Origin: Aporrectodea caliginosa
Lineage: Eukaryota > Annelida > Clitellata > Crassiclitellata > Lumbricidae
DNA: 64,000 bases
Direction of reading: 5' to 3'
NCBI GenBank assembly: GCA_020284085.1
Contig: JACEVL010000100.1
Location: 1,384,209-1,448,208, forward strand
Below, one piece after another: positions 1-64,000 of the stretch. Position 1 is the stretch's first letter, and every line of letters begins with the position of its first letter. The position numbers and the translations under genes are program-made. Below the pieces are notes generated by a model. That model saw only the letters and a list, made by a program, of their open reading frames with translations. It was not told the origin of the DNA and searched no databases.

Positions 1-230
1 ACGACGACGACGACGACGACGACGACGATGATAAGAGGTTCGAATTGCATGAACAGCAGATAATACTAACTAAAGTACTTATTCCATACTTTTGGATAAA
101 ATGGCGTTTATTTTGAAGAGGTTCGAATTGTATGAACAGCAGATAATAATAGCAAACTAATTAATTAAACCATATTTTTCATAAAAGACGTTTATTTTTG
201 AAGAGGTTCGAGTTGCACGAACACTTAAAA
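1..230. repeat. (ACG)n followed by three ~84-bp tandem units
   Basis: Bases 1-29 are pure ACG. Then GAGGTTCGAATTG-type units start near 36, 118 and 204, each with GAACAGCAGATAATA or a degraded form. Confidence 0.7.
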
Positions 231-850
231 ATTCCAGCACAACCAATCGCTCCAAATATCACACAAAAACGAAAAGTCAGGCTGGAACAGGTGTAGACTA
301 AGTCGTTTCAAGGAAAAAGCCAAAAACCAGCCGCGCAGTTTCTAAGTGTTCGAAAATAAAAATCTCCAACAAATTACCTTTTCTTACCATAACGCTGCTT
401 AATTCAGTCGTTCTTGTTGACGCTTTCTAACGTTTAAACATACATTTCTCTTCTATCACAAACTATATATTCACATAGAGCGTTTAACCCACACAGGTTG
501 TGTTGAAACGGAAATGGCACGGGTCCTTTGTTCAGAAAACGATCTTCAACAAGAGCTTTAGACCCCAACCGGATATTATAAGGTGCAACGAGGATGTTTG
601 AAATCTTATATAAACCATTGCGGCTACGCTCGACTGGCCATAAGGTCATTCGTGGAAAGTGATTCAGCGCTTAACGGTTGACTGCTCCCAGTTTTCTGTG
701 AAGAGCTCAACAATAGGAGCTCAAGTTCTCAGTGTTAGCTTTCGACTTCTTAAGCTGAAACATTCATGCTGGCTGGAATTTCCATGATATTATGGTAAGC
801 TTATTTTTAGCAATTCAGATCATTTGAGATAATGAGATAGTCGGATCACG
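231..850. other. No supported feature
   Basis: I see only short frames and no splice-consistent exon or repeat homology. Confidence 0.5.
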
Positions 851-852
851 TA

Positions 853-1165
853 ATGCCATTGCGTATGTGTGTATGTATTATGAATACACGTATGTATGCA
901 AGTGTATATATATATATATATGTTATGTACGTACGTATGCATGTATGTATACATTATGCACGTATGTATGCATGTAGTGCGAACGTATGTATGTATACGT
1001 ATGTATGTATGCACGCATTTATGTATGCATTTATATATGAGGACACTTAACTTAAGCGCATTCTAAGTACCTCACAAAAGTTATTTATGTTTGTATGACA
1101 TGTATGTAGGTAGTCATGTATGCATGTATGTATATATATATATATATATAATGCACATTATGTAT
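853..1165. repeat. (ATGT)n-rich simple repeat
   Basis: Interrupted GTAT/ATGT tetranucleotides with embedded (AT)n runs at about 905-920 and 1132-1150. Confidence 0.85.
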
Positions 1166-1431
1166 ATACATGCATATATGCATGTGAACTCATGCTGAGT
1201 CGCTTCACGCTCAACAGTGAGAATAACCAGTGGGTAAATGTTACAACAGGAAGGTCAGATGTGCAAGAAAGTCCCAAGTTAATTCCAATGAAAGAATGAG
1301 ACGACGCATAAGACTTAGTGATGAATCATATTTGAATAGTTCCGTAGGATGATTTTGATCTGTTCCCTAAAGATATTGGCCGCTGGTAAGGTTTCACAAA
1401 ACAACTAAGCAACTCAGTCATGAACGAGCGA

Positions 1432-1495
1432 AAGGGATGGACAGTAATTGGATGGTCAGTAATTGGATGGTCAGTAATTGGAAGTCAGTAATTGA
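1432..1495. repeat. 15-bp tandem repeat, about three copies
   Basis: GTAATTGGATGGTCA repeats near 1444, 1459 and 1474, with the last copy truncated. Confidence 0.7.
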
Positions 1496-1965
1496 AAACG
1501 CATTGAGCACTGTACGTTATTGGCAAGATGAATACATTCAAACAAATTAAACAAAAATTGTATATATGCAACCAATGACTTGAATGAGAGGCTTTATTGT
1601 ACATCAGCAAGGAACATAGAGGAAGAAGAGCTAGGGCTAGTCATAGGGAAAATGAAGGGTTTAAATAGCCAGATCTAGGGAAACATTTTATTTGTATAGC
1701 ATCCGGGCAAGGAAGCATTTCTGAGACAGGCTGTATAAGCAATAGGTAAATATAAATCTTAAGTTGAGAACGACGTTTCATAAGCGACAGAGTGGAACGT
1801 GCGACAGAAGGGTTGGAGCAACACGAAATTTGCGAAATTCAGATTCAGTGATTTGCCCATCTCTGAAGGGAGATACGGCTAGTTTGTCAAGGTTCATAGC
1901 AAAAGGAGAACGCTAGCCTAAGACGCAGCCACGGGTATGATGTGCTAGCAATTGTATTATTTTCG

Positions 1966-2180
1966 CCTCGGCATGTGAAGGCGGGTGGCCAATCCTCTCC
2001 CTTGCCGTCTCATCTTTCCTCTGACAGCGTACGGTCGGTACATTCGTCATAGCTGAGTTGGCTAGGGGAGCAGATGAATCAGAAATCTCGCAGAAAATTT
2101 CTGCCCCGGCTGGGGGTTGAACCCCGACCTCTCGATTGACAACCTACACTAGCATGCTAAGCACTAGAATATCGCGGACT
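1966..2180 (-). mobile_element. tRNA-derived SINE
   Basis: The minus strand shows a tRNA-like head with an A-box-like TAGCATGCTAGTG and a B box GGGGTTCAACCCC, followed by a non-tRNA body. A related copy is at 4010-4240. Confidence 0.55.
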
Positions 2181-3250
2181 GTCGCCAAATACATTTGTAC
2201 CACGCACCCTCGCCTATAACTAATCAAAAGCAGTAAATGCATCCTACCTGTTATATTCGGAAGAAATCGCGCCATGTGTGGAACTTGAAAACGCAATCCA
2301 ATCGCTGATCCGGGTGTTTCATACAAGATGCAACCGGAATTGACGTTTACTCAATCAGATGAACCAGTCTTCCACCAAGCGTAGCCCACAGAACATGAAG
2401 ATATGCTTCTTAAAGGAACCTCCGTGTCGAGTCAATATAAGGGCCTAATAAGAGAAGGCGTGTCTTATGTATGCCGCAAGTCCACCAGTCAATCATACGC
2501 AGCCGTGCATAGCACCTCAGTCATAGCCAGGCAGCGTGAAACGGTCAATAGCCCCGTTCCTCTATGAATTCATAGCCTACGACACTACATAGGTTATATG
2601 CAAGCCTTGTAACTGCTAATGGAGTCTCCTACTCATATCACTAAGCACACAAAAGAAAAATTAATGGTAACAGCTGATGTCGGCTATAATATTTTTAGCC
2701 AAGGCAGAAATCTAATTAGCATTACCCTGTTAAGGTTAAAGCCTCGTGTCGTTAATGAGTTGATAAACAGTAAGCCGTGAGTAGGCCTAACTTCGCCGTA
2801 GTCGTGATCTGAGGTGGCAATATACTGGTAAATGCAAGATGAACGACAATGATCTCAACGACCTGTTCACGGTTGCGTGCGATTGTTGCAATATCTTGTT
2901 AATTTTTAACCGGACGTTTCGCCGATCTCTCGGAAATGAAACAAAGTAGGTTACGAGCATGCACGTCGGAAGCCGATCTCTATGTCTTGTGCACCTGTCG
3001 CCAGCGAGATAACAGTTACAAATTTATTAATAGTAACCAACGATAGCTTTACGGAACATCCTAATATTGATTATTAGAATCTTCCGCACGAAGACATCGG
3101 TTCTGCGAAACGTCTCCTCGTGCAAAGACATCCTTTAGCTTTCGCTTCTGGCTGTATTTACAGACCATGAAACGCTGTACAGATCTTCACCCCTTGGTAT
3201 TATCTAACAACATGGTTTGCTCTCATATATTCCTCCAGATAGCGTTGGTC
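2181..3250. other. No supported gene
   Basis: AT-rich unique sequence with one TAGGCCTA at 2782. No coding or repeat homology is seen within the window. Confidence 0.5.
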
Positions 3251-3628
3251 TTCCCTCAAAAAAAAATATCTCTCCACCCACCCTCCTTCTCTCCCTCTTA
3301 AAATTCCATCCTTCTCTTATTCCTTCCCTCGATCGTTCCCTCTCTCCAACTCTTAATTTTTCTATCTCTACCCGTTCATGCCCCTCCTGTATTATGTCCT
3401 GGCACCGAAACTAACCACACAGCCTGGCTCTTGAGGTCTTATTCTATCTCGTCTCCCTTATGTTTCTTTGTGAGGATCAGAGAAGATCTTGGGATTTACA
3501 TTTGCATCATATTTTCATTAACCTTCAACTCAAGTATAATGAGGACACCAACTGAACACTGTTGGCTGGAAGATGAGACGGCGAAGGAGTGGACTGGCCA
3601 CCGCCCTTATATGCCGAGGCTAAGAAAA

Positions 3629-4040
3629 TGAAGTCGCTAGCACTTTATACCCATGGCTGCCTCAGGGCTAGCTTAATGGACTGCTCTTCTCTTCTCTTTC
3701 CTCACGAATGCCGAGAGAGGTGCGCCTCAAGCGAACGTCGGCCCAACTAACGCCTGACCAGTATATGACCGAACCAGCATTCTAGTGACAGTACTAACTC
3801 CGCCACTGATTGTACTTTGTCAGTGCCAGTTCCAAGGCTGGATGAAGGAGGAGGGCGACGCCAATGATCTTTGTTATCACACAGTGTCATTAAACTGAAG
3901 CTACTACTACAGCAGTGACAGTATGCACAACAGTGACACCTAGCGAATGCATTCCTTACAATGTTTCTTAACTGAATAAGAAGAGCAGTCCATTAAGCTA
4001 GTCTGAGAGGCGGCCACGAGTATGAAGGGTTAGCGACTTT
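3629..4040. repeat. Inverted repeat of ~60 bp flanking a dispersed-repeat copy
   Basis: 3629-3690 and 3976-4040 are imperfect reverse complements (sharing GAAGAGCAGTCCATTAAGCTAG). Between them at 3790-3960 lies a member of the repeat family also found at 16290, 28300, 29450 and 52560. Confidence 0.6.
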
Positions 4041-4240
4041 ATTTTTTTTATCCTCGTCATTAAAGGGCCGTTGTATAGTGCTCACCCTCGCCGTCTAATC
4101 CTCTCACTGACAGTGTACGGCCAGTGTTTTTAGTACTGCTTGTCAAAATGTTGAAAGGGAATTTCTGCTCAGGCTGGAATTGAACCTTCGACCCCTCGGT
4201 GTCCAGTACAGTGCGCTAACCACTAAACTCTCGCGCACCC
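4010..4240 (-). mobile_element. tRNA-derived SINE
   Basis: Minus strand: GTTTAGTGGTTAGCGCACTG (A box) and GGTTCAATTCC (B box) in tRNA-like spacing, then a body shared with 1966-2180. Confidence 0.65.
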
Positions 4241-4264
4241 GTCAGATGCCGCACTAAGCCAAGA

Positions 4265-5195
4265 GTGATAATTGCCGAGGGGGCTGGAGGTAAGGCTTTC
4301 GATACGGTTAGACACAAACATCTAGCTGATCAACTAGCAGCTCAACCCATTCCGGACTTTTTGTACAACTGGATACTTGCTCTCTTGCGTCAGCATTGTA
4401 CTAAATTTGGAATTTGTACCATTAATGCCAGCATAGTGCAAGGCTCTGGCCTTGGACCTACTGATTTTGTCATAGCTATTTGTACCCTTAAACCTAAATG
4501 CAGTGGAAACCGCCTTCCTAAATATGCCGACGATAGCTACTTGCTGATTCCTGCTTCCTGCATTGACAGCACTTTCTGAACTTGATCATATCTCTCAGTG
4601 GGCATCCGCAACTTAAATTAAACCATGCTAAGACCAGAGAAATGGTCGTTAGACGACCGAGGCCCTAAGCCATCCCTGGCATCAGGGTGAGGAGATGGTT
4701 ATTTTTGTCACTATGAGATTGGCTTTGGGGCACACATTGTATCAACCATGTTCCTACGTGTTTTGGTCCCACGGTCTTACGTCTCTTTACGTTGTTAGAG
4801 CTACAACCCTCGCACGGCTACTTTATGCCTCCCCTGTTTACTGGGGATTTGCCACTGTAGCGATACTTAACGGTATTCTGAGAAAATAGGCTTCCTCCCT
4901 GCCGCTAGTTTCGACAAACACTGTGCTAGAGCCGATTCTACTCTTTTCCGTTCAAAAATCCTTGTCACGTCCTTCACGACCTCCTCCCTAAGTGAGTCAC
5001 TCCATACAATACGCGGCCCAGACCACATGATCTCACCCTACCTAGAATTGATGCCTTTGCAAAAAGAAGTTTTATTATGAGAATGTTATATGACTTTGCA
5101 TAAATGTTTGTATTATTTATTTCTTCTGTAAGCTACTGTGCGTTTCTGGTAGTCAATTAAAGAATATTCTTACTTACTTACTTTTCCATCTTTCT
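4265..5195 (+). mobile_element. 5'-truncated APE-type LINE with (CTTA)n tail
   Basis: Reverse-transcriptase fragments KAFDTVRHKHLADQL, INASIVQGSGLGP and LPKYADDSYLLIPA belong to the same family as the minus copy at 56025-57750. The frame is broken after 4579. The 3' end AATTAAAGAATATTCTTACTTACTTAC resembles that copy's tail. Confidence 0.7.
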
Positions 5196-5279
5196 TACTA
5201 CCCCATTGTTATACTGGTTAGGTTAGGATGGTCAAAATATGACAGGCCACGTGCCTGTAAGTAATTTAAGTGAGTTAAA

Positions 5280-5700
5280 TAAAGAACTCTAAAAGTTATG
5301 CAATGTTAAGGTCATAGTTTCGGAATGTTATTCGTAAAAATAATCATATATCAAACTAAGCTTTACTCTAACCCGAGTAATTGAAGTGTATTCAACAAAG
5401 AACGTTGCTAATTATCTCAAACAATTGTTAATTCATCGTTAAGTTCAAACTTTAGGAAAATTATTCGTAAAAATATTCATATGTTATGTTTCCATCACAG
5501 TGTCTTGTTTACTGATAGACCATGCTTTACTGTTATGGTACAGATTCTCTCCAAACGTTGATTGTAACACCAGAGAACAGACATCTTCAGTTTGTGTCAC
5601 AGAAGTATGCAAATACAAAATTCATGCAATTACAATTTCGCAAATTGTCTAAAAACTCTTGATTAGTGATGCTAATCTAACAAGAACTACAACCCGTTAG
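5280..5700. repeat. Receptor A 3' flank: single ~119-bp repeat unit
   Basis: AAGCTTTACTCTAACCCGAG through AATTCATCGTTAAGTTCAAA matches the units downstream of B (18400-18810) and C (33680-34520). The following 150 bp is also shared with 18840-19040 and 34540-34740. Confidence 0.65.
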
Positions 5701-5739
5701 AAAAGACAGACGAGAGTAATTTAAGTAGCGCATGCAGCG

Positions 5740-5890
5740 TACGGCATACATAAGAACATATTATGCATAAACGCGTACATAATGCCTACCTACCATCATA
5801 CACATGTACCTGCAGACACCCATGCAAGGTCATACAATGCCATGTAAACATTCGTACATGCACACATACAAATATACATACATCCCCTAC
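5740..5890. repeat. Degenerate CATA tetranucleotides
   Basis: Interrupted CATACATA-type repeats just 3' of the receptor A tail, in the same place as 19215-19412 in B. Confidence 0.6.
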
Positions 5891-5962
5891 ATACAAACAT
5901 CTTGGTTAGGTTTTGTTTGAACAAAGACAGACCACGGCATAGCCATGGAATCATTCTGTCGC

Positions 5963-6632
5963 TTAAGGCAACTTTTTCAGTTTAATCGGTTCAGCATAAA
6001 CTGCACTTGGATCCTGTTTAGCAACGCCTCCACTTTCAGCTCCAGGTTTTACTTCAATCGCTTCCAGATAAATAGGATCTGTAGCCTTAACTGCTTTATC
6101 CACTGGAGTAGATGACTTTGTTGGCTTATTCACTTCAGAATAAATCACACTGGGATCGCCCAATGGGATTGCTGTAGCAAGTGAATAAGTATTCTGTTGA
6201 TCAACAGCAGGAATGGGACTCAGGACAGGGGCAGTAGCAGCATGAGTTTTATCTGCTTTGAACGGTTCTGCATACTCTGTGTTACTGGCTGATGTGGGTG
6301 GCTCGTAGGGTTGGGAATAAATGGGGCTGAGAGAGACGGTTATTTTGTCGGCACCAATCGGCTTTTGTTGGTCTTTCTGTGGGATGTTAACTTCGGCGTA
6401 GACGACGCTTTTGCCCTTTTCAACGGCTTCGCTGGTGGGTTGAACGCTGGCGTAGATGGTGTTATTGGATGGTGTCGGCTGTTTGATCATTTCCACATCA
6501 GTATAGATGGCGTTACCAGGTGTAACAGTACCTTCTGAAGATATGCTGACTGGAAGCGCTGTGGCATATACGGAAGAGACCGTTTCAATCTGTTTTGTGT
6601 TCGTCATCGGTAATTCCTCGTTTCGTCTATCA
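5963..6632 (-). CDS. Receptor A exon: cytoplasmic tail with about ten Tyr motifs
   Basis: A TATGTAG acceptor in phase 2 completes a Tyr codon (KYDRRNEELP). The ~222-residue acidic/proline tail has regularly spaced motifs: VYATA, IYTDV, IYASV, VYAEV, IYSQP, EYAEP, TYSLA, IYSEV, IYLEA, VYAEP. VVYAEV and VIYSEV match (I/V/L/S)xYxx(V/L/I). YxxP sites are of the kind preferred by Crk/Nck/Abl-type SH2 domains (family knowledge). The stop codon is at 5963-5965. No strong AATAAA is seen immediately downstream. Confidence 0.78.
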
Positions 6633-9600
6633 CTACATAAAACCACAAAAGGAGAAGTCTAACCCTTGTCACAGCAAAGTGTGAGACCTAAATAACTTGG
6701 CTTCTGCACATGCCTTGTCAGAAGCGCACCGGACGACTCTTGTTTGCCGTCCCTTACATAATGCAAATCGAATCGCAATCTAACTGTCTATAGATTCGCT
6801 TTCGTTTCACAAGGTTCAATTAATATAGCGAAGTGACACTTTTATTGATTACTAGAAACTTCTTCTTTCATTACAATAACAAACAGAAACACGGCAGTTG
6901 CGAATTCTATCAGATGTCCTTTCTCTTCATTCGACTTTTCACATGAAATAAATGACTAGGTAAAGCTGGTAAACAAATAATTATAATTAACTGCAAATGA
7001 TCGCTACCATTTGGGCCAGCAAATATCGCAACAACAATGGCTGTTTCATTTAAGCTATTTTTATAAATTTAAAAACCGCTCAAATACCAATAAACATATG
7101 TATAAATAATGAATTTCTGGCATTATAATAACTTACTATTTGCGCTTTCGGATGATCACGATGACAGCAGCGACAATGAAAACAACCGCCACCAGTAAAA
7201 GAAAAATTAGGAGAATTTCTCCTGTGGTGAACGATTTGAACAGTCCTACAAAATATTATAGACAAGGTCTTTACAGATCAGTATAACTATAATTACTACC
7301 TCAGCTTAGCCGACTGTAATCGAAAACTTCACATTTTGAAGGCATCACTCGAAAACTAAGAAGGGCACCAGCTTATTCACGAGCGCTGAATGTAGTGCTG
7401 GTTTTAGCTTTATGAAGTGCTAGTAAATAATTCATTCATTCATTCATATCGAACATTTGTATAGCGCCCCTTCAAGAAAACTATTCAGAGGCGCTCCCGA
7501 CTCCAGCATGGCCAAAAAGAACAGTTTTAAGGTGAGAATAGAACATAGGAGAGAAGGTCATAGGAAAAAGGCGAAGTGTGTTGTATTACAATGCGATATA
7601 GTACAATGCAAAACGACACAATACAGTTAACAACGATATATTACAATACAATAAAAAAAAACAGCACAATACTATCTGACATTAACGAAACTTCATTGTA
7701 GTATTTGAAAGGTGTACATTGAAGTCGGACAACACCGCGATCATGGTTATGAGTCATTGAATATGTTAATATGTCTATAAGAATAGCGTAACTGATGTTT
7801 TAGACTTAGCAAAAATTACCTGTTGATGACGATGCGAAAGGAGTTGTTTGATTCTCAGCAAAATGATTTGACGCGTTTTCAGTCATTGTCGAAGATGAAG
7901 CAGTCTGTCTATCAATCTTTCCACTGGCCACTGTGGTTGGAGTAGTAGCAATGGGAGTTTTAGTGGGAGTGGTAGTTGTGATTGGTGCAGTAGCAGTGGA
8001 AGTTTTAGTTGAAATAGTAGTTGTGGTTGGAGTAGTAGCAGTGGAAGTTTTAGTGGAAGTGCCTGTTGTGGTTGGAATAGTAGCAGTGGAAGTTTTAGTG
8101 GAAGTGCCAGTTGTGGTTGGAGTAGTAGCATTGGAAACTTTAGTGACAGTAGTAAGCTCAGTGATGATTACTGTAGTGGTAGAACTAATAGTGGGATATG
8201 TGCGAGCAGTACTAGTTTTTAAGTGTGCGTCAGTTGTTTTTTTCGAGTATTTTGCTGTTTTTGATGATGACGATGATGATGATGATGATGATGACACAGA
8301 GGAATTAAAATCTGCTGATGTCGATGGCAGCATCTCTCCAGTATCACCGATTTCTTTTGTAAAGGCATCAGGTCTCTCTTCTGGAAATATAAATTGTATT
8401 GTATTGTATTTGAACACTTGTTATAGCGCCCCTACCAGATTGCCCATTCAGAGGCGCTCCCGACTACTGCGCGAACGCTGAATCGGGTTTCACGCCGAAG
8501 CGCATGAGCAATTGCAGTGAAGGACTTGCCCAGGGTCCCTACGCGGCGACTTTGAGGTGGATTCAAACCCGCAACCCTCCAGCTGCAAGGCACCGAACAT
8601 ACCCTCAAACCACCGCGCCCCAGTTGTATTGTGATGTATTGTATTGTGTGTTGTATTGTACTCCACGTTTATAATGCGACCGAGCCACCCGCAGTAAAGA
8701 TCCGAGAAATTAATCTCTGATAATCCGACCCGACCGGGAAGCGAACCCGGGGCGCCGGCGCGACGAGCGGGCACCAACCCACTCGGCCACTCAGGATCCT
8801 TGATAAATGGAGAGTAATCGGTAAACAGAAATGCTAACGAAACGAACAACTGCTGCGAAATTTTCATACAAAACTTAAATGGTTTTTCCTTCTGGAAACA
8901 TAAATTCAAGAGTTATTCCCCCAGCATTAAAGTTTTTTTACCACAGATATATTACGTCTTCAAGTACTCTCTGGTTGCACAATTGCCTGCTTTTAAGGCA
9001 ATTCGAGGACTACAGTATGCAGGACAACATTAAATCAGATTTTAAATCACCCTCGGTAACAAATAGCCTTAAGCGAACGTGACTTATCAAAATGCTTCTG
9101 TGGCATTAACTTGGAAAAATATGACATGTCAAGACTCCTTCAATGTTGGCTTATTTCAGAGATTTGAATCACGCGCTAGCACGGTCTGTACAAGGGTCTT
9201 ATATGGCGAGTCACATTCTAACTGGCAGCGGTGGTGAAGGACATATTCATTGGAAAATTAGAAGGATCGGGGTCGTACTGAAGCTTTAAAAACGTTTACA
9301 TTAATTTTACATTTAGAGCACTATGCTGTAAGACACACCTGTTTGGCAGACAATGGCATAATTGAGGCTGCAGTTGCAAGTCCTCCACTTCGGATCATAT
9401 CCGCAAATGGTTCGGTTGTTATCTCCTCTGCATTGTGGATTAATGCAAATGCACTTCTTATCAGAAGACTCGTCGGGATAACCACCGTTCCAGTTAGTGT
9501 AAGTGAGTGCAGCGTCTGATTACAAAACAAAGAGAAACAACAAGATAGGAGGCTTTGAAGATCGTTATAATCGGCAAGTATTTCATTATGGTTTCTTGTT

Positions 9601-10537
9601 TTGATAATCAGGATGTGGGTTGCATATGCCAGGGGTCAAAACCCGTCACATGTCGGTTTTTTATTGAATCACATTCTACAATTAATCTTCTTCAAAATAC
9701 TTTTTACAGAATTAAAATATCTTTTTTCTAACTGAAATTATGTGCGTTTGATTCTTTAATTGGTATAGAGTGAAAAGTCGAATAAAAAGTTCGGAATATT
9801 CATGTAATTAAAGTCCTCAGCAACCATTACTTGATTATTCTGCAATTGTGCGTTTCAATAAAGGGCTCTATTCTGTGTCGAATAAAACAAACGGCATCAA
9901 AATTGGGTTGCTACTTTGCAAGTTATGGCAAATTCACAGGCAACTGCTGAACTGAAGAATTTTCTACCTTGTTTACCCGTCTCGCCTATTTTCAGTTTCT
10001 AGCTCAGTAGGCTATCTAGGAAGCGACAAGCAACGGGTTTTGACCTCTGGCGTCACTTTTTTTGGTCCGTTTATCTTCCGCAAAATACTTGGGGAAAATC
10101 TGGGAACGAACGATAGCAAGCGGAGTTTGCTCTATGGCGTCTATCGACTAAAGCCTTCAGCTTTAATACAGGGCGCCATAGAAATTATCAGAATTTTGTA
10201 TGAATATTTAGCAGAACAGCGAACTGCATGTACTATTCAACTACACACAGATGTTCAACAATGAAGAGAGTCTTAGGAATTTGTTAACCGAAAGTAGCGT
10301 CGTAGTCCTAATGCTGTTAAAAGTTTTATACTTTTTAGCAAGTGCATCAATGAATCAGAATTTTAAAGGACGTAAATTATGCCCATAATATGTATGTATG
10401 TATGTATGTATCATCATCACATATTCGTTTATTTCAAGAAAAATCAAGTTGACACAGCCGCAACTTCAACATGTATGTATGTATGTATGTATGTATGTAT
10501 GTATGTATGTATGTATGTATGTATGTATGTATGTATG

Positions 10538-10568
<31 letters not shown>

Positions 10569-13500
10569 GCATTATGTATGTATGTATGTATGTATGTATG
10601 CATGCATGTATGTACGTAATGTATGTATATATGTATGCATGTATGTTTGTATGTATGTATGCATGCATGTATGTATGTATGTATGCATGAACCAAAGTAT
10701 GCATGTATGTATGCCTTCTTTTGTTCCGTCTCGTTTCCCTGTTTATCCGCTAGTTCCCGAGTATGACAATTATAGTTCACCTGTGCTATTCCAGATCCAC
10801 TTATTTCGGTGAAGTCCAATCCAATATCTGAAGGTTTGGTTTTCTTTCAGCCGTGGCCAATCCTTTATCGTTTCGAGATCCGTAATAGAAGACAAATCGC
10901 CTCCTAAACGTAAACACTCATTTCGCGCATCATACCAAGTGGCAACTCCTTCACTTGCGACGTAAGACTTGTTGTTTGCTAGGTAACTGGAGACTGACCT
11001 TGAGTCTACAATAGTTATAACGGTAATGTTAGTTTAAGAAAGAACGTCTATATCCAGCTGATTTCATTTACTGACATCCGTCAAGCAACTCTAAAGAGCT
11101 TTTGCTTTGATTCATGCATTTGCAGTGAACAATTTTCAATCATTCAATCTGTGGAAATTTATATAGCGCCCTTCAAGATTTCTACTCGGTGCCATGCCAG
11201 CGGAAAAAGCAGTCTTTAGGAGCTGATAGAACCGAGAAGGAAGGACCCGATGGAGGAAACAAGAGAATAAACATATCACCATGTACAGCAGATCGAAGGA
11301 GACGGCGCCAACCATTGTACGAGACGGTGCAGCAGATCTCACGGAAGTACGCGGGCGCGTCCCCCGATAATCACCTCCAGACCAGGAAGAGATCCGGATA
11401 GAGATGCGCTGGTGTCAGAGAAGCCAGTGCAGGACCTCCCGCATATAGTGCGAGACGCGGTCAGTCTAGGTGAAACCTCATATGAGACGGCTGCCCTTCG
11501 GTGTGCCCTCTCAAGCCGATCAAGCCGGACCCGTAGTAAGTCCGCATATAGATGGAAGAGCAGTAACTGACGGCTTAGGGTGAATGCATGGATAAGAGTA
11601 ACCACAGCGTTGTAGATCAGCAAGCGCAAGACTACCTGGAGCTGGTAGACCTAGTAAGCAACTACGGTTGACGAGATCTATATATATATATATGGCGGGC
11701 CAATGACAACTCCCGGTCCAAGAGGACCCTTAAATAGCGGAAATTTGATGAATATACCAAAATACACTTTTGTGGTGACAGTAAATGGGTAAAAGTACCT
11801 GAATATTCGTAATACTTGTTGTTGTGTCGGTAACTGGAGGCTGACTTTGAATCTGCAATAGTTATTAAAGGTAACCTTAGTCTAAGAACGAACATCCATA
11901 TCTATTTGACTTCATTTACTGACATCTGTTAATCTACACTAATTCCGCTCAAAAGGCACGCAACTAAAACAAATTTTATATCAGCTTGCCAATGGCCAGC
12001 TTTATTCTCCCTCCTTTCTTCAACAAGAAATTACCACTTTTCGGCGTAGGGCATCTATGTGGAATTCGCTATTTCCAGTCTAATAATTATGGCCCCTCGA
12101 ATTTTCTTTTCTAACTGAAAAAACAACTGCGGAATTCATCTTTCCAGCTGCCGGACATAAATATGTAATCTACTGATAAAATATCTTTGCCGTGATATTA
12201 TGTAATGTAATGTAATGTAACAAGACATTTATAAAGCGCCACCTAAGAGTCTCTCAGAGGCGCTCAACACGTGGCCATCAAACAGCTGAAAAGTGCTTCT
12301 TTAAGAGTCGAGAAAAAAACGTATATCCGCGAGCAGCACGCACAGAGGGCGGAAGAGCGTTCCAGATCCGTGGCACCGCAATCGAGAAGTCCCGATCGAC
12401 GAGTAATAGTAACTACCGATAATACTAATTTACAGCAGAAGTTACACATTGTTAACGCACCTGAATATTCGCATATGTAGCGGAAGAGTGACGAGACTTT
12501 ATCAAAGCAGTAGGCCAGCGGTTGTCCATGCTTTGATTCCACACAAGCTCCATCATAAGACTGTTTGGTTGTGACGTCTGAAAGACACGAAACGACTGTT
12601 AGTAGACGACGATGATGGTGGACTGACAATCTTTTACCGGGGTGTTATTATTTGAAGTTGGCGGTTCAAATTGGAACCTGGGCAGAACACTATAATAAAT
12701 TTGAGATTTATATTTTACATCTGTGATGAAATCTATTATCCCATGAAAACACTGACCACACACTGTCAATTCGGAGATAAGGAGGTGATGAACAGGTATG
12801 TGTCCTAGAGGTGTCGTAGTAGTTAGTTGGCCGTAGGGGTTTATGAGGTCTACTGCAGTAGTTACGGATGTCTAGTCTATGTGGATTGCATGGTTTTTGG
12901 CCTATTCGATGAGTACCGAAGTTATAACTACGCCCGATATTCAGCGTCCGAATTATTTGGGATTTTTCAGAGTCTGTGCTCTTTTGCGATGTTCTAAATC
13001 GCTGATCAGAGGAGAGTCGATGCAAGTAGATGTTTCTGGAAGTTTTGTAAACAGATAATATTGTAACTGTAATTAGTAATTTCTGTCACTCTGTAGGGCC
13101 TACCTAATGCGCAACCGATGGCGCACCAAAACCAAACCGTAATTAGGTAATCATTCACAAGATCAGTCCGCTAAGATACATATTGAAATTGAAATCATAA
13201 ACTGAAACTTATGTTACTTTACTGTAAACTGAAGTTACTGAACTCGAAACACTTACCAGTTGGTATCGTTTTGTGACCATTAACCCACGACCATTCCAGA
13301 CTTTCATTAATCGACAGCTTTTGTGCGTCGATGAGGATTGTCTGATTCTCAAGTTCTTGTATTCCTATGAAACTCTCGACAGTACGTTTGCTTTCTAGGC
13401 TATTAACGATGATCAAAGAGGAACCTAGAACAGCTGAGTTGCACCAGGGACTGGCTTCTTCGAAAGACTTACGCACTGGGAGATTATTGGTGCCAAAGAT

Positions 13501-14816
13501 TGTCGTAAAGCAAGTCTGTCCAGAACGTGTGTTGCAGCAGAATGACCTCGTATGTCCTCTGTATAAGCTCGTGCACTGCGCCGCTTCAAGCGACAACGAC
13601 GACCCTACATGAACGAAAAGTAGAGCCATCATCATCACTTAAGATACATATAACAAATCATGATACATTAGAGCCCATGTCAAAGCGTAATTCCATATCT
13701 ATAGCGAAAATATGGTTGTATAGATACCGAATCTAAAGCAATCATCCCGTCATGAGAATTTTCCTAGACTCGGACCCAAACATTGTTAATCGAATAATAA
13801 TTAAATGCAACGATGACTGTTGCGCCTCTGTATTAATAATATAAACGCACAGAAATTTCTGTCTGTGCGTGACTGGCTGACGCGTGCGTGCGTGGTGTTA
13901 CGCCGTTTGCCTGTTATGCTGTTTTCGCCTTCATTGCCTTAGGCTTACGTCATTTCACGTACGTCATCGCAATTATTGCATAGGTTGTCATAGCAACGCC
14001 AGATCATGACGTATTTGTCCTTCTGCATTTCTATATGGGGATGTGCATGGACTTCTGTATAATAGCTGGCTATTATTAAGACGTTTATGGGGTGCGGAGG
14101 GGAAGTGACGGGTCAGCCACACACGAACGCCGCGAGGGACTACGGGAGGGACAGACGGACGTAGGAGGGAGGGAAGGAGGTACGAACGGCAGGGATGGAC
14201 GGCAGGAAAGTACGGGGAGGAGGAAGGGAGGGAGAGAGGAAGAAAGACAGTGGAGAAGCAAGCACTTTCGAATACTGCGTGGGGTCGCTCAAGCCTGGCG
14301 CAGCCAGCGAGTACTCACTGTTAGAGGTCGCTGGAGTCAAAACGAAACCGCTAGGGGTCGCTTGAGCCTGGCGCAGCCAGCGAGAACTCACTGGTTGAGG
14401 TCGCAGTTAGCGAGTAGTCAACGCTAGAGGTCTCAAGATTGATTTCTTTGTATCTCAGTATATTAACTCCGTCGCCAGAGGCGCTGCGTTTCAAAGAGAG
14501 CACAGTTAGCAGATGAGAGGCGGGGAGGGGAGTTCGAGATTTAAATTTAAACCGCCGCGTCTATTCAACTTCGCATGTAATAAAAGTCGGTTGGTGGCGC
14601 TGCTATGAAGCTTAAACAGTCGCAGAGATTCAAATTTGCGTGTAATGGAAGTCCGTAGGTTACGCTGCTATCAAATTTTAGCTGTCGCGTGTGATAACTT
14701 TTGCGCTCGGTATATAAATTTTATAGAAGCTAAAGGCCTTCTAGCAAATCTGTTCCAGTTGAAATACTTTTATTATGATTATGATTATGATTATGTGATT
14801 ATGATTATGATTATGA

Positions 14817-14870
<54 letters not shown>

Positions 14871-14871
14871 T

Positions 14872-14965
<94 letters not shown>

Positions 14966-15848
14966 ATTATTATTATTATTATTATTATTATGTGTTTGTA
15001 AGTAAATAGAAGTATCTTGAACTTTGGAAAGTTATTTTGGAACAGCTCTCTTTCTGTAGTATCGCACGAAGGGATACTGGTTTTAGAATCCTCAGACACT
15101 TGTGAATCTGATGATAAACGTAAAGCATCTAGTGAAAGATATAAATGGCACATAAGTTTCTCTAATAGCTTCTTGTTGACAAATACAGGCTTCTGGACAC
15201 AAAGGCAGTGCACTGATAGAATTTCCGTTTACTTTGAATCATGCGTCATTACGAAAAATTGGTGAGCGAGGATCAGTGGACGGAATCCTCTGCACAGAAT
15301 CGAACCCGCCATCGTTGACGTTCAGACTCAGTGCGCTACTAACATTACCTCCGTAAGACCATTAACAATACTCTGGTTCTCAACTGTCCAACGACATCAA
15401 TCTATACCCAATTGGCGCTATCTAAAAACAAGAATAACAATATATAATACTTCTGGATTATCTCTGTGTTTGTCAATGTATCTTTCATAATATAGTGCAT
15501 GTTTAAGAACCCGCACTCATATGACTTTCTAACCGATCTAAGCATGTGTATTTCAAGATACTCTGAACAAATACGCTGAACCAAGGTAAAAGCAAATGTG
15601 TGGAAATGCGGTTCCTGCATATTTCTCACAAGTAGCAGAATGCAACCATCGCCGACTCAGCTCAGCAGCTAAGTCAATACAGGAACACAGATCTTCCCGA
15701 TGTATTCTGGACACAGTCTGAGGATAAGTACAGCACTTTCACAATACAAATGGTTCTTGCAATTTATAAAGAAATGAATTTAACATAAATATGTTCACTC
15801 ACCAGCAAAAAGGTTCACAAACAGCAACCATGGCAGTTGCTTCATCAT
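5963..15848 (-). CDS. Receptor copy A: two C-type-lectin-like domains, mucin stalk, TM helix, multi-tyrosine tail (spliced gene)
   Basis: Predicted single-pass type I surface receptor. Exons, in transcript order: 15848-15803, 13604-13257, 12577-12461, optional 11852-11799, 11005-10781, 9515-9339, 8380-7820, 7245-7137, 6632-5963. All junctions are AG/GT, the reading frame stays open, and the protein is about 768 residues (750 without the 54-nt exon). Order: signal peptide (MMKQLPWLLFVNLF); CTLD1 ending in SWVNGH and FRYICE; CTLD2 with YWIGL, WIWNST, YTNWNGGYPD and YAIVC; a T/S/P stalk; a ~25-residue hydrophobic helix followed by RKRK; a long cytoplasmic tail with IYTDV, IYASV, VYAEV, IYSQP, EYAEP, TYSLA, IYSEV, IYLEA and VYAEP. 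VVYAEV and VIYSEV fit the ITIM consensus. The sugar-binding EPN/QPD and WND motifs of Ca-dependent lectins are absent, so the ligand is unclear. Inference: a phosphotyrosine-signalling recognition receptor of the immune or allorecognition kind. No orthologue is claimed. Confidence 0.8.
7137..7245 (-). CDS. Receptor A exon: transmembrane helix
   Basis: The 109-nt exon enters in phase 1 and leaves in phase 2. It encodes ILLIFLLLVAVVFIVAAVIVII followed by the stop-transfer RKRK. The donor GTAAGT splits a TA|N codon; without splicing the next triplet would be TAG, so splicing is required to reach the tail. The B homologue is 21026-21137. Confidence 0.78.
7430..7560 (-). mobile_element. LINE/SINE 3' tail in a receptor A intron
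   Basis: (ATTC)n followed by TTGTATAGCGCCCCTTCAAG and CAGAGGCGCTC, i.e. the reversed GCGCTATA-type 3' end with an (AATG)n tail on the minus strand. Confidence 0.6.
7820..8380 (-). CDS. Receptor A exon: mucin-like Ser/Thr/Pro stalk
   Basis: The 561-nt phase 1-1 exon starts EERPDAF after a TTCCAG acceptor. It contains a run of about twelve serines, then roughly four copies of a 15-residue repeat of the type TTPTTTGTSTKTSTA, ending PFASSSTG at a GTAATT donor. The composition predicts dense O-glycosylation and an extended stalk between CTLD2 and the membrane. The 45-bp unit is prone to copy-number change. Confidence 0.75.
8395..8625 (-). mobile_element. tRNA-derived SINE with LINE-like 3' end
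   Basis: The minus strand has a head with GCGGTGGTTTGAGGGTATG and B box GGGTTTGAATCC, then a body ending GAGCGCCTCTGAATGGGC...GGGGCGCTATAACAAGTG and an (ATACA)n tail. A second copy is at 23850-24068. Confidence 0.7.
8625..8800 (-). mobile_element. tRNA-derived SINE, different family
   Basis: The minus strand begins CTGAGTGGCCGAGTGGGT with B box CCGGGTTCGCTTCCCGG and ends in (ATACA)n. Confidence 0.6.
9339..9515 (-). CDS. Receptor A exon: C-terminal half of CTLD2
   Basis: The 177-nt phase 1-1 exon is read in a frame with no ATG. It encodes LTYTNWNGGYPDESS, a cysteine-rich insert, and KWRTCNCSLNYAIVCQ, the end of a CTLD. The calcium-ligand EPN and WND are replaced by YPD and WRT. Homologues are 22819-22986 (B) and 37612-37794 (C). 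Confidence 0.78.
10385..10715. repeat. (ATGT)n microsatellite
   Basis: Near-perfect ATGT/GTAT repeats, longest at 10471-10566, inside a receptor A intron. The long apparent reading frames here are repeat artefacts. Confidence 0.95.
10781..11005 (-). CDS. Receptor A exon: N-terminal half of CTLD2
   Basis: The 225-nt phase 1-1 exon encodes WYDARNECLRLGGDL followed by RYWIGLHRNKWIWNST, the canonical helix-2 and WIGL core of a C-type-lectin fold. The donor is GTGAAC and the acceptor TTGTAG. Homologous exons are at 24382-24576 (B) and 38924-39139 (C). Confidence 0.8.
11150..11760 (-). mobile_element. Degenerate CR1/L2-like LINE 3' fragment
   Basis: The minus strand reads FRYLRVLLDRELSLARHI, LIYNAVVTLIHAF and LYADLLRVRLDRLERAHRRAA, characteristic of the RT C-terminus, then the 3' end GGGCGCTATATAAATTTCC. 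Frame is broken. Confidence 0.6.
11799..11852 (-). CDS. Receptor A candidate 54-nt chimeric mini-exon
   Basis: The sequence between a TTGCAG acceptor and a GTACTT donor is 18 codons long, phase 1 at both ends, and frame-neutral. Its 5' half copies the start of the CTLD2 exon (DSKSASSY) and its 3' half ends YYEYSG like the end of CTLD1. It could be a deletion-fusion remnant of a duplicated exon pair. Use in mRNA is unknown. Confidence 0.4.
12195..12420 (-). mobile_element. LINE 3' end with (ATTAC)n tail
   Basis: The minus strand ends GAGCGCCTCTGAG...GGTGGCGCTTTATAAATGTC followed by ATTACATTACATTACAT. It lies in the receptor A intron directly beside the CTLD1 exon. Confidence 0.6.
12461..12577 (-). 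CDS. Receptor A exon 3: C-terminal part of CTLD1
   Basis: The 117-nt phase 1-1 exon encodes a segment with GACVES, LAYCFDK and the terminal FRYICEYSG, typical of the last CTLD strands. The acceptor is TTTCAG and the donor GTGCGT. Homologous exons are at 25175-25294 (B) and 44884-45009 (C). Confidence 0.75.
13257..13604 (-). CDS. Receptor A exon 2: N-terminal part of CTLD1
   Basis: The 348-nt exon (116 codons, phase 1 to 1) is bounded by a TGTAG acceptor and a GTAAGT donor. It encodes cysteines in SFCCNTRSGQTC, an SFEEASPWC helix region, SSLIIVN, and EWSWVNGH in place of the usual WIGL/WVDG core. Paralogous exons are 26203-26559 (B) and 50219-50575 (C). Confidence 0.75.
14090..14250. repeat. 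Purine-rich GGGA/GGAA tract
   Basis: Strongly strand-asymmetric GGGAGG/GGAAGG low-complexity sequence. Confidence 0.7.
14275..14520. repeat. Local repeat block shared with 16480-16640
   Basis: GGTCGCT(C/T)(A/G)AGCCTGGCGCAGCCAGCGAG units occur at about 14283 and 14357. The following CAACGCTAGAGGTCT ... AGAGAGCACAGTTAGCAGA matches the block at 16560-16640. Confidence 0.6.
14770..14992. repeat. (ATT)n microsatellite
   Basis: A short GATTAT prelude, then long ATT repeats with few interruptions. Confidence 0.95.
15255..15600 (-). mobile_element. tRNA-derived SINE shared by intron 1 of A and B
   Basis: Minus strand: TAATGTTAGTAGCGCACTGAG and GCGGGTTCGATTCTG (A and B boxes). A homologous copy with matching flanks is at 27290-27600 in B's first intron, so insertion predates the A/B duplication. 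Confidence 0.6.
15803..15848 (-). CDS. Receptor A exon 1: start codon and signal peptide
   Basis: ATG ATG AAG opens a 15-residue hydrophobic leader (MMKQLPWLLFVNLFA) and ends at a GTGAGT donor in phase 1. Copy B has the matching leader MKQLFGHLFVGLLA at 27878-27920. The second ATG aligns with B's start, so translation could begin one codon later. Confidence 0.75.
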
Positions 15849-16099
15849 TGGAACTTTCCGAGTTAGATGACACTTGACAATTATACTTCAGAAATCATAA
15901 AGTGTTCGGACTTTATCGTCTGCGATTTGAATGTAACTAGATCAGCTAGATATCCATTTCAAATCAACACGCAACACTGTTTTAGCAGATTAGCTTAATC
16001 GCCCTCTGGTCATATATGACATGAAGCGATATGCAATTGATTATTTATTTATTTCAGAAAATAATTTATAATTATATTTCCGCTTTGGAGTAGTTTCCG

Positions 16100-16300
16100 C
16101 GAAGAATGATTTTTGTTAATCTCAAATCTATGCAGCCCATTGATATCAACCATTGTTTAGATACGACTAAATATTCTGATAATTATTGTCGGCTACTGGA
16201 GGCAAACCTCGCATGTTTTTCGATATACAAGCATAAGCAAATATTAGACCTGAATAATTATTTGGCCTCAAGACTTTCACACGCTTAATCCGGAACTCCG
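16100..16300 (-). promoter_or_regulatory. Receptor A 5' flank, conserved with copy B and relics
   Basis: Similar sequence lies upstream of B (about 28120-28300), at 29310-29450, and partly at 52525-52590 (shared blocks CATGCTTTTCGAYATA, AAATATTAGACCT, GACTTTCACACGCTTAA). It spans the region immediately 5' of the start codon in A and B, so it likely includes the promoter. No specific element is identified. Confidence 0.4.
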
Positions 16301-16480
16301 TCACTGCCGCTTTCGGATGGTGCCAGTCCTAAGCATTGAGAAAAGAGGAGGGCCCACTCTATAATTATCTTTGTTTCAGCACAGCGTTTTAAAACATAAA
16401 TTGCATCTATATAGGTTAACTCCGAAACTCCCGTTTTCTGTTGATGCCAGCCCCAAGCCTGGAAAAAAGAGGACGTAGCC
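16290..16480. repeat. Dispersed repeat family (MITE-like)
   Basis: CGGAACTCCGTCACTGCCGCTTTCGGATGGTGCCAGTCC-type sequence, in two partial copies. Relatives are at 3790, 28300, 29450, 52360 and 52560. No coding capacity. Confidence 0.55.
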
Positions 16481-16635
16481 AGCGAATTGGCACCGTTAGG
16501 GGTCACTCGAGTGAGGACGACACCGCTAGGGGTCGCTCGAGACTGTTGCAGCCAGCGACCAATAAACGCTAGACGTTCAAAGATTTATTTTGTTCCTCAG
16601 TATAGTAAATCCTTCGCCAGGGGCGATCCATTTCA

Positions 16636-16905
16636 GAGAGCACAGTGAGCAGAAGATAGCACCGTGAGCAGCAGAGCAAACTGAGCAGAAGAGAGCACAG
16701 TGAGCAGAAGAGATCAGAAGAGAGCACAGTGAGCAGAAAGGAGCATCGTGGGCAGAAGAGAGCACAGTTAGCAGAAGATAGCACAGCGGCAGCCTAAGAG
16801 AGCACAGTGAGCAGAAGAGAGCACCGTGAGCAGCAGAGAGCAAACTGAGCAGAAGAGAGCACAGTGAGCAGAAGAGAGCACAGTGAGCAGAAGAGAGTTC
16901 AGTTA
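16636..16905. repeat. 18-19-bp minisatellite
   Basis: About 15 copies of GAGAGCACAGTGAGCAGAA. The unit appears once at 14496-14515 in the related block, so this is a local expansion. Confidence 0.85.
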
Positions 16906-16999
16906 GGAATGAATTTTTATCGTCTTAGGACGGACAAACAGCTATATATAATATTTCATTATGTGACGAACAAATATGAGCCAATGTGGGAATATAGTG

Positions 17000-18390
17000 A
17001 TAAGGGTTACATATATCCTAGATATGATGTTGTATTCGAGGAAGTAGATTCTGCAGCTGTTGGGCTAGCTTCAAACTTATCTTTTTATGCATGAGCTAAA
17101 ACAAACTTGATACAAACTTTATAAACATCAAGATAACATAATATTTATGAGCATTCTGTAGTTAATGCGTTTCACGACTCTACGTTTACCCTAGTAGCAC
17201 ATTAACGAGTAACGTTACTTCCGTAGTTGTTGTGGGTACATTTACTTCCTTAGCATTTAGATAGGGTTGGAACGACAGCACATTGCATGAGTTCTTACCG
17301 TTGTTCTCTCTGCTTGGGATTCGAATCCCACTGAGTCCTGTGAATTAATGAACTAACAAAGCCTAGCCATTTACCCTTACGTATCAAAGTCAAGTATGCG
17401 TAACACCAAATCTGCGTTTTCATTTTGATGCGCCATCGCACGACGCTTTGAGCGTTAGGCGACGATGATGTTGGATGTTCAAATTACAATTATAATGGAC
17501 ATTGTCTAGTTGTTGGATCGTAATGATTGTGTTTGACATGGTTACTGTGTAGGGACCTTGAGCATGTCCTTCACTCGCAATTATTCTACGCCATAGATGA
17601 CGATCGCAATTAGGCCTACATTTCCCGCATCCTGTATAAGACCACCGACTGACTTAGTCTCTTAGTTTATACTGCTCCCATAGAAGCTCCGAACCATTTG
17701 TAGAAGTTGCGTTTGTGTCAGCTCTTGAATTTCAATAAACGAGTATTGCATTGTATTGTATTGTATTGTATTGTATTGTATTGTATTGTATTGTATTGTA
17801 TTGTATAGATGTTCCGTCGAACGGTCGTGCGCTCTTCTGAACTTTGGAAGTTAGGCAATATCAAATACTATTATTGTATAATATTCTTTGATCCGCACTC
17901 CAACATGCCACCTTTCGATCATTGATTAATGTAATGTAATGTAAATCTTCGAAAATTTCTCAGCGCCCACAAAAGTCACGTCAGCTAGACCGGCTTAAGC
18001 ACCGGCGCTATATCAAATCGAGTCCGCAATAGCCAAACTTCTCTGTTCGTTTCGGTGCCAGGTTAAAATCCGGATTAATGGATTATTTCTTTATATTATT
18101 AGGATTATGACTTTGACTTCGAGCATCGATTGACGTATCATGAGAACACGATCAAACAGGTTGGCTATCATTCGCTGGCGAAATAGAGGCTCGCGAAGGA
18201 CAAGGATCTCGTGTAGCTTAATTCCTTTTCACGGATATTCAGGAAGGACATATTTAACGATTACATGCTTCATCAGATCTGTTCAAGTGCAGTGATTAGT
18301 GAAATATTCTAATGTGGCCAGCAAGTAGTATTTCGAAGCTACTTCCACGTATTTGATTTGCAATAGTATTCAATTAACTATAATTATTAA
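17000..18390. other. Intergenic region with (TATTG)n and LINE-tail debris
   Basis: Contains TATTG repeats (17743-17808), TAATG repeats followed by CTCAGCGCC-type LINE-tail remnants (17930-18020), and one TAGGCCTA at 17611. No gene is supported. Confidence 0.55.
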
Positions 18391-18399
18391 TAGGTCTTT

Positions 18400-19045
18400 G
18401 CGTGCGATTTACAAACTAAGCTTTATTGTAACCCAAGTAATTGGAGTGAGTTAAACAATACACATAACTAATTATCTTGACAAATTGATAATTCATCGAC
18501 AAGTTCAAACTTTGGGAATGTTATTCGTTAGCAATAGCTCAAACAGTCATTTGTCAAACGAAGCTTTACTCTAATTCAAATAATGAAAGTGAGTAAAATA
18601 AAGAACTTAACTAACCATTTTACCAATAATTGTTAATTCATCGTTATGTTCATACCTTAGGAATGCTATTCGTAAAACTGATCAAATGTCAAACGAAGCT
18701 TTTCTCTAATCCAAACAATTGCAGAATGTTAAACAAGAACTTAGCTAATTGTCTAAACCAGTTTTTAATTCATCGTTAAGTTCATACTTCAGCAAAGTTA
18801 TTTGTACAAATATATATTCGTCATTTGTCCCTTCACATCATATGGTCTTAGTTTAGTGGTAATCTGTGTCACGATGTAATACATCAAATGCTTTCCAAAA
18901 GTTGATGTTAACACTAGAGAACAAACAACTTCAGTTTTGTTACATTTCTGTCCATGTACAAAACTCATCCATCTACAGTTTCGTATAATATTATTGTCTA
19001 TAACATCTCGATTAGTATATAGTATAAAATTGAAGCTATTTTTCC
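18400..19045. repeat. Receptor B 3' flank: about three diverged ~119-bp units
   Basis: Units begin AAGCTTTATTGTAACCC, AAGCTTTACTCTAATTC and AAGCTTTTCTCTAATCC, each ending near TTAGTTCATAC and AATGTTATTCGTA-type sequence. The 18840-19045 portion matches A and C flanks. Confidence 0.7.
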
Positions 19046-19214
19046 ATCTACCTACCAAAAACTATTAAAATTGGTCGAAATTTGACTAAGTTCTGACAGA
19101 AACAATTTTGCACAGTTTATTTTGAGACACGGTGTACATAATGTATCTGCATAGCCTACACCTATAAAAGCATACACCCACCCATACAAGCATTGACTCA
19201 TACAAAGGTCTACA

Positions 19215-19282
19215 TTCATACATGCACATATACATACATACATACGTACATACATACATACGTACATACATACATACATACA

Positions 19283-19314
<32 letters not shown>

Positions 19315-19412
19315 CATACATACATACATACATACATACATACATACATACATACATGCATGCATACATACATACATACATACATACATACATACATACA
19401 TACATGCATACC
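19215..19412. repeat. (CATA)n microsatellite
   Basis: Nearly uninterrupted CATA repeat 3' of the receptor B tail. Confidence 0.95.
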
Positions 19413-19608
19413 CCTACATGCCCCTGCATACTTACATATTTAGCCTACATACCTAAGGTTAGGTTTTGTTCAAACGATGGCAGGCCACGGGGTTATGCAA
19501 CCATATGTGGCTTTTAAGACTTAAGACGTCTTCATCAGTTTAATCGGTTCTGCATAGACTGCGCTTGGATCCTGCGCTTGGATCCGTCCCCACTTTCAAC
19601 TCCAGATT

Positions 19609-20050
19609 TTACATCAAAATCAGTTCAAGAGAATTAGGACCTGCAGCCTCAACTGTAGGCGTTTTACCTGGCTTGAACGGTTCTGCATACTCTGTGTTAC
19701 TGGCCGACGTTGGTGGCTCGCAGGGTTTGCTATCAGTGGAGCTGAGACAGGCGGCTATTTTGTCGGCACGCCTTGACTTTTGTTGGTGTTCCTGTGGAAA
19801 GTGTACGTCGGCGTAGACGATGCTTTTGCCCATGTCGACCACTTCGCTGGAGGGTTGAACGCCGGCGTCGACGGTGGTGTTGGAAGGAGGTGTCGGCTGT
19901 TGGGTCATTTCCACATCAGTGTAGATGGTGTTACCAGGTGGAATAGTACCTTCTGACGGACTGTTGGCTGGAACCACGGTTGCATATGCGGAAGAGACCG
20001 CTTCACTCTGTTCTGTGTTCCCCGTGTGTGATCCCTGGTTTCGTCTATCG
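19609..20050 (-). CDS. Receptor B exon: shortened cytoplasmic tail
   Basis: The phase-2 exon after TATGTAG begins HDRRNQGSHTGN, where A has YDRRNEELP, so even the juxtamembrane Tyr is lost. It retains AYATV, IYTDV, IVYADV and TEYAEP and ends ELILM. The sequence beyond the stop (19530-19608, minus) still carries a frame-shifted VYAEPIKL end and a short duplicated GGATCCAAGCGCA segment. Confidence 0.7.
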
Positions 20051-23000
20051 CTACATAAACCATAAAAGTGTAAGACTGACCCTTGTAACGGCTAAATGTG
20101 AGACTCACATTAATGGGTTCTGGCGATGTGTTGAATTTTCATGAGTCTAAACGCAAGGTGCTGTGCGGGTACGTGGCAACAGCATCCAAAACCACGTCAT
20201 TGTCTTTTTAAATTGGATTCACGCTAAGTTCAATGCTTTCTATTTACCCCCGCCCCCAGCATATACACAACATCACTTCATAGAAGCAAATATCAATATA
20301 GTTGGTTTCCAGCTTAGTGACGTAAGGTCCCTATGACTTAAGGTCCCTATAAAGAAAAGGTGCTATATAAATTTTCCGCTGTATGAATACAATCAGTGGA
20401 TGCGTCCGAGGAAGGTTCAAAAAAGTACACTCAACGTTACAAGGGGAGTGAACAAACCCAAACATATCACAAACAATTATTTCTAAACCAATATTGAATG
20501 TCTCTATAATTAGGACCAAGGCGAGTCTTAATCTCGTCATTGATGGAGCTGGTGAACTACTGTTAGGCCCAACGTTTAGCGTCTATACATCAGCAGAGTC
20601 GAATCGCTATGTTAGTCATATGTCTGTAGATTAGCCTCATGCAGCTTGGCAATATTGCGAAATACCAATTTAGTTAATCCTATGAACTTCTGCTTTCGTT
20701 AATAAAAATATGGCAGTCGCAAATTCAGTTTGCCTTTCTTTTCTTTTCGACAATCAGGAGAAAATACATGTTTGATAACGCATCTAACTCTGCGCGTTTA
20801 TATAACTATTATAGCCTGTATTTGAAGCATCTCACTAAAATCTTAACCACATGCAGCCAAGTAACTTAGTAAGTAAGTAACTAATTAAGTAAATAACTAC
20901 ATATTTTCGACACCATAATTTATGGTCCAACAAATAGTACAACAGCGACATCTGTTTTTGAACGTTGAAATAACTACTAAAATATGCACAGAGTATGAAT
21001 TCCTAATAATTTTACAATCACTTACTGTCTTCGCTTTCGGAAGATCAAGATGACGACAACGATAATGAAAACAATAGCCACAAATAAAAGAAGGATGAGG
21101 AGAAGTTCAATTGAATTAAATATTGAGTTGAATATTCCTAAAAAAAGGCAATTGAAAAACACGCCATGTGTAATGCAGTAAAGACAGTGCAAAAGAACAG
21201 TGTTAAGGCATCAAAACTTATTGCTGAATAGTGTAGTTTAGTATAGTACATGCAGTTGAATAGTGTAGTTTAGTATAGTGCATGTAGTTGAATAGTGTAG
21301 TTTAGTATAGTACATGTAGTTGAATAGTGCAGTTTAGTATAGTACATGTAGTTGAATAGTGTAGTTTAGTATAGTACATGTAGTTGAATAGTGTAGTTTA
21401 GTATAGTACATGTACTTGAATAGTGTAGTTTAGTATAGTACATGTAGTTGAATATTGTAGTTTAGTATAGTACATGTAGTTGAATAGTGTAGTTTAGTAT
21501 AGTACATGTAGTTGATAGTGCAGTTTAGTATAGTACATGTAGTTGAATAGTGCAGTTTAGTATAGTACATGTAGTTGAATAGTGCAGTTTAGTATAGTAG
21601 TACATGTAGTTGTATAGTGTAGTTTAGGATGTAGTTGTATAGTGTAGTTTAGTATAGTACATGTACTTGAATAGTGTAGTTTAGTATAGTACATGTAGTT
21701 GAATATTGTAGTTTAGTATAGTACATGTAGTTGAATAGTGTAGTTTAGTATAGTACATGTAGTTGAATAGTGCAGTTTAGTATAGTACATGTAGTTGAAT
21801 AGTGCAGTTTAGTATAGTACATGTAGTTGAATAGTGCAGTTTAGTATAGTACATGTAGTTGAATAGTGCAGTTTAGTATAGTAGGCCTACATGTAGTTGT
21901 ATAGTGTAGTTTAGTATAGTACATGTAGCTGAATAGTGTAGTTTAGCATAGTGTGAGTGTTTATAAATACAATACAGCGCAATGCACAACGATATAATGA
22001 AGTACAATAAAGCGAAGCACAATAATTATTAGCTGGCATTAAACGAACCTTCTATACCGTAGTTCAATGGTAAACTTTGATGCACGACATCACGGCAATC
22101 TTAGGTGGCGTGTTTTAAATATGCTAAAATGACTATAAGAATAGCGGTGGTAATTTTTAGATTCAACATAAAAATTACCTGATGATGATAATAAGAAAAC
22201 CGTTGTTTGCTGCTCCGAAAAATGACTTGACGGTTCCTGAGTCATAGATGAAGTTGACGCAGTCTTTGTAGCAATTTCTTTAGCAGTAGTCGCGGCAAAT
22301 GTAGTCACATATGGAGTTTTCAAAAGAGATGTAGTCTTGGAAGTGGTGGCTACGGTTGGAGTAGTACTAGTTTTATTGGTAGTGACTGTGGTAGCAGTCG
22401 TGGATTCGATGCGGACAGTACTAGATTTTGATTTTTTACCTATTGCTGTTGTTGTACTAATTGCTGATGACGTTGTAGTTTTTGTTGCTGCTGATGATGG
22501 TGTTGACGATGATGATGAGCTGCTCAACTTGATAGTGGTATAAGCAGAAGGGGAGACAGAGGTCTTAAAATCTCCTGATGTCGATGACAATATTTGTTCT
22601 TCTGGAAATATAAAATCTACAGTAGTAATATATTATTCAGTAAAGATAAATGTTCACTATACGCTCAACGACTGCAATAAATAGTGTGGCAGCTATTCAA
22701 ACTGGAAGCTGTGGAGATGGATTGATAAAATTAGCAGGATCGAAGTCTTTCGGAAGCTGTAGAAAAGTGCACATTAATTTTACGTTTGCATTTAGAGCTC
22801 TTAATCGCTAAGACGCACCTTTTTGGCAGACAATGGCATACATATCATCGCATTTGCAGGTACTCCATTTGCGGTCATTTCTCGCTTCGTTTTCTCTGCT
22901 GAATTGCGGACTAAAGCAAATGCATTGTTTGTCAGAAGTCTCGTCAGGGAAACCATTGTTCCAGTTAGTGTAAGTGAGCGCAGCGCCTAATTACACAAAA

Positions 23001-26000
23001 ACCATTGAAGATCGTTTAAATCGCCTATCCTTGTTTCATTACAATATAATGGTTTTAATCTTGAGGATGTAAGCCGACTTTGCTCTTGTCTGCTTTTCTT
23101 CCACGTATTTTGACAATAAGGAATTAAGTAGAAATCCGTTAATAACAAGAGGACTTGAATGTTGCTTTTGATCATAAAATTCTCTGAGTACTTTGGTCTC
23201 TATTTATTGGCTCACACCTATATAAAGTTGTGTAGCAACACAGTGTACTCTCTGGATTTTGACTCCCTGCCTCTAGATTGTGTTTTGATTAAGCGCCTGC
23301 GAATAAGCTGGTTCCCGCGACTTCGCTTTTGTGGGCGCTGTAGAAATATCGAGTTTACGATTACGATCACGATTACGATTACTGAAAATTATCAATTATA
23401 TCATGAGAACTTCTATAGCGCTATGATTTAAAAGACATCAGTCGATGATCCTTTTACAGTTATAATTGAAACTCTGTCCTTTCTGTGTACGTCACTTTGA
23501 CCATTTCGTTCTCAGTTTTCGACACCTTTTTCAAATTGCTCATCCACCATAGGCTGCCTCTCAGTCTTAGCGGATTCTGGATTTTGAACTGATTACGTCA
23601 TCGTTTTGATATGCAATCGTTTGGTGCCTTGTCCATTAGACATAGGCTCGATAGAAGTTATTTATTACAAGAAGTTAAGTCGTACGTTGTTCGTACTTAA
23701 ATTTTTGCTTTAAGATCTCTCAAAGAAATAATGGTGTAATATGAGGAGTATGTATGTATGTATGTATGTGTGAGCCAATATGTATGTATGTATGTACATC
23801 AGTCGATGATCGCTTTACAGTTATAATTGACTTAAATGTTCTCTGGTCGCACGGATGAGCACTTGTTATAGCGCCCCTTCAAGATTTCTACTCAGAGGCG
23901 TTCCCGACTACAGCGCGTACACTGAATCGGAGTTTCACGCCGAAGCGCATGAGCAATTGCGAGTGAAGGACTTGCCCAGGGTCCCTACGCGGCGGCTTGA
24001 GGTGGATTCGAACCCACAACCCTCCGGCTGCAAGGCACCTAACATACCCCTACACCACCCCGCCCCATTTGATTAACATGTTATCCCTTGTAGGCAACAT
24101 TCAGGTCCTCTTGTTTGGTCCGCCAAAGGTATAAGAAGGCGCAGACTTGCGTCAGCAAATGTCCGATTGATTGAAGAATTTAATCTCAATCTGTAACTGC
24201 CTGAGAATAACCACCAGCGATATTAACGCATAAGTACAAAACAAAGTAAGAAATGCGACCAGAGAACATTTAAGTCAAATGTATGCAATCTGACCAATCA
24301 GTCAGATTTGCTCAACATGAACCTTGTTCAGTATGACTCACTGTGTTTCGCCTAGTTCTACAGAATGGAAATATACATCACCTGAGCTGCTCCAAATCCA
24401 CTTATTTCGGCGAAGTCCAATCCAATATCTCTCGGTTTCGTTCAGAAATGACCAATCCTTTGTCTCTCGGAGATTCTTAATATAACCCAAGTCTGCTCCC
24501 AATACTAAACACTTCTTTCGGGCTTCATACCAAGTGTACGGTATATTTGCGACGTAATGTTTGTTGTGACTGGAGGCTGATTTCGAATATGCAATAGCAA
24601 AGAAAGTTAGTCATAAGTTAAGAACAAACATACATATCCAGTTAAATAAACTGACATCCGTCAAACTGCTCTTAAGAACATTAGCTTTGATTCCTCCATT
24701 GGGAGCTGCAAGTATAGCAAGTCTACAAAACAATTAAATTGTTTTGTAGACTTGCTATACTTGCAGCTCCCAATGGAGCTATACTTGCAGCTCCCAATGG
24801 AGCTATACTTCCGATACTGCTGAGCTGTTCCATTCTTTAGGCATCGAACTAGAATTACTAGATCAAATTCAAGATCAATTCCAATTTTGCTCCATCTTCC
24901 CGTCACCGATAAACTAGAGCTGTGCGTGTTAGGTCCATCTTTGGAAAATTCACAATAATTCCCAGTAATATATTGTTCGTTTCTGCATGGTCCTTCACTT
25001 CTTGTTGTCTGATTTCCGAAAGAGCTGACGGATTCATATTTCCGGATACCTGATGTAGAATTGTCGTTACACAAATACCTTAACTATCGCGAAATTACTA
25101 ATTGTTACTAATAATACTACTAAGCTATGGTAGTAATAATGCAAATTGTAACAAGTATAAATCCGCTAATGCACCTGGATATTCGCATATGAAGCCAAGC
25201 CGGGACGTGACGTTACCAAAACAGTAGACCAGCGATTGTCCATGCCTCATGACACAAGCTTCATCATGAAACTGTTCGGCTGTGTTTCTAGCATCTGAAA
25301 GACATCAAGAGGTTGTAAGTAGGTGATGATGAAAAGCCGACCGTGATTTGGCAATGTATCATTTGAGGTCTGCGATTAAGACTAGAGCAGAGGGAGAAAG
25401 AAATCGGCTCTTAGATGACTATATTGAGCTCACACTTTCAGTGGGGAAATAAGGCGGCGAGTTACAGATTAGCACATCCGACCTGACATAAAAATATGTA
25501 GCAGTAAATAGTTCGCACCAATGGTAACTTCTATGGCATATTGAAGATAAGCAAACAGTCTTTAAGGAATGCTTTTATTTTGCATGTCTGTCTCTTTTCT
25601 CTTCTAGGAGCGAATCAGCGTCAACTTTGGATAACTAGCCACTCTAGGTGCTTTGCCTGTGTTGGCTCATCAGCTTGGAACTCTCTTCCCCAGTCTCTTC
25701 GTCTTGAGTTACTAGCCCTCTCTCCTTCCCAGTTCCGTAGACGTCTTAAGACTTTCTTGTACCCTGATGCAGGCACTGATGCAGGTCGAGAGCGCTGCTG
25801 ATTTTTGAGCGGCGCTATACAAAAGTTCGATTACAATTACAATTACACGATATAAATTGTAACCGCAGCGATTTATAATACCATGCTGTATGGATGTGTA
25901 ATGGTTGTGAGCCGGAGAGTGGAGAACGCGAGTTGAATGAAGAACTATCCACAAGTGACACGAAGTCAACGCCAAAGTTGTTTTCGCCTGTGGCGGTTAC

Positions 26001-27920
26001 GGATGGAATCCTTGTCTAGAAATGTCTGTGTGAAGCGCATAGTTCGAAGTTTAACCTAGGACTATCGTGGGTTTTGTTGTTGATATTTCATATTGCTGTT
26101 CGACACTCTGATATCACCAATTATTATAGTCAAGGTGTTTCTGAATTATTGCTTGAGACTCTTTTATATTGCTTCACTGTAACGGATCTCGTGGACACTT
26201 ACCTGTTGATACGTCTGGAGAATATGGATGACCATTAACCCATGACCATTTCGAACGTTTACTTGTCGACAGCATTCGTGCGTCCATAATGATCGTCTCA
26301 TTCGGCAACGCTTTTCCTATGAAGCCTTCGACATTTCTTTGGCTTTCTTCACTATTGATGACAATCAAATTGGAACCAGGAACATGTTCTTTGCACCAGC
26401 GACTGGCTGCTTTGAAAGGCTTACGCACTGGGTCACTGTTGGCGGCATGAAATGTTGTAAAGCAAGTCCATCCAGAACTTGTGTTGGGGCAGTATGACGT
26501 ATTATATATTCCTCTGGGTAAATCCTGGCACTTCGCCTCTTCCAATGACAGCCACAAACCTACAAACGAAGTATAAGTCTAGTGTCATCGAAGACACAAA
26601 TCACGCATCATCGTACATGGAGGCCTTACTTATTCACCGAAGTCTGATCTAAAGCAGGACAACATATTCTACTGCTTGGTGACCAAGTCAAATGAACTTC
26701 TTTCGGCTCGGTCACAACCACTGACCTTTTATTCAAAATCAAACAAACAATGTTAAGTTTGATTACATACATGCCCTAAACGATTGCAATTACGTCTCTG
26801 TATGTAACTCTTACAGCGGGACCTAAAGCCGTAATTCTGCAGATTTACATGTATAATTGAAAATGAGTCTTCTAAAATTTAAACAACCCCTTACAAGATA
26901 TGAAACTTTTTATTGTTACTTTGGAAAGTTATTTTGGAACACGTCATGCTTATTTCTGTTCTAGCACTCTGACAAACGTTTTAACAACTGACAAACTTTA
27001 TTTTCCCATAAGCACAATGCCTATAACAAGTATAGCTTGACTTATTACATTTCGGTGTATTGGCTATAGTACAGAGGAGACCCAAAATTGGAATGAGCCC
27101 CTATTAATTAAGGTCAGCCTATTTAACTAACTCGTAACGCGCTCTGGTTTGAGATTCCTTTAATACGAGCTGCAATGTTCGGATACACGTAAGATATCTC
27201 GTTTTCATAGCCCAAGATATGGGTCGTTCATTACCCTCTCTTAGGTCCTTGTTGGCTATTCCGGACTCCTCAACAGGGAGCCAATGCATCGCAGGACTTG
27301 CCGTTTATTTAGCAGCTGGTGACGGAGACAAATCTTCACGAACAACGTTCCCTGGATCGTTTTACACGAAGTCCGCAAAGCAGACTCGAATCCGCAATCG
27401 CTGAAGTTCAGACCCAGCGCCGATACCACAACCGCACCGGTAAGACAATTAACAATGGCCTGGTTCACAACCGTTCTACGACCGTATGCTATATAAATTG
27501 GCGCTATATAAATACCAATGGCAATACACACTGTTACATATGCTACAATTGCGTGTCAATGTATGTGTCAAACTGATCTAAGCAAATGCATCTCAAGACA
27601 CTTTGAACTATTTGCTGAACAACGCCAAACGCAACTGCGCGTAACGGCGGCGACAATACACGGATCGCAGAATCCACCTAATTCCGACCGAGTTCAACAG
27701 CTGACTCGGGGTTCTCGCACTGGGAGCGCTACTGAATGGCCTCGGCTGTGAGCGGCGCTATATAAATTACTAATTACATTTACATTAGATTACATTCGTA
27801 ATAAGTACAGCACTTGCATCACAGCAGAAGGATTTCTTATAGGTTTTAAAATCTACGAAATCGGTTTATTCACTTACCAGCAAGAAGGCCTACAAACAGA
27901 TGCCCAAACAGTTGTTTCAT
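19609..27920 (-). CDS. Receptor copy B: paralogue of A with a shortened tail
   Basis: Exons in transcript order: 27920-27878 (signal MKQLFGHLFVGLLA), 26559-26203 and 25294-25175 (CTLD1), 24576-24382 and 22986-22819 (CTLD2), 22601-22179 (mucin stalk), 21137-21026 (TM helix, RKRRQ), 20050-19609 (tail). Frame and phases match A throughout; the product is about 619 residues. CTLD2 keeps WYEARKKC, RYWIGL, YTNWNNGFPDE and YAIVCQ. The tail keeps AYATV, IYTDV, VYADV and EYAEP. Two A tyrosines are replaced (TVDAGV for IYASV, STDSKP for IYSQP). A ~50-residue middle block is deleted and a frameshift near 19615-19625 gives an early stop, removing the last VYAEP although its codons remain downstream. Probably expressed and diverging, or in early decay. 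A possible extra exon lies at about 24800-25049. Confidence 0.72.
21026..21137 (-). CDS. Receptor B exon: transmembrane helix
   Basis: The 112-nt exon (phase 1 in, phase 2 out) encodes IELLLILLLFVAIVFIIVVV and LIFRKRR. The GTAAGT donor is at the same codon position as in A. Confidence 0.75.
21222..21957. repeat. 32-bp minisatellite in receptor B intron
   Basis: About 21-22 copies of GTAGTTGAATAGTGTAG plus TTTAGTATAGTACAT, with small length variants. One unit at 21882 carries an inserted GGCCTA. Confidence 0.92.
22179..22601 (-). CDS. Receptor B exon: mucin-like stalk
   Basis: The 423-nt phase 1-1 exon begins EEQILSSTSGDFKTSV after TTCCAG and ends VFLLSSSG at GTAATT. It is Ser/Thr-rich throughout. 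It lacks the clean 15-residue repeat array of A, so stalk length differs between paralogues. Confidence 0.72.
22819..22986 (-). CDS. Receptor B exon: C-terminal half of CTLD2
   Basis: The 168-nt phase 1-1 exon encodes LTYTNWNNGFPDETSD, CICFSPQ, and KWSTCKCDDMYAIVCQ, colinear with A 9339-9515 but lacking two of its cysteines. Confidence 0.75.
23850..24068 (-). mobile_element. tRNA-derived SINE with LINE-like 3' end
   Basis: Same family as 8395-8625: B box GGGTTCGAATCC and 3' end GAACGCCTCTGAGTAG...GGGGCGCTATAACAAGTGC on the minus strand. It lies in a receptor B intron. Confidence 0.72.
24382..24576 (-). CDS. Receptor B exon: N-terminal half of CTLD2 with shifted acceptor
   Basis: Homologous to A 10781-11005. 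The acceptor position used in A and C (GCAG|ATTC) is GCAT|ATTC here, so it is dead. An AG 12 nt inside (AAATCAG|CC) restores the phase-1 frame and removes four residues. The exon encodes TWYEARKKCLVLGADL and RYWIGLRRNKWIWSSS. Confidence 0.65.
24694..24801. repeat. Perfect 42-bp palindrome plus 24-bp tandem duplication
   Basis: 24694-24735 is the exact reverse complement of 24737-24778 with a one-base centre at 24736. The last 24 bp of the right arm is then repeated in direct orientation (24778-24801). Confidence 0.95.
24800..25049 (-). CDS. Receptor B possible extra exon of unknown domain
   Basis: Downstream of a CATCAG acceptor an open frame in phase 1 reads IRKYESVSSFGNQ, then NYCEFSKDGPN, WSKIGIDLEFDLVILVRC. 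A related but broken stretch in copy C (about 39360-39560) reads FSIDGPSKES and KVWRKYGE. I do not recognise the domain. No convincing donor was found; the frame runs into the palindrome at 24694-24778. It may be a lost or optional exon. Confidence 0.35.
25175..25294 (-). CDS. Receptor B exon: C-terminal part of CTLD1
   Basis: The 120-nt phase 1-1 exon encodes DEACVMRHGQSLVYCFGN and ends LGFICEYPG before GTGCAT. It matches A 12461-12577. Confidence 0.72.
25560..25860 (+). mobile_element. CR1/L2-like LINE 3' end
   Basis: The plus frame reads SRCFACVGSSAWNSLPQSLRL and FRRRLKTFLYP, then stop, then TGAGCGGCGCTATACAAAAG and (ATTAC)n. This is the classic RT C-terminus and tail of this LINE group, inside a receptor B intron. 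Confidence 0.75.
26203..26559 (-). CDS. Receptor B exon: N-terminal part of CTLD1
   Basis: The 357-nt phase 1-1 exon has GTAAGT donor. It encodes LWLSLEEAKC, CPNTSSGWTCFTTF, AASRWCKEH, SNLIVINSEES and KWSWVNGH, colinear with A exon 2. Confidence 0.75.
27290..27790. mobile_element. SINE (minus) and LINE tail (plus) in receptor B intron 1
   Basis: 27290-27440 on minus is tRNA-like (GCGCTGGGTCTGAAC, GCGGATTCGAGTC). 27600-27790 on plus ends GTGAGCGGCGCTATATAAATTAC with (ATTAC)-like repeats. Confidence 0.55.
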
Positions 27921-28289
27921 CTTTGGATATATACTTCTAATTTTGATGAGCCATGACTACGGACAAAGTTTCAGGACACTTTTCAAAACTTCAGAATTCA
28001 TTCATTATTCCCGTTCTACTAAGTCAGGAAGATATTTTTCAATGTAACACGCAACACGATATCAACAAAATTATATGCTTAGGTGCACTGTGCATATTTA
28101 CAATACGATATGCAATGTGTAATTTACAATTGCATTTCCGCATCGGTGTAGTTTCTGCGTACTATCAACCTAATAAATTCAACTATAAATTAAAATCGTG
28201 AAAATTGTCGGATACGGGATGCATACTCGCATGCTTTTCGACATAATCATAAGTAAATATTAGACCTATTATAGATATGTAGTTACTTG

Positions 28290-28400
28290 ACTTTCACACG
28301 CTTAAGCTGGAATTTCGCCACTGCCGTTTTCTGTTTATATTCCAGTTCCAACAAGCCAGGAAAAAAGAGAGAGGGCGACGCTAATTCATTGGAAAATAGA
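28290..28400. repeat. Dispersed repeat family copy
   Basis: Matches the family at 16290 (ATTTCGCCACTGCCGTTTTCTG, AGGAAAAAAGAGAGAGGGCGACGC). Confidence 0.5.
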
Positions 28401-28631
28401 TGTTCTGTTTCCTGTAAGTTTTTGGTGTACCTTGTGGATGTTGGGCTGTTGATCACAAAAATGACCTTGAAATTTCGGTAGTTACTATCTAAGTTATTGC
28501 ATTGCATCTGTGTTCTGTTAGTAGTTAAGATTTATGTCTTCTGTCATTTGTGTTGTTGTGAATTGTTTCAATTGCATAACTGTACACTGTAACCGGTTGC
28601 GGTTTGTCAACCGGATAGTTTCAATAAAAAG

Positions 28632-28795
<164 letters not shown>

Positions 28796-29044
28796 TAAGT
28801 TGCCAGAACATTTATATCGCTTTACTAAAAAAACATTCTCTCCGTAGGGCTACTTGCGCCTGCTTCCAAGAGTCCTTTATTTCAAAGTCGTGGATACAGT
28901 TACGCCCGACGTGAGCCTATACCTGGGACTAGAATCACGCCCGCTACGCAAATGGTCAACGCATGTCACATGATTTGTGTACGTGAAACGAACCGACCAA
29001 AAAACATTCCCGATTGCGGTGGAAGGTTGTTCACCGTGTTTTCT

Positions 29045-29125
29045 CACTGACGACACTACTGACCCTACCGACCTGACCCTAACCATAACCGACCCCTCAC
29101 GACGCCTAATCCTAACCAGCCTAAC
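29045..29125. repeat. Degenerate CCTAACC-rich minisatellite
   Basis: GACCCTAACC / CCTCACGACGCCTAA units; a second array with the same units is at 32815-32920. Confidence 0.6.
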
Positions 29126-29309
29126 CGACCCTCAAGATGTCCGCCACTTCAAAATTCCAAGGGAAGACAACAAGTTCACATGACAGGCTTTAGCCAATAA
29201 CGCGACGGGTGTGAATGTAGTACTGGGATTCCGCTAACGCCCGGGGCGTGAATGGATCCACAACGTTATTTCAATCGTAAAACTGTCCTGCTGACGATTC
29301 GGTCTATTT

Positions 29310-29520
29310 AAAGTCGACGACTGTTTAGACATGACTAAATATTAGGCCTAATATATTATATTCTGATAATTTTCATTTACAGGAGGCATACCCCGCATGC
29401 TGTTCGATATGATCATAAGCAAACATTAGATTTTGACTTTCGCACGCTTAAATCGGAGCTCCGTTACAACCACTTGTGGATGGTGCCAGTCCTAAGAACG
29501 AAGAGGAGAGGAGGGCGACG
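29310..29520 (-). repeat. Orphan copy of the receptor 5' flank
   Basis: It repeats the A and B upstream segments, including GTTTAGACATGACTAAATAT and the adjoining dispersed-repeat block, but no exon follows on its left. It carries a TAGGCCTA insertion (29343) absent from A. Confidence 0.5.
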
Positions 29521-29529
29521 CAGAATATA

Positions 29530-30650
29530 TTCGATTTTGAAACAGTGTCGTTAAACAGAAACTATTGTACAGTGATGAAAAGCGTACATTCACCACCGTT
29601 GTTGTGGAGTGGAGCCAGTCCAAACTCTGGATAAAGGAAGGGAGCGATGCTGTTAATCTTATTTTTGACACTAAGTCGTATGTAATGTATGTATGTGTGC
29701 ATCAGAGAACTTGTGTGGAGACTAATATGAAGAGCTGCGAGAGGCAGGCGTTTCTTGCTAATTTGTTTTATGATCACTGAAGCTTGCGATTATACGCATC
29801 AGGTCCTTATGCTGCTTCGTCTTGAAGCTCAGAAAGCTGAGCATCAGGCCTAAGAATTATTCGCCCAGCAGCGTTACTTTGTTTAGTTGCCACGACATTA
29901 TGCATCAAGTGCCTCTTAAGAACCTTGCAATCACGCTGAAGAAAATTGCCAATATTTGGACCTATGGAACGCCCTTGTAAGTTTCTCACAAATATAAAGG
30001 TCAACGCTAGTCCTGTGTCAGAGCTACGAAATGCATTCACATCTTAATATAAGCGCTTTGAACGTACTGGCTTTGTTTAATTATAATCGTTTTGCAGTCT
30101 AGTGTAATAAGTTTCTTATAAATTTCAAGTTACTATATTGCAAAAATTGTGCAATTTCAATTGCAAGTTACACTGCACTTGGTTGCATTGGTCAAAGTAA
30201 GCCTATAATTATCTATAGGTTCGGCAGCTGTTGAGCTAGCTTCCAGCTATTATCACCTCAATACATGCACAAAATATAATCGTTAGGCCTACACTAAATT
30301 ATATGTACTGTTGCAACGCGATCTAAGAGAACTGAAAACTGCCCCGGATTCAAAATAGAACAATTTGAATGAAGCTATGTACAAAGCATACAAGCAAAAT
30401 CGATACATTTACGGAGCGGCAGAAACGCACCACGAAACACGAACACTCGAAAGACGCTCCAGCAGGTCTAACGGAGACCTCTAATGCCGAGAACGTGTAG
30501 AAACAACAGAGGCCAGTCCAGCAGACGAAGAAAATCACATCACCGAAGAACATCGAAACGTTGGCTACGAAAAGCACCACACATCAACAAGAACCAAACG
30601 GTGGTAGAACGAAGAGTACCCAACAGGGGTCTGACAACGAATCGTACAGC
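29530..30650. other. No supported gene
   Basis: Unique AT-rich sequence with one TAGGCCTA (30284). Short frames only. Confidence 0.5.
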
Positions 30651-31004
30651 CGTTGTAGGAGGCTGAATGCACTCACCGTATAAAAAGACTCCTGGAGTGT
30701 TTTTATCCTAGTACATAATGACTCCAGAGTTAATCCATACTAGGACAAAAACACTCCACACTGCGAATAAACACTTCGAGAGTGTTTTCGTTTAAAATCG
30801 GACTATATGACTTGTGGAATTGATTCTTCCTATAGCCTAAGACAAATTGACTGGGGTGTTGATTCTTCCTAGGACCAAATGACTTTTGTAATAATTATTG
30901 ATTCTTTCTAGGACAAATTGAGGCGAACAGTTAGTATCGCGATGCGTAAGTTTACAGGCGTTTCACGGTATCTTTTGGCATGCTTCGCGGATGGTACATG
31001 TTTT

Positions 31005-32807
31005 CTGCCCTCCAAAGCCAAAACGCAGTAACTCGAAAAAAAAATTTTCCCACTTTTTTACAATTTTCCACTTATGATGTAACTATCTTCGTGTTAAAAA
31101 ATTGTCGAAGCTGTATTATCACTGGTTTCCGAGATTTTGTGTTGCCAAAACGCAGTAAGTCGGATATTTTTCACTCGATGCCAAGCCAAAACGTAGTACT
31201 GCGTTATAACCACAGTATTCTGCTGCTCCTACAAACGAATACCAAGCCAAAACGCAGTGCTGCGTTATGGCTTAGTAATAAGTCATCGTTTGGGCATTCT
31301 GTTTCCGGTTTTGTTTACAATTAATGAGCGTGAAACAAATTTATCAATCCGAATTAATCTGAAGTAAGTTATATAAAGCGTTTTTAATTGTAAAAGTATT
31401 TAATTGTTGCAGTCGTGAATTATAATTACGGATTGTAAAACAGTCTGTTAATTAATATTTTCTATATTTTTAGACGATGCTTGTATCACGGTTACTTGGG
31501 TTTGACTAATACACGGATGGGACAGATGGTTACTGAATTATTAGGTTTTCTTTTACATGAAGTTTTAAGATATTTTACTCTAAGTAGTAGCCTAAGTCGA
31601 ATTGTAGGCATGTTACAGACGCCCTGTTTTAAGTCATAAATTCAGACACCAATATCGCTTGATCAATTTAAAATGTAGGTATCCAAGTCGAACTTCACAT
31701 GTAGGCCCTATTAATTATACAAAGAGCATTAAGGCACTCTTCTCCAAGAACCATTGGTTTAAATTCCCTGCTTGTTTATCAATAACTGAATGAGATATTT
31801 CGCTAAGAGATTTGTGGTATGTAAGTTCTTACGAAGAGATTTTCAAATTAGGCCTATACCATTTGAACTAGATAAGATGTTTGAAATATGTCTTACACTA
31901 TATTTTGCTCAAATTTATTGCAGCCTTCAATGTTCTTTATTATAAAGGATAGATTGTAGCCTAACAGGAGAGCTGCCAAAATTTTGAGTCTGGCTTTAGA
32001 AAAGTGTGGACGAAAACGCAAGGTCAGAAAACCGGAAAAAAGCTCTCACAAGCTTAAAAAACAGAAAATTAGTTCTACCACAGATTACCCATGTCAACGT
32101 TCGACGACATATGCATTTTCAAAGTGAAAAAGTACCAAGAGTTTCTGAATACACCTCACTTTTAAGTTTGGGGAGTTAAGTTACCTAAAGTGACCTCTAA
32201 ATGTGGAATGTTCAATAGTTTGTTTCAAATCAATTTTTTCAATGAATTTGATCAAACATTATTTTCGAAAACATTGTATTCTATCTGTAAATATCTGTAA
32301 AGCAACAGTGAATGGCTATTATAATTTCCATGACAAAATCTAGTTAGAGTCTAATTTTTATAGCTAAAGTCAATATTTTTTACAATAATTTTTTACTAAT
32401 TGATGTTCAAATTGAAATTGATGTTCAAGTTGTTCAAGTTAAAACAAAGGCAGTTAATAATAATAATATAAGTTATAAAGTGCAATCCTTATTACCATTT
32501 CACGCTGAATAAAATTGATAAGCCCAAACGCAGTAATGTGTTTGGCTAGTTGAATTCCCATGAAAATGGGAATTTCATGCAAAGCCAAAACGCAGTACAA
32601 ACGATTTTTGAGTATTTTTATCGAAAATCACTAATATTAAAAAAAATTTATTTCAACAATAAAATACCCACAATTTAATACATTTTATGGTGTAAATTGT
32701 TTTTGGATTGAATAGATAAATTCGGAGATTTTTGTAATAAACTTTCAAATCAACTTTCTGCAAAATATTGGTTTTCCGAGTTACTGCGTTTTGGCTTTTG
32801 AGGGCAG
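31005..32807. mobile_element. Nested non-autonomous DNA transposon, 1.8 kb
   Basis: The terminal inverted repeats are about 31 bp (CTGCCCTCCAAAGCCAAAAC... against its near-exact reverse complement at 32777-32807), flanked by TTTT on both sides. The 14-mer GCCAAAACGCAGTA recurs near both ends (31015, 31146, 31189, 31232, 32523, 32581, 32785), like subterminal transposase sites. The interior is AT-rich without a transposase. Confidence 0.8.
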
Positions 32808-32814
32808 TTTTGTA

Positions 32815-32920
32815 ATGACGACATTAACCTTAACCCTCACGACGTCTAACCTTACCCTAACCTACTCTCGTGACGCCTAACCTGACCCTAACCCAGACTC
32901 ACGAAACCTACGCAACTCAA
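32815..32920. repeat. Degenerate CCTAACC-rich minisatellite
   Basis: ACCTTAACCCTCACGACGTCTAACC repeated with variation, part of the outer transposon. Confidence 0.6.
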
Positions 32921-33679
32921 TTCTAAATGTCTAACCGGTATTTGACTGTTTAGTTTGGATGAGTTTTCTGCGTTGTTAATTGGTCCTACACCGAATGTAC
33001 TCCTTAACTAAGACTATGCCATTCAAATTTGTCCTAGGAAGAATCCACTCCACAAGTCATTTGGTCCCAGGAAGAATCAACTCCCCATTCATTTTGTCCT
33101 AGGAAGAATCCACTCCACAAGTCATTTGGTCCCAGGAAGAATCAACTCCCCATTCAAGTTGTCCTAGGAAGAATTAACTCCCTCATTCAATTTGTCCTAG
33201 GAAGAATTCACTCCACAAGTCATTTGGTCCTAGGAAGAATCAACCCCCATTCAATTTGTCCTAGGAAAAATTATCTCCCCATTCAATTTGTCCAAGGAAG
33301 AATCAACTCCACTGGAGTGTCTATTCACCAACAGGAGTGTTTCAGTCGTAGTAACAATACACTCCACCGGTCAATTATTCCTAGTAAGAATTTACTCCAT
33401 CAGTCAGTATATCCTGGGATAAATATACTCCGGGTTGTTTAAAAGGGGGAGTCTATTCAGCCTACTACACCGGCTTATAATTATAGGCTTAAGTCTTGGC
33501 GCCAAAAGTTTACGTGGGCGACCCATCCCATTCTACCATGCACGTGGTAGGCACTACCGCCTACCACCAGTCCATTTATATAGGGCCTATACCTTACATA
33601 TAGGCATACGTTTTAGGCAGAAACAAACTTAATGATACGATCATTCTATTAGTCAATGCATAGCAATGCGCACGATTTG

Positions 33680-34520
33680 CAAACTAAGCTTTGCTCTAAA
33701 CCCAGTAATCAGAACGATACAAACAAAGTACAAACTAATTTTCTTAGCGAGTTGTCAATTCGCCGCTAAGATCAAACTTTAGGAATGATATTCGTAAAAA
33801 ATCTCACACTAAGCTTTGCTCTATTCCAACTAATTTCAGTGAGTTACACAGCAAAATAACACAGCATAACCAACTGTTAATTCATCATTAAGTTCATACA
33901 TTAGGAATGTTATTAGTATATATATATACAAGCTTTGCTCTATTCCAACTAATTTCAGTGAGTTACACAGCAAAATAACACAGCATAACCAACTGTTAAT
34001 TCATCATTAAGTTCATACATTAGGAATGTTATTAGTATATATATATACAAGCTTTGCTCTATTCCAACTAATTTCAGTGAGTTACACAGCAAAATAACAC
34101 AGCATAACCAACTGTTAATTCATCATTAAGTTCATACATTAGGAATGTTATTAGTATATATATATACAAGCTTTGCTCTATTCCAACTAATTTCAGTGAG
34201 TTACACAGCAAAATAACACAGCATAACCAACTGTTAATTCATCATTAAGTTCATACATTAGGAATGTTATTAGTATATATATATACAAGCTTTGCTTTAT
34301 TCCAACTAATTTCAGTGAGTTACACAGCAAAATAACACAGCATAACCAACTGTTAATTCATCATTAAGTTCATACATTAGGAATGTTATTAGTATATATA
34401 TATACAAGCTTTGCTCTATTCCAACTAATTTCAGTGAGTTACACAACAAAATAACACATCATAGCCAACTGTTAATTCATCATTAAGTTAATACTTTAGG
34501 AATGTTATTAGTACAAATAT
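33680..34520. repeat. Receptor C 3' flank: 119-bp tandem array
   Basis: Five near-identical 119-bp units (starts near 33929, 34048, 34167, 34286, 34405) plus two diverged units at the left. Each has CAAGCTTTGCTCTATTCC and TATATATATA. They are homologous to the single unit near A and the three near B. Confidence 0.9.
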
Positions 34521-35039
34521 TCATCAGTCCTTGTCCATAACACGGTTTTCGTTTAGTGATAGGTTCTGATTTACTCGATAGGCCTATGTGAAAGCTTTCC
34601 AAGCGTTCACTGTAACTCTAGAGAGAAAGAAAATTCAGTTTTGTCACATTTCTGTCCTAATACAAAACTCATGCATTTCCAATTTAATAAATTGTCCAAA
34701 AACTCTCGATTAGTGATGCTAAGTTAGGAATAACTACAACGCACTGAAAACGTCAAACAGGAACCTATTAAGTAGCGCTTGCAGACGATTAAACGAACAG
34801 GAGAATTATCTGTAACCAAAATCTTATGATAAACATCTATGTGAAAGTGACAGACAGTTTGGTCTAATGAAGCTTTCGTTCTTCTGCAAATGAGTCCAGC
34901 TCCTTCTCTTGCCTTAGACCATCCTCGTACATACATTCATACAGACACACATACGTGCATACATACCCGTACATGCATACATGTAATACTGTTAAGGTTT
35001 GCTCAAACGGTGGAAGACCACGTGGCTATGCAATCATTC

Positions 35040-35165
35040 GGTCGGAGTTAAGACCGACTTTTCAGTTTTATCGTCTCAGCATAAACCTCAGTTGGATCCC
35101 ATTTAGCAACGCAGTGGTTCTAGCTCCTTTTTTTTACTTCAATCGCTTTCAATTAATTTAAAACC
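35040..35165 (-). pseudogene. Receptor C tail-exon remnant
   Basis: The minus strand shows a degraded match to the end of A's tail (AIEVK..., VYAET, IKLK) with a poly-A-rich indel and stops. It is preceded on its 3' side by the same CATA repeats and 119-bp repeats as A and B. Confidence 0.55.
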
Positions 35166-35661
35166 GTTCAAATAACTAAAGGCATCTGCAGGCATACAAA
35201 CAGTTGAAAGACGGAAACTGTGTAATGGTCAGTACATCTGAAATTATTAACGCAACGTAGCCGACTATAATTTTCCTAAAAATCAAATTTCAAAGCTGAC
35301 TGTATCGTAGAGCGGATTGTAGCTTTTCAAGCGTTATTCAGTAATGCAGTAAGGTGTAAAACAATACATGGCAGTAAATGGATTACAGCACAATATACTA
35401 AACCAGGATACATTTCAATACCATCAATCTCAACACAATAGTATTATAACATTGACGAAGCTTCTCTGTAGTATTTGAAAAGTTACTCTGAAGTCAGACA
35501 ACACCATGATGGCAGGTGTTAGTGACACAATATGCTAACATGTCTATAGTTGTTTAAATAATTTTATATACATAATACCTGTTGATGATAATGCGAGGGC
35601 AGTAGTTGGATTCTAAGCAAAATGATTTGAAAGTTTTTTAGTCATAGACGAAGCTTAAACA

Positions 35662-35735
35662 ATCATTCATTCATTCATTCATTCAGATGACTTATATAGC
35701 GCCCCTCCTAGATAACCTACTCAGAGGCGCTCTGG
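35662..35735 (-). mobile_element. LINE/SINE 3' tail inside the receptor C mucin exon
   Basis: (ATTC)n then ACTTATATAGCGCCCCTCC and CTCAGAGGCGCTC, the reversed 3' end of the local LINE group. Confidence 0.65.
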
Positions 35736-36036
35736 CAGTATTGTCAGTAGCGGTCGTGTTTTGGGTAGTCACCGCGGGAGTAACCAGTTTAAATAGCAGG
35801 GTAGTAGCTGTGGTGGCTGTGGTTGGAGTAGTAGCAATGGGAAGAGTGTTCAAAGTGGCGGCGGCGATTTTAGAAGTAGTGCTAGTAACGCGGTTTGAAC
35901 GAGATCTTTACTTTTTGAGCTTATGTTTTTAATAGATTTTCTGTTTACTGCTGATGGTGTTGCCGTTGCTGGTTATGACGATGGAGCGTAGGCCAGCAAT
36001 ATATCTTTCAAGGACCACAAATGTTAATGCCTACGC

Positions 36037-36379
36037 CAGTGCTGTCCAACCTTTTTGACACCGCGGGCCACCGAAGAAGTAATTTTTGAAGCCGAGGGCC
36101 GCACCAGTCAACTCAAAAGCAGCGACTAATAGTCCATTTATAGAAAAGTATTAACTGTATTATAATTAATTATGGAGTTATCATAATGGACGCGTCTTGG
36201 GAACTGGATTTTGTGTACAAATTGTCAAATGATAAGCCAAGTTACGAACGAATAGCTATGCAAGTAGGCCAGTGACTGTCTTTTACTTCATTTTAACAGA
36301 AATTGCAAATATTTAGCGAGCTGCGGCCGGCCACTTAGAATCTGCCGGCGGCCCGCGGGCCGCGGGTTGGACAGCACTG
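36037..36379. mobile_element. hAT MITE with perfect 8-bp target duplication
   Basis: Starts CAGTGCTGTCCAACC and ends GGTTGGACAGCACTG. It is flanked by GCCTACGC at 36029-36036 and 36380-36387. The 343-bp interior has no transposase. A second copy, inverted, is at 47172-47485. Confidence 0.92.
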
Positions 36380-37151
36380 GCCTACGCGGAAACCCAATGC
36401 GCGCACGGCGAAAAACCTTTAAAAGAATGATTACTGATAACAATGAACAATGGAATTTGTTAGAGACACCACCAGCAAAGGAGACAGAGTACTTGACATC
36501 AGCTGAAGTCGGTGGCAGTTTCTCCTCAGGAACAACGATGTCACGTCTTTCTTCTGCAAGTAAAAATCGAGAGTTGCTATCCACCAACATCGGCTGGTCT
36601 TAGCAGATATTATTTTTGAGACTACTGATGATGCAGATAAAACATAAAATCAATTATTAAGTTACACCGCATTCAGTAACTAAGTTCAGAAAATTAAACG
36701 TCACGCATAAGAGTGTTTCCGCGGCGTTATCTTTTGCAAAATATAACAATTGTCCAGAATCCTTCAGATGGTTACTAAGATAGGAGCTCAAATTAAGATC
36801 AAAACACTCGTTGAATTGCATCACATATTTCGCAGGACATGTGGGGTGATGCTTAGACTGATATCACAGATCTATCAACCGTAGGGTTTTCAACGCTCCT
36901 GAGCCGAAGTTCAACGAGACTGTAATGCAATGGATTTATTATTATTAGGTATCTTTGTGAATTTCCTATTTAACTGGCTAGATACATACATAACTTACGT
37001 ATCAGTATTCGTCGTATAAAACTGATTGTGGATGAAAGTTTGACAACTTGAAACTTCCACTACCGTAGTCTGCTGACTGGCCTTAGCATTCAGTACCAAA
37101 CTGTAGAGCATGGCGGTACTGGCTCAGTAAGCTACATTGATAAGGGCGTAC

Positions 37152-37229
37152 GGCAGTGATGGCGAACCTACGGCACGTGTGCTCAAAGTGGCAAGCGCTC
37201 AAATTTTAAGAAAAGTTCGCCATCCAGGG
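37152..37229. mobile_element. Short hAT-like MITE
   Basis: CAGTGATGGCGAACC at the left and GGTTC-type GTTCGCCATCCAGG at the right form imperfect terminal inverted repeats. GCGTACGG/GCGTAGGA flanks resemble an 8-bp duplication with mismatches. Confidence 0.5.
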
Positions 37230-37611
37230 CGTAGGACCTACGTTCCATGCAGGCACGTAGCCAGATTTAAACTCAAGAGGAAGGCAACTTCACAGACCAT
37301 TGGCAAAATCTTGGTCATTGGGGTCATTGGTCAATAGAAGTTCCAGTATATAAAAAAGAAAGAGGAGGCAACTGCCTCTTCGTGCCTCCATGTAGCTACG
37401 CCTATGGTCCCACGCACCTCTGTACGCGAGGTTTGCATACCGATGAATGGCTTATTTATGAGATTTGAATCTCAGGCCATCGCGATCCGTACACGGTGAC
37501 CTTAAGTGACGTGGCATCTATTCAAACGGGCAGCAGTGAGCAGTGTAGGTCTTACGGCGGCTATACGAAAACGCTTACATTTACATTTAGAGCACTTAAG
37601 ATGTAAGACAC

Positions 37612-37794
37612 CTTTTTGGCAGATAATGGCATACGGATGGTCGCAGTTGCAGGGCTGCAATTTTCGGCCATACTCCGCTCCACATATGTTTTCTCCGTTT
37701 TCTGTGGAGCATTGCGGGATAATGCAACTGCATTGTTCACCAGAAGACGCGTTGGGATAACCTTCTTCCCAGTTTGCGTAAGTGACTGCAGCAC
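37612..37794 (-). pseudogene. Receptor C exon: C-terminal half of CTLD2
   Basis: The 183-nt phase 1-1 exon encodes VTYANWEEGYPNASSG, several cysteines (CSCIIPQC) and CNCDHPYAIICQK, colinear with A and B. Confidence 0.7.
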
Positions 37795-38923
37795 CTGATT
37801 TAACAGAACAGAAACAAAATAGGTTTAAAAGTCTTGGAATATAATAGAAGAAAGTATAGGAAGCCACTGGCAGAAAAAGGGTAGAATGCCATGGTTATTG
37901 CTTACTAAAATACTACTACTGCAGTTGCCTCCTGTTACAACTGAAACTGACACGCGGCGGCGGACTGTGCCAATCGCCGGATAAGTCACAGCGGACCAGA
38001 CGAAGCTAATACACTGGGCTTACGTGACATACCCAGGCATGCATCTTACCACAGAGTCAGCTGAGATACCACATGTCATATGCACTCTCGAGTTCAGCAC
38101 TCAACACGTGGATGACCCTGACAGGTACAGAACCACCAACAGGAACAGCAGCTTATCACCAAAAAGAATTGGACCTCCGATGTACAGAAAAGGCGTGGAC
38201 ACACTGGACTGGACAGGCCTGATCGAGTCCTCTAGCGGTACACGTGATCGTGCTCGCCTGCTATAGCTTCACGAGCACCTCATTCTGAAGACTGGATGCT
38301 AGCTCCCTCTGTGTCTGCTCTGGGCCTGCGCCTCTGATACGAGGAGGTACGAATTGCTGTCGGGATGAGGCTAGGTACGACACTCTATAAACCGTAGTTG
38401 TGCCACCATTGTCAAGAAAAAGTCGAAGCAAGAGGACTCACTCGAGTGACTCATTGCTGAGATTTCCAACTCGGGCCATGATCACGATCCGTACACGGTG
38501 ATTTTCAGATTTTTAAGGCGAGAGACACTGACGGAGAAATAACTGTTCTACCGATTGACGGCGAACTGTGACATGGTGTAGACCGACCGCAACGCTCCTC
38601 GGACAGGACTGACTGCAAAGACCGTCCTACTCCAAGACTGTTCTCTCGGCGAAAACTGGCCGCCGATCAGACACTGACTGACGGCGTAGACTGTGTATGA
38701 TTAGGTCGCCTACGGTTTGGAAGACGTACGCTTAAACATCCAGCTCACTCGTTTTCTGCCTGTCAATAGTGATCAGTGAAGTGGCGAAAATCATTACTAA
38801 TTCTAAAATGCGAGGAAAGAAAAGCCGAGTTAAATGTTTGCAAATGAATCAATTAGCATGATTAATAGTATTAGTATATTGCGATAGTTTCAGAAATGGC
38901 AATGGGCTAAATATTAGGCCTAC

Positions 38924-39139
38924 CTGTGCTATGCCAGATCCACTCATTCCTGTGAAGTCCAATCCAATATATTTCATGTTCTACCAGCCACGACCAATCC
39001 ATTATCGTTTGTAGATCCGCGATAGTAGCCAGATCACCTCCCAAACGCAAGCACGCATTTCTTGCATAATACCAAGTGGCAACTTTGTCGCTTGCGCAGT
39101 AAGTCTTTCCGTGTTGTCGGTAACCGAATGCCTCTGAAT
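38924..39139 (-). pseudogene. Receptor C exon: N-terminal half of CTLD2
   Basis: The 216-nt phase 1-1 exon after TTGCAG encodes ATWYYARNACLRLGGDL and YWIGLHRNEWIWHST. Its donor reads GTAGGCCTA, i.e. the TAGGCCTA palindrome directly abuts the exon. Confidence 0.7.
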
Positions 39140-39599
39140 CTGCAATAGTAATTACAGTTATTCTTAATTAAAAATCGAGCATCAATATCCGGTTCAATTA
39201 GCTGACATAATTATGCCAAGCTACTCTCAAAAAGTTTTGCTTTGATTCATGCATTTGTAGAGGCCAATTTTGTCTAAACAAAGTCTACTGCGGCATAGGC
39301 ATACTCTCGATAACGCTTACATAATTTATCTACTCACAGGGCATCCAGCTACATGTAAATCACACTTCAGATCATCGAAACTAATTGGCCGGTTCTTTCT
39401 CCATACTTTCTCCATACTTTGGCCAAATATAAGCTGGCGCTCTCCTTGCTAGGTCCATCTATGCTGAATTCAATACTTCCAGCTTCGTATGATCCTTCAT
39501 TGTTTTTTCTCTGACTTTCAAAACAGCAGAGTAAGTACTAGATCTTACCGGATACCCGAGATTAAATTCTCGCGATTTAAATATCATATTTAGCCAATT

Positions 39600-39832
<233 letters not shown>

Positions 39833-40462
39833 ATGTCTTGGCCTTGTGTACCCCATAAGTGCCACGGCTTTGTGTGTAGGAAGGCATCTGGGCGCTCTCT
39901 GCGTCACCATGACATTAATGACATCATATACATGGCGCGCCCTGCTCAAGGCGGACGTCCCCAGTACCAAGGTACCTGGCCTGTTTCGATTGGATGGTAA
40001 AAGACCTGATGGAGCCACCCTCACACCGCGGATGCGAGGGAAGTACCTGGTTTGGGACGCAACGGTCGTCCACACCTGTGCGGCCTCTTACATCGGAGCC
40101 GGCTCGGTTGGGCCCGCTTCAGTGCAGGCGGCCAACCGTAAGATACAGAAGTACCAGGGGCTTCCTACATCTCACCTGTTTCAGCCCGTGGCCATCGAGA
40201 CTTTGGGCCCGTTCAATGCTTCGGCTCTGGAATTCATAAATGAACTAGGCCGTCGTATGTCATTCATTGGTGCGACAGACGCGAGACATCATTTCTTTTC
40301 CAGCGTCTTTCTGTTTGTGTCCAACGCTATAACTTGGTCGCATTCAAACTTCAAAGGCACTTTTCCTGCAAACCCCGAAGACGAGGTCTGACCCTCCAGA
40401 CAAATTTCCTTCTCCTTATAGCAATTTTTCTAAATCCTGAGGGATCCTTGATACCGCGGGTT
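39833..40462 (+). mobile_element. 5'-truncated RLE retrotransposon copy 1
   Basis: Encodes the restriction-like endonuclease region (LLKADVPSTKVPGLFRLDG, KRPDGATL, KYLVWDATVVHT) and the C-terminal segment, related to but distinct from the full-length copy. The 3' UTR CTGAGGGATCCTTGATACCG precedes TAA repeats. Confidence 0.75.
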
Positions 40463-40765
40463 AAAAATAATAATAATAATAATAACGTCTTTCCATCTGT
40501 GTGCAGCGCCACAATACCATTGCATTTAGAGGCACATTTTCGGATGGCTGTGTAACCAGGGACAAGGCCTGATTTCTCGGAGAACATTTTTTACTCGTAA
40601 CATAATTTTTTTTCCTGAGGGATTATTTCTACCTCGAGTAAAAATAAAAATAATAATAAGTCTCCCAACTGTTTAGGCCATCTGAGGGATCTTTGATAAC
40701 TCGGGTATATAATAATAATAATAAAACCTTTATTTTAAGAACCATGATTTTAAGAACTTTGATTT

Positions 40766-40846
<81 letters not shown>

Positions 40847-41156
40847 CGGACAACCGCTATCTGCTACGCACTTCTTCATCCCTCTGGCTTTCGAGACCAT
40901 GGGTCCAATAAACCACGAAGGCCAGGCCTTTCTCTCTGACCTAGGAAAAAACTCAGTGCGGTCACTGGGGACCCACGTGAAACGTCATTTCTTTACCAGC
41001 GTGTCTCCTTAACAATACAACGCTATAACGCAATCGCGTTCCGAGGCACTTTCGCCAACCAGGACACCGACGAGTAGGGTCATCTCCAGACAAATTACAT
41101 TATATAGTAATCTCTAAGTCCCTGAGGGATCCTGTATACATCGGGGCATAAAAAAA

Positions 41157-41203
<47 letters not shown>
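40463..41203 (+). mobile_element. Stack of very short RLE retrotransposon 3' ends separated by (TAA)n
   Basis: TAA tracts at 40463-40485, 40645-40658, 40712-40724, 40768-40845 and 41155-41203 separate pieces carrying only the last ORF codons and/or the 3' UTR (…ATTTAGAGGCACATTTTCGG…, CTGAGGGATCTTTGATAACTCG). 40846-41154 is longer, with ETMGPINHEGQAFLSDLG-like coding (broken). Confidence 0.7.
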
Positions 41204-44832
<3,629 letters not shown>

Positions 44833-44883
44833 TTAACTTGCAGCAGAATTACAATTTATAGCACTTTAAATATGCATTTGTAC

Positions 44884-45009
44884 CTGACATTTCGCATATG
44901 TAGCGAAATGTCGACCAGGTATTCTTGACACTGAAAGCTGGTGATTTTTGCCGAACGTACAATGCCGCACCATTTGCTTCGGGGTCTTTTACGGCTTCGT
45001 CTATAACGT
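44884..45009 (-). pseudogene. Receptor C exon: C-terminal part of CTLD1, cysteine pair lost
   Basis: The 126-nt phase 1-1 exon encodes DVIDEAVKDPEANGAAL and ends STFRYICEMSG. The two internal cysteines of A (GACVES and LAYCFD) are both replaced, while the terminal CTLD cysteine stays. Confidence 0.65.
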
Positions 45010-45099
45010 CTGACAAACAACAAAAGATTGTAGGCAAACATGCTCGTGGGCTTACAATTATTTGGCAACTTCAGCTCGGTGGTTCCTTTTGCAGCTCGT

Positions 45100-46590
45100 A
45101 TTCGTAATCGTAATCTTGGAAATTTGTAGAGACCTACCTAAAAGCTGAGCATAGGCAACGAGCCGTTAGAAGAGCGCTGGCTATGTCAGAGAGGTTATCC
45201 AAAGATAACAAGTGAAGAACAAAAGAGACTGACTTCTGTTCAAACTCATCTTTTGCTTATTCTGAGCGACAACAATAAAGGAAACAAAAGCAGAAACAGG
45301 CGGATAATAAACATATAAACTGGGAAAATAAGATCAGCAGCGCACCTTGAACATAACTTGTGGATCCTCAAAATAGGTTAACTATATATATAGCAAAGGG
45401 ACAAGTCCCGCTGACCCTGGGTAACCCAAGTGCAAGTTGCTAGACAAGATGGTGACTTTACAGATTCGTGCAGTAGAGAAGAAGAAAAAAATAATGGAGA
45501 AAACGAAAAAAGAAAAGAAAATGGCATAAAGTGAAAAGCATAAACAATAATCAAAAGAAACAAAATATTGTAAACCGTTAAATTAAATGCTAATAAGCAT
45601 AGCTGGTAAACATGGCAATCAAAATGGAACCGATAGTGAGCATTTGCATATTCATGAATCGATCTGACAGTTTTGTTTAAACAATCACATAGGCTACAAG
45701 TGCATTGGTTATACAGCTATCAAATGAGAAAAAGGACACCAGTGAGGTAACAAGCAGTAATCAACGTGAAAAACATAAGCACACGTAAAACTAATATCAA
45801 TTAAACAAGTATCCATTGATAGATAATGAGTTAGTTTAAAGATTCATGTAGTGGTAGAGCACAGCACGAGTGGTAGATAAGTAACCAGAGAAAACATAGG
45901 GATGAGAAACAAAATCAGTAAGGCCGATGGGGCAAAGATCAAAATCAACAAGATTACACTTGGCAATCCAGTAAATTAATTACATCAACCCCAAAATGTA
46001 AGAGGTAGGTAAGACATCAATTATACACACATTTTTAGCAAGCTTTTAAAAGTCACTAGACTGTAGGCTAGTTAATCTACCAGTTAACCTATTCCATAAT
46101 AATGGACCAAAGTATTTGACTGAAAATTGCTTGATCTTTAAGTACGCTATTACATTTCGGTGTGAGTGAGAATGCATGGTGAAATAGTGAAATAGTGTCT
46201 AAAGTACATAAGCAATACATTTAAGCGGAACGGTACATAAGCAGGCACACTTGAAATTTATTTATGTTGTGCATAAATAGTAATTTATGAGTTTCGAACA
46301 GAGGAACAGTGCTTGTCCTCCAATGTGAGATAGGATGGTTAATAAAAAGACAAGCCAGAAACCTGGACACCCCATAAATCCGTTACACCTGTCATTTGTT
46401 TATTCTGCGAAAATTTCAGCTTCCTACTTCAACTGGAAGATGGTGCTCAATGACGTCAACATGCAACATAGTAGTCGTTATGTAGAAGCATAGCAGGATG
46501 CTGGGCGGTAAATACTCACAAACAGGTATTGTTTGTAAGTAGTTATGGCTCAATGACTTACTTTTTCAGTGAATTTTCAGTCACTACTTG
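45100..46590. other. No supported gene
   Basis: AT-rich, intronic or intergenic relative to receptor C. Nothing recognised. Confidence 0.5.
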
Positions 46591-46594
46591 AGTT

Positions 46595-47611
46595 CATTCA
46601 TTCATTCTGAAGATTTATATAGCGCCTCATCAGAAATCTACTCAGGAGCGCTCCCAGCCCAGCCACGGCAAAAGAAAAAAGACTAGAGAGATTTATAAAA
46701 CCTACTTTGATTAGTCAAAGGTAGCAAACGCAGCTCCGATGGTAGGCGATTCCAGATGGAGGGGCCTGCAAGGAAGCATTTCTGATTCAGGTTGTTAAAC
46801 ATAGGAAGCTCACGGCTATGGGACCGTGGCCGCAGCGAGTAGCGAGATTGCTTAATCGGCGGTAACAATTTATGCAACCGTTGCAACACATGGCAAGGAT
46901 TGTGCAGAATACAGGCAAAGAGTTTGGTATCCGCAATGCTGCAAAGAGTCACACATGAAGGAGAAGATGGAGGCAAGTACTCCTGGCGTACCAGTCTCCG
47001 GATAATTCCATCAAGGGTCTCCCGTTCCTGCGCTCTCGCAAAGCCCCACCACACAAGCGACCAATAGGCCTATAGCAACCGTAGTGGCACGAACTACAAC
47101 AAATAAGCTGTCACCCTAAAGCCCATGCGAACTCAGGATCCGAAGTGCGTAAAAGGACTGCCTTGCTTTTATGGCCCGCCGGCAGATTCTAAGTGGCCCG
47201 CCACAGCTCGCTAAATATTTGCAATTTCTGTTAAAGTGAAGTAAAAGACAGTCACTGACCTACTTGCATAGCTATTCGTTCGTAACTTGATTTTTCATTT
47301 TACACTGTGTACACAAAATCCAGTTCCCAAGACGCATTCATTATGATAACTCCATAATTAATTATAATACAGTTAATAATTTTCAATAAATTTTAGTCGC
47401 TGCTTTTGAGTTGGCTGGTGCGGCCCTCGGCTTCAAAAATTACTTCTTCGGTGGCCCGCGGTGTCAAAAAGGTTGGACAGCACTGGCATAAGGTTTCAAG
47501 GATGTGGTTAGATATAGCCATCAATGCAGCTGCCGTTGAGCCCGTAGGCCTAAAGGCATACTGATCGTCAAATTTGTGATTATTATCAGAGTTGGTGATT
47601 ACAGGATACAT
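46595..47611 (-). mobile_element. APE-type LINE fragment interrupted by a hAT MITE
   Basis: The minus strand has DDQYAFRPTGSTAAALMAI (47500-47600), then the MITE, then VVRATTVAI-like sequence, WWGFARAQERETLDGIIRRLV, FNNLNQKCFLAGPSIWNRLPSELR and a 3' end with GCGCTATATAAATC and (AATG)n. The YADD region is deleted. Confidence 0.65.
47172..47485. mobile_element. hAT MITE, second copy (one end lost)
   Basis: Reverse-complement copy of 36037-36379 ending GGTTGGACAGCACTG at 47485. The outer ~25 bp at the left end is missing, so no target duplication can be paired. Confidence 0.8.
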
Positions 47612-47679
47612 ATATAATTATAGACATGCTTACATACATAGCTAAACAGATACATGCTGAGTCAGTAATAGCTGAATTT

Positions 47680-47995
47680 ATACCAGATTGTGCCTTGGTG
47701 GTTCACTTGGATGGTGAAATCCTTCCTGGTATTTCTTGATTCGAAGACCCGCCTGCAAGTGCTGGTTTCTGGATGTGGCAAAGATAAGCTACTTAGCATT
47801 TTAAAGTTGACCTCTGGAACAGGTCGTAAAGAAGTCAAGGCTATTTATGATTTCCTAGAAGCAGGAAAGCTGACTAAAAAACATGCCATGAGCTTTGACA
47901 CCATTTCTGTGAGCACTGGTCGCTTGAATAGGGCATGTTGTCTTCTCGAAAAGTGATTGACCGAGAGCGCCTGTGGTTGGTGCAGTCACTATATT
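47680..47995 (+). pseudogene. Decayed transposase-like fragment
   Basis: Shifted frames give LVVHLDGEILPG, then KDKLLSILKLTSGTGRKEV, AMSFDTISVSTGRLNRACCLLEK. The pattern (dispensable body of an HxDGK..LP...KL.SGTG...FDTT..NTG..NGAC.LLE protein) resembles an RNase-H-like transposase-derived family I recall from invertebrates. The name is uncertain. It is frameshifted and truncated. Confidence 0.4.
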
Positions 47996-48796
47996 AGCCA
48001 CGGTTTTCATTTTTTGTTTTCAGTCCTCAATCTTCAAGAGACTTAGGATTACTTGTAATGTAATGGGAACAGTCTTAATGCGTCTTCTATTGGCTACTCA
48101 AGGAATAAATTGACCGTGTATATCAGTGGGAAGATGAGGCAACGAGAAACAGGATTTGTACATCTGACCTCATCTATAAAACGAATTACCTAACCAATAC
48201 CTTAGCGATGGGTGTTCCAGCATGGACCATGGAACATGGTGCAACTCAAGAGGGGGCGCAAATTTTGAGACGGAATGATTTTTAATTATTAAAATAATTA
48301 GTTTTTCTTGAAATATTATTATATGAAATATCCATCGAGTAGGAGGCAAAGCGATACAGTACGAGGCAAACCGATACAGTACGAGGCAAGCCGATAGAGA
48401 ACGAGGGAAAATCAAAAGAGTGCGAGGCAAACCGTTTAAGTCTCTTTTGATGGCCAATTTGCCTCTTTTCAATGGCCATACAGGCTCTTTTCATGGCTAT
48501 TTTTTTGCCATTATGACGCCTCTCAAACTAAGAAAATTATGTACAGAAATATTTAAAAGCTGTTACATGTGTAGGCTAATATATACACTTGCATCAAATT
48601 CATTTATATACAACAATCATTTGTAATCTAATACCTTTTTAGACATTTAAGTTCGTATTTCATTCAGCTTAAGATTCACATATGTTTACATAACAAGTGG
48701 TATTAACTACTATATAATACAAACAGTAGACGGAGTATTTGGTGACAATGATATTTTGGAGCAACACCCAGTTGAGATTTGAGCATGAGAATGAGA

Positions 48797-49722
48797 ACTT
48801 TAACCCTAGGGCTACCAAGCTTTTTGTAACACGGACTACCAAGGGGGGGTGGTTACCACCCCCCTGATTTCGTGTTTGGTTTTATATATCATAACTTGTA
48901 ATATAGCATTGGATTCAGCATTCATTTCTGCACAGAATGATGTATTTAGTTGTACATTATGTGAATGCACCTCGAAATTACATCACTTTTAACAATTGGA
49001 CCCATTAATTAGCAATATTGTATATTATTGCGTACATTTTGTACTTTTTGGATAAACAAATATAAGATTATGTGTGTTTTGAAACTAATCTATGTATAAA
49101 AGATACACAAAATCATCCCTACACATGTTTATATAGTATAAATGTACATCCATACATATATATCCATACATATATATCGGTTTACGTTATAACGCTGTAT
49201 TCAGCCATTTTCACACAGATTACGCGTATTATTATTTATTTTGATCACTTCCGGTATTCAAAAGACAAAGATGTAGGTATGCAAATGAAGCCCTTCATTC
49301 CCTCTAAAGAATGGTGTCTTTGTTTCTCTTCCAGGAAGACAAATGAATACGCTACAGACAAAAACTAAGGGGGAGTGCTTCCATTCAGCCATTTTTCACG
49401 CATATTACGCGTATTATTATTTATTTTGAGCACTTCCGGTTGTCTCAGGTCAACTCAGTGACCATAGAAATGTAGCCCCACATTCCCTCTATAGAATCGT
49501 ATAATTTGTGTCTCTTAATATTAAATGACGGATAAGATATAGTCGAAAATCTAAAGGGGGTGGTATCCACCCCCCTGGTACCTCGGGTATAATGGGTATA
49601 ACTTTTGAACGGTGTGAGATATCATCTCACATTTTACCTCAAAACGTGTGCAAATGAACCCCTACAGCTACCTAAAAGGTCAAATTTTTATTCTATACGG
49701 AAAAAGTTTGAGATGAAAACAA
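48797..49722. mobile_element. ~0.9-kb insertion within a LINE, flanked by a 34-35-bp direct repeat
   Basis: CAGTTGAGATTTGAGCATGAGAAT...AACTTTAA occurs at 48766-48799 and 49725-49759. The two outer sides together read as the LINE (KVLILMLKSQLG). The insert contains internal ~185-bp duplications (49195, 49375) and GGGGGTGGTNACCACCCCC-type palindromes at 48845 and 49557. Confidence 0.5.
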
Positions 49723-49990
49723 CCAGTTGAGATTTGAGCATGAGAATAAGAACTTTAAAGTGAATGCGCGCAAAGAGAGGTAGCCAATGAAGTTGTTCAG
49801 CCATAAATATAGAGATGTGAGAGAATCGAGGGAGGCGAGCTATAAGTCTGGCAGCAGCATTCAGAAAGGATTGACGAGGAGATAGACGAACCTTAGGTTG
49901 GGTTAGGAAATTGTATACACATACCTGACGCTGATAACAGTTCGGAAACTTTTTAAGTCCAATTCTACATGTACGTTCCACGCATCTCTC
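49723..49990 (-). mobile_element. CR1/L2-like LINE fragment
   Basis: The minus frame has SPRQSFLNAAARLIARLPRFSHIS, LHWLPLFARIHFKVLILMLKSQL, closely related to 50812-51321. Confidence 0.7.
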
Positions 49991-50218
49991 TTTTCGCAGT
50001 TATTCAGGATTCTGCACTGTATTGCAGTTAATTATTGTTATTGGCCAAGTGTTGTTGCGTCTGGACAACAGCATTTGACCATTAAGTTGATCTTCGTATA
50101 GCCTACAGGACGCATCCAAGCAGAAAACCTTCGGAAGGTAATGTGAGCCGGACAATAATAACGATAAGGTACTGAACTAAAACTCTGTCTATGAATATAA
50201 AATATAGGCTATTATTAC

Positions 50219-50575
50219 CCTTTGGTATGTTTTCGTGGCCATTCACCCACGAAAACTCCCGACTTTCGCTTGTTCGCAGTTTTCTTGCGTCAGTGATGAC
50301 CATCTGATTCTGTACTTGCAGCCTATCTGCAAAACGTTCAACGAAGTGTTGGTCGCCTGCGTTCTTTATGACGACTAAAGAGGATCCGGGTACGTTTACT
50401 TTGCACCAGTCGCTGGCTCTTTCGAATGATGTACGCACTGGAAGACGCAGAGTGGTAAAAACTGGCCCAAAAAGGCAAGTCTTTCCAGATCTTTCACTTT
50501 CATAACAATTAGATATGATACTTATTTCCCTGGGGGACTCACTCCAGTGCACCAAGGTTAGTGACAGCCACGAAC
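50219..50575 (-). pseudogene. Receptor C exon: N-terminal part of CTLD1
   Basis: The 357-nt phase 1-1 open exon after ATGCAG encodes SWLSLTLVHWSE, RSGKTCLFGPVF, ASDWCKVN, SSLVVIKN and EFSWVNGHENIPK, and ends at GTAATA. It is intact as an exon but belongs to a broken gene. Confidence 0.7.
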
Positions 50576-50624
50576 CTGCATGAAAGAAAAATATCACATA
50601 TAATTATATCTCCAGATCACCCAG

Positions 50625-51330
50625 TGTATTGTATTGTATTGTATCTAAAGATTTATATAGCGCCTCTCTCAGAATAACAATTCAGAAGCGCTCTCAGAAC
50701 GAAAACCCCTTAATGAGGAGGGAAGGGCATTCCAAGTAGAGGGACCAACCACAGCAATGCCCGGCGTTGAGCCAAGGCAGTCCTAGTCCTAGGAACAAAA
50801 GATCTAGCCAATCAGCAGAGCGCAAGAGATGAGGTCGCAGATAACGGCTTTCGCATATAGTCAGAAAGATACTTTGGGGCACTGCTCAGCTGCGCCTTTG
50901 AGACTAGAAAGAGGATCTTATAATGGATGCGCGCAGTGATAGGGGGCCAGTGCAAGACATCAAGCATATATGTAGAGATATGCGAAAAGCGAGGGAATCG
51001 GGCTATGAGCCTAGCTGAAGCATTTAAGACTGATTGAAGGGGAGAAAGACGCTGTTTCGGGAGGTCCATAAGAAGTGAATTGCAGTAGTCAAGTCGGGAA
51101 CAGATAAAGGCATGAACTATGGTGGTAAAGACAGAGGGAGAGACCGATCGTCTGATGGCTCTGAGACGCCTCAATTGAATGAAGCAGGAGGGAGTCAGGT
51201 TAGATATGTGCTCCGTGAATGTGAGGGAGGAGTCAAGCGTGACACCCAGGTCACGGACACTAGAAGAGTTTGTGTAGGCAGGGAATTTCTCAGTCAGTAA
51301 TTGAAAGTCAATTACCATCATCGTACTGTA
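50625..51330 (-). mobile_element. CR1/L2-like LINE 3' half with (ATACA)n tail
   Basis: The minus frame shows VRDLGVTLDSSLTFTEHI, VHAFICSRLDYCNSLL, LNASARLIARFPRFSHIS, LHWPPITARIHYKILF and LSDYMRKPLSATSS, then the 3' end GAGAGAGGCGCTATATAAATC with ATACA repeats. 5'-truncated. It lies next to the first receptor C exon. Confidence 0.8.
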
Positions 51331-51774
51331 AGGCCTAAAAAAGTGCCTGGATTTATTAGATTGAGCAAATGGGTTTGTTTAACGATTTTATTTATTTGTT
51401 AAGTATTTGATCAATCTAACTGTGACCTTTCGATGACTTCCCACACATTCTATGGACAAAATATTATAAGTTTAAGATTATTAATATTTTTAAATAAAAT
51501 ACAAACTTTGTCATTTTTTATTTTTTCTCACAGCGGAATAATACATTACAAAACTTTTAAATAATGTACAACGACTCTTCACAAAAGAGGATATTCATTG
51601 ATAAGAACCATTCCTATCACAGTCTTGCAGATTTTGAAGAAAACCTTTATGGGACATATTTGTCCCATTGTCCTTTAAAATGCATGTACAAAATGCCTGT
51701 ACACGAAAGCCTAAAGGGCATTGTAAAAACGTACATAGATGCATTCATGCATACTTGCATTTATGCATACTTGC

Positions 51775-51800
51775 ATTCATACATACATACATATTATACA

Positions 51801-51833
<33 letters not shown>

Positions 51834-51835
51834 GC
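51775..51835. repeat. (CATA)n repeat
   Basis: Short CATACATA tract. Confidence 0.85.
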
Positions 51836-52150
51836 ATGCATAGAGTTCTCAATTAAATGCTCAGGTCCACCACTTTGGGATTCTCTTCCTCCAAATTTAA
51901 TAAATATATTACACATGGCTCAATTTAAAGCTCAACTGAAACACATAAAAAGAATATGACTCGATAGATTGTACCTTAGTTAAGATTGTTTATAATGTAC
52001 AACTGTGAACATTGTAATCTGTTTTGTTTTGATTTTGTTTGTTTGTTTGTCTTAAATCTTGTACTGCAATGTTTTGTTATTTAGTTGTTTGGCTATGATT
52101 TAGCCCTAACATTGTTATTTAAGTTGAATTTTCTGTAACTATATGATCAT
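51836..52150 (+). mobile_element. LINE RT C-terminus
   Basis: The plus frame FSIKCSGPPLWDSLPPNL and MAQFKAQLKHIKRI stop is the usual C-terminal signature of jockey-group LINEs, followed by an AT-rich 3' region. Confidence 0.55.
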
Positions 52151-52388
52151 AAAAATCGTCTTACCATCAGTAAATGTAATATGGAAAAGGGCAGCCCTGC
52201 AATAGCGGATTATTTTATCCTTTAGGGCTGTCCTGTTGATGGCATCAGCAGATTAACATTTTTTAAATGACTGATTGCTACTATTGGGGCCTCCCTATGG
52301 AATGCCCTTCCCTCCTCTCTACATCTTACTATTTTCCATGGTCTCTTTCAACTCCCCCAGACTGCCGCTTTCGGATGGTGCCAGTCAG

Positions 52389-52420
52389 TGTCGCCCTCCT
52401 TTTAGGAGGGCGACACTCAT
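52389..52420. repeat. 13-bp-arm hairpin in dispersed repeat
   Basis: AGTGTCGCCCTCC, TTTTA loop, GGAGGGCGACACT within a copy of the 16290-type repeat family. Confidence 0.85.
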
Positions 52421-52524
52421 ATTTTCGTTTTGTAAAGCGGTGCTAAACAAAGACTGCACTCGTCGAATGCGTAACTCCGCCTCTGCCGTGAGGGTGCCAG
52501 TCCCAAGCCTGGATTAAAGAACAA

Positions 52525-52650
52525 ACATTAGATCCTAATGATTGTACAGCCTCTTGACTTTCACAAACTTAAACCTGAACTCTGTCACTGAAGGCGACGC
52601 TAATTATCCTAATTATCCTTTGTAATGATACAGCGTTTTTTTTAAACAGA
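52525..52650 (-). repeat. Orphan 5'-flank remnant upstream of copy C
   Basis: The blocks ACATTAGATCCTAATGATTG and GACTTTCACAAACTTAA match the A flank at 16240-16290. It is where copy C's promoter should be. A plus-strand LINE (51836-52150) lies between it and the first C exon. Confidence 0.45.
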
Positions 52651-52659
52651 AACTTCTGA

Positions 52660-53720
52660 CACTGCTAACCCATTTACCATTGGGTTCAGGTTTAGGCGTC
52701 ACACTAAGTCGACAAGTAGACCTTGGCATTATTGGTGTTTATCGCATAACTGTTTATTGGTAATATTTGCGTTATGCTCATCGCAACTGCACGAGAGATG
52801 TATGCTCGCTGTTATAGAAATCAGTTTGAGCTGTTTCCTCTTCGAAGTCTGCAGAGTTGAACAATATACGCATAATAAGTTAGTTACTTAGCAAGGTTGC
52901 CAGGAAATTGATTTAGCGTTTCGATAATAAAAATAGCCGTAAAAATGTCCAGGTATTTTAGAGCGCCTTTCTAGCTTCTCATTGACAAATCTCAACCCTA
53001 AGCTCTTTGTGCATTCAAATGACTGAGTTTGCGTTTGGGATGAAACACACGACATCTAAATCGCAAGTTACACTGCGAGGTCCGCTGAGGACCATCGGTT
53101 GCGTGACAGATTCAAGATGACCAAGTCTCTCTGTCTCTGATCGCAGGAACGAATGGCACTTTTCTGCAGTGCAATAGGTTAAAACAGCGTGAAAACAGGA
53201 TATGTTTATCGGGTGAAAACAGGATATGTTTTCTGGTAGGTCTAATAATCATTAGGTACGCTCTGCTTAACTATTACATTTTTAGTCCTTAACAGCCTTA
53301 ATATATATATATATAAATGTAGTAGTTAACTATTTAAGAATTAACGATTAATTAATAGTTAACTTATGATTAAATGCATTCCCAATTAATAATGACAAAT
53401 ACAAAATTAACAATACTTATTGTTTGTCTTTGAACAGCATTATTAATATTTAATTATTTATTGCTAGTTGTGAGTTAGGCTACTACTTACTTATTAACCT
53501 GGTTATTTGTTTATAGTCTTCTTTGTATTTTTCAGTTCAAATGTCTTCCTTCAACCAATTACGTAAATAAACCAGCATGTTAACACTGCTAGGTTCTAGT
53601 GAGCAACGTGTTTTGTTGACAGTATAACAAGGGGTCAAGCGGTCTTCGAATTATCGTTAAAAATATATTTGATCGTTAATTAATTGTAACTGTTAATCGA
53701 TTAATTTTTCGTTAACTTCC
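52660..53720. other. No supported gene
   Basis: AT-rich unique sequence with a short (TA)n at about 53300. Confidence 0.5.
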
Positions 53721-53727
53721 GTAAAAC

Positions 53728-53729
53728 TA

Positions 53730-53774
<45 letters not shown>
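53728..53774. repeat. (TG)n microsatellite
   Basis: Uninterrupted TG dinucleotides. Confidence 0.95.
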
Positions 53775-53775
<1 letters not shown>

Positions 53776-53963
53776 CGTATGCATATTTTCAGTATATTAA
53801 GAGCACACGATCGTGTGAATAATTATAGTGATAGGGCTTCATAATTATGTCGTAATTGCACATATAAATAATAATCTGGTGTGACGTTTGAGGATGTTAA
53901 CGCCCGAACCAAGCCCATAATAACTTGATCTATTTCCTCTTTCGGTTGAGACAGTGGAACTTT

Positions 53964-53965
<2 letters not shown>

Positions 53966-54028
<63 letters not shown>
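53966..54028. repeat. (TC)n microsatellite
   Basis: Near-perfect CT/TC dinucleotides; the (GA)n on minus follows directly on a LINE stop codon. Confidence 0.95.
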
Positions 54029-54029
<1 letters not shown>

Positions 54030-54240
54030 CTCTTCAACCGTCCTCGATACGAGGGTTGGTCGCATTGTAGACGATTCTTCTCCATCCTCTCCTGTCCTCG
54101 GTTTCTCGCAGCAACCTTTCCGTTGATAATTCCAACCATTCGCCCACATTGTCCATCCACCTCTTCCTTGGTTTCCCTCTTGCTCCCGGTACCGTTCCTT
54201 GCATAATTTCTTTCTCTGGACATTCACCTTGTTTAAACTT
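54029..54240 (-). mobile_element. LINE C-terminal fragment with (GA)n tail
   Basis: The minus frame without an ATG reads GKPRKRWMDNVGEWLE, LLRETEDRRGWRRIVYN, NPRIEDG, stop. This is a common C-terminus of invertebrate LINE reverse transcriptases. 5'-truncated. Confidence 0.65.
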
Positions 54241-54844
54241 TAACTACTACTACACAAATGACTTGCTTGCACGCAAATAGCTTAAATCCTAATGATTAGC
54301 CTACCACTCGCAAATAATGAAAATAGTAATAAGATTTGATAATACGGAAAATTAATAATTCACTACTCATTATTGTGATATTTAATAATAATTGGTAGAA
54401 TTTAAGCAAATTGATTGCGTTACGTCATCAACGGACTATAGGAGTCTAAACCAGTTTGATGTCTTCACGATCAGCATGCATGGCCCTGGACCTGTGGACT
54501 AATAACTATGGCCTAACTCCCAAGGCAATTAGGCTGATCCCCAAATATCATGACAGGAGTCTAATATCTACCGTTATACCTCGAATACGACACCTTTGCA
54601 GCATAAACCGGTGACCCATGAACACACCATTACCTCTAACACTTACCATCATCACCCAGACGGATGGCGCCTTCCAGGTTGCTTGCTAGTCCTACATGAG
54701 GACTGGGCGCCTGTTTATGGCTGCCGCTACTTTATTAATTACATTATTATTACTATACCTTATTATTACTTCTGTGTTTTATTTTCTATTCAATCTCTTA
54801 TGTAAATATTTCTGCGTTTTTGTCAGATTGTTTTCTCATTAAAC

Positions 54845-54847
<3 letters not shown>

Positions 54848-54896
<49 letters not shown>
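54848..54896. repeat. (AT)n microsatellite
   Basis: Uninterrupted AT dinucleotides following TTAAACG. Confidence 0.95.
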
Positions 54897-54901
<5 letters not shown>

Positions 54902-55915
54902 CTGTTAGGCCTCGTAGGATACGCCTATGAGGTTAATTACGCCGTTAGCTACCGGTTAGGCATAAAAATTCCCGTCGTCGTCTGAACACGATGCGTTACA
55001 GATAGGCCTACTTTCGGAAAGCAGTATATTTTTGTGTAGTGGGAAAAACCAGAGATAGGATTGCAAGAAAACACACAGCCATAATTTTAAATAGGGCCTA
55101 AGTAAGTAAGTAAGTAATAAGTCGTATCGGACAGCCGCACACGCAATGCATTGTTTATCACGATGATTAGGGCCTACATAAATTTTAAGATAGAATAGAA
55201 CACAAGGAAATACAATAATGGCCTACTGGCACAACTGGGTATAATAATTATAAACATAAATACTTAAATATTGGCATTTCGATAGGACTACACAAAATAA
55301 TGTATGCAACTCAATTTAAAATCTGAGTGTGATGAGTAAATACGTCCCAACCATTTACCGACGCGGCGAGCCGAGAGACCATCCTAAACTTAAGAACTTG
55401 CTTTAATGATTTAATCGTATAGGCCTACGCGCTTCGAACATACACTGTGTCCCGATGAAAGTAGACCCCGAGTAAAAGTATCATAACTCTGTCAAAACCT
55501 TTAGCATTTGCCTGAAATTTTAAAAACAACAACAGTAGCCATACTACCACCAAATCGTAACGTTGTTTGGAAATATTGGTGATTATGTTGGTGTAGAGTT
55601 TGTGAACGTTTGAGATGCAGTACTGAAAAGGGGGGATTTCCAACATACAGGAGTTATAAGGAAGTTAAGTTCAGCTACAGCTGGTGTTCAAAATGTCCTC
55701 CTTGTTCACGGACACATAACCGTATACGTGGACGCCACTGTTTGATGGCCCGGTCGATGATCACAGAATAATATTTAGCCTTTTTATAAACAGCAAGCCG
55801 ACTGATTAATAAGAAAAATGGCATATTGATATTCTATTAGTTGATGCGTTCCTACTGAGTGGTTTTACTGTCATAAATATTATTTAAACTTAGATATGAT
55901 TGGCACGACAGTACG
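54897..55915. other. No supported gene; four TAGGCCTA-type sites
   Basis: Unique sequence with sites at 55003, 55092, 55168 and 55420. No exon or transposon ends recognised. Confidence 0.5.
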
Positions 55916-55917
55916 CT

Positions 55918-55995
55918 GGGGGGCCCGATAGCGCATTGGATAACACCTGGCACAGAGAGCGAGAGGTACCGAGTTCGAGTCCCGTAGGGCGGATA
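55918..55995 (+). mobile_element. tRNA-like SINE head
   Basis: GGGCCCGATAGCGCATTGG (A box region) and GAGTTCGAGTCCC (B box) with tRNA spacing, but acceptor-stem halves do not pair well, so a SINE head is more likely than a tRNA gene. Confidence 0.5.
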
Positions 55996-56019
55996 TGCTT
56001 TGTAGGCTGCTATTAGCGC

Positions 56020-57760
56020 CGTTGTAAGTAAGTAAGTAAGAATGTTCTTTATTAAACGCAAGCAAACGCTCAGCGCTTTACATACAAAGTCAGAAATAAT
56101 TTATGTACAAAGAAAACGACAATTAGAGGAAAATTAAGTCAACTAGAAAACATATGTCTAACTGTACAACATCCTAGCTAAGAAGCCACGCCTGGTAAGG
56201 GAATCAAATCTAGGGAGAACACGGTTATGTGAGCGTGGGCGCAGGTCATGACCAGTGCAATTGACACAGGGGGAGAAGGTCGTGGAGGGTGTGGCTAGTA
56301 TTTGTTAAGATGTTTCTAAAGAGGTCTATATCAGCTTTTTGCAAAGCTCCTCAAAGGTGGGGAAAGATTTAGGTAGGAAACCAAGGCGTACCAACTTGCG
56401 GACCAGCGCGCTCAGAGAGTCAAGTTCCTGCTTACTGGCGAAGCCCCACCATACTTGGGAACAGTATAGCATGCGGTTGATAGTGGTAGCCCTGACCACA
56501 CCATGAAGCCTGACCCCCGAAAGCCCATGTGAGATCAAAATACGATGGGCATAAAGAGATTGCTTGGCCCGAATGCAAAGTCTTTGAACATACGGGGAAA
56601 AACCGAACTTTTCGGTAATCTCAATGCCCAGTATATTCAATGACACTACCCTTTTAATGCCAGGCAGGACTGGAGGGACCTGTATAAGATTCACTTTCGG
56701 TTTGGTAAATACAATCTCACAGGATTTTGAGTGGTTCAGGTGGAGATTGCATTTACGAGCCCAGGTACTAATATGATCTAATTCTGCATCTGTAGTGGAG
56801 ATGTCAGAAGCCAAGATCACAAGAATGCAGTCATCAGCATACTTGAAAATACGATTAAAGCTATAGAGAGGTTTTAGGCCGGAGATGGCAACCAGGAAGT
56901 TTGCAGGACCCATGCCAGAACCCTGAATTATGCTGGCATTGATTTCAGCCAAGGCAGATAAAAGTCCACGGAACTTGGTGCAATGACTACGATTGCTCAG
57001 GAGGGAGATAATCCAGTTGAATATATTAGTTGGGATAGGCAGAGAGGTCAATTGTTCAGCCAAGTATGAGTGTCTGATCGTATCAAAGGCCTTAGAGAAA
57101 TCTAGAGAAATCACACGGACATAGGGTTCAGAATTAAGTGAGCTGAGAATGAAGTCAGAAATGGCTATAAGAGCGGCAGAGGTAGAACCAGATGGCCTGA
57201 AGGCGAATTGGTCAGCAAATGGACGGTTCAGTTCGTGATTAGTGAGGATGGGATAGATATATAGGCGCACTACAAGTTTTTCTAACAATCTGCATAATAC
57301 CGGCGTGATGGAAATGGGTCGGTAATCAGCCTCAGTGGCAGGGCAAGGGATCTTAGGGATAGGAGTAATGCAACTAGACCTCCATTGGTCAGGGACAGAG
57401 GAGTTTTGCAACGAGAGGTTGAATAAATATGTAATTGGTTCAGCCAAAAGATGGGCCATGTTAGAAAGGAGCCAGAGAGGGATCAAGTCGGGACCAGTGG
57501 AGCAACCACGAATGGAGGATAGGACAGTGTAAGTGCCAAGTACCCCAAATTTTGGCGGGCAGGAATCAGACCCCGCAATCGAGCTCCGCATAGTTGGTTG
57601 AAGGTATTGGACATCAGTCGAGATATCTCGATAATGTTGGTTAAGAGTTTCTGAGTTAATATGACTAGAAGTAGAATCATTGTTAGATTCACGCCCATTT
57701 CTTAGGCAGGCTGTCTGTTCTGTTAGTAGTTCAGATTTAAATTGCATAACATGTAAATGT
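56020..57760 (-). mobile_element. APE-type LINE, RT domain, with (CTTA)n tail
   Basis: The 473-codon frame (57747-56326) covers most of the RT: ADYRPISITPVLCRLLEKL, FAFRPSGSTSAALIAI, ISLDFSKAFDTIRHSYL, INASIIQGSGMGP, FKYADDCILVILAS, then VVRATTINRMLYCSQVWWGF. A frameshift near 56326 precedes the C-terminal remnant and a 3' end TTTAATAAAGAACATTC with (TTAC)n. The endonuclease N-terminus is missing. The same family is at 4265-5195 and 46595-47611. Confidence 0.8.
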
Positions 57761-57899
57761 ACAGCGCATTGCGTTTGTCAGGCGCTTAATAAAGAAAAGA
57801 TTATTATGTTCTTTCACCGTTCACCTCTGAACGTCGGGTTTGAACCATGCAATTTTATGAACCTACATGTATATATCTAGCCATAACTCTGTAAGAATC

Positions 57900-58215
57900 C
57901 AAATCATGTCTACGTTTAGCCAAAGTGAAATCCGCGGCTTAATTTTTGTGCGCCATCGGTTGATGCTTAGTGCTTTAGATACCGACGCTGAAGGAGTTAC
58001 CCATCCCAATTATAAGTGAAGATTGCCACTTTTCAGATCGTTATAGTTGTGTTAGCATGCACTCGAAATGTTATAAAGTTACAAAACTAGCAGCAGTGTT
58101 TATTTATTTAATAACACTGGTCTTCCCAGAACACGAGTTGCCCATCTTTTAGTTGTGCCACGTACATGATTTTGCTTGCCTGAAAATTGCTTAAATTCTA
58201 TGATTATATAATCAA
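57900..58215. other. No supported gene
   Basis: Unique sequence before the second RLE cluster. Confidence 0.5.
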
Positions 58216-58216
58216 C

Positions 58217-58296
<80 letters not shown>

Positions 58297-58469
58297 TCGC
58301 GTTCCGAGGCACTTTCGCCAACCAGGACACCGACGAGTAGGGTCATCTCCAGACAAATTACAACAGCTATAGTAATATTTAAGTCCCTGAGGGATTCTGT
58401 ATACATCGGGGCCTAAAAAATAATAATAATAATAAAAAGTTTGTTGGCTTTATGAAGAAATACATTTGT

Positions 58470-58470
<1 letters not shown>
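58216..58470 (+). mobile_element. (TAA)n with a 3'-end-only RLE copy
   Basis: TAA tract 58216-58293, then the last ORF codons and 3' UTR (CTGAGGGATTCTGTATACATCGGGG), nearly identical to 41030-41154, then TAA again. Confidence 0.75.
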
Positions 58471-58567
<97 letters not shown>

Positions 58568-58588
58568 GAATAATAATAATAATAATAA
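58471..58588. repeat. (TAA)n microsatellite
   Basis: Long TAA tract between truncated retrotransposon copies. Confidence 0.95.
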
Positions 58589-60202
58589 GGGGATCCCCTG
58601 GGACCATTGCTGTTCTGCCTGCCGCTGCAGCCAACCCTCCGATCGTTACGCTCTGGTTTCAAGCTGGGATATCTGGACGATCTTTCGATGGGAGGCGGGA
58701 TCGAGGATGTGCGACAGGACCTCGCCGCGGTGAAGGAGCTGGAGTCATCGCTCGGCATTTGCCTGAACAGACAAAAGTGTGAATATTCTTCGGAGGCTGA
58801 GGTCACGGGTGAAGAATTTGAGGGCTTCCAACGGGTGGACCGTGACTCGCTGCTCCTCCTTGGCGCCCCGCTATTCAGAGGTAGGGCACTGGATGAGGCG
58901 CTTCTCAAACACAGCGACTCGCTGGCCCTGGCGATGAGTGACCTGGCCTGTCTGCAGGCACAGGCTGCACTGATGATGCTGCGCTCATGCTTCGGGGCGG
59001 CGAAACTTATATATCTACTTCGAGCAGCACAGTGTTGGGGTCACCCCCTACTTGAGAAAATGGACGCCCAGATGCGAAATGGCCTAGAAAAGATCCTTAA
59101 CATCGAGCTAAGCGACATGCAGTGGAAACAGGCCACGCTTCCAATCAGAGACGGCGGACTCGGGATCAGACAGGTTTCGATGCTGGCAACTTCAGCTTAT
59201 CTAGCGTCAGCTGCATCGACCAGGTCGCTCGTTGGGGCCGTACTCGAGGTGGACGAGTGGAGCGACGCATACATGGAAGAAATTATGGAAGCCCGCAAAC
59301 CAACGATGCCGGGCGGAGTGGAACCAGCCTTGACTAGCCAGAAGGTTTGGGACAGACCTCTCATAGACATCGACAAGGCGGAAGTGTGGGCTTTCAACAG
59401 CAACCCACTCAACCGGGCGAGGCTGGGCGCAGTGACATCGCCCCACGCTGGAGATTGGCTCTCGACCGTACCGGTAGCCTCTTGCGGGTTGGGCCTTAGC
59501 AATGAAGCCGTTCGGGTGGCGATTGGCCTCCGCCTGGGGCTCGACCTCTGTGCGCCTCATAAATGCCAGTGCGGTGAGATCGCAGATTCAGGAGGACATC
59601 ATGGGCTGGTCTGCAGGCGATCAACAGGGAGAGCGGCCCGCCACTTTGCCGTAAATGACATTATCTGGAGAGCCCTCATGAAAGCTGACATCCCAAGCTC
59701 GAAGGAGCCTCCGGGCCTGATCCGATGTGATGGCAAGAGACCAGATGGGGCCACACTGGTCCCTTGGGCGAGGGGCAAGTACGTCGCTTGGGATGCAACA
59801 ACTATCCACACCTGCGCTGCATCCTACATCCATCTGACGTCGGCAATGCCTGGGGAGCAGCCGAACATGCCGCAGACAGGAAGCGTGCCAAATATTCATC
59901 CCTCCCCGCCACCCACGAGTTCGTACCCGTGGCCGTCGAGTCGCTAGGCCCCGTCAACCGGGAGGGCCGCGAGTTCTTGATGGAACTGGGGCGCAGAATG
60001 ACAGCCGTTTCAAGCGACCCTCTGGAGACCGTGCACCTGTTCCAGCGTTTGTCCATATGCACTCAGAGATTTAATGCCGTAGCCTTCAGGGGCACTTTCG
60101 CACAATGCACCGGGGACGAGGACCACTAACTCCAGATAGCACACCTTAGGACACTTTTAAGTCCCTCAGGGATTTTATATATTTGGGGCATCAGGTCATA
60201 TT
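58589..60202 (+). mobile_element. 5'-truncated RLE retrotransposon (RT C-half, CCHC, endonuclease)
   Basis: It starts directly after (TAA)n inside RT motif GDPLGPLLFCLPLQP. It contains LGYLDDLSMGGG, CQCGEIADSGGHHGLVC, KRPDGATLVPW and KYVAWDATTIHT. A frameshift near 59850 splits the C-terminus (…FVPVAVESLGPVNREG…, ends 60129). The 3' UTR GTCCCTCAGGG is followed by TAA. It is clearly divergent from the full-length copy, so more than one lineage is present. Confidence 0.8.
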
Positions 60203-60221
60203 AATAATAATAATAATAATA

Positions 60222-60310
<89 letters not shown>

Positions 60311-60312
60311 TA
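60200..60312. repeat. (TAA)n-(TTA)n inverted microsatellite junction
   Basis: About 7 TAA units (60202-60222) switch abruptly to about 28 ATT units (60223-60312), forming a long inverted repeat. Confidence 0.9.
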
Positions 60313-60454
60313 CTATTATACACTGACCGTCTCAGGTTACATGTTGCAGGACGAATACTGGATCAGCAACGGTGTCTTAGATCTGCCTCTCATTGAGTCA
60401 CTGGGTTTACTAAGACCATGAACAGAAAGAGTAAAAATGACAACAGGATTATAA

Positions 60455-60550
60455 CTTTGTTCCGTGTATTATAGGCTACAGTTATATATAGTTTATGTAA
60501 ATTTAGTTCCGTGTATTTTAGGCTACAGTTAGATATAATTTATGTAAATT
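60455..60550. repeat. Tandem duplication, ~57 bp
   Basis: TTCCGTGTATT(A/T)TAGGCTACAGTTA(G/T)ATATA is present twice in direct orientation. Confidence 0.8.
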
Positions 60551-60954
60551 AGCTTATTAAGCTGGTAGGATACGCCTATAGATAAGTTAACTGAGCTAGG
60601 CACGCAACCGATTAACGAATTTGTGTGCCTTTTTAAACTGACAAACTTCGGATCCTCTGTGACGTCGAGAATGGTCATGGTAATATCCGCGTTAAAAGAA
60701 GAATGAGTTTTTGGCTGGACTATTAGCATCCTACCCTAACTCAACTGATCCTTCTCTTCATGGGCATCCACAGGAATGTTTTTACGGCGGTGCAAACATT
60801 TGTAAGAGGGGCAATGTTTTGAATGGTTTCGCACGGGGAATTACTGAGGGTTCCGAAAACAACCTTCACGTCACCCTCAGTGCTCGCTCCCGCGATTATG
60901 GGGTCTGGCGCGGATCCCAACAGCCGCCAGCACTTTTGGAAGCATTGACATGAT

Positions 60955-61025
60955 ATTCATTCATTCATTCATTCTGGAATTTATATAGCGCCCCTTCAAG
61001 GAAACTACTCAGAGGCGCTCAATAA
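60955..61025 (-). mobile_element. LINE/SINE 3' tail
   Basis: (ATTC)n then TTTATATAGCGCCCCTTCAAGG and CAGAGGCGCTC. Confidence 0.65.
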
Positions 61026-61599
61026 TAATATGGATCCTGTTGTTATCGTTCTGGGATCCGTTTTCAGTTCTATCTTAACGTTTATTTGAAACACGAAACT
61101 GTTAAAAGTTCCAATGTGTTATATATTTGAAATTTTTCAGGTCACCTGGACTAGTTTGGATAAAAAATAAAACTGTGGAAAAGCTCATAGCCATTCACTG
61201 TTAAAAACTACGATGATAAGTAAATTTGTTAAAATATGTGCAGAATCCAGAGGGGGCAAAGGTCCCTTGCCCTTCCGGAGTCCATGCTTCGCCTTCCGAT
61301 CTTTATCGACGTAACCGAAATCCGCCTTTGCTGTTTCTCTGCCTGCTCTATCTGGTCTCTGGTCTGGCCATCGGACCTGGACCCCCACTCTGTATTTCTG
61401 ACAACCCCTCTGACAAGACGCAGCGTTGGTGCCCTGCGCTTGGCTTTAAAGTGGCGCTCTATAAATTTGGAGCTTTCCAATACGACCACAAATAACATCA
61501 ATACTCTAAGACTTGATGTCTGCATACACGGAATAGTACATGCATGCATACATGTATACGAACATTCATACGTACACATTCATACGCCCAATTGAAGAC

Positions 61600-61695
61600 T
61601 TTTCTGTATGATCAGGCCTGGCTTGGGAGCGCCTCTGAGTAGAGCCCTTGAAGAGGCGCTATATAAATTTTATGATTGATTGATTGATTGATAAA
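61600..61695 (+). mobile_element. LINE/SINE 3' tail
   Basis: GGGAGCGCCTCTGAGTAGAG, AAGAGGCGCTATATAAATTT and (TGAT)n, in plus orientation. Confidence 0.7.
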
Positions 61696-61735
61696 CTGCA
61701 TTTTTTCATGTGTACTTCCGTGAACGTCCATTTGC

Positions 61736-62015
61736 AGGTTTTACTTCTTTCGCTTCCAGAAATTTGCATGGGTGGCTCTTAAAGAGTGGAATAAATGGGA
61801 TCGAGACAGACGTCTCTTTTGCTGGCACTCCTTGGCATTTGTTAGACTTCGTGTGGATCAACGTAGACGACGTTTATGTCCATGTCAACCGCGTGGTTGC
61901 GCGTTGGCGTTGATGGTGTTATTGGAAGGCGTTGGATGTTGGGTCAATTCCAACTCAGTAGGCGTATACATGTAGATAGGAACCGTATCATCTGAAGGTC
62001 TTTTGTCTGGCATTA
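61736..62015 (-). pseudogene. Additional decayed tail-exon relic
   Basis: The minus strand matches the middle of the receptor tails (VYTPTELELTQHPTPSNNT, then degraded with stops). Short tetranucleotide CATA-like repeats lie on its 3' side at about 61520-61590, as in A-C. This points to another, mostly deleted array member. Confidence 0.5.
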
Positions 62016-62054
62016 AGTTCGCACTAAATTAAGCCAAGTCAGTTTAGTCTCTTC

Positions 62055-62130
62055 AGGAGTAAGTAAGTAAGTAAGTACGTAAGCAAGTAGAGGCAAGCAA
62101 GTTAGTTAGTAAGTAAGTAAGTAAGTATAT
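62055..62130. repeat. (TAAG)n-rich tract
   Basis: Imperfect AAGTAAGTAAGT repeats, like the LINE tails at 5165 and 56028. Confidence 0.7.
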
Positions 62131-62729
62131 ATGAAAGTATATCCTTTATTGTACCAATTGTTAACCACATTTTTGTTTATATTCTACAATGGCCTATATG
62201 CTTATACACAGGCCTATAATCTGGTAGGCTACACAGGCCTCTGGATCTAATTAACCAGCAATTTAAAATAGACGATATCAAGTTGGCGCTGCGAGTAGGG
62301 CCTCTGTGCAATTAGGCTAATTGCAAATGTCACCGGCAGTTTTTGTAGCACACACTGCCTGCTATGTACTGATAATGGTATGTTCCGGTTATAAGCTAAA
62401 TGACTAGGCAATGCATAATTAATGACAAGTCTAGCAGGAAGACTAGCGTTTGGCGCACGGGGATTTCCCGTGTTTACAATGAATCCGTCCGTGATTTCAG
62501 TACACATGTATCTGCGTTTTACTGATATTATGATTTTTCTTTCGTGTCTTTTGTTAATGCGACTTGAAATTTTCCACAAACGCCATTCCCGCTGAACAAC
62601 ACATGGTCCATTTCCTCAATCGTGTTTGAACTTATATAGCGACAAAGCGACACTTCATCAGGACCGTCATTGTAATCGTACATTTACGTAGCACCTCTAC
62701 CAAGAGCATCATTCTGCGGCTTTTAAGAC

Positions 62730-63411
62730 TTAAGACGACTTTTTCAGTTTTATTGGATCTGAATAAACTGCATTTGGGGCCTGTGTAGCAACGCCTCCAC
62801 TTTCAGCTCCATGTTTTACATCAATCGCTTCCAGATAAATAGGATCTGTAGGTTTAACTGCTTTACCAACTGGTGCAGATGACTGTGTTGGCTTATTCGG
62901 TTCAGAATAAATCGCATTGGTATCGCCCAATTAAATTGTTGTAGCTTGCGAATAAATATTCTGTGGATCTGGAGCTTTATGATGGTTAAGAGCAGGTGCA
63001 CTAGCAGTTGATGTTTTATCTGGTTTGAACGGTTCTGCATACTCTGTGTTACTGGTTGACGTAGATAGCTGACAGGGTTGGGAATAAATGGGGCTGAGAC
63101 ATGCGGTTATCTTGTCGGCACACCTTGACTGTTGTCTGTTCTTCTGTGGAAAGTCTAGTTCGGCGTAGATGACGCTTTTGCCCATGTCAACCGCGTCGCA
63201 GGTGGGTTGAACGATGGCGTAGATGGTGTTGTTGGAATGCATTGGTCGTTGAGTCATTTCCACAACAGTAGGCCTACAGATGGTGTTACCAGGTAGAACA
63301 GTGCTCTCTGACGCTCTGTTGACTGGAACCACGGTTGCATGTGCATGTGCCGAAGAGACAGTTTCGCTCTGTTGTGTGTTCTTCGTTGGTGATCCGTCAT
63401 GTCGTCTAGCA
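62730..63411 (-). pseudogene. Receptor copy D: cytoplasmic tail exon with in-frame stop
   Basis: A TTTGTAG acceptor begins the exon: ARRHDGSPTKNTQQSETVSS. It retains IYAIV, IYAEL, IYSQP, EYAEP and IYSQA, then meets TAA at 62931 where A has Pro. The same frame continues beyond with IYSEP, IYLEA and VYSDP to 62730. The IYTDV of A became ICRPTVV by insertion of a GGCCTA element. The rest of the gene lies beyond the right edge, so it may be a truncated functional tail or a pseudogene. Confidence 0.6.
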
Positions 63412-64000
63412 CTACAAAAACCACAAAGGTGAAGTCTGCTGAAACAAAGTGCCATGCAGAAATTAACGTACATGCCTTGAAAAAGAATTTAACGGCTTCT
63501 GAACATGTCTTGAGTCTTCAGGAGTCAAAACCCAAAGTACTGTGTTGATTCATAGCACTAGATTCCCAAGCCATGTAATTGTTTTCCTAGATTGGATTCA
63601 CTGTTCAGTTCTTCCTATTTATTTTTCTCGGCATTTACACATCGCCATTTAATAGAAGCAAAATGAGTTATTTCTGGTTTCCAGCTTTGTGACCTACGGT
63701 CCCTACAACGCCGTTGTCATGTTCTTTGCGAGATTTCAAAATGTGCTATATAAATGTTCCGATTCATAAGTACATTCAGAGGAAGGTTCAAACAAGGTAA
63801 CTCAACACTACAAGGAGAGTGGACAAACCCGACGAGTTCCACGCAATTTCTAAACCAATATCAGATTCTGCCACAATGAACGCTATAATCATTAAATTTG
63901 AAGTATTAAACAGTGTGCCTTTCAAATTCGTTTTCTCAAATATTGATTGGTTCGACAAGAATTCTTTGCTGATGTATCTGCTGAACAGTGAATAATGGAG

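Follow-up and report, generated by a model that had tools for sequence, protein, structure and literature searches.

A minus-strand tandem array of putative type I receptors with paired C-type-lectin-like domains and tyrosine-rich tails in Aporrectodea caliginosa

Inhibitory receptors with ITIM-bearing tails are best known from vertebrates, where SIRP-alpha, PD-1 and other ITIM/ITSM receptors have Ig ectodomains and where Ly49 and CLEC12A are type II C-type-lectin receptors with one CTLD and the ITIM at the N-terminus. The mannose receptor family is defined by Cysteine-rich and FnII domains and 8–10 CTLDs. The invertebrate ITIM-type cases described in the available part of PMC12065747 are Ig-based allorecognition receptors. 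Among them, the FcoR proteins, encoded in the fuhc locus, are type I transmembrane (TM) receptors whose long tails bear ITIM, hemITAM or core tyrosine motifs, and Alr-locus candidates also carry such tyrosine motifs. The size of the Alr family is given in PMC11999971. A combination of two lectin-like domains with a conserved phosphorylation-site tail was not found described in invertebrates in a literature search. Here we present an array in Aporrectodea caliginosa that encodes this combination.

The window, a 64-kb stretch of contig JACEVL010000100.1, contains a tandem family, all on the minus strand, comprising two intact copies (A and B), one wreck (C) and tail-only pieces, with retroelements occupying the gaps. 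A first-pass annotation of this DNA had proposed at least four tandem copies; the minus-strand tandem arrangement is upheld, but complete genes are limited to A and B, with C and D being partial. Neither an Rfam search at gathering scores nor a tRNA scan produced a match in the window. Copy A is a complete gene of 8 exons (15845-5963, minus strand) encoding 749 aa, in which all 7 introns are GT-AG and the phases (1,1,1,1,1,1,2) are mutually compatible. Copy B (27920-19609, minus strand) has the same 8 exons, encoding 619 aa with a shortened tail. The signal-peptide exons of A (15845-15803) and B (27920-27878) are additions to the earlier model.

15803 to 15845, minus strand: copy A exon 1, start codon and signal peptide MKQLPWLLFVNLFA, phase-1 donor (exon scan)
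13257 to 13604, minus strand: copy A exon 2, CTLD1 first part
12461 to 12577, minus strand: copy A exon 3, CTLD1 second part
10781 to 11005, minus strand: copy A exon 4, CTLD2 first part, WIGL motif (Pfam profile)
9339 to 9515, minus strand: copy A exon 5, CTLD2 second part, CxC...CxC (Pfam profile)
7820 to 8380, minus strand: copy A exon 6, Ser/Thr-rich stalk, with a 45-bp tandem repeat at 7932-8145
7137 to 7245, minus strand: copy A exon 7, transmembrane helix and RKRK stop-transfer
5963 to 6632, minus strand: copy A exon 8, cytoplasmic tail, 11 tyrosines, stop codon
27878 to 27920, minus strand: copy B exon 1, signal peptide MKQLFGHLFVGLLA (exon scan)
26203 to 26559, minus strand: copy B exon 2, CTLD1 first part
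25175 to 25294, minus strand: copy B exon 3, CTLD1 second part
24382 to 24576, minus strand: copy B exon 4, CTLD2 first part, acceptor shifted relative to A, frame preserved
22819 to 22986, minus strand: copy B exon 5, CTLD2 second part
22179 to 22601, minus strand: copy B exon 6, stalk
21026 to 21137, minus strand: copy B exon 7, TM
19609 to 20050, minus strand: copy B exon 8, shortened tail, 4 tyrosines

One additional A/B match, 8411-8637 in A and 23856-24081 in B, was weighed as a candidate exon and discarded. The two segments are 88% alike, which is above exon similarity, lie in intron 5 in A but intron 4 in B, and the B segment carries tRNA-like elements that fit the box B and box A consensus, the A segment being without a box B pattern match. 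By its identity, differing introns and tRNA-like boxes, the match looks like a dispersed repeat, not an exon.

The remaining copies are degraded. Copy C retains the lectin exons 2–5, with a broken stalk exon, an unrecognisable TM exon and no working tail, and the exon scan detected no MKQL-like signal-peptide exon for it. Copy D consists of the tail exon alone at the window edge, its stop preceding the distal part.

50220 to 50573, minus strand: copy C exon 2 (in-frame part), CTLD1 first part
44884 to 45009, minus strand: copy C exon 3, CTLD1 second part, two conserved cysteines missing
38925 to 39137, minus strand: copy C exon 4 (in-frame part), CTLD2 first part
37613 to 37792, minus strand: copy C exon 5 (in-frame part), CTLD2 second part
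35573 to 36567, minus strand: copy C stalk-exon remains, broken by stops and an inserted repeat
35045 to 35156, minus strand: copy C tail-end remnant
62727 to 63413, minus strand: copy D tail exon, stop near 62928, A-like sequence continuing past the stop
61668 to 62022, minus strand: degenerate tail relic adjoining copy D

The broken state of C and D, the retroelements in the gaps and dN/dS values of 0.5–0.8, high for some segments, could reflect an array that is mostly dead, its members being pseudogenes kept by chance among transposons. This we consider extremely improbable, given that A and B are open across every exon with GT-AG junctions and that A-B dN/dS is 0.63 (0.51–0.78) over 547 codons and falls below 1 in 1000 of 1000 bootstraps; the intervals for CTLD1 and the tail taken separately include 1. 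The mixture of intact, shortened and broken exon chains from A to D backs the birth-and-death pattern proposed earlier, and the best reading of the sequences is a fast-turnover family, in which tandem duplication and decay would keep altering which copies, and which tyrosines, are present.

Evidence from outside the window bears on splicing. P0001, an outside protein with a continuous ORF, is 65% identical and covers exons 2–8 in one frame, which supports the exon 2–8 junctions of the gene models. The joining of CTLD, TM and tail exons, on which the earlier interpretation depended, is favoured by this transcript-like sequence, which carries all three in a single frame. P0001 had no NCBIfam match. 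A tail search detected 11 further relatives, with E values of 5e-52 to 9e-16, and a tail-profile search of genome-contig and viral-contig collections returned 28 and 49 pattern matches, respectively, with 0 relatives confirmed. The family is apparently narrow in distribution.

A, B and P0001 share the predicted architecture of two CTLDs, an S/T-rich stalk, a single TM segment and a tyrosine-rich tail. CTLD2 is a clear C-type-lectin-like domain at the profile level, by itself exceeding the Pfam Lectin_C (PF00059) gathering cut-off of 22.6 bits in all three window copies (A 36.0, B 44.3, C 29.4 bits), and mannose-receptor CTLDs are among the best matches of its profile in the PDB (MRC1, 1.3e-13). 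CTLD1 appears to be a divergent member of the same class: one of four sequences is above the PF00059 cut-off (B 24.0), P0001 (19.1) and C (18.8) being below it and A giving no match, and a PDB profile search yielded 19 weak matches, of which the best 15 are CTLD proteins (E 0.011–0.46) and the last 4 ResA oxidoreductases. No homology between CTLD1 and CTLD2 was detected by profile comparison. Within residues 1-331 of copy A, Lectin_C alone passes the Pfam cut-off, and Ig-superfamily, Cysteine-rich and FnII domains were not found. The fold assignment rests on sequence profiles because the AlphaFold2 model, computed from P0001 and 11 window exon rows, was too poor for fold assignment (mean pLDDT 43.4, pTM 0.26). 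EPN/QPD and WND motifs are hallmarks of calcium-dependent sugar-binding C-type lectins; as previously claimed, such motifs are missing here, EPN/QPD/EPD/QPN and WND occurring in 0 of 4 ectodomains (A, B, C and P0001). Both CTLDs would be of a non-calcium type and may bind protein or a non-classical ligand.

The stalk is Ser/Thr-rich, S+T accounting for 51% in A and B and 36% in P0001, and, as a putatively O-glycosylated segment, probably holds the CTLDs off the cell surface. As had been noted, tyrosine sets and stalk length vary among copies, the stalk measuring 186, 140 and 110 residues in A, B and P0001, respectively. The TM segment and basic stop-transfer are retained in A, B and P0001. Activating receptors coupled to ITAM adaptors have a charged residue inside the TM helix; the helices of A and B, as read from sequence, are uncharged, and coupling of this type was ruled out for that reason. 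Taken at the sequence level, the order of signal peptide, CTLD1, CTLD2, stalk, TM, basic stop-transfer and tyrosine tail would constitute a single-pass type I receptor.

The tail of copy A contains 11 tyrosines, four in YxxV, four in YxxP and three in other contexts, so that the initial estimate of up to ten YxxV/YxxP sites was too high. That the docking-type tyrosines are conserved is supported across 15 tails, in which identity to A reaches 84% over the 11 tyrosine columns as compared with 58% over 211 other columns (permutation P 0.0012). Tyrosine is kept in 9 of 10 aligned sequences at SPIYSQP, 9 of 9 at TEYAEP and 5 of 5 at AVYAEP. Spacing is also maintained among 13 tails (A and P0001-P0012): all 11 having both residues show a Y2-Y3 gap of 16–17, and all 9 scored for Y3-Y4 show a gap of 18, P0011 being excluded owing to an unclear Y4. 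In copy A these gaps are 17 and 18, and each gap of 24–29 includes at least one site that is neither ITIM nor ITSM. The long S/T-rich stalk, and the frequency of CTLDs in extracellular matrix proteins, would suit surface proteins with a structural or mucin-like role in mucus, in skeleton or on gametes, in which the tail serves trafficking and the tyrosine motifs are incidental; with tyrosine columns that outconserve the rest of the tail and hold their spacing, and with TM and stop-transfer preserved in A, B and P0001, this is very unlikely.

Motif content points to inhibitory or adaptor-docking receptors as the best fit. Using strict patterns (ITIM, [SIVL]xYxx[ILV]; ITSM, TxYxx[VI]), ITIM plus ITSM counts are 2+1 in A, B and P0001 and 1+1 in D up to its stop. 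The count is clearly above shuffled tails in B; in A neither the ITIMs nor the ITSM, each taken singly, exceed shuffled tails (P 0.13 and 0.15). The ITSM form TxYxxV/I is recurrent at Y2/Y3. We consider it somewhat probable, on motif grounds, that this is a type I family combining SHP-type inhibitory docking through Y2-Y4, ligand binding by non-calcium CTLDs and turnover by duplication and decay. Src-type kinases would phosphorylate the ITSM/ITIM cluster Y2-Y3-Y4, which could then recruit a SHP-type tandem-SH2 phosphatase and damp a neighbouring activating receptor, while distal YxxP sites may add Crk/Nck-like adaptors. According to PMC3958483, a SIRP-alpha ITIM1+2 peptide binds the tandem SH2 domains of SHP-2; Y2-Y3 aligns with this peptide in three of five tails, A, P0002 and P0012 (shuffle P 0.015, 0.002 and 0.001), P0001 matching best on Y4 and P0003 being at chance level (P 0.16). 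Some observations count against the SHP-type reading. The gaps of 17 and 18 in A are below the 23–30 residues that tandem SH2 pairs use between tyrosines according to PMC3958483. In addition, A/T at -2 of Y2 and Y3 and Glu at +2 in two A sites (YAEV, YSEV) do not match human SHP2 N-SH2, for which PMC10369915 reports I/L/V favoured at -2, large residues at +1 in a screen and Glu at +2 disfavoured.

It is possible, if doubtful, that SAP-like or Crk/Nck/Grb2-like adaptors are the main partners of the tail and that the proteins act in adhesion, uptake or activation, not inhibition. The recurrence of the ITSM form is consistent with this, a CD244 ITSM having pulled down SAP, GRB2 and phosphatases (PMC3958483), as are the well-kept YxxP sites, the four in A exceeding shuffled tails (P 0.02). 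However, copy B, which is apparently intact, retains one YxxP but three Yxx[ILV] sites, and the conserved gaps are centred both on Y2-Y4 and on the YxxP sites. If the inhibitory reading is true, the same inhibitory signalling logic would operate on another recognition fold, in type I form with two non-calcium CTLDs and a multi-site ITSM/ITIM tail. The array offers defined phosphosites that can be put to the test, and a locus for genotyping. As the first-pass annotation suggested, it may be an immune or allorecognition locus. A broader proposal, which we regard as unlikely, would make this locus the equivalent, on C-type-lectin folds, of the invertebrate histocompatibility complexes built on Ig domains. 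The array would then vary between haplotypes, its paired CTLDs would recognise self or microbial ligands, copies whose tails are full, shortened or lost would set an inhibitory threshold, and the SIRP-like tandem tail would have evolved independently.

Several known systems share part of this architecture. Genes described in PMC10875847 are clustered, diverse and single-pass TM, some with a CTLD, as here, but have Ig and FN3 domains, and the words ITIM and tyrosine are absent from the main text. Mannose receptors are among the best PDB matches of CTLD2, but copy A is without their Cysteine-rich and FnII domains and has two CTLD units only. Ly49 and CLEC12A have CTLD and ITIM in common with the present family, the members of which, however, are type I and have two CTLDs each. 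Tandem ITIM/ITSM tyrosines are shared with vertebrate receptors such as SIRP-alpha and PD-1, whereas the spacing of 17–18 here differs from 24 in the SIRP-alpha peptide (PMC3958483) and 25 in PD-1 (Y223, Y248). Botryllus FcoR is likewise type I TM with a long tail bearing tyrosine motifs; the ectodomains of Alr and FcoR are Ig (plus sushi in FcoR), in contrast to two CTLDs and a mucin-like stalk. By analogy, our best reading is that these receptors would work in the manner of SIRP/Siglec, Hydractinia Alr and Botryllus FcoR, on C-type lectin folds.

One gene is repeated on the minus strand of the window, two of its copies being complete and several broken; the blocks common to these copies were revealed by six-frame self-comparison and by DNA comparison of four regions. 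An exon model of copy A, built from the minus-strand reading and the matching of upstream regions, consists of eight exons encoding a signal peptide, a first C-type-lectin-like domain (CTLD1, two exons), a second (CTLD2, two exons), a stalk, a transmembrane (TM) helix and a cytoplasmic tail. All seven introns are GT...AG, with phases 1,1,1,1,1,1,2. These exons and phases recur in copy B, in which exon 4 uses another AG as acceptor than in copy A with the frame kept, and the spliced products of 749 (A) and 619 (B) residues contain no internal stops. The recurrence of eight phase-compatible exons in two copies is hard to explain by chance. Within intron 3 of copy A (11807-11940, minus strand), sequence from the beginning of exon 4 and the intron upstream of it is partially duplicated.

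Independent support for this exon chain comes from P0001, a 618-aa database protein encoded on a 2278-base contig and the single relative of the copy A ectodomain at E <= 0.01 (∼5.8 billion proteins searched; 2300 candidates). P0001, in which the signal peptide and the first part of exon 2 are missing, aligns unbroken with copy A exons 2-8, from CTLD1 (64% identity) and CTLD2 (70%) through stalk and TM to the tail (66%). The joining of CTLD, TM and tail exons proposed in the first-pass annotation is supported by P0001, which carries them all in one continuous frame. A frame contiguous over what are seven exons in the window would most simply represent a spliced transcript, although P0001 may instead be a retrocopy. 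When a profile was built from the two intact copies and P0001, omitting most of the stalk, P0001 was again the sole match at E <= 1 among the 7992 candidates listed.

The two lectin-like folds initially described are not equally evident. Scored on its own, CTLD2 exceeds the Pfam Lectin_C cut-off in all three copies (A, B and C), and PDB matches of its profile include macrophage mannose receptor 1 (1e-13) and a yolk sac IgY receptor (3e-16). It has a WIGL core and an additional CxC pair around what we take to be the third and fourth cysteines. CTLD1 is weaker, one of four sequences passing the cut-off of 22.6 (B, 24.0), with P0001 and C below it and A giving no match. Of 19 weak PDB matches to the CTLD1 profile (A, B, C, P0001), the top 15 (E 0.011-0.46) are CTLD proteins and the bottom four ResA oxidoreductases. 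No link between CTLD1 and CTLD2 emerged from profile comparison. The CTLD assignment rests on sequence, since the AlphaFold2 model of P0001 plus exon rows was poor (mean pLDDT 43). The predicted lack of calcium and sugar motifs held, EPN/QPD/EPD/QPN and WND being absent from all four ectodomains examined (A, B, C and P0001).

Of the four tandem copies (A-D) first described, only A and B are intact. Copy C retains exons 2-5, each open and AG/GT-flanked, and stretched across 13 kb by insertions; its CTLD1 has lost two conserved cysteines, its stalk exon contains stops and an inserted repeat, and a TM exon is not recognisable. Copy D consists of a tail exon interrupted by a stop that follows 'SQATTI', likeness to copy A running on past the stop. 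Another tail remnant lies at 61.7-62.0 kb, and the copy B tail is shortened, apparently by internal deletion. The following repeats and retroelements occur in the window.

41513-44590, plus strand: unbroken reverse-transcriptase frame of 1025 aa (RVT_1 6.9e-12), lying between copy C exons 3 and 4
∼39850-41100 and 58589-60129: two partial copies related to the 1025-aa frame
56326-57777, minus strand: long frame of a second reverse-transcriptase family (RVT_1 7.5e-23)
8411-8637 and 23856-24081, minus strand: dispersed repeat, 88% alike by DNA comparison
33811-34520: tandem satellite, six copies of a 119-bp unit (98%)
21225-21952: tandem satellite, ∼23 copies of a 32-bp unit

Other pieces of the second reverse-transcriptase family lie at 4220-5094 (plus) and 46683-47617 (minus), one just below the Pfam cut-off and one detected by similarity only. 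The dispersed repeat, readily mistaken for a common exon of A and B, is probably a SINE, as sequences resembling the box A and box B of tRNA genes are present at 23856-24081. Pieces akin to the 119-bp unit lie beside copy A (5259-5476, 18399-18816). The segments 36014-36384 and 47119-47508 are closely similar and oppositely oriented, with 90-100% at the protein level for most pieces, and six-frame self-comparison places one of them within the remains of the copy C stalk exon.

Between A and B, dN/dS over 547 codons without the TM exon was 0.63 (bootstrap 0.51-0.78), with values of 0.48 (0.28-0.81) for CTLD2, 0.82 (0.53-1.35) for CTLD1 and 0.53 for the stalk. Tail values were 0.80 (0.51-1.30) for A-B and 0.53 (0.36-0.80) for A-D. 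By these ratios, the genes are constrained overall yet fast-evolving; positive selection was not demonstrated by dN/dS in the A-B and A-D comparisons.

The copy A tail contains 11 tyrosines (four YxxV, four YxxP and three others), with two ITIMs and one ITSM under strict patterns. Singly, strict ITIM and ITSM counts did not exceed those of shuffled tails (P 0.13, 0.15); Y[ATSV]x[VIL] (P 0.006) and YxxP (P 0.02) did. Searches with the A, B and D tails found 11 further tails at E <= 1, the weakest at 9e-16 (5243 candidates). A 15-sequence alignment was made of A, B, D and the database relatives P0001-P0012, with P0001, P0003, P0004, P0007, P0009 and P0011 cut to the tail and the divergent last residues of copy B removed, all A columns being retained. 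Mean identity to A was 84% at the 11 tyrosine columns versus 58% at 211 others, the permutation P of 0.0012 being only a guide because columns from related sequences are not independent. Numbering sites on copy A, tyrosine is kept at Y2 and Y3 (12/14 each), Y4 (10/12), SPIYSQP (9/10) and TEYAEP (9/9), and less often at Y1 (6/12) and QPYEPP (5/9). Spacing was compared in 13 tails (A and P0001-P0012, without B and D). The Y2-Y3 gap is 16-17 in all 11 that have both tyrosines; for Y3-Y4, a count by eye omitting P0011 gave a gap of 18 in 9/9. Three tails, A, P0001 and P0005, show the longer run 17-18-27-4-11 exactly, P0001 having an additional tyrosine within it, and P0003 deviates by one; P0002 and P0006, without the sixth site, have a merged run of 17-18-27-15.

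The Y2-Y3 pair (TIYADV...TIYASV) is similar to the SIRP-alpha tandem ITIM peptide, for which SHP-2 binding is reported (PMC3958483). In a comparison with five of the 15 tails, this peptide aligned on Y2-Y3 in A (shuffle P 0.015), P0002 (0.002) and P0012 (0.001); in P0001 it aligned on Y4 (0.015), and in P0003 the alignment was not significant (0.16). Tandem SH2 pairs were chosen by a spacing of 23-30 residues (PMC3958483), and adjacent tail sites fall outside this range. In PMC10369915, the preference of human SHP2 N-SH2 is for I/L/V at -2 and, at +3, for a hydrophobic residue; Ala or Thr substituted at +1 helped in one peptide, and a screen showed large residues preferred at +1 and Glu disfavoured at +2. 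The tail motifs match these preferences only partly. SHP-type inhibition is therefore favoured with moderate confidence as the function of the tail, with adaptor docking as the main rival. Pairing with an ITAM adaptor appears unlikely, as the TM helices of A and B contain no charged residues. Any ligand type assigned to the receptors would be inferential.

No comparable receptor appeared among the matches listed in open-licence PMC literature on invertebrate C-type lectins with ITIM, ITSM or immunoreceptor tyrosine, a scope covering allorecognition and C-type lectins of sponge, tunicate, amphioxus, mollusc, sea urchin, cnidarian and ascidian. Nearest in fold and clustering are the Biomphalaria CTL/IgSF/FN3 TM clusters (PMC10875847). 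Nearest in logic are the Hydractinia Alr genes and the Botryllus FcoRs (PMC12065747), the latter being type I receptors with ITIM or hemITAM and Ig/sushi ectodomains. By fold, the family falls outside the Ig families; its mode of action may resemble theirs.
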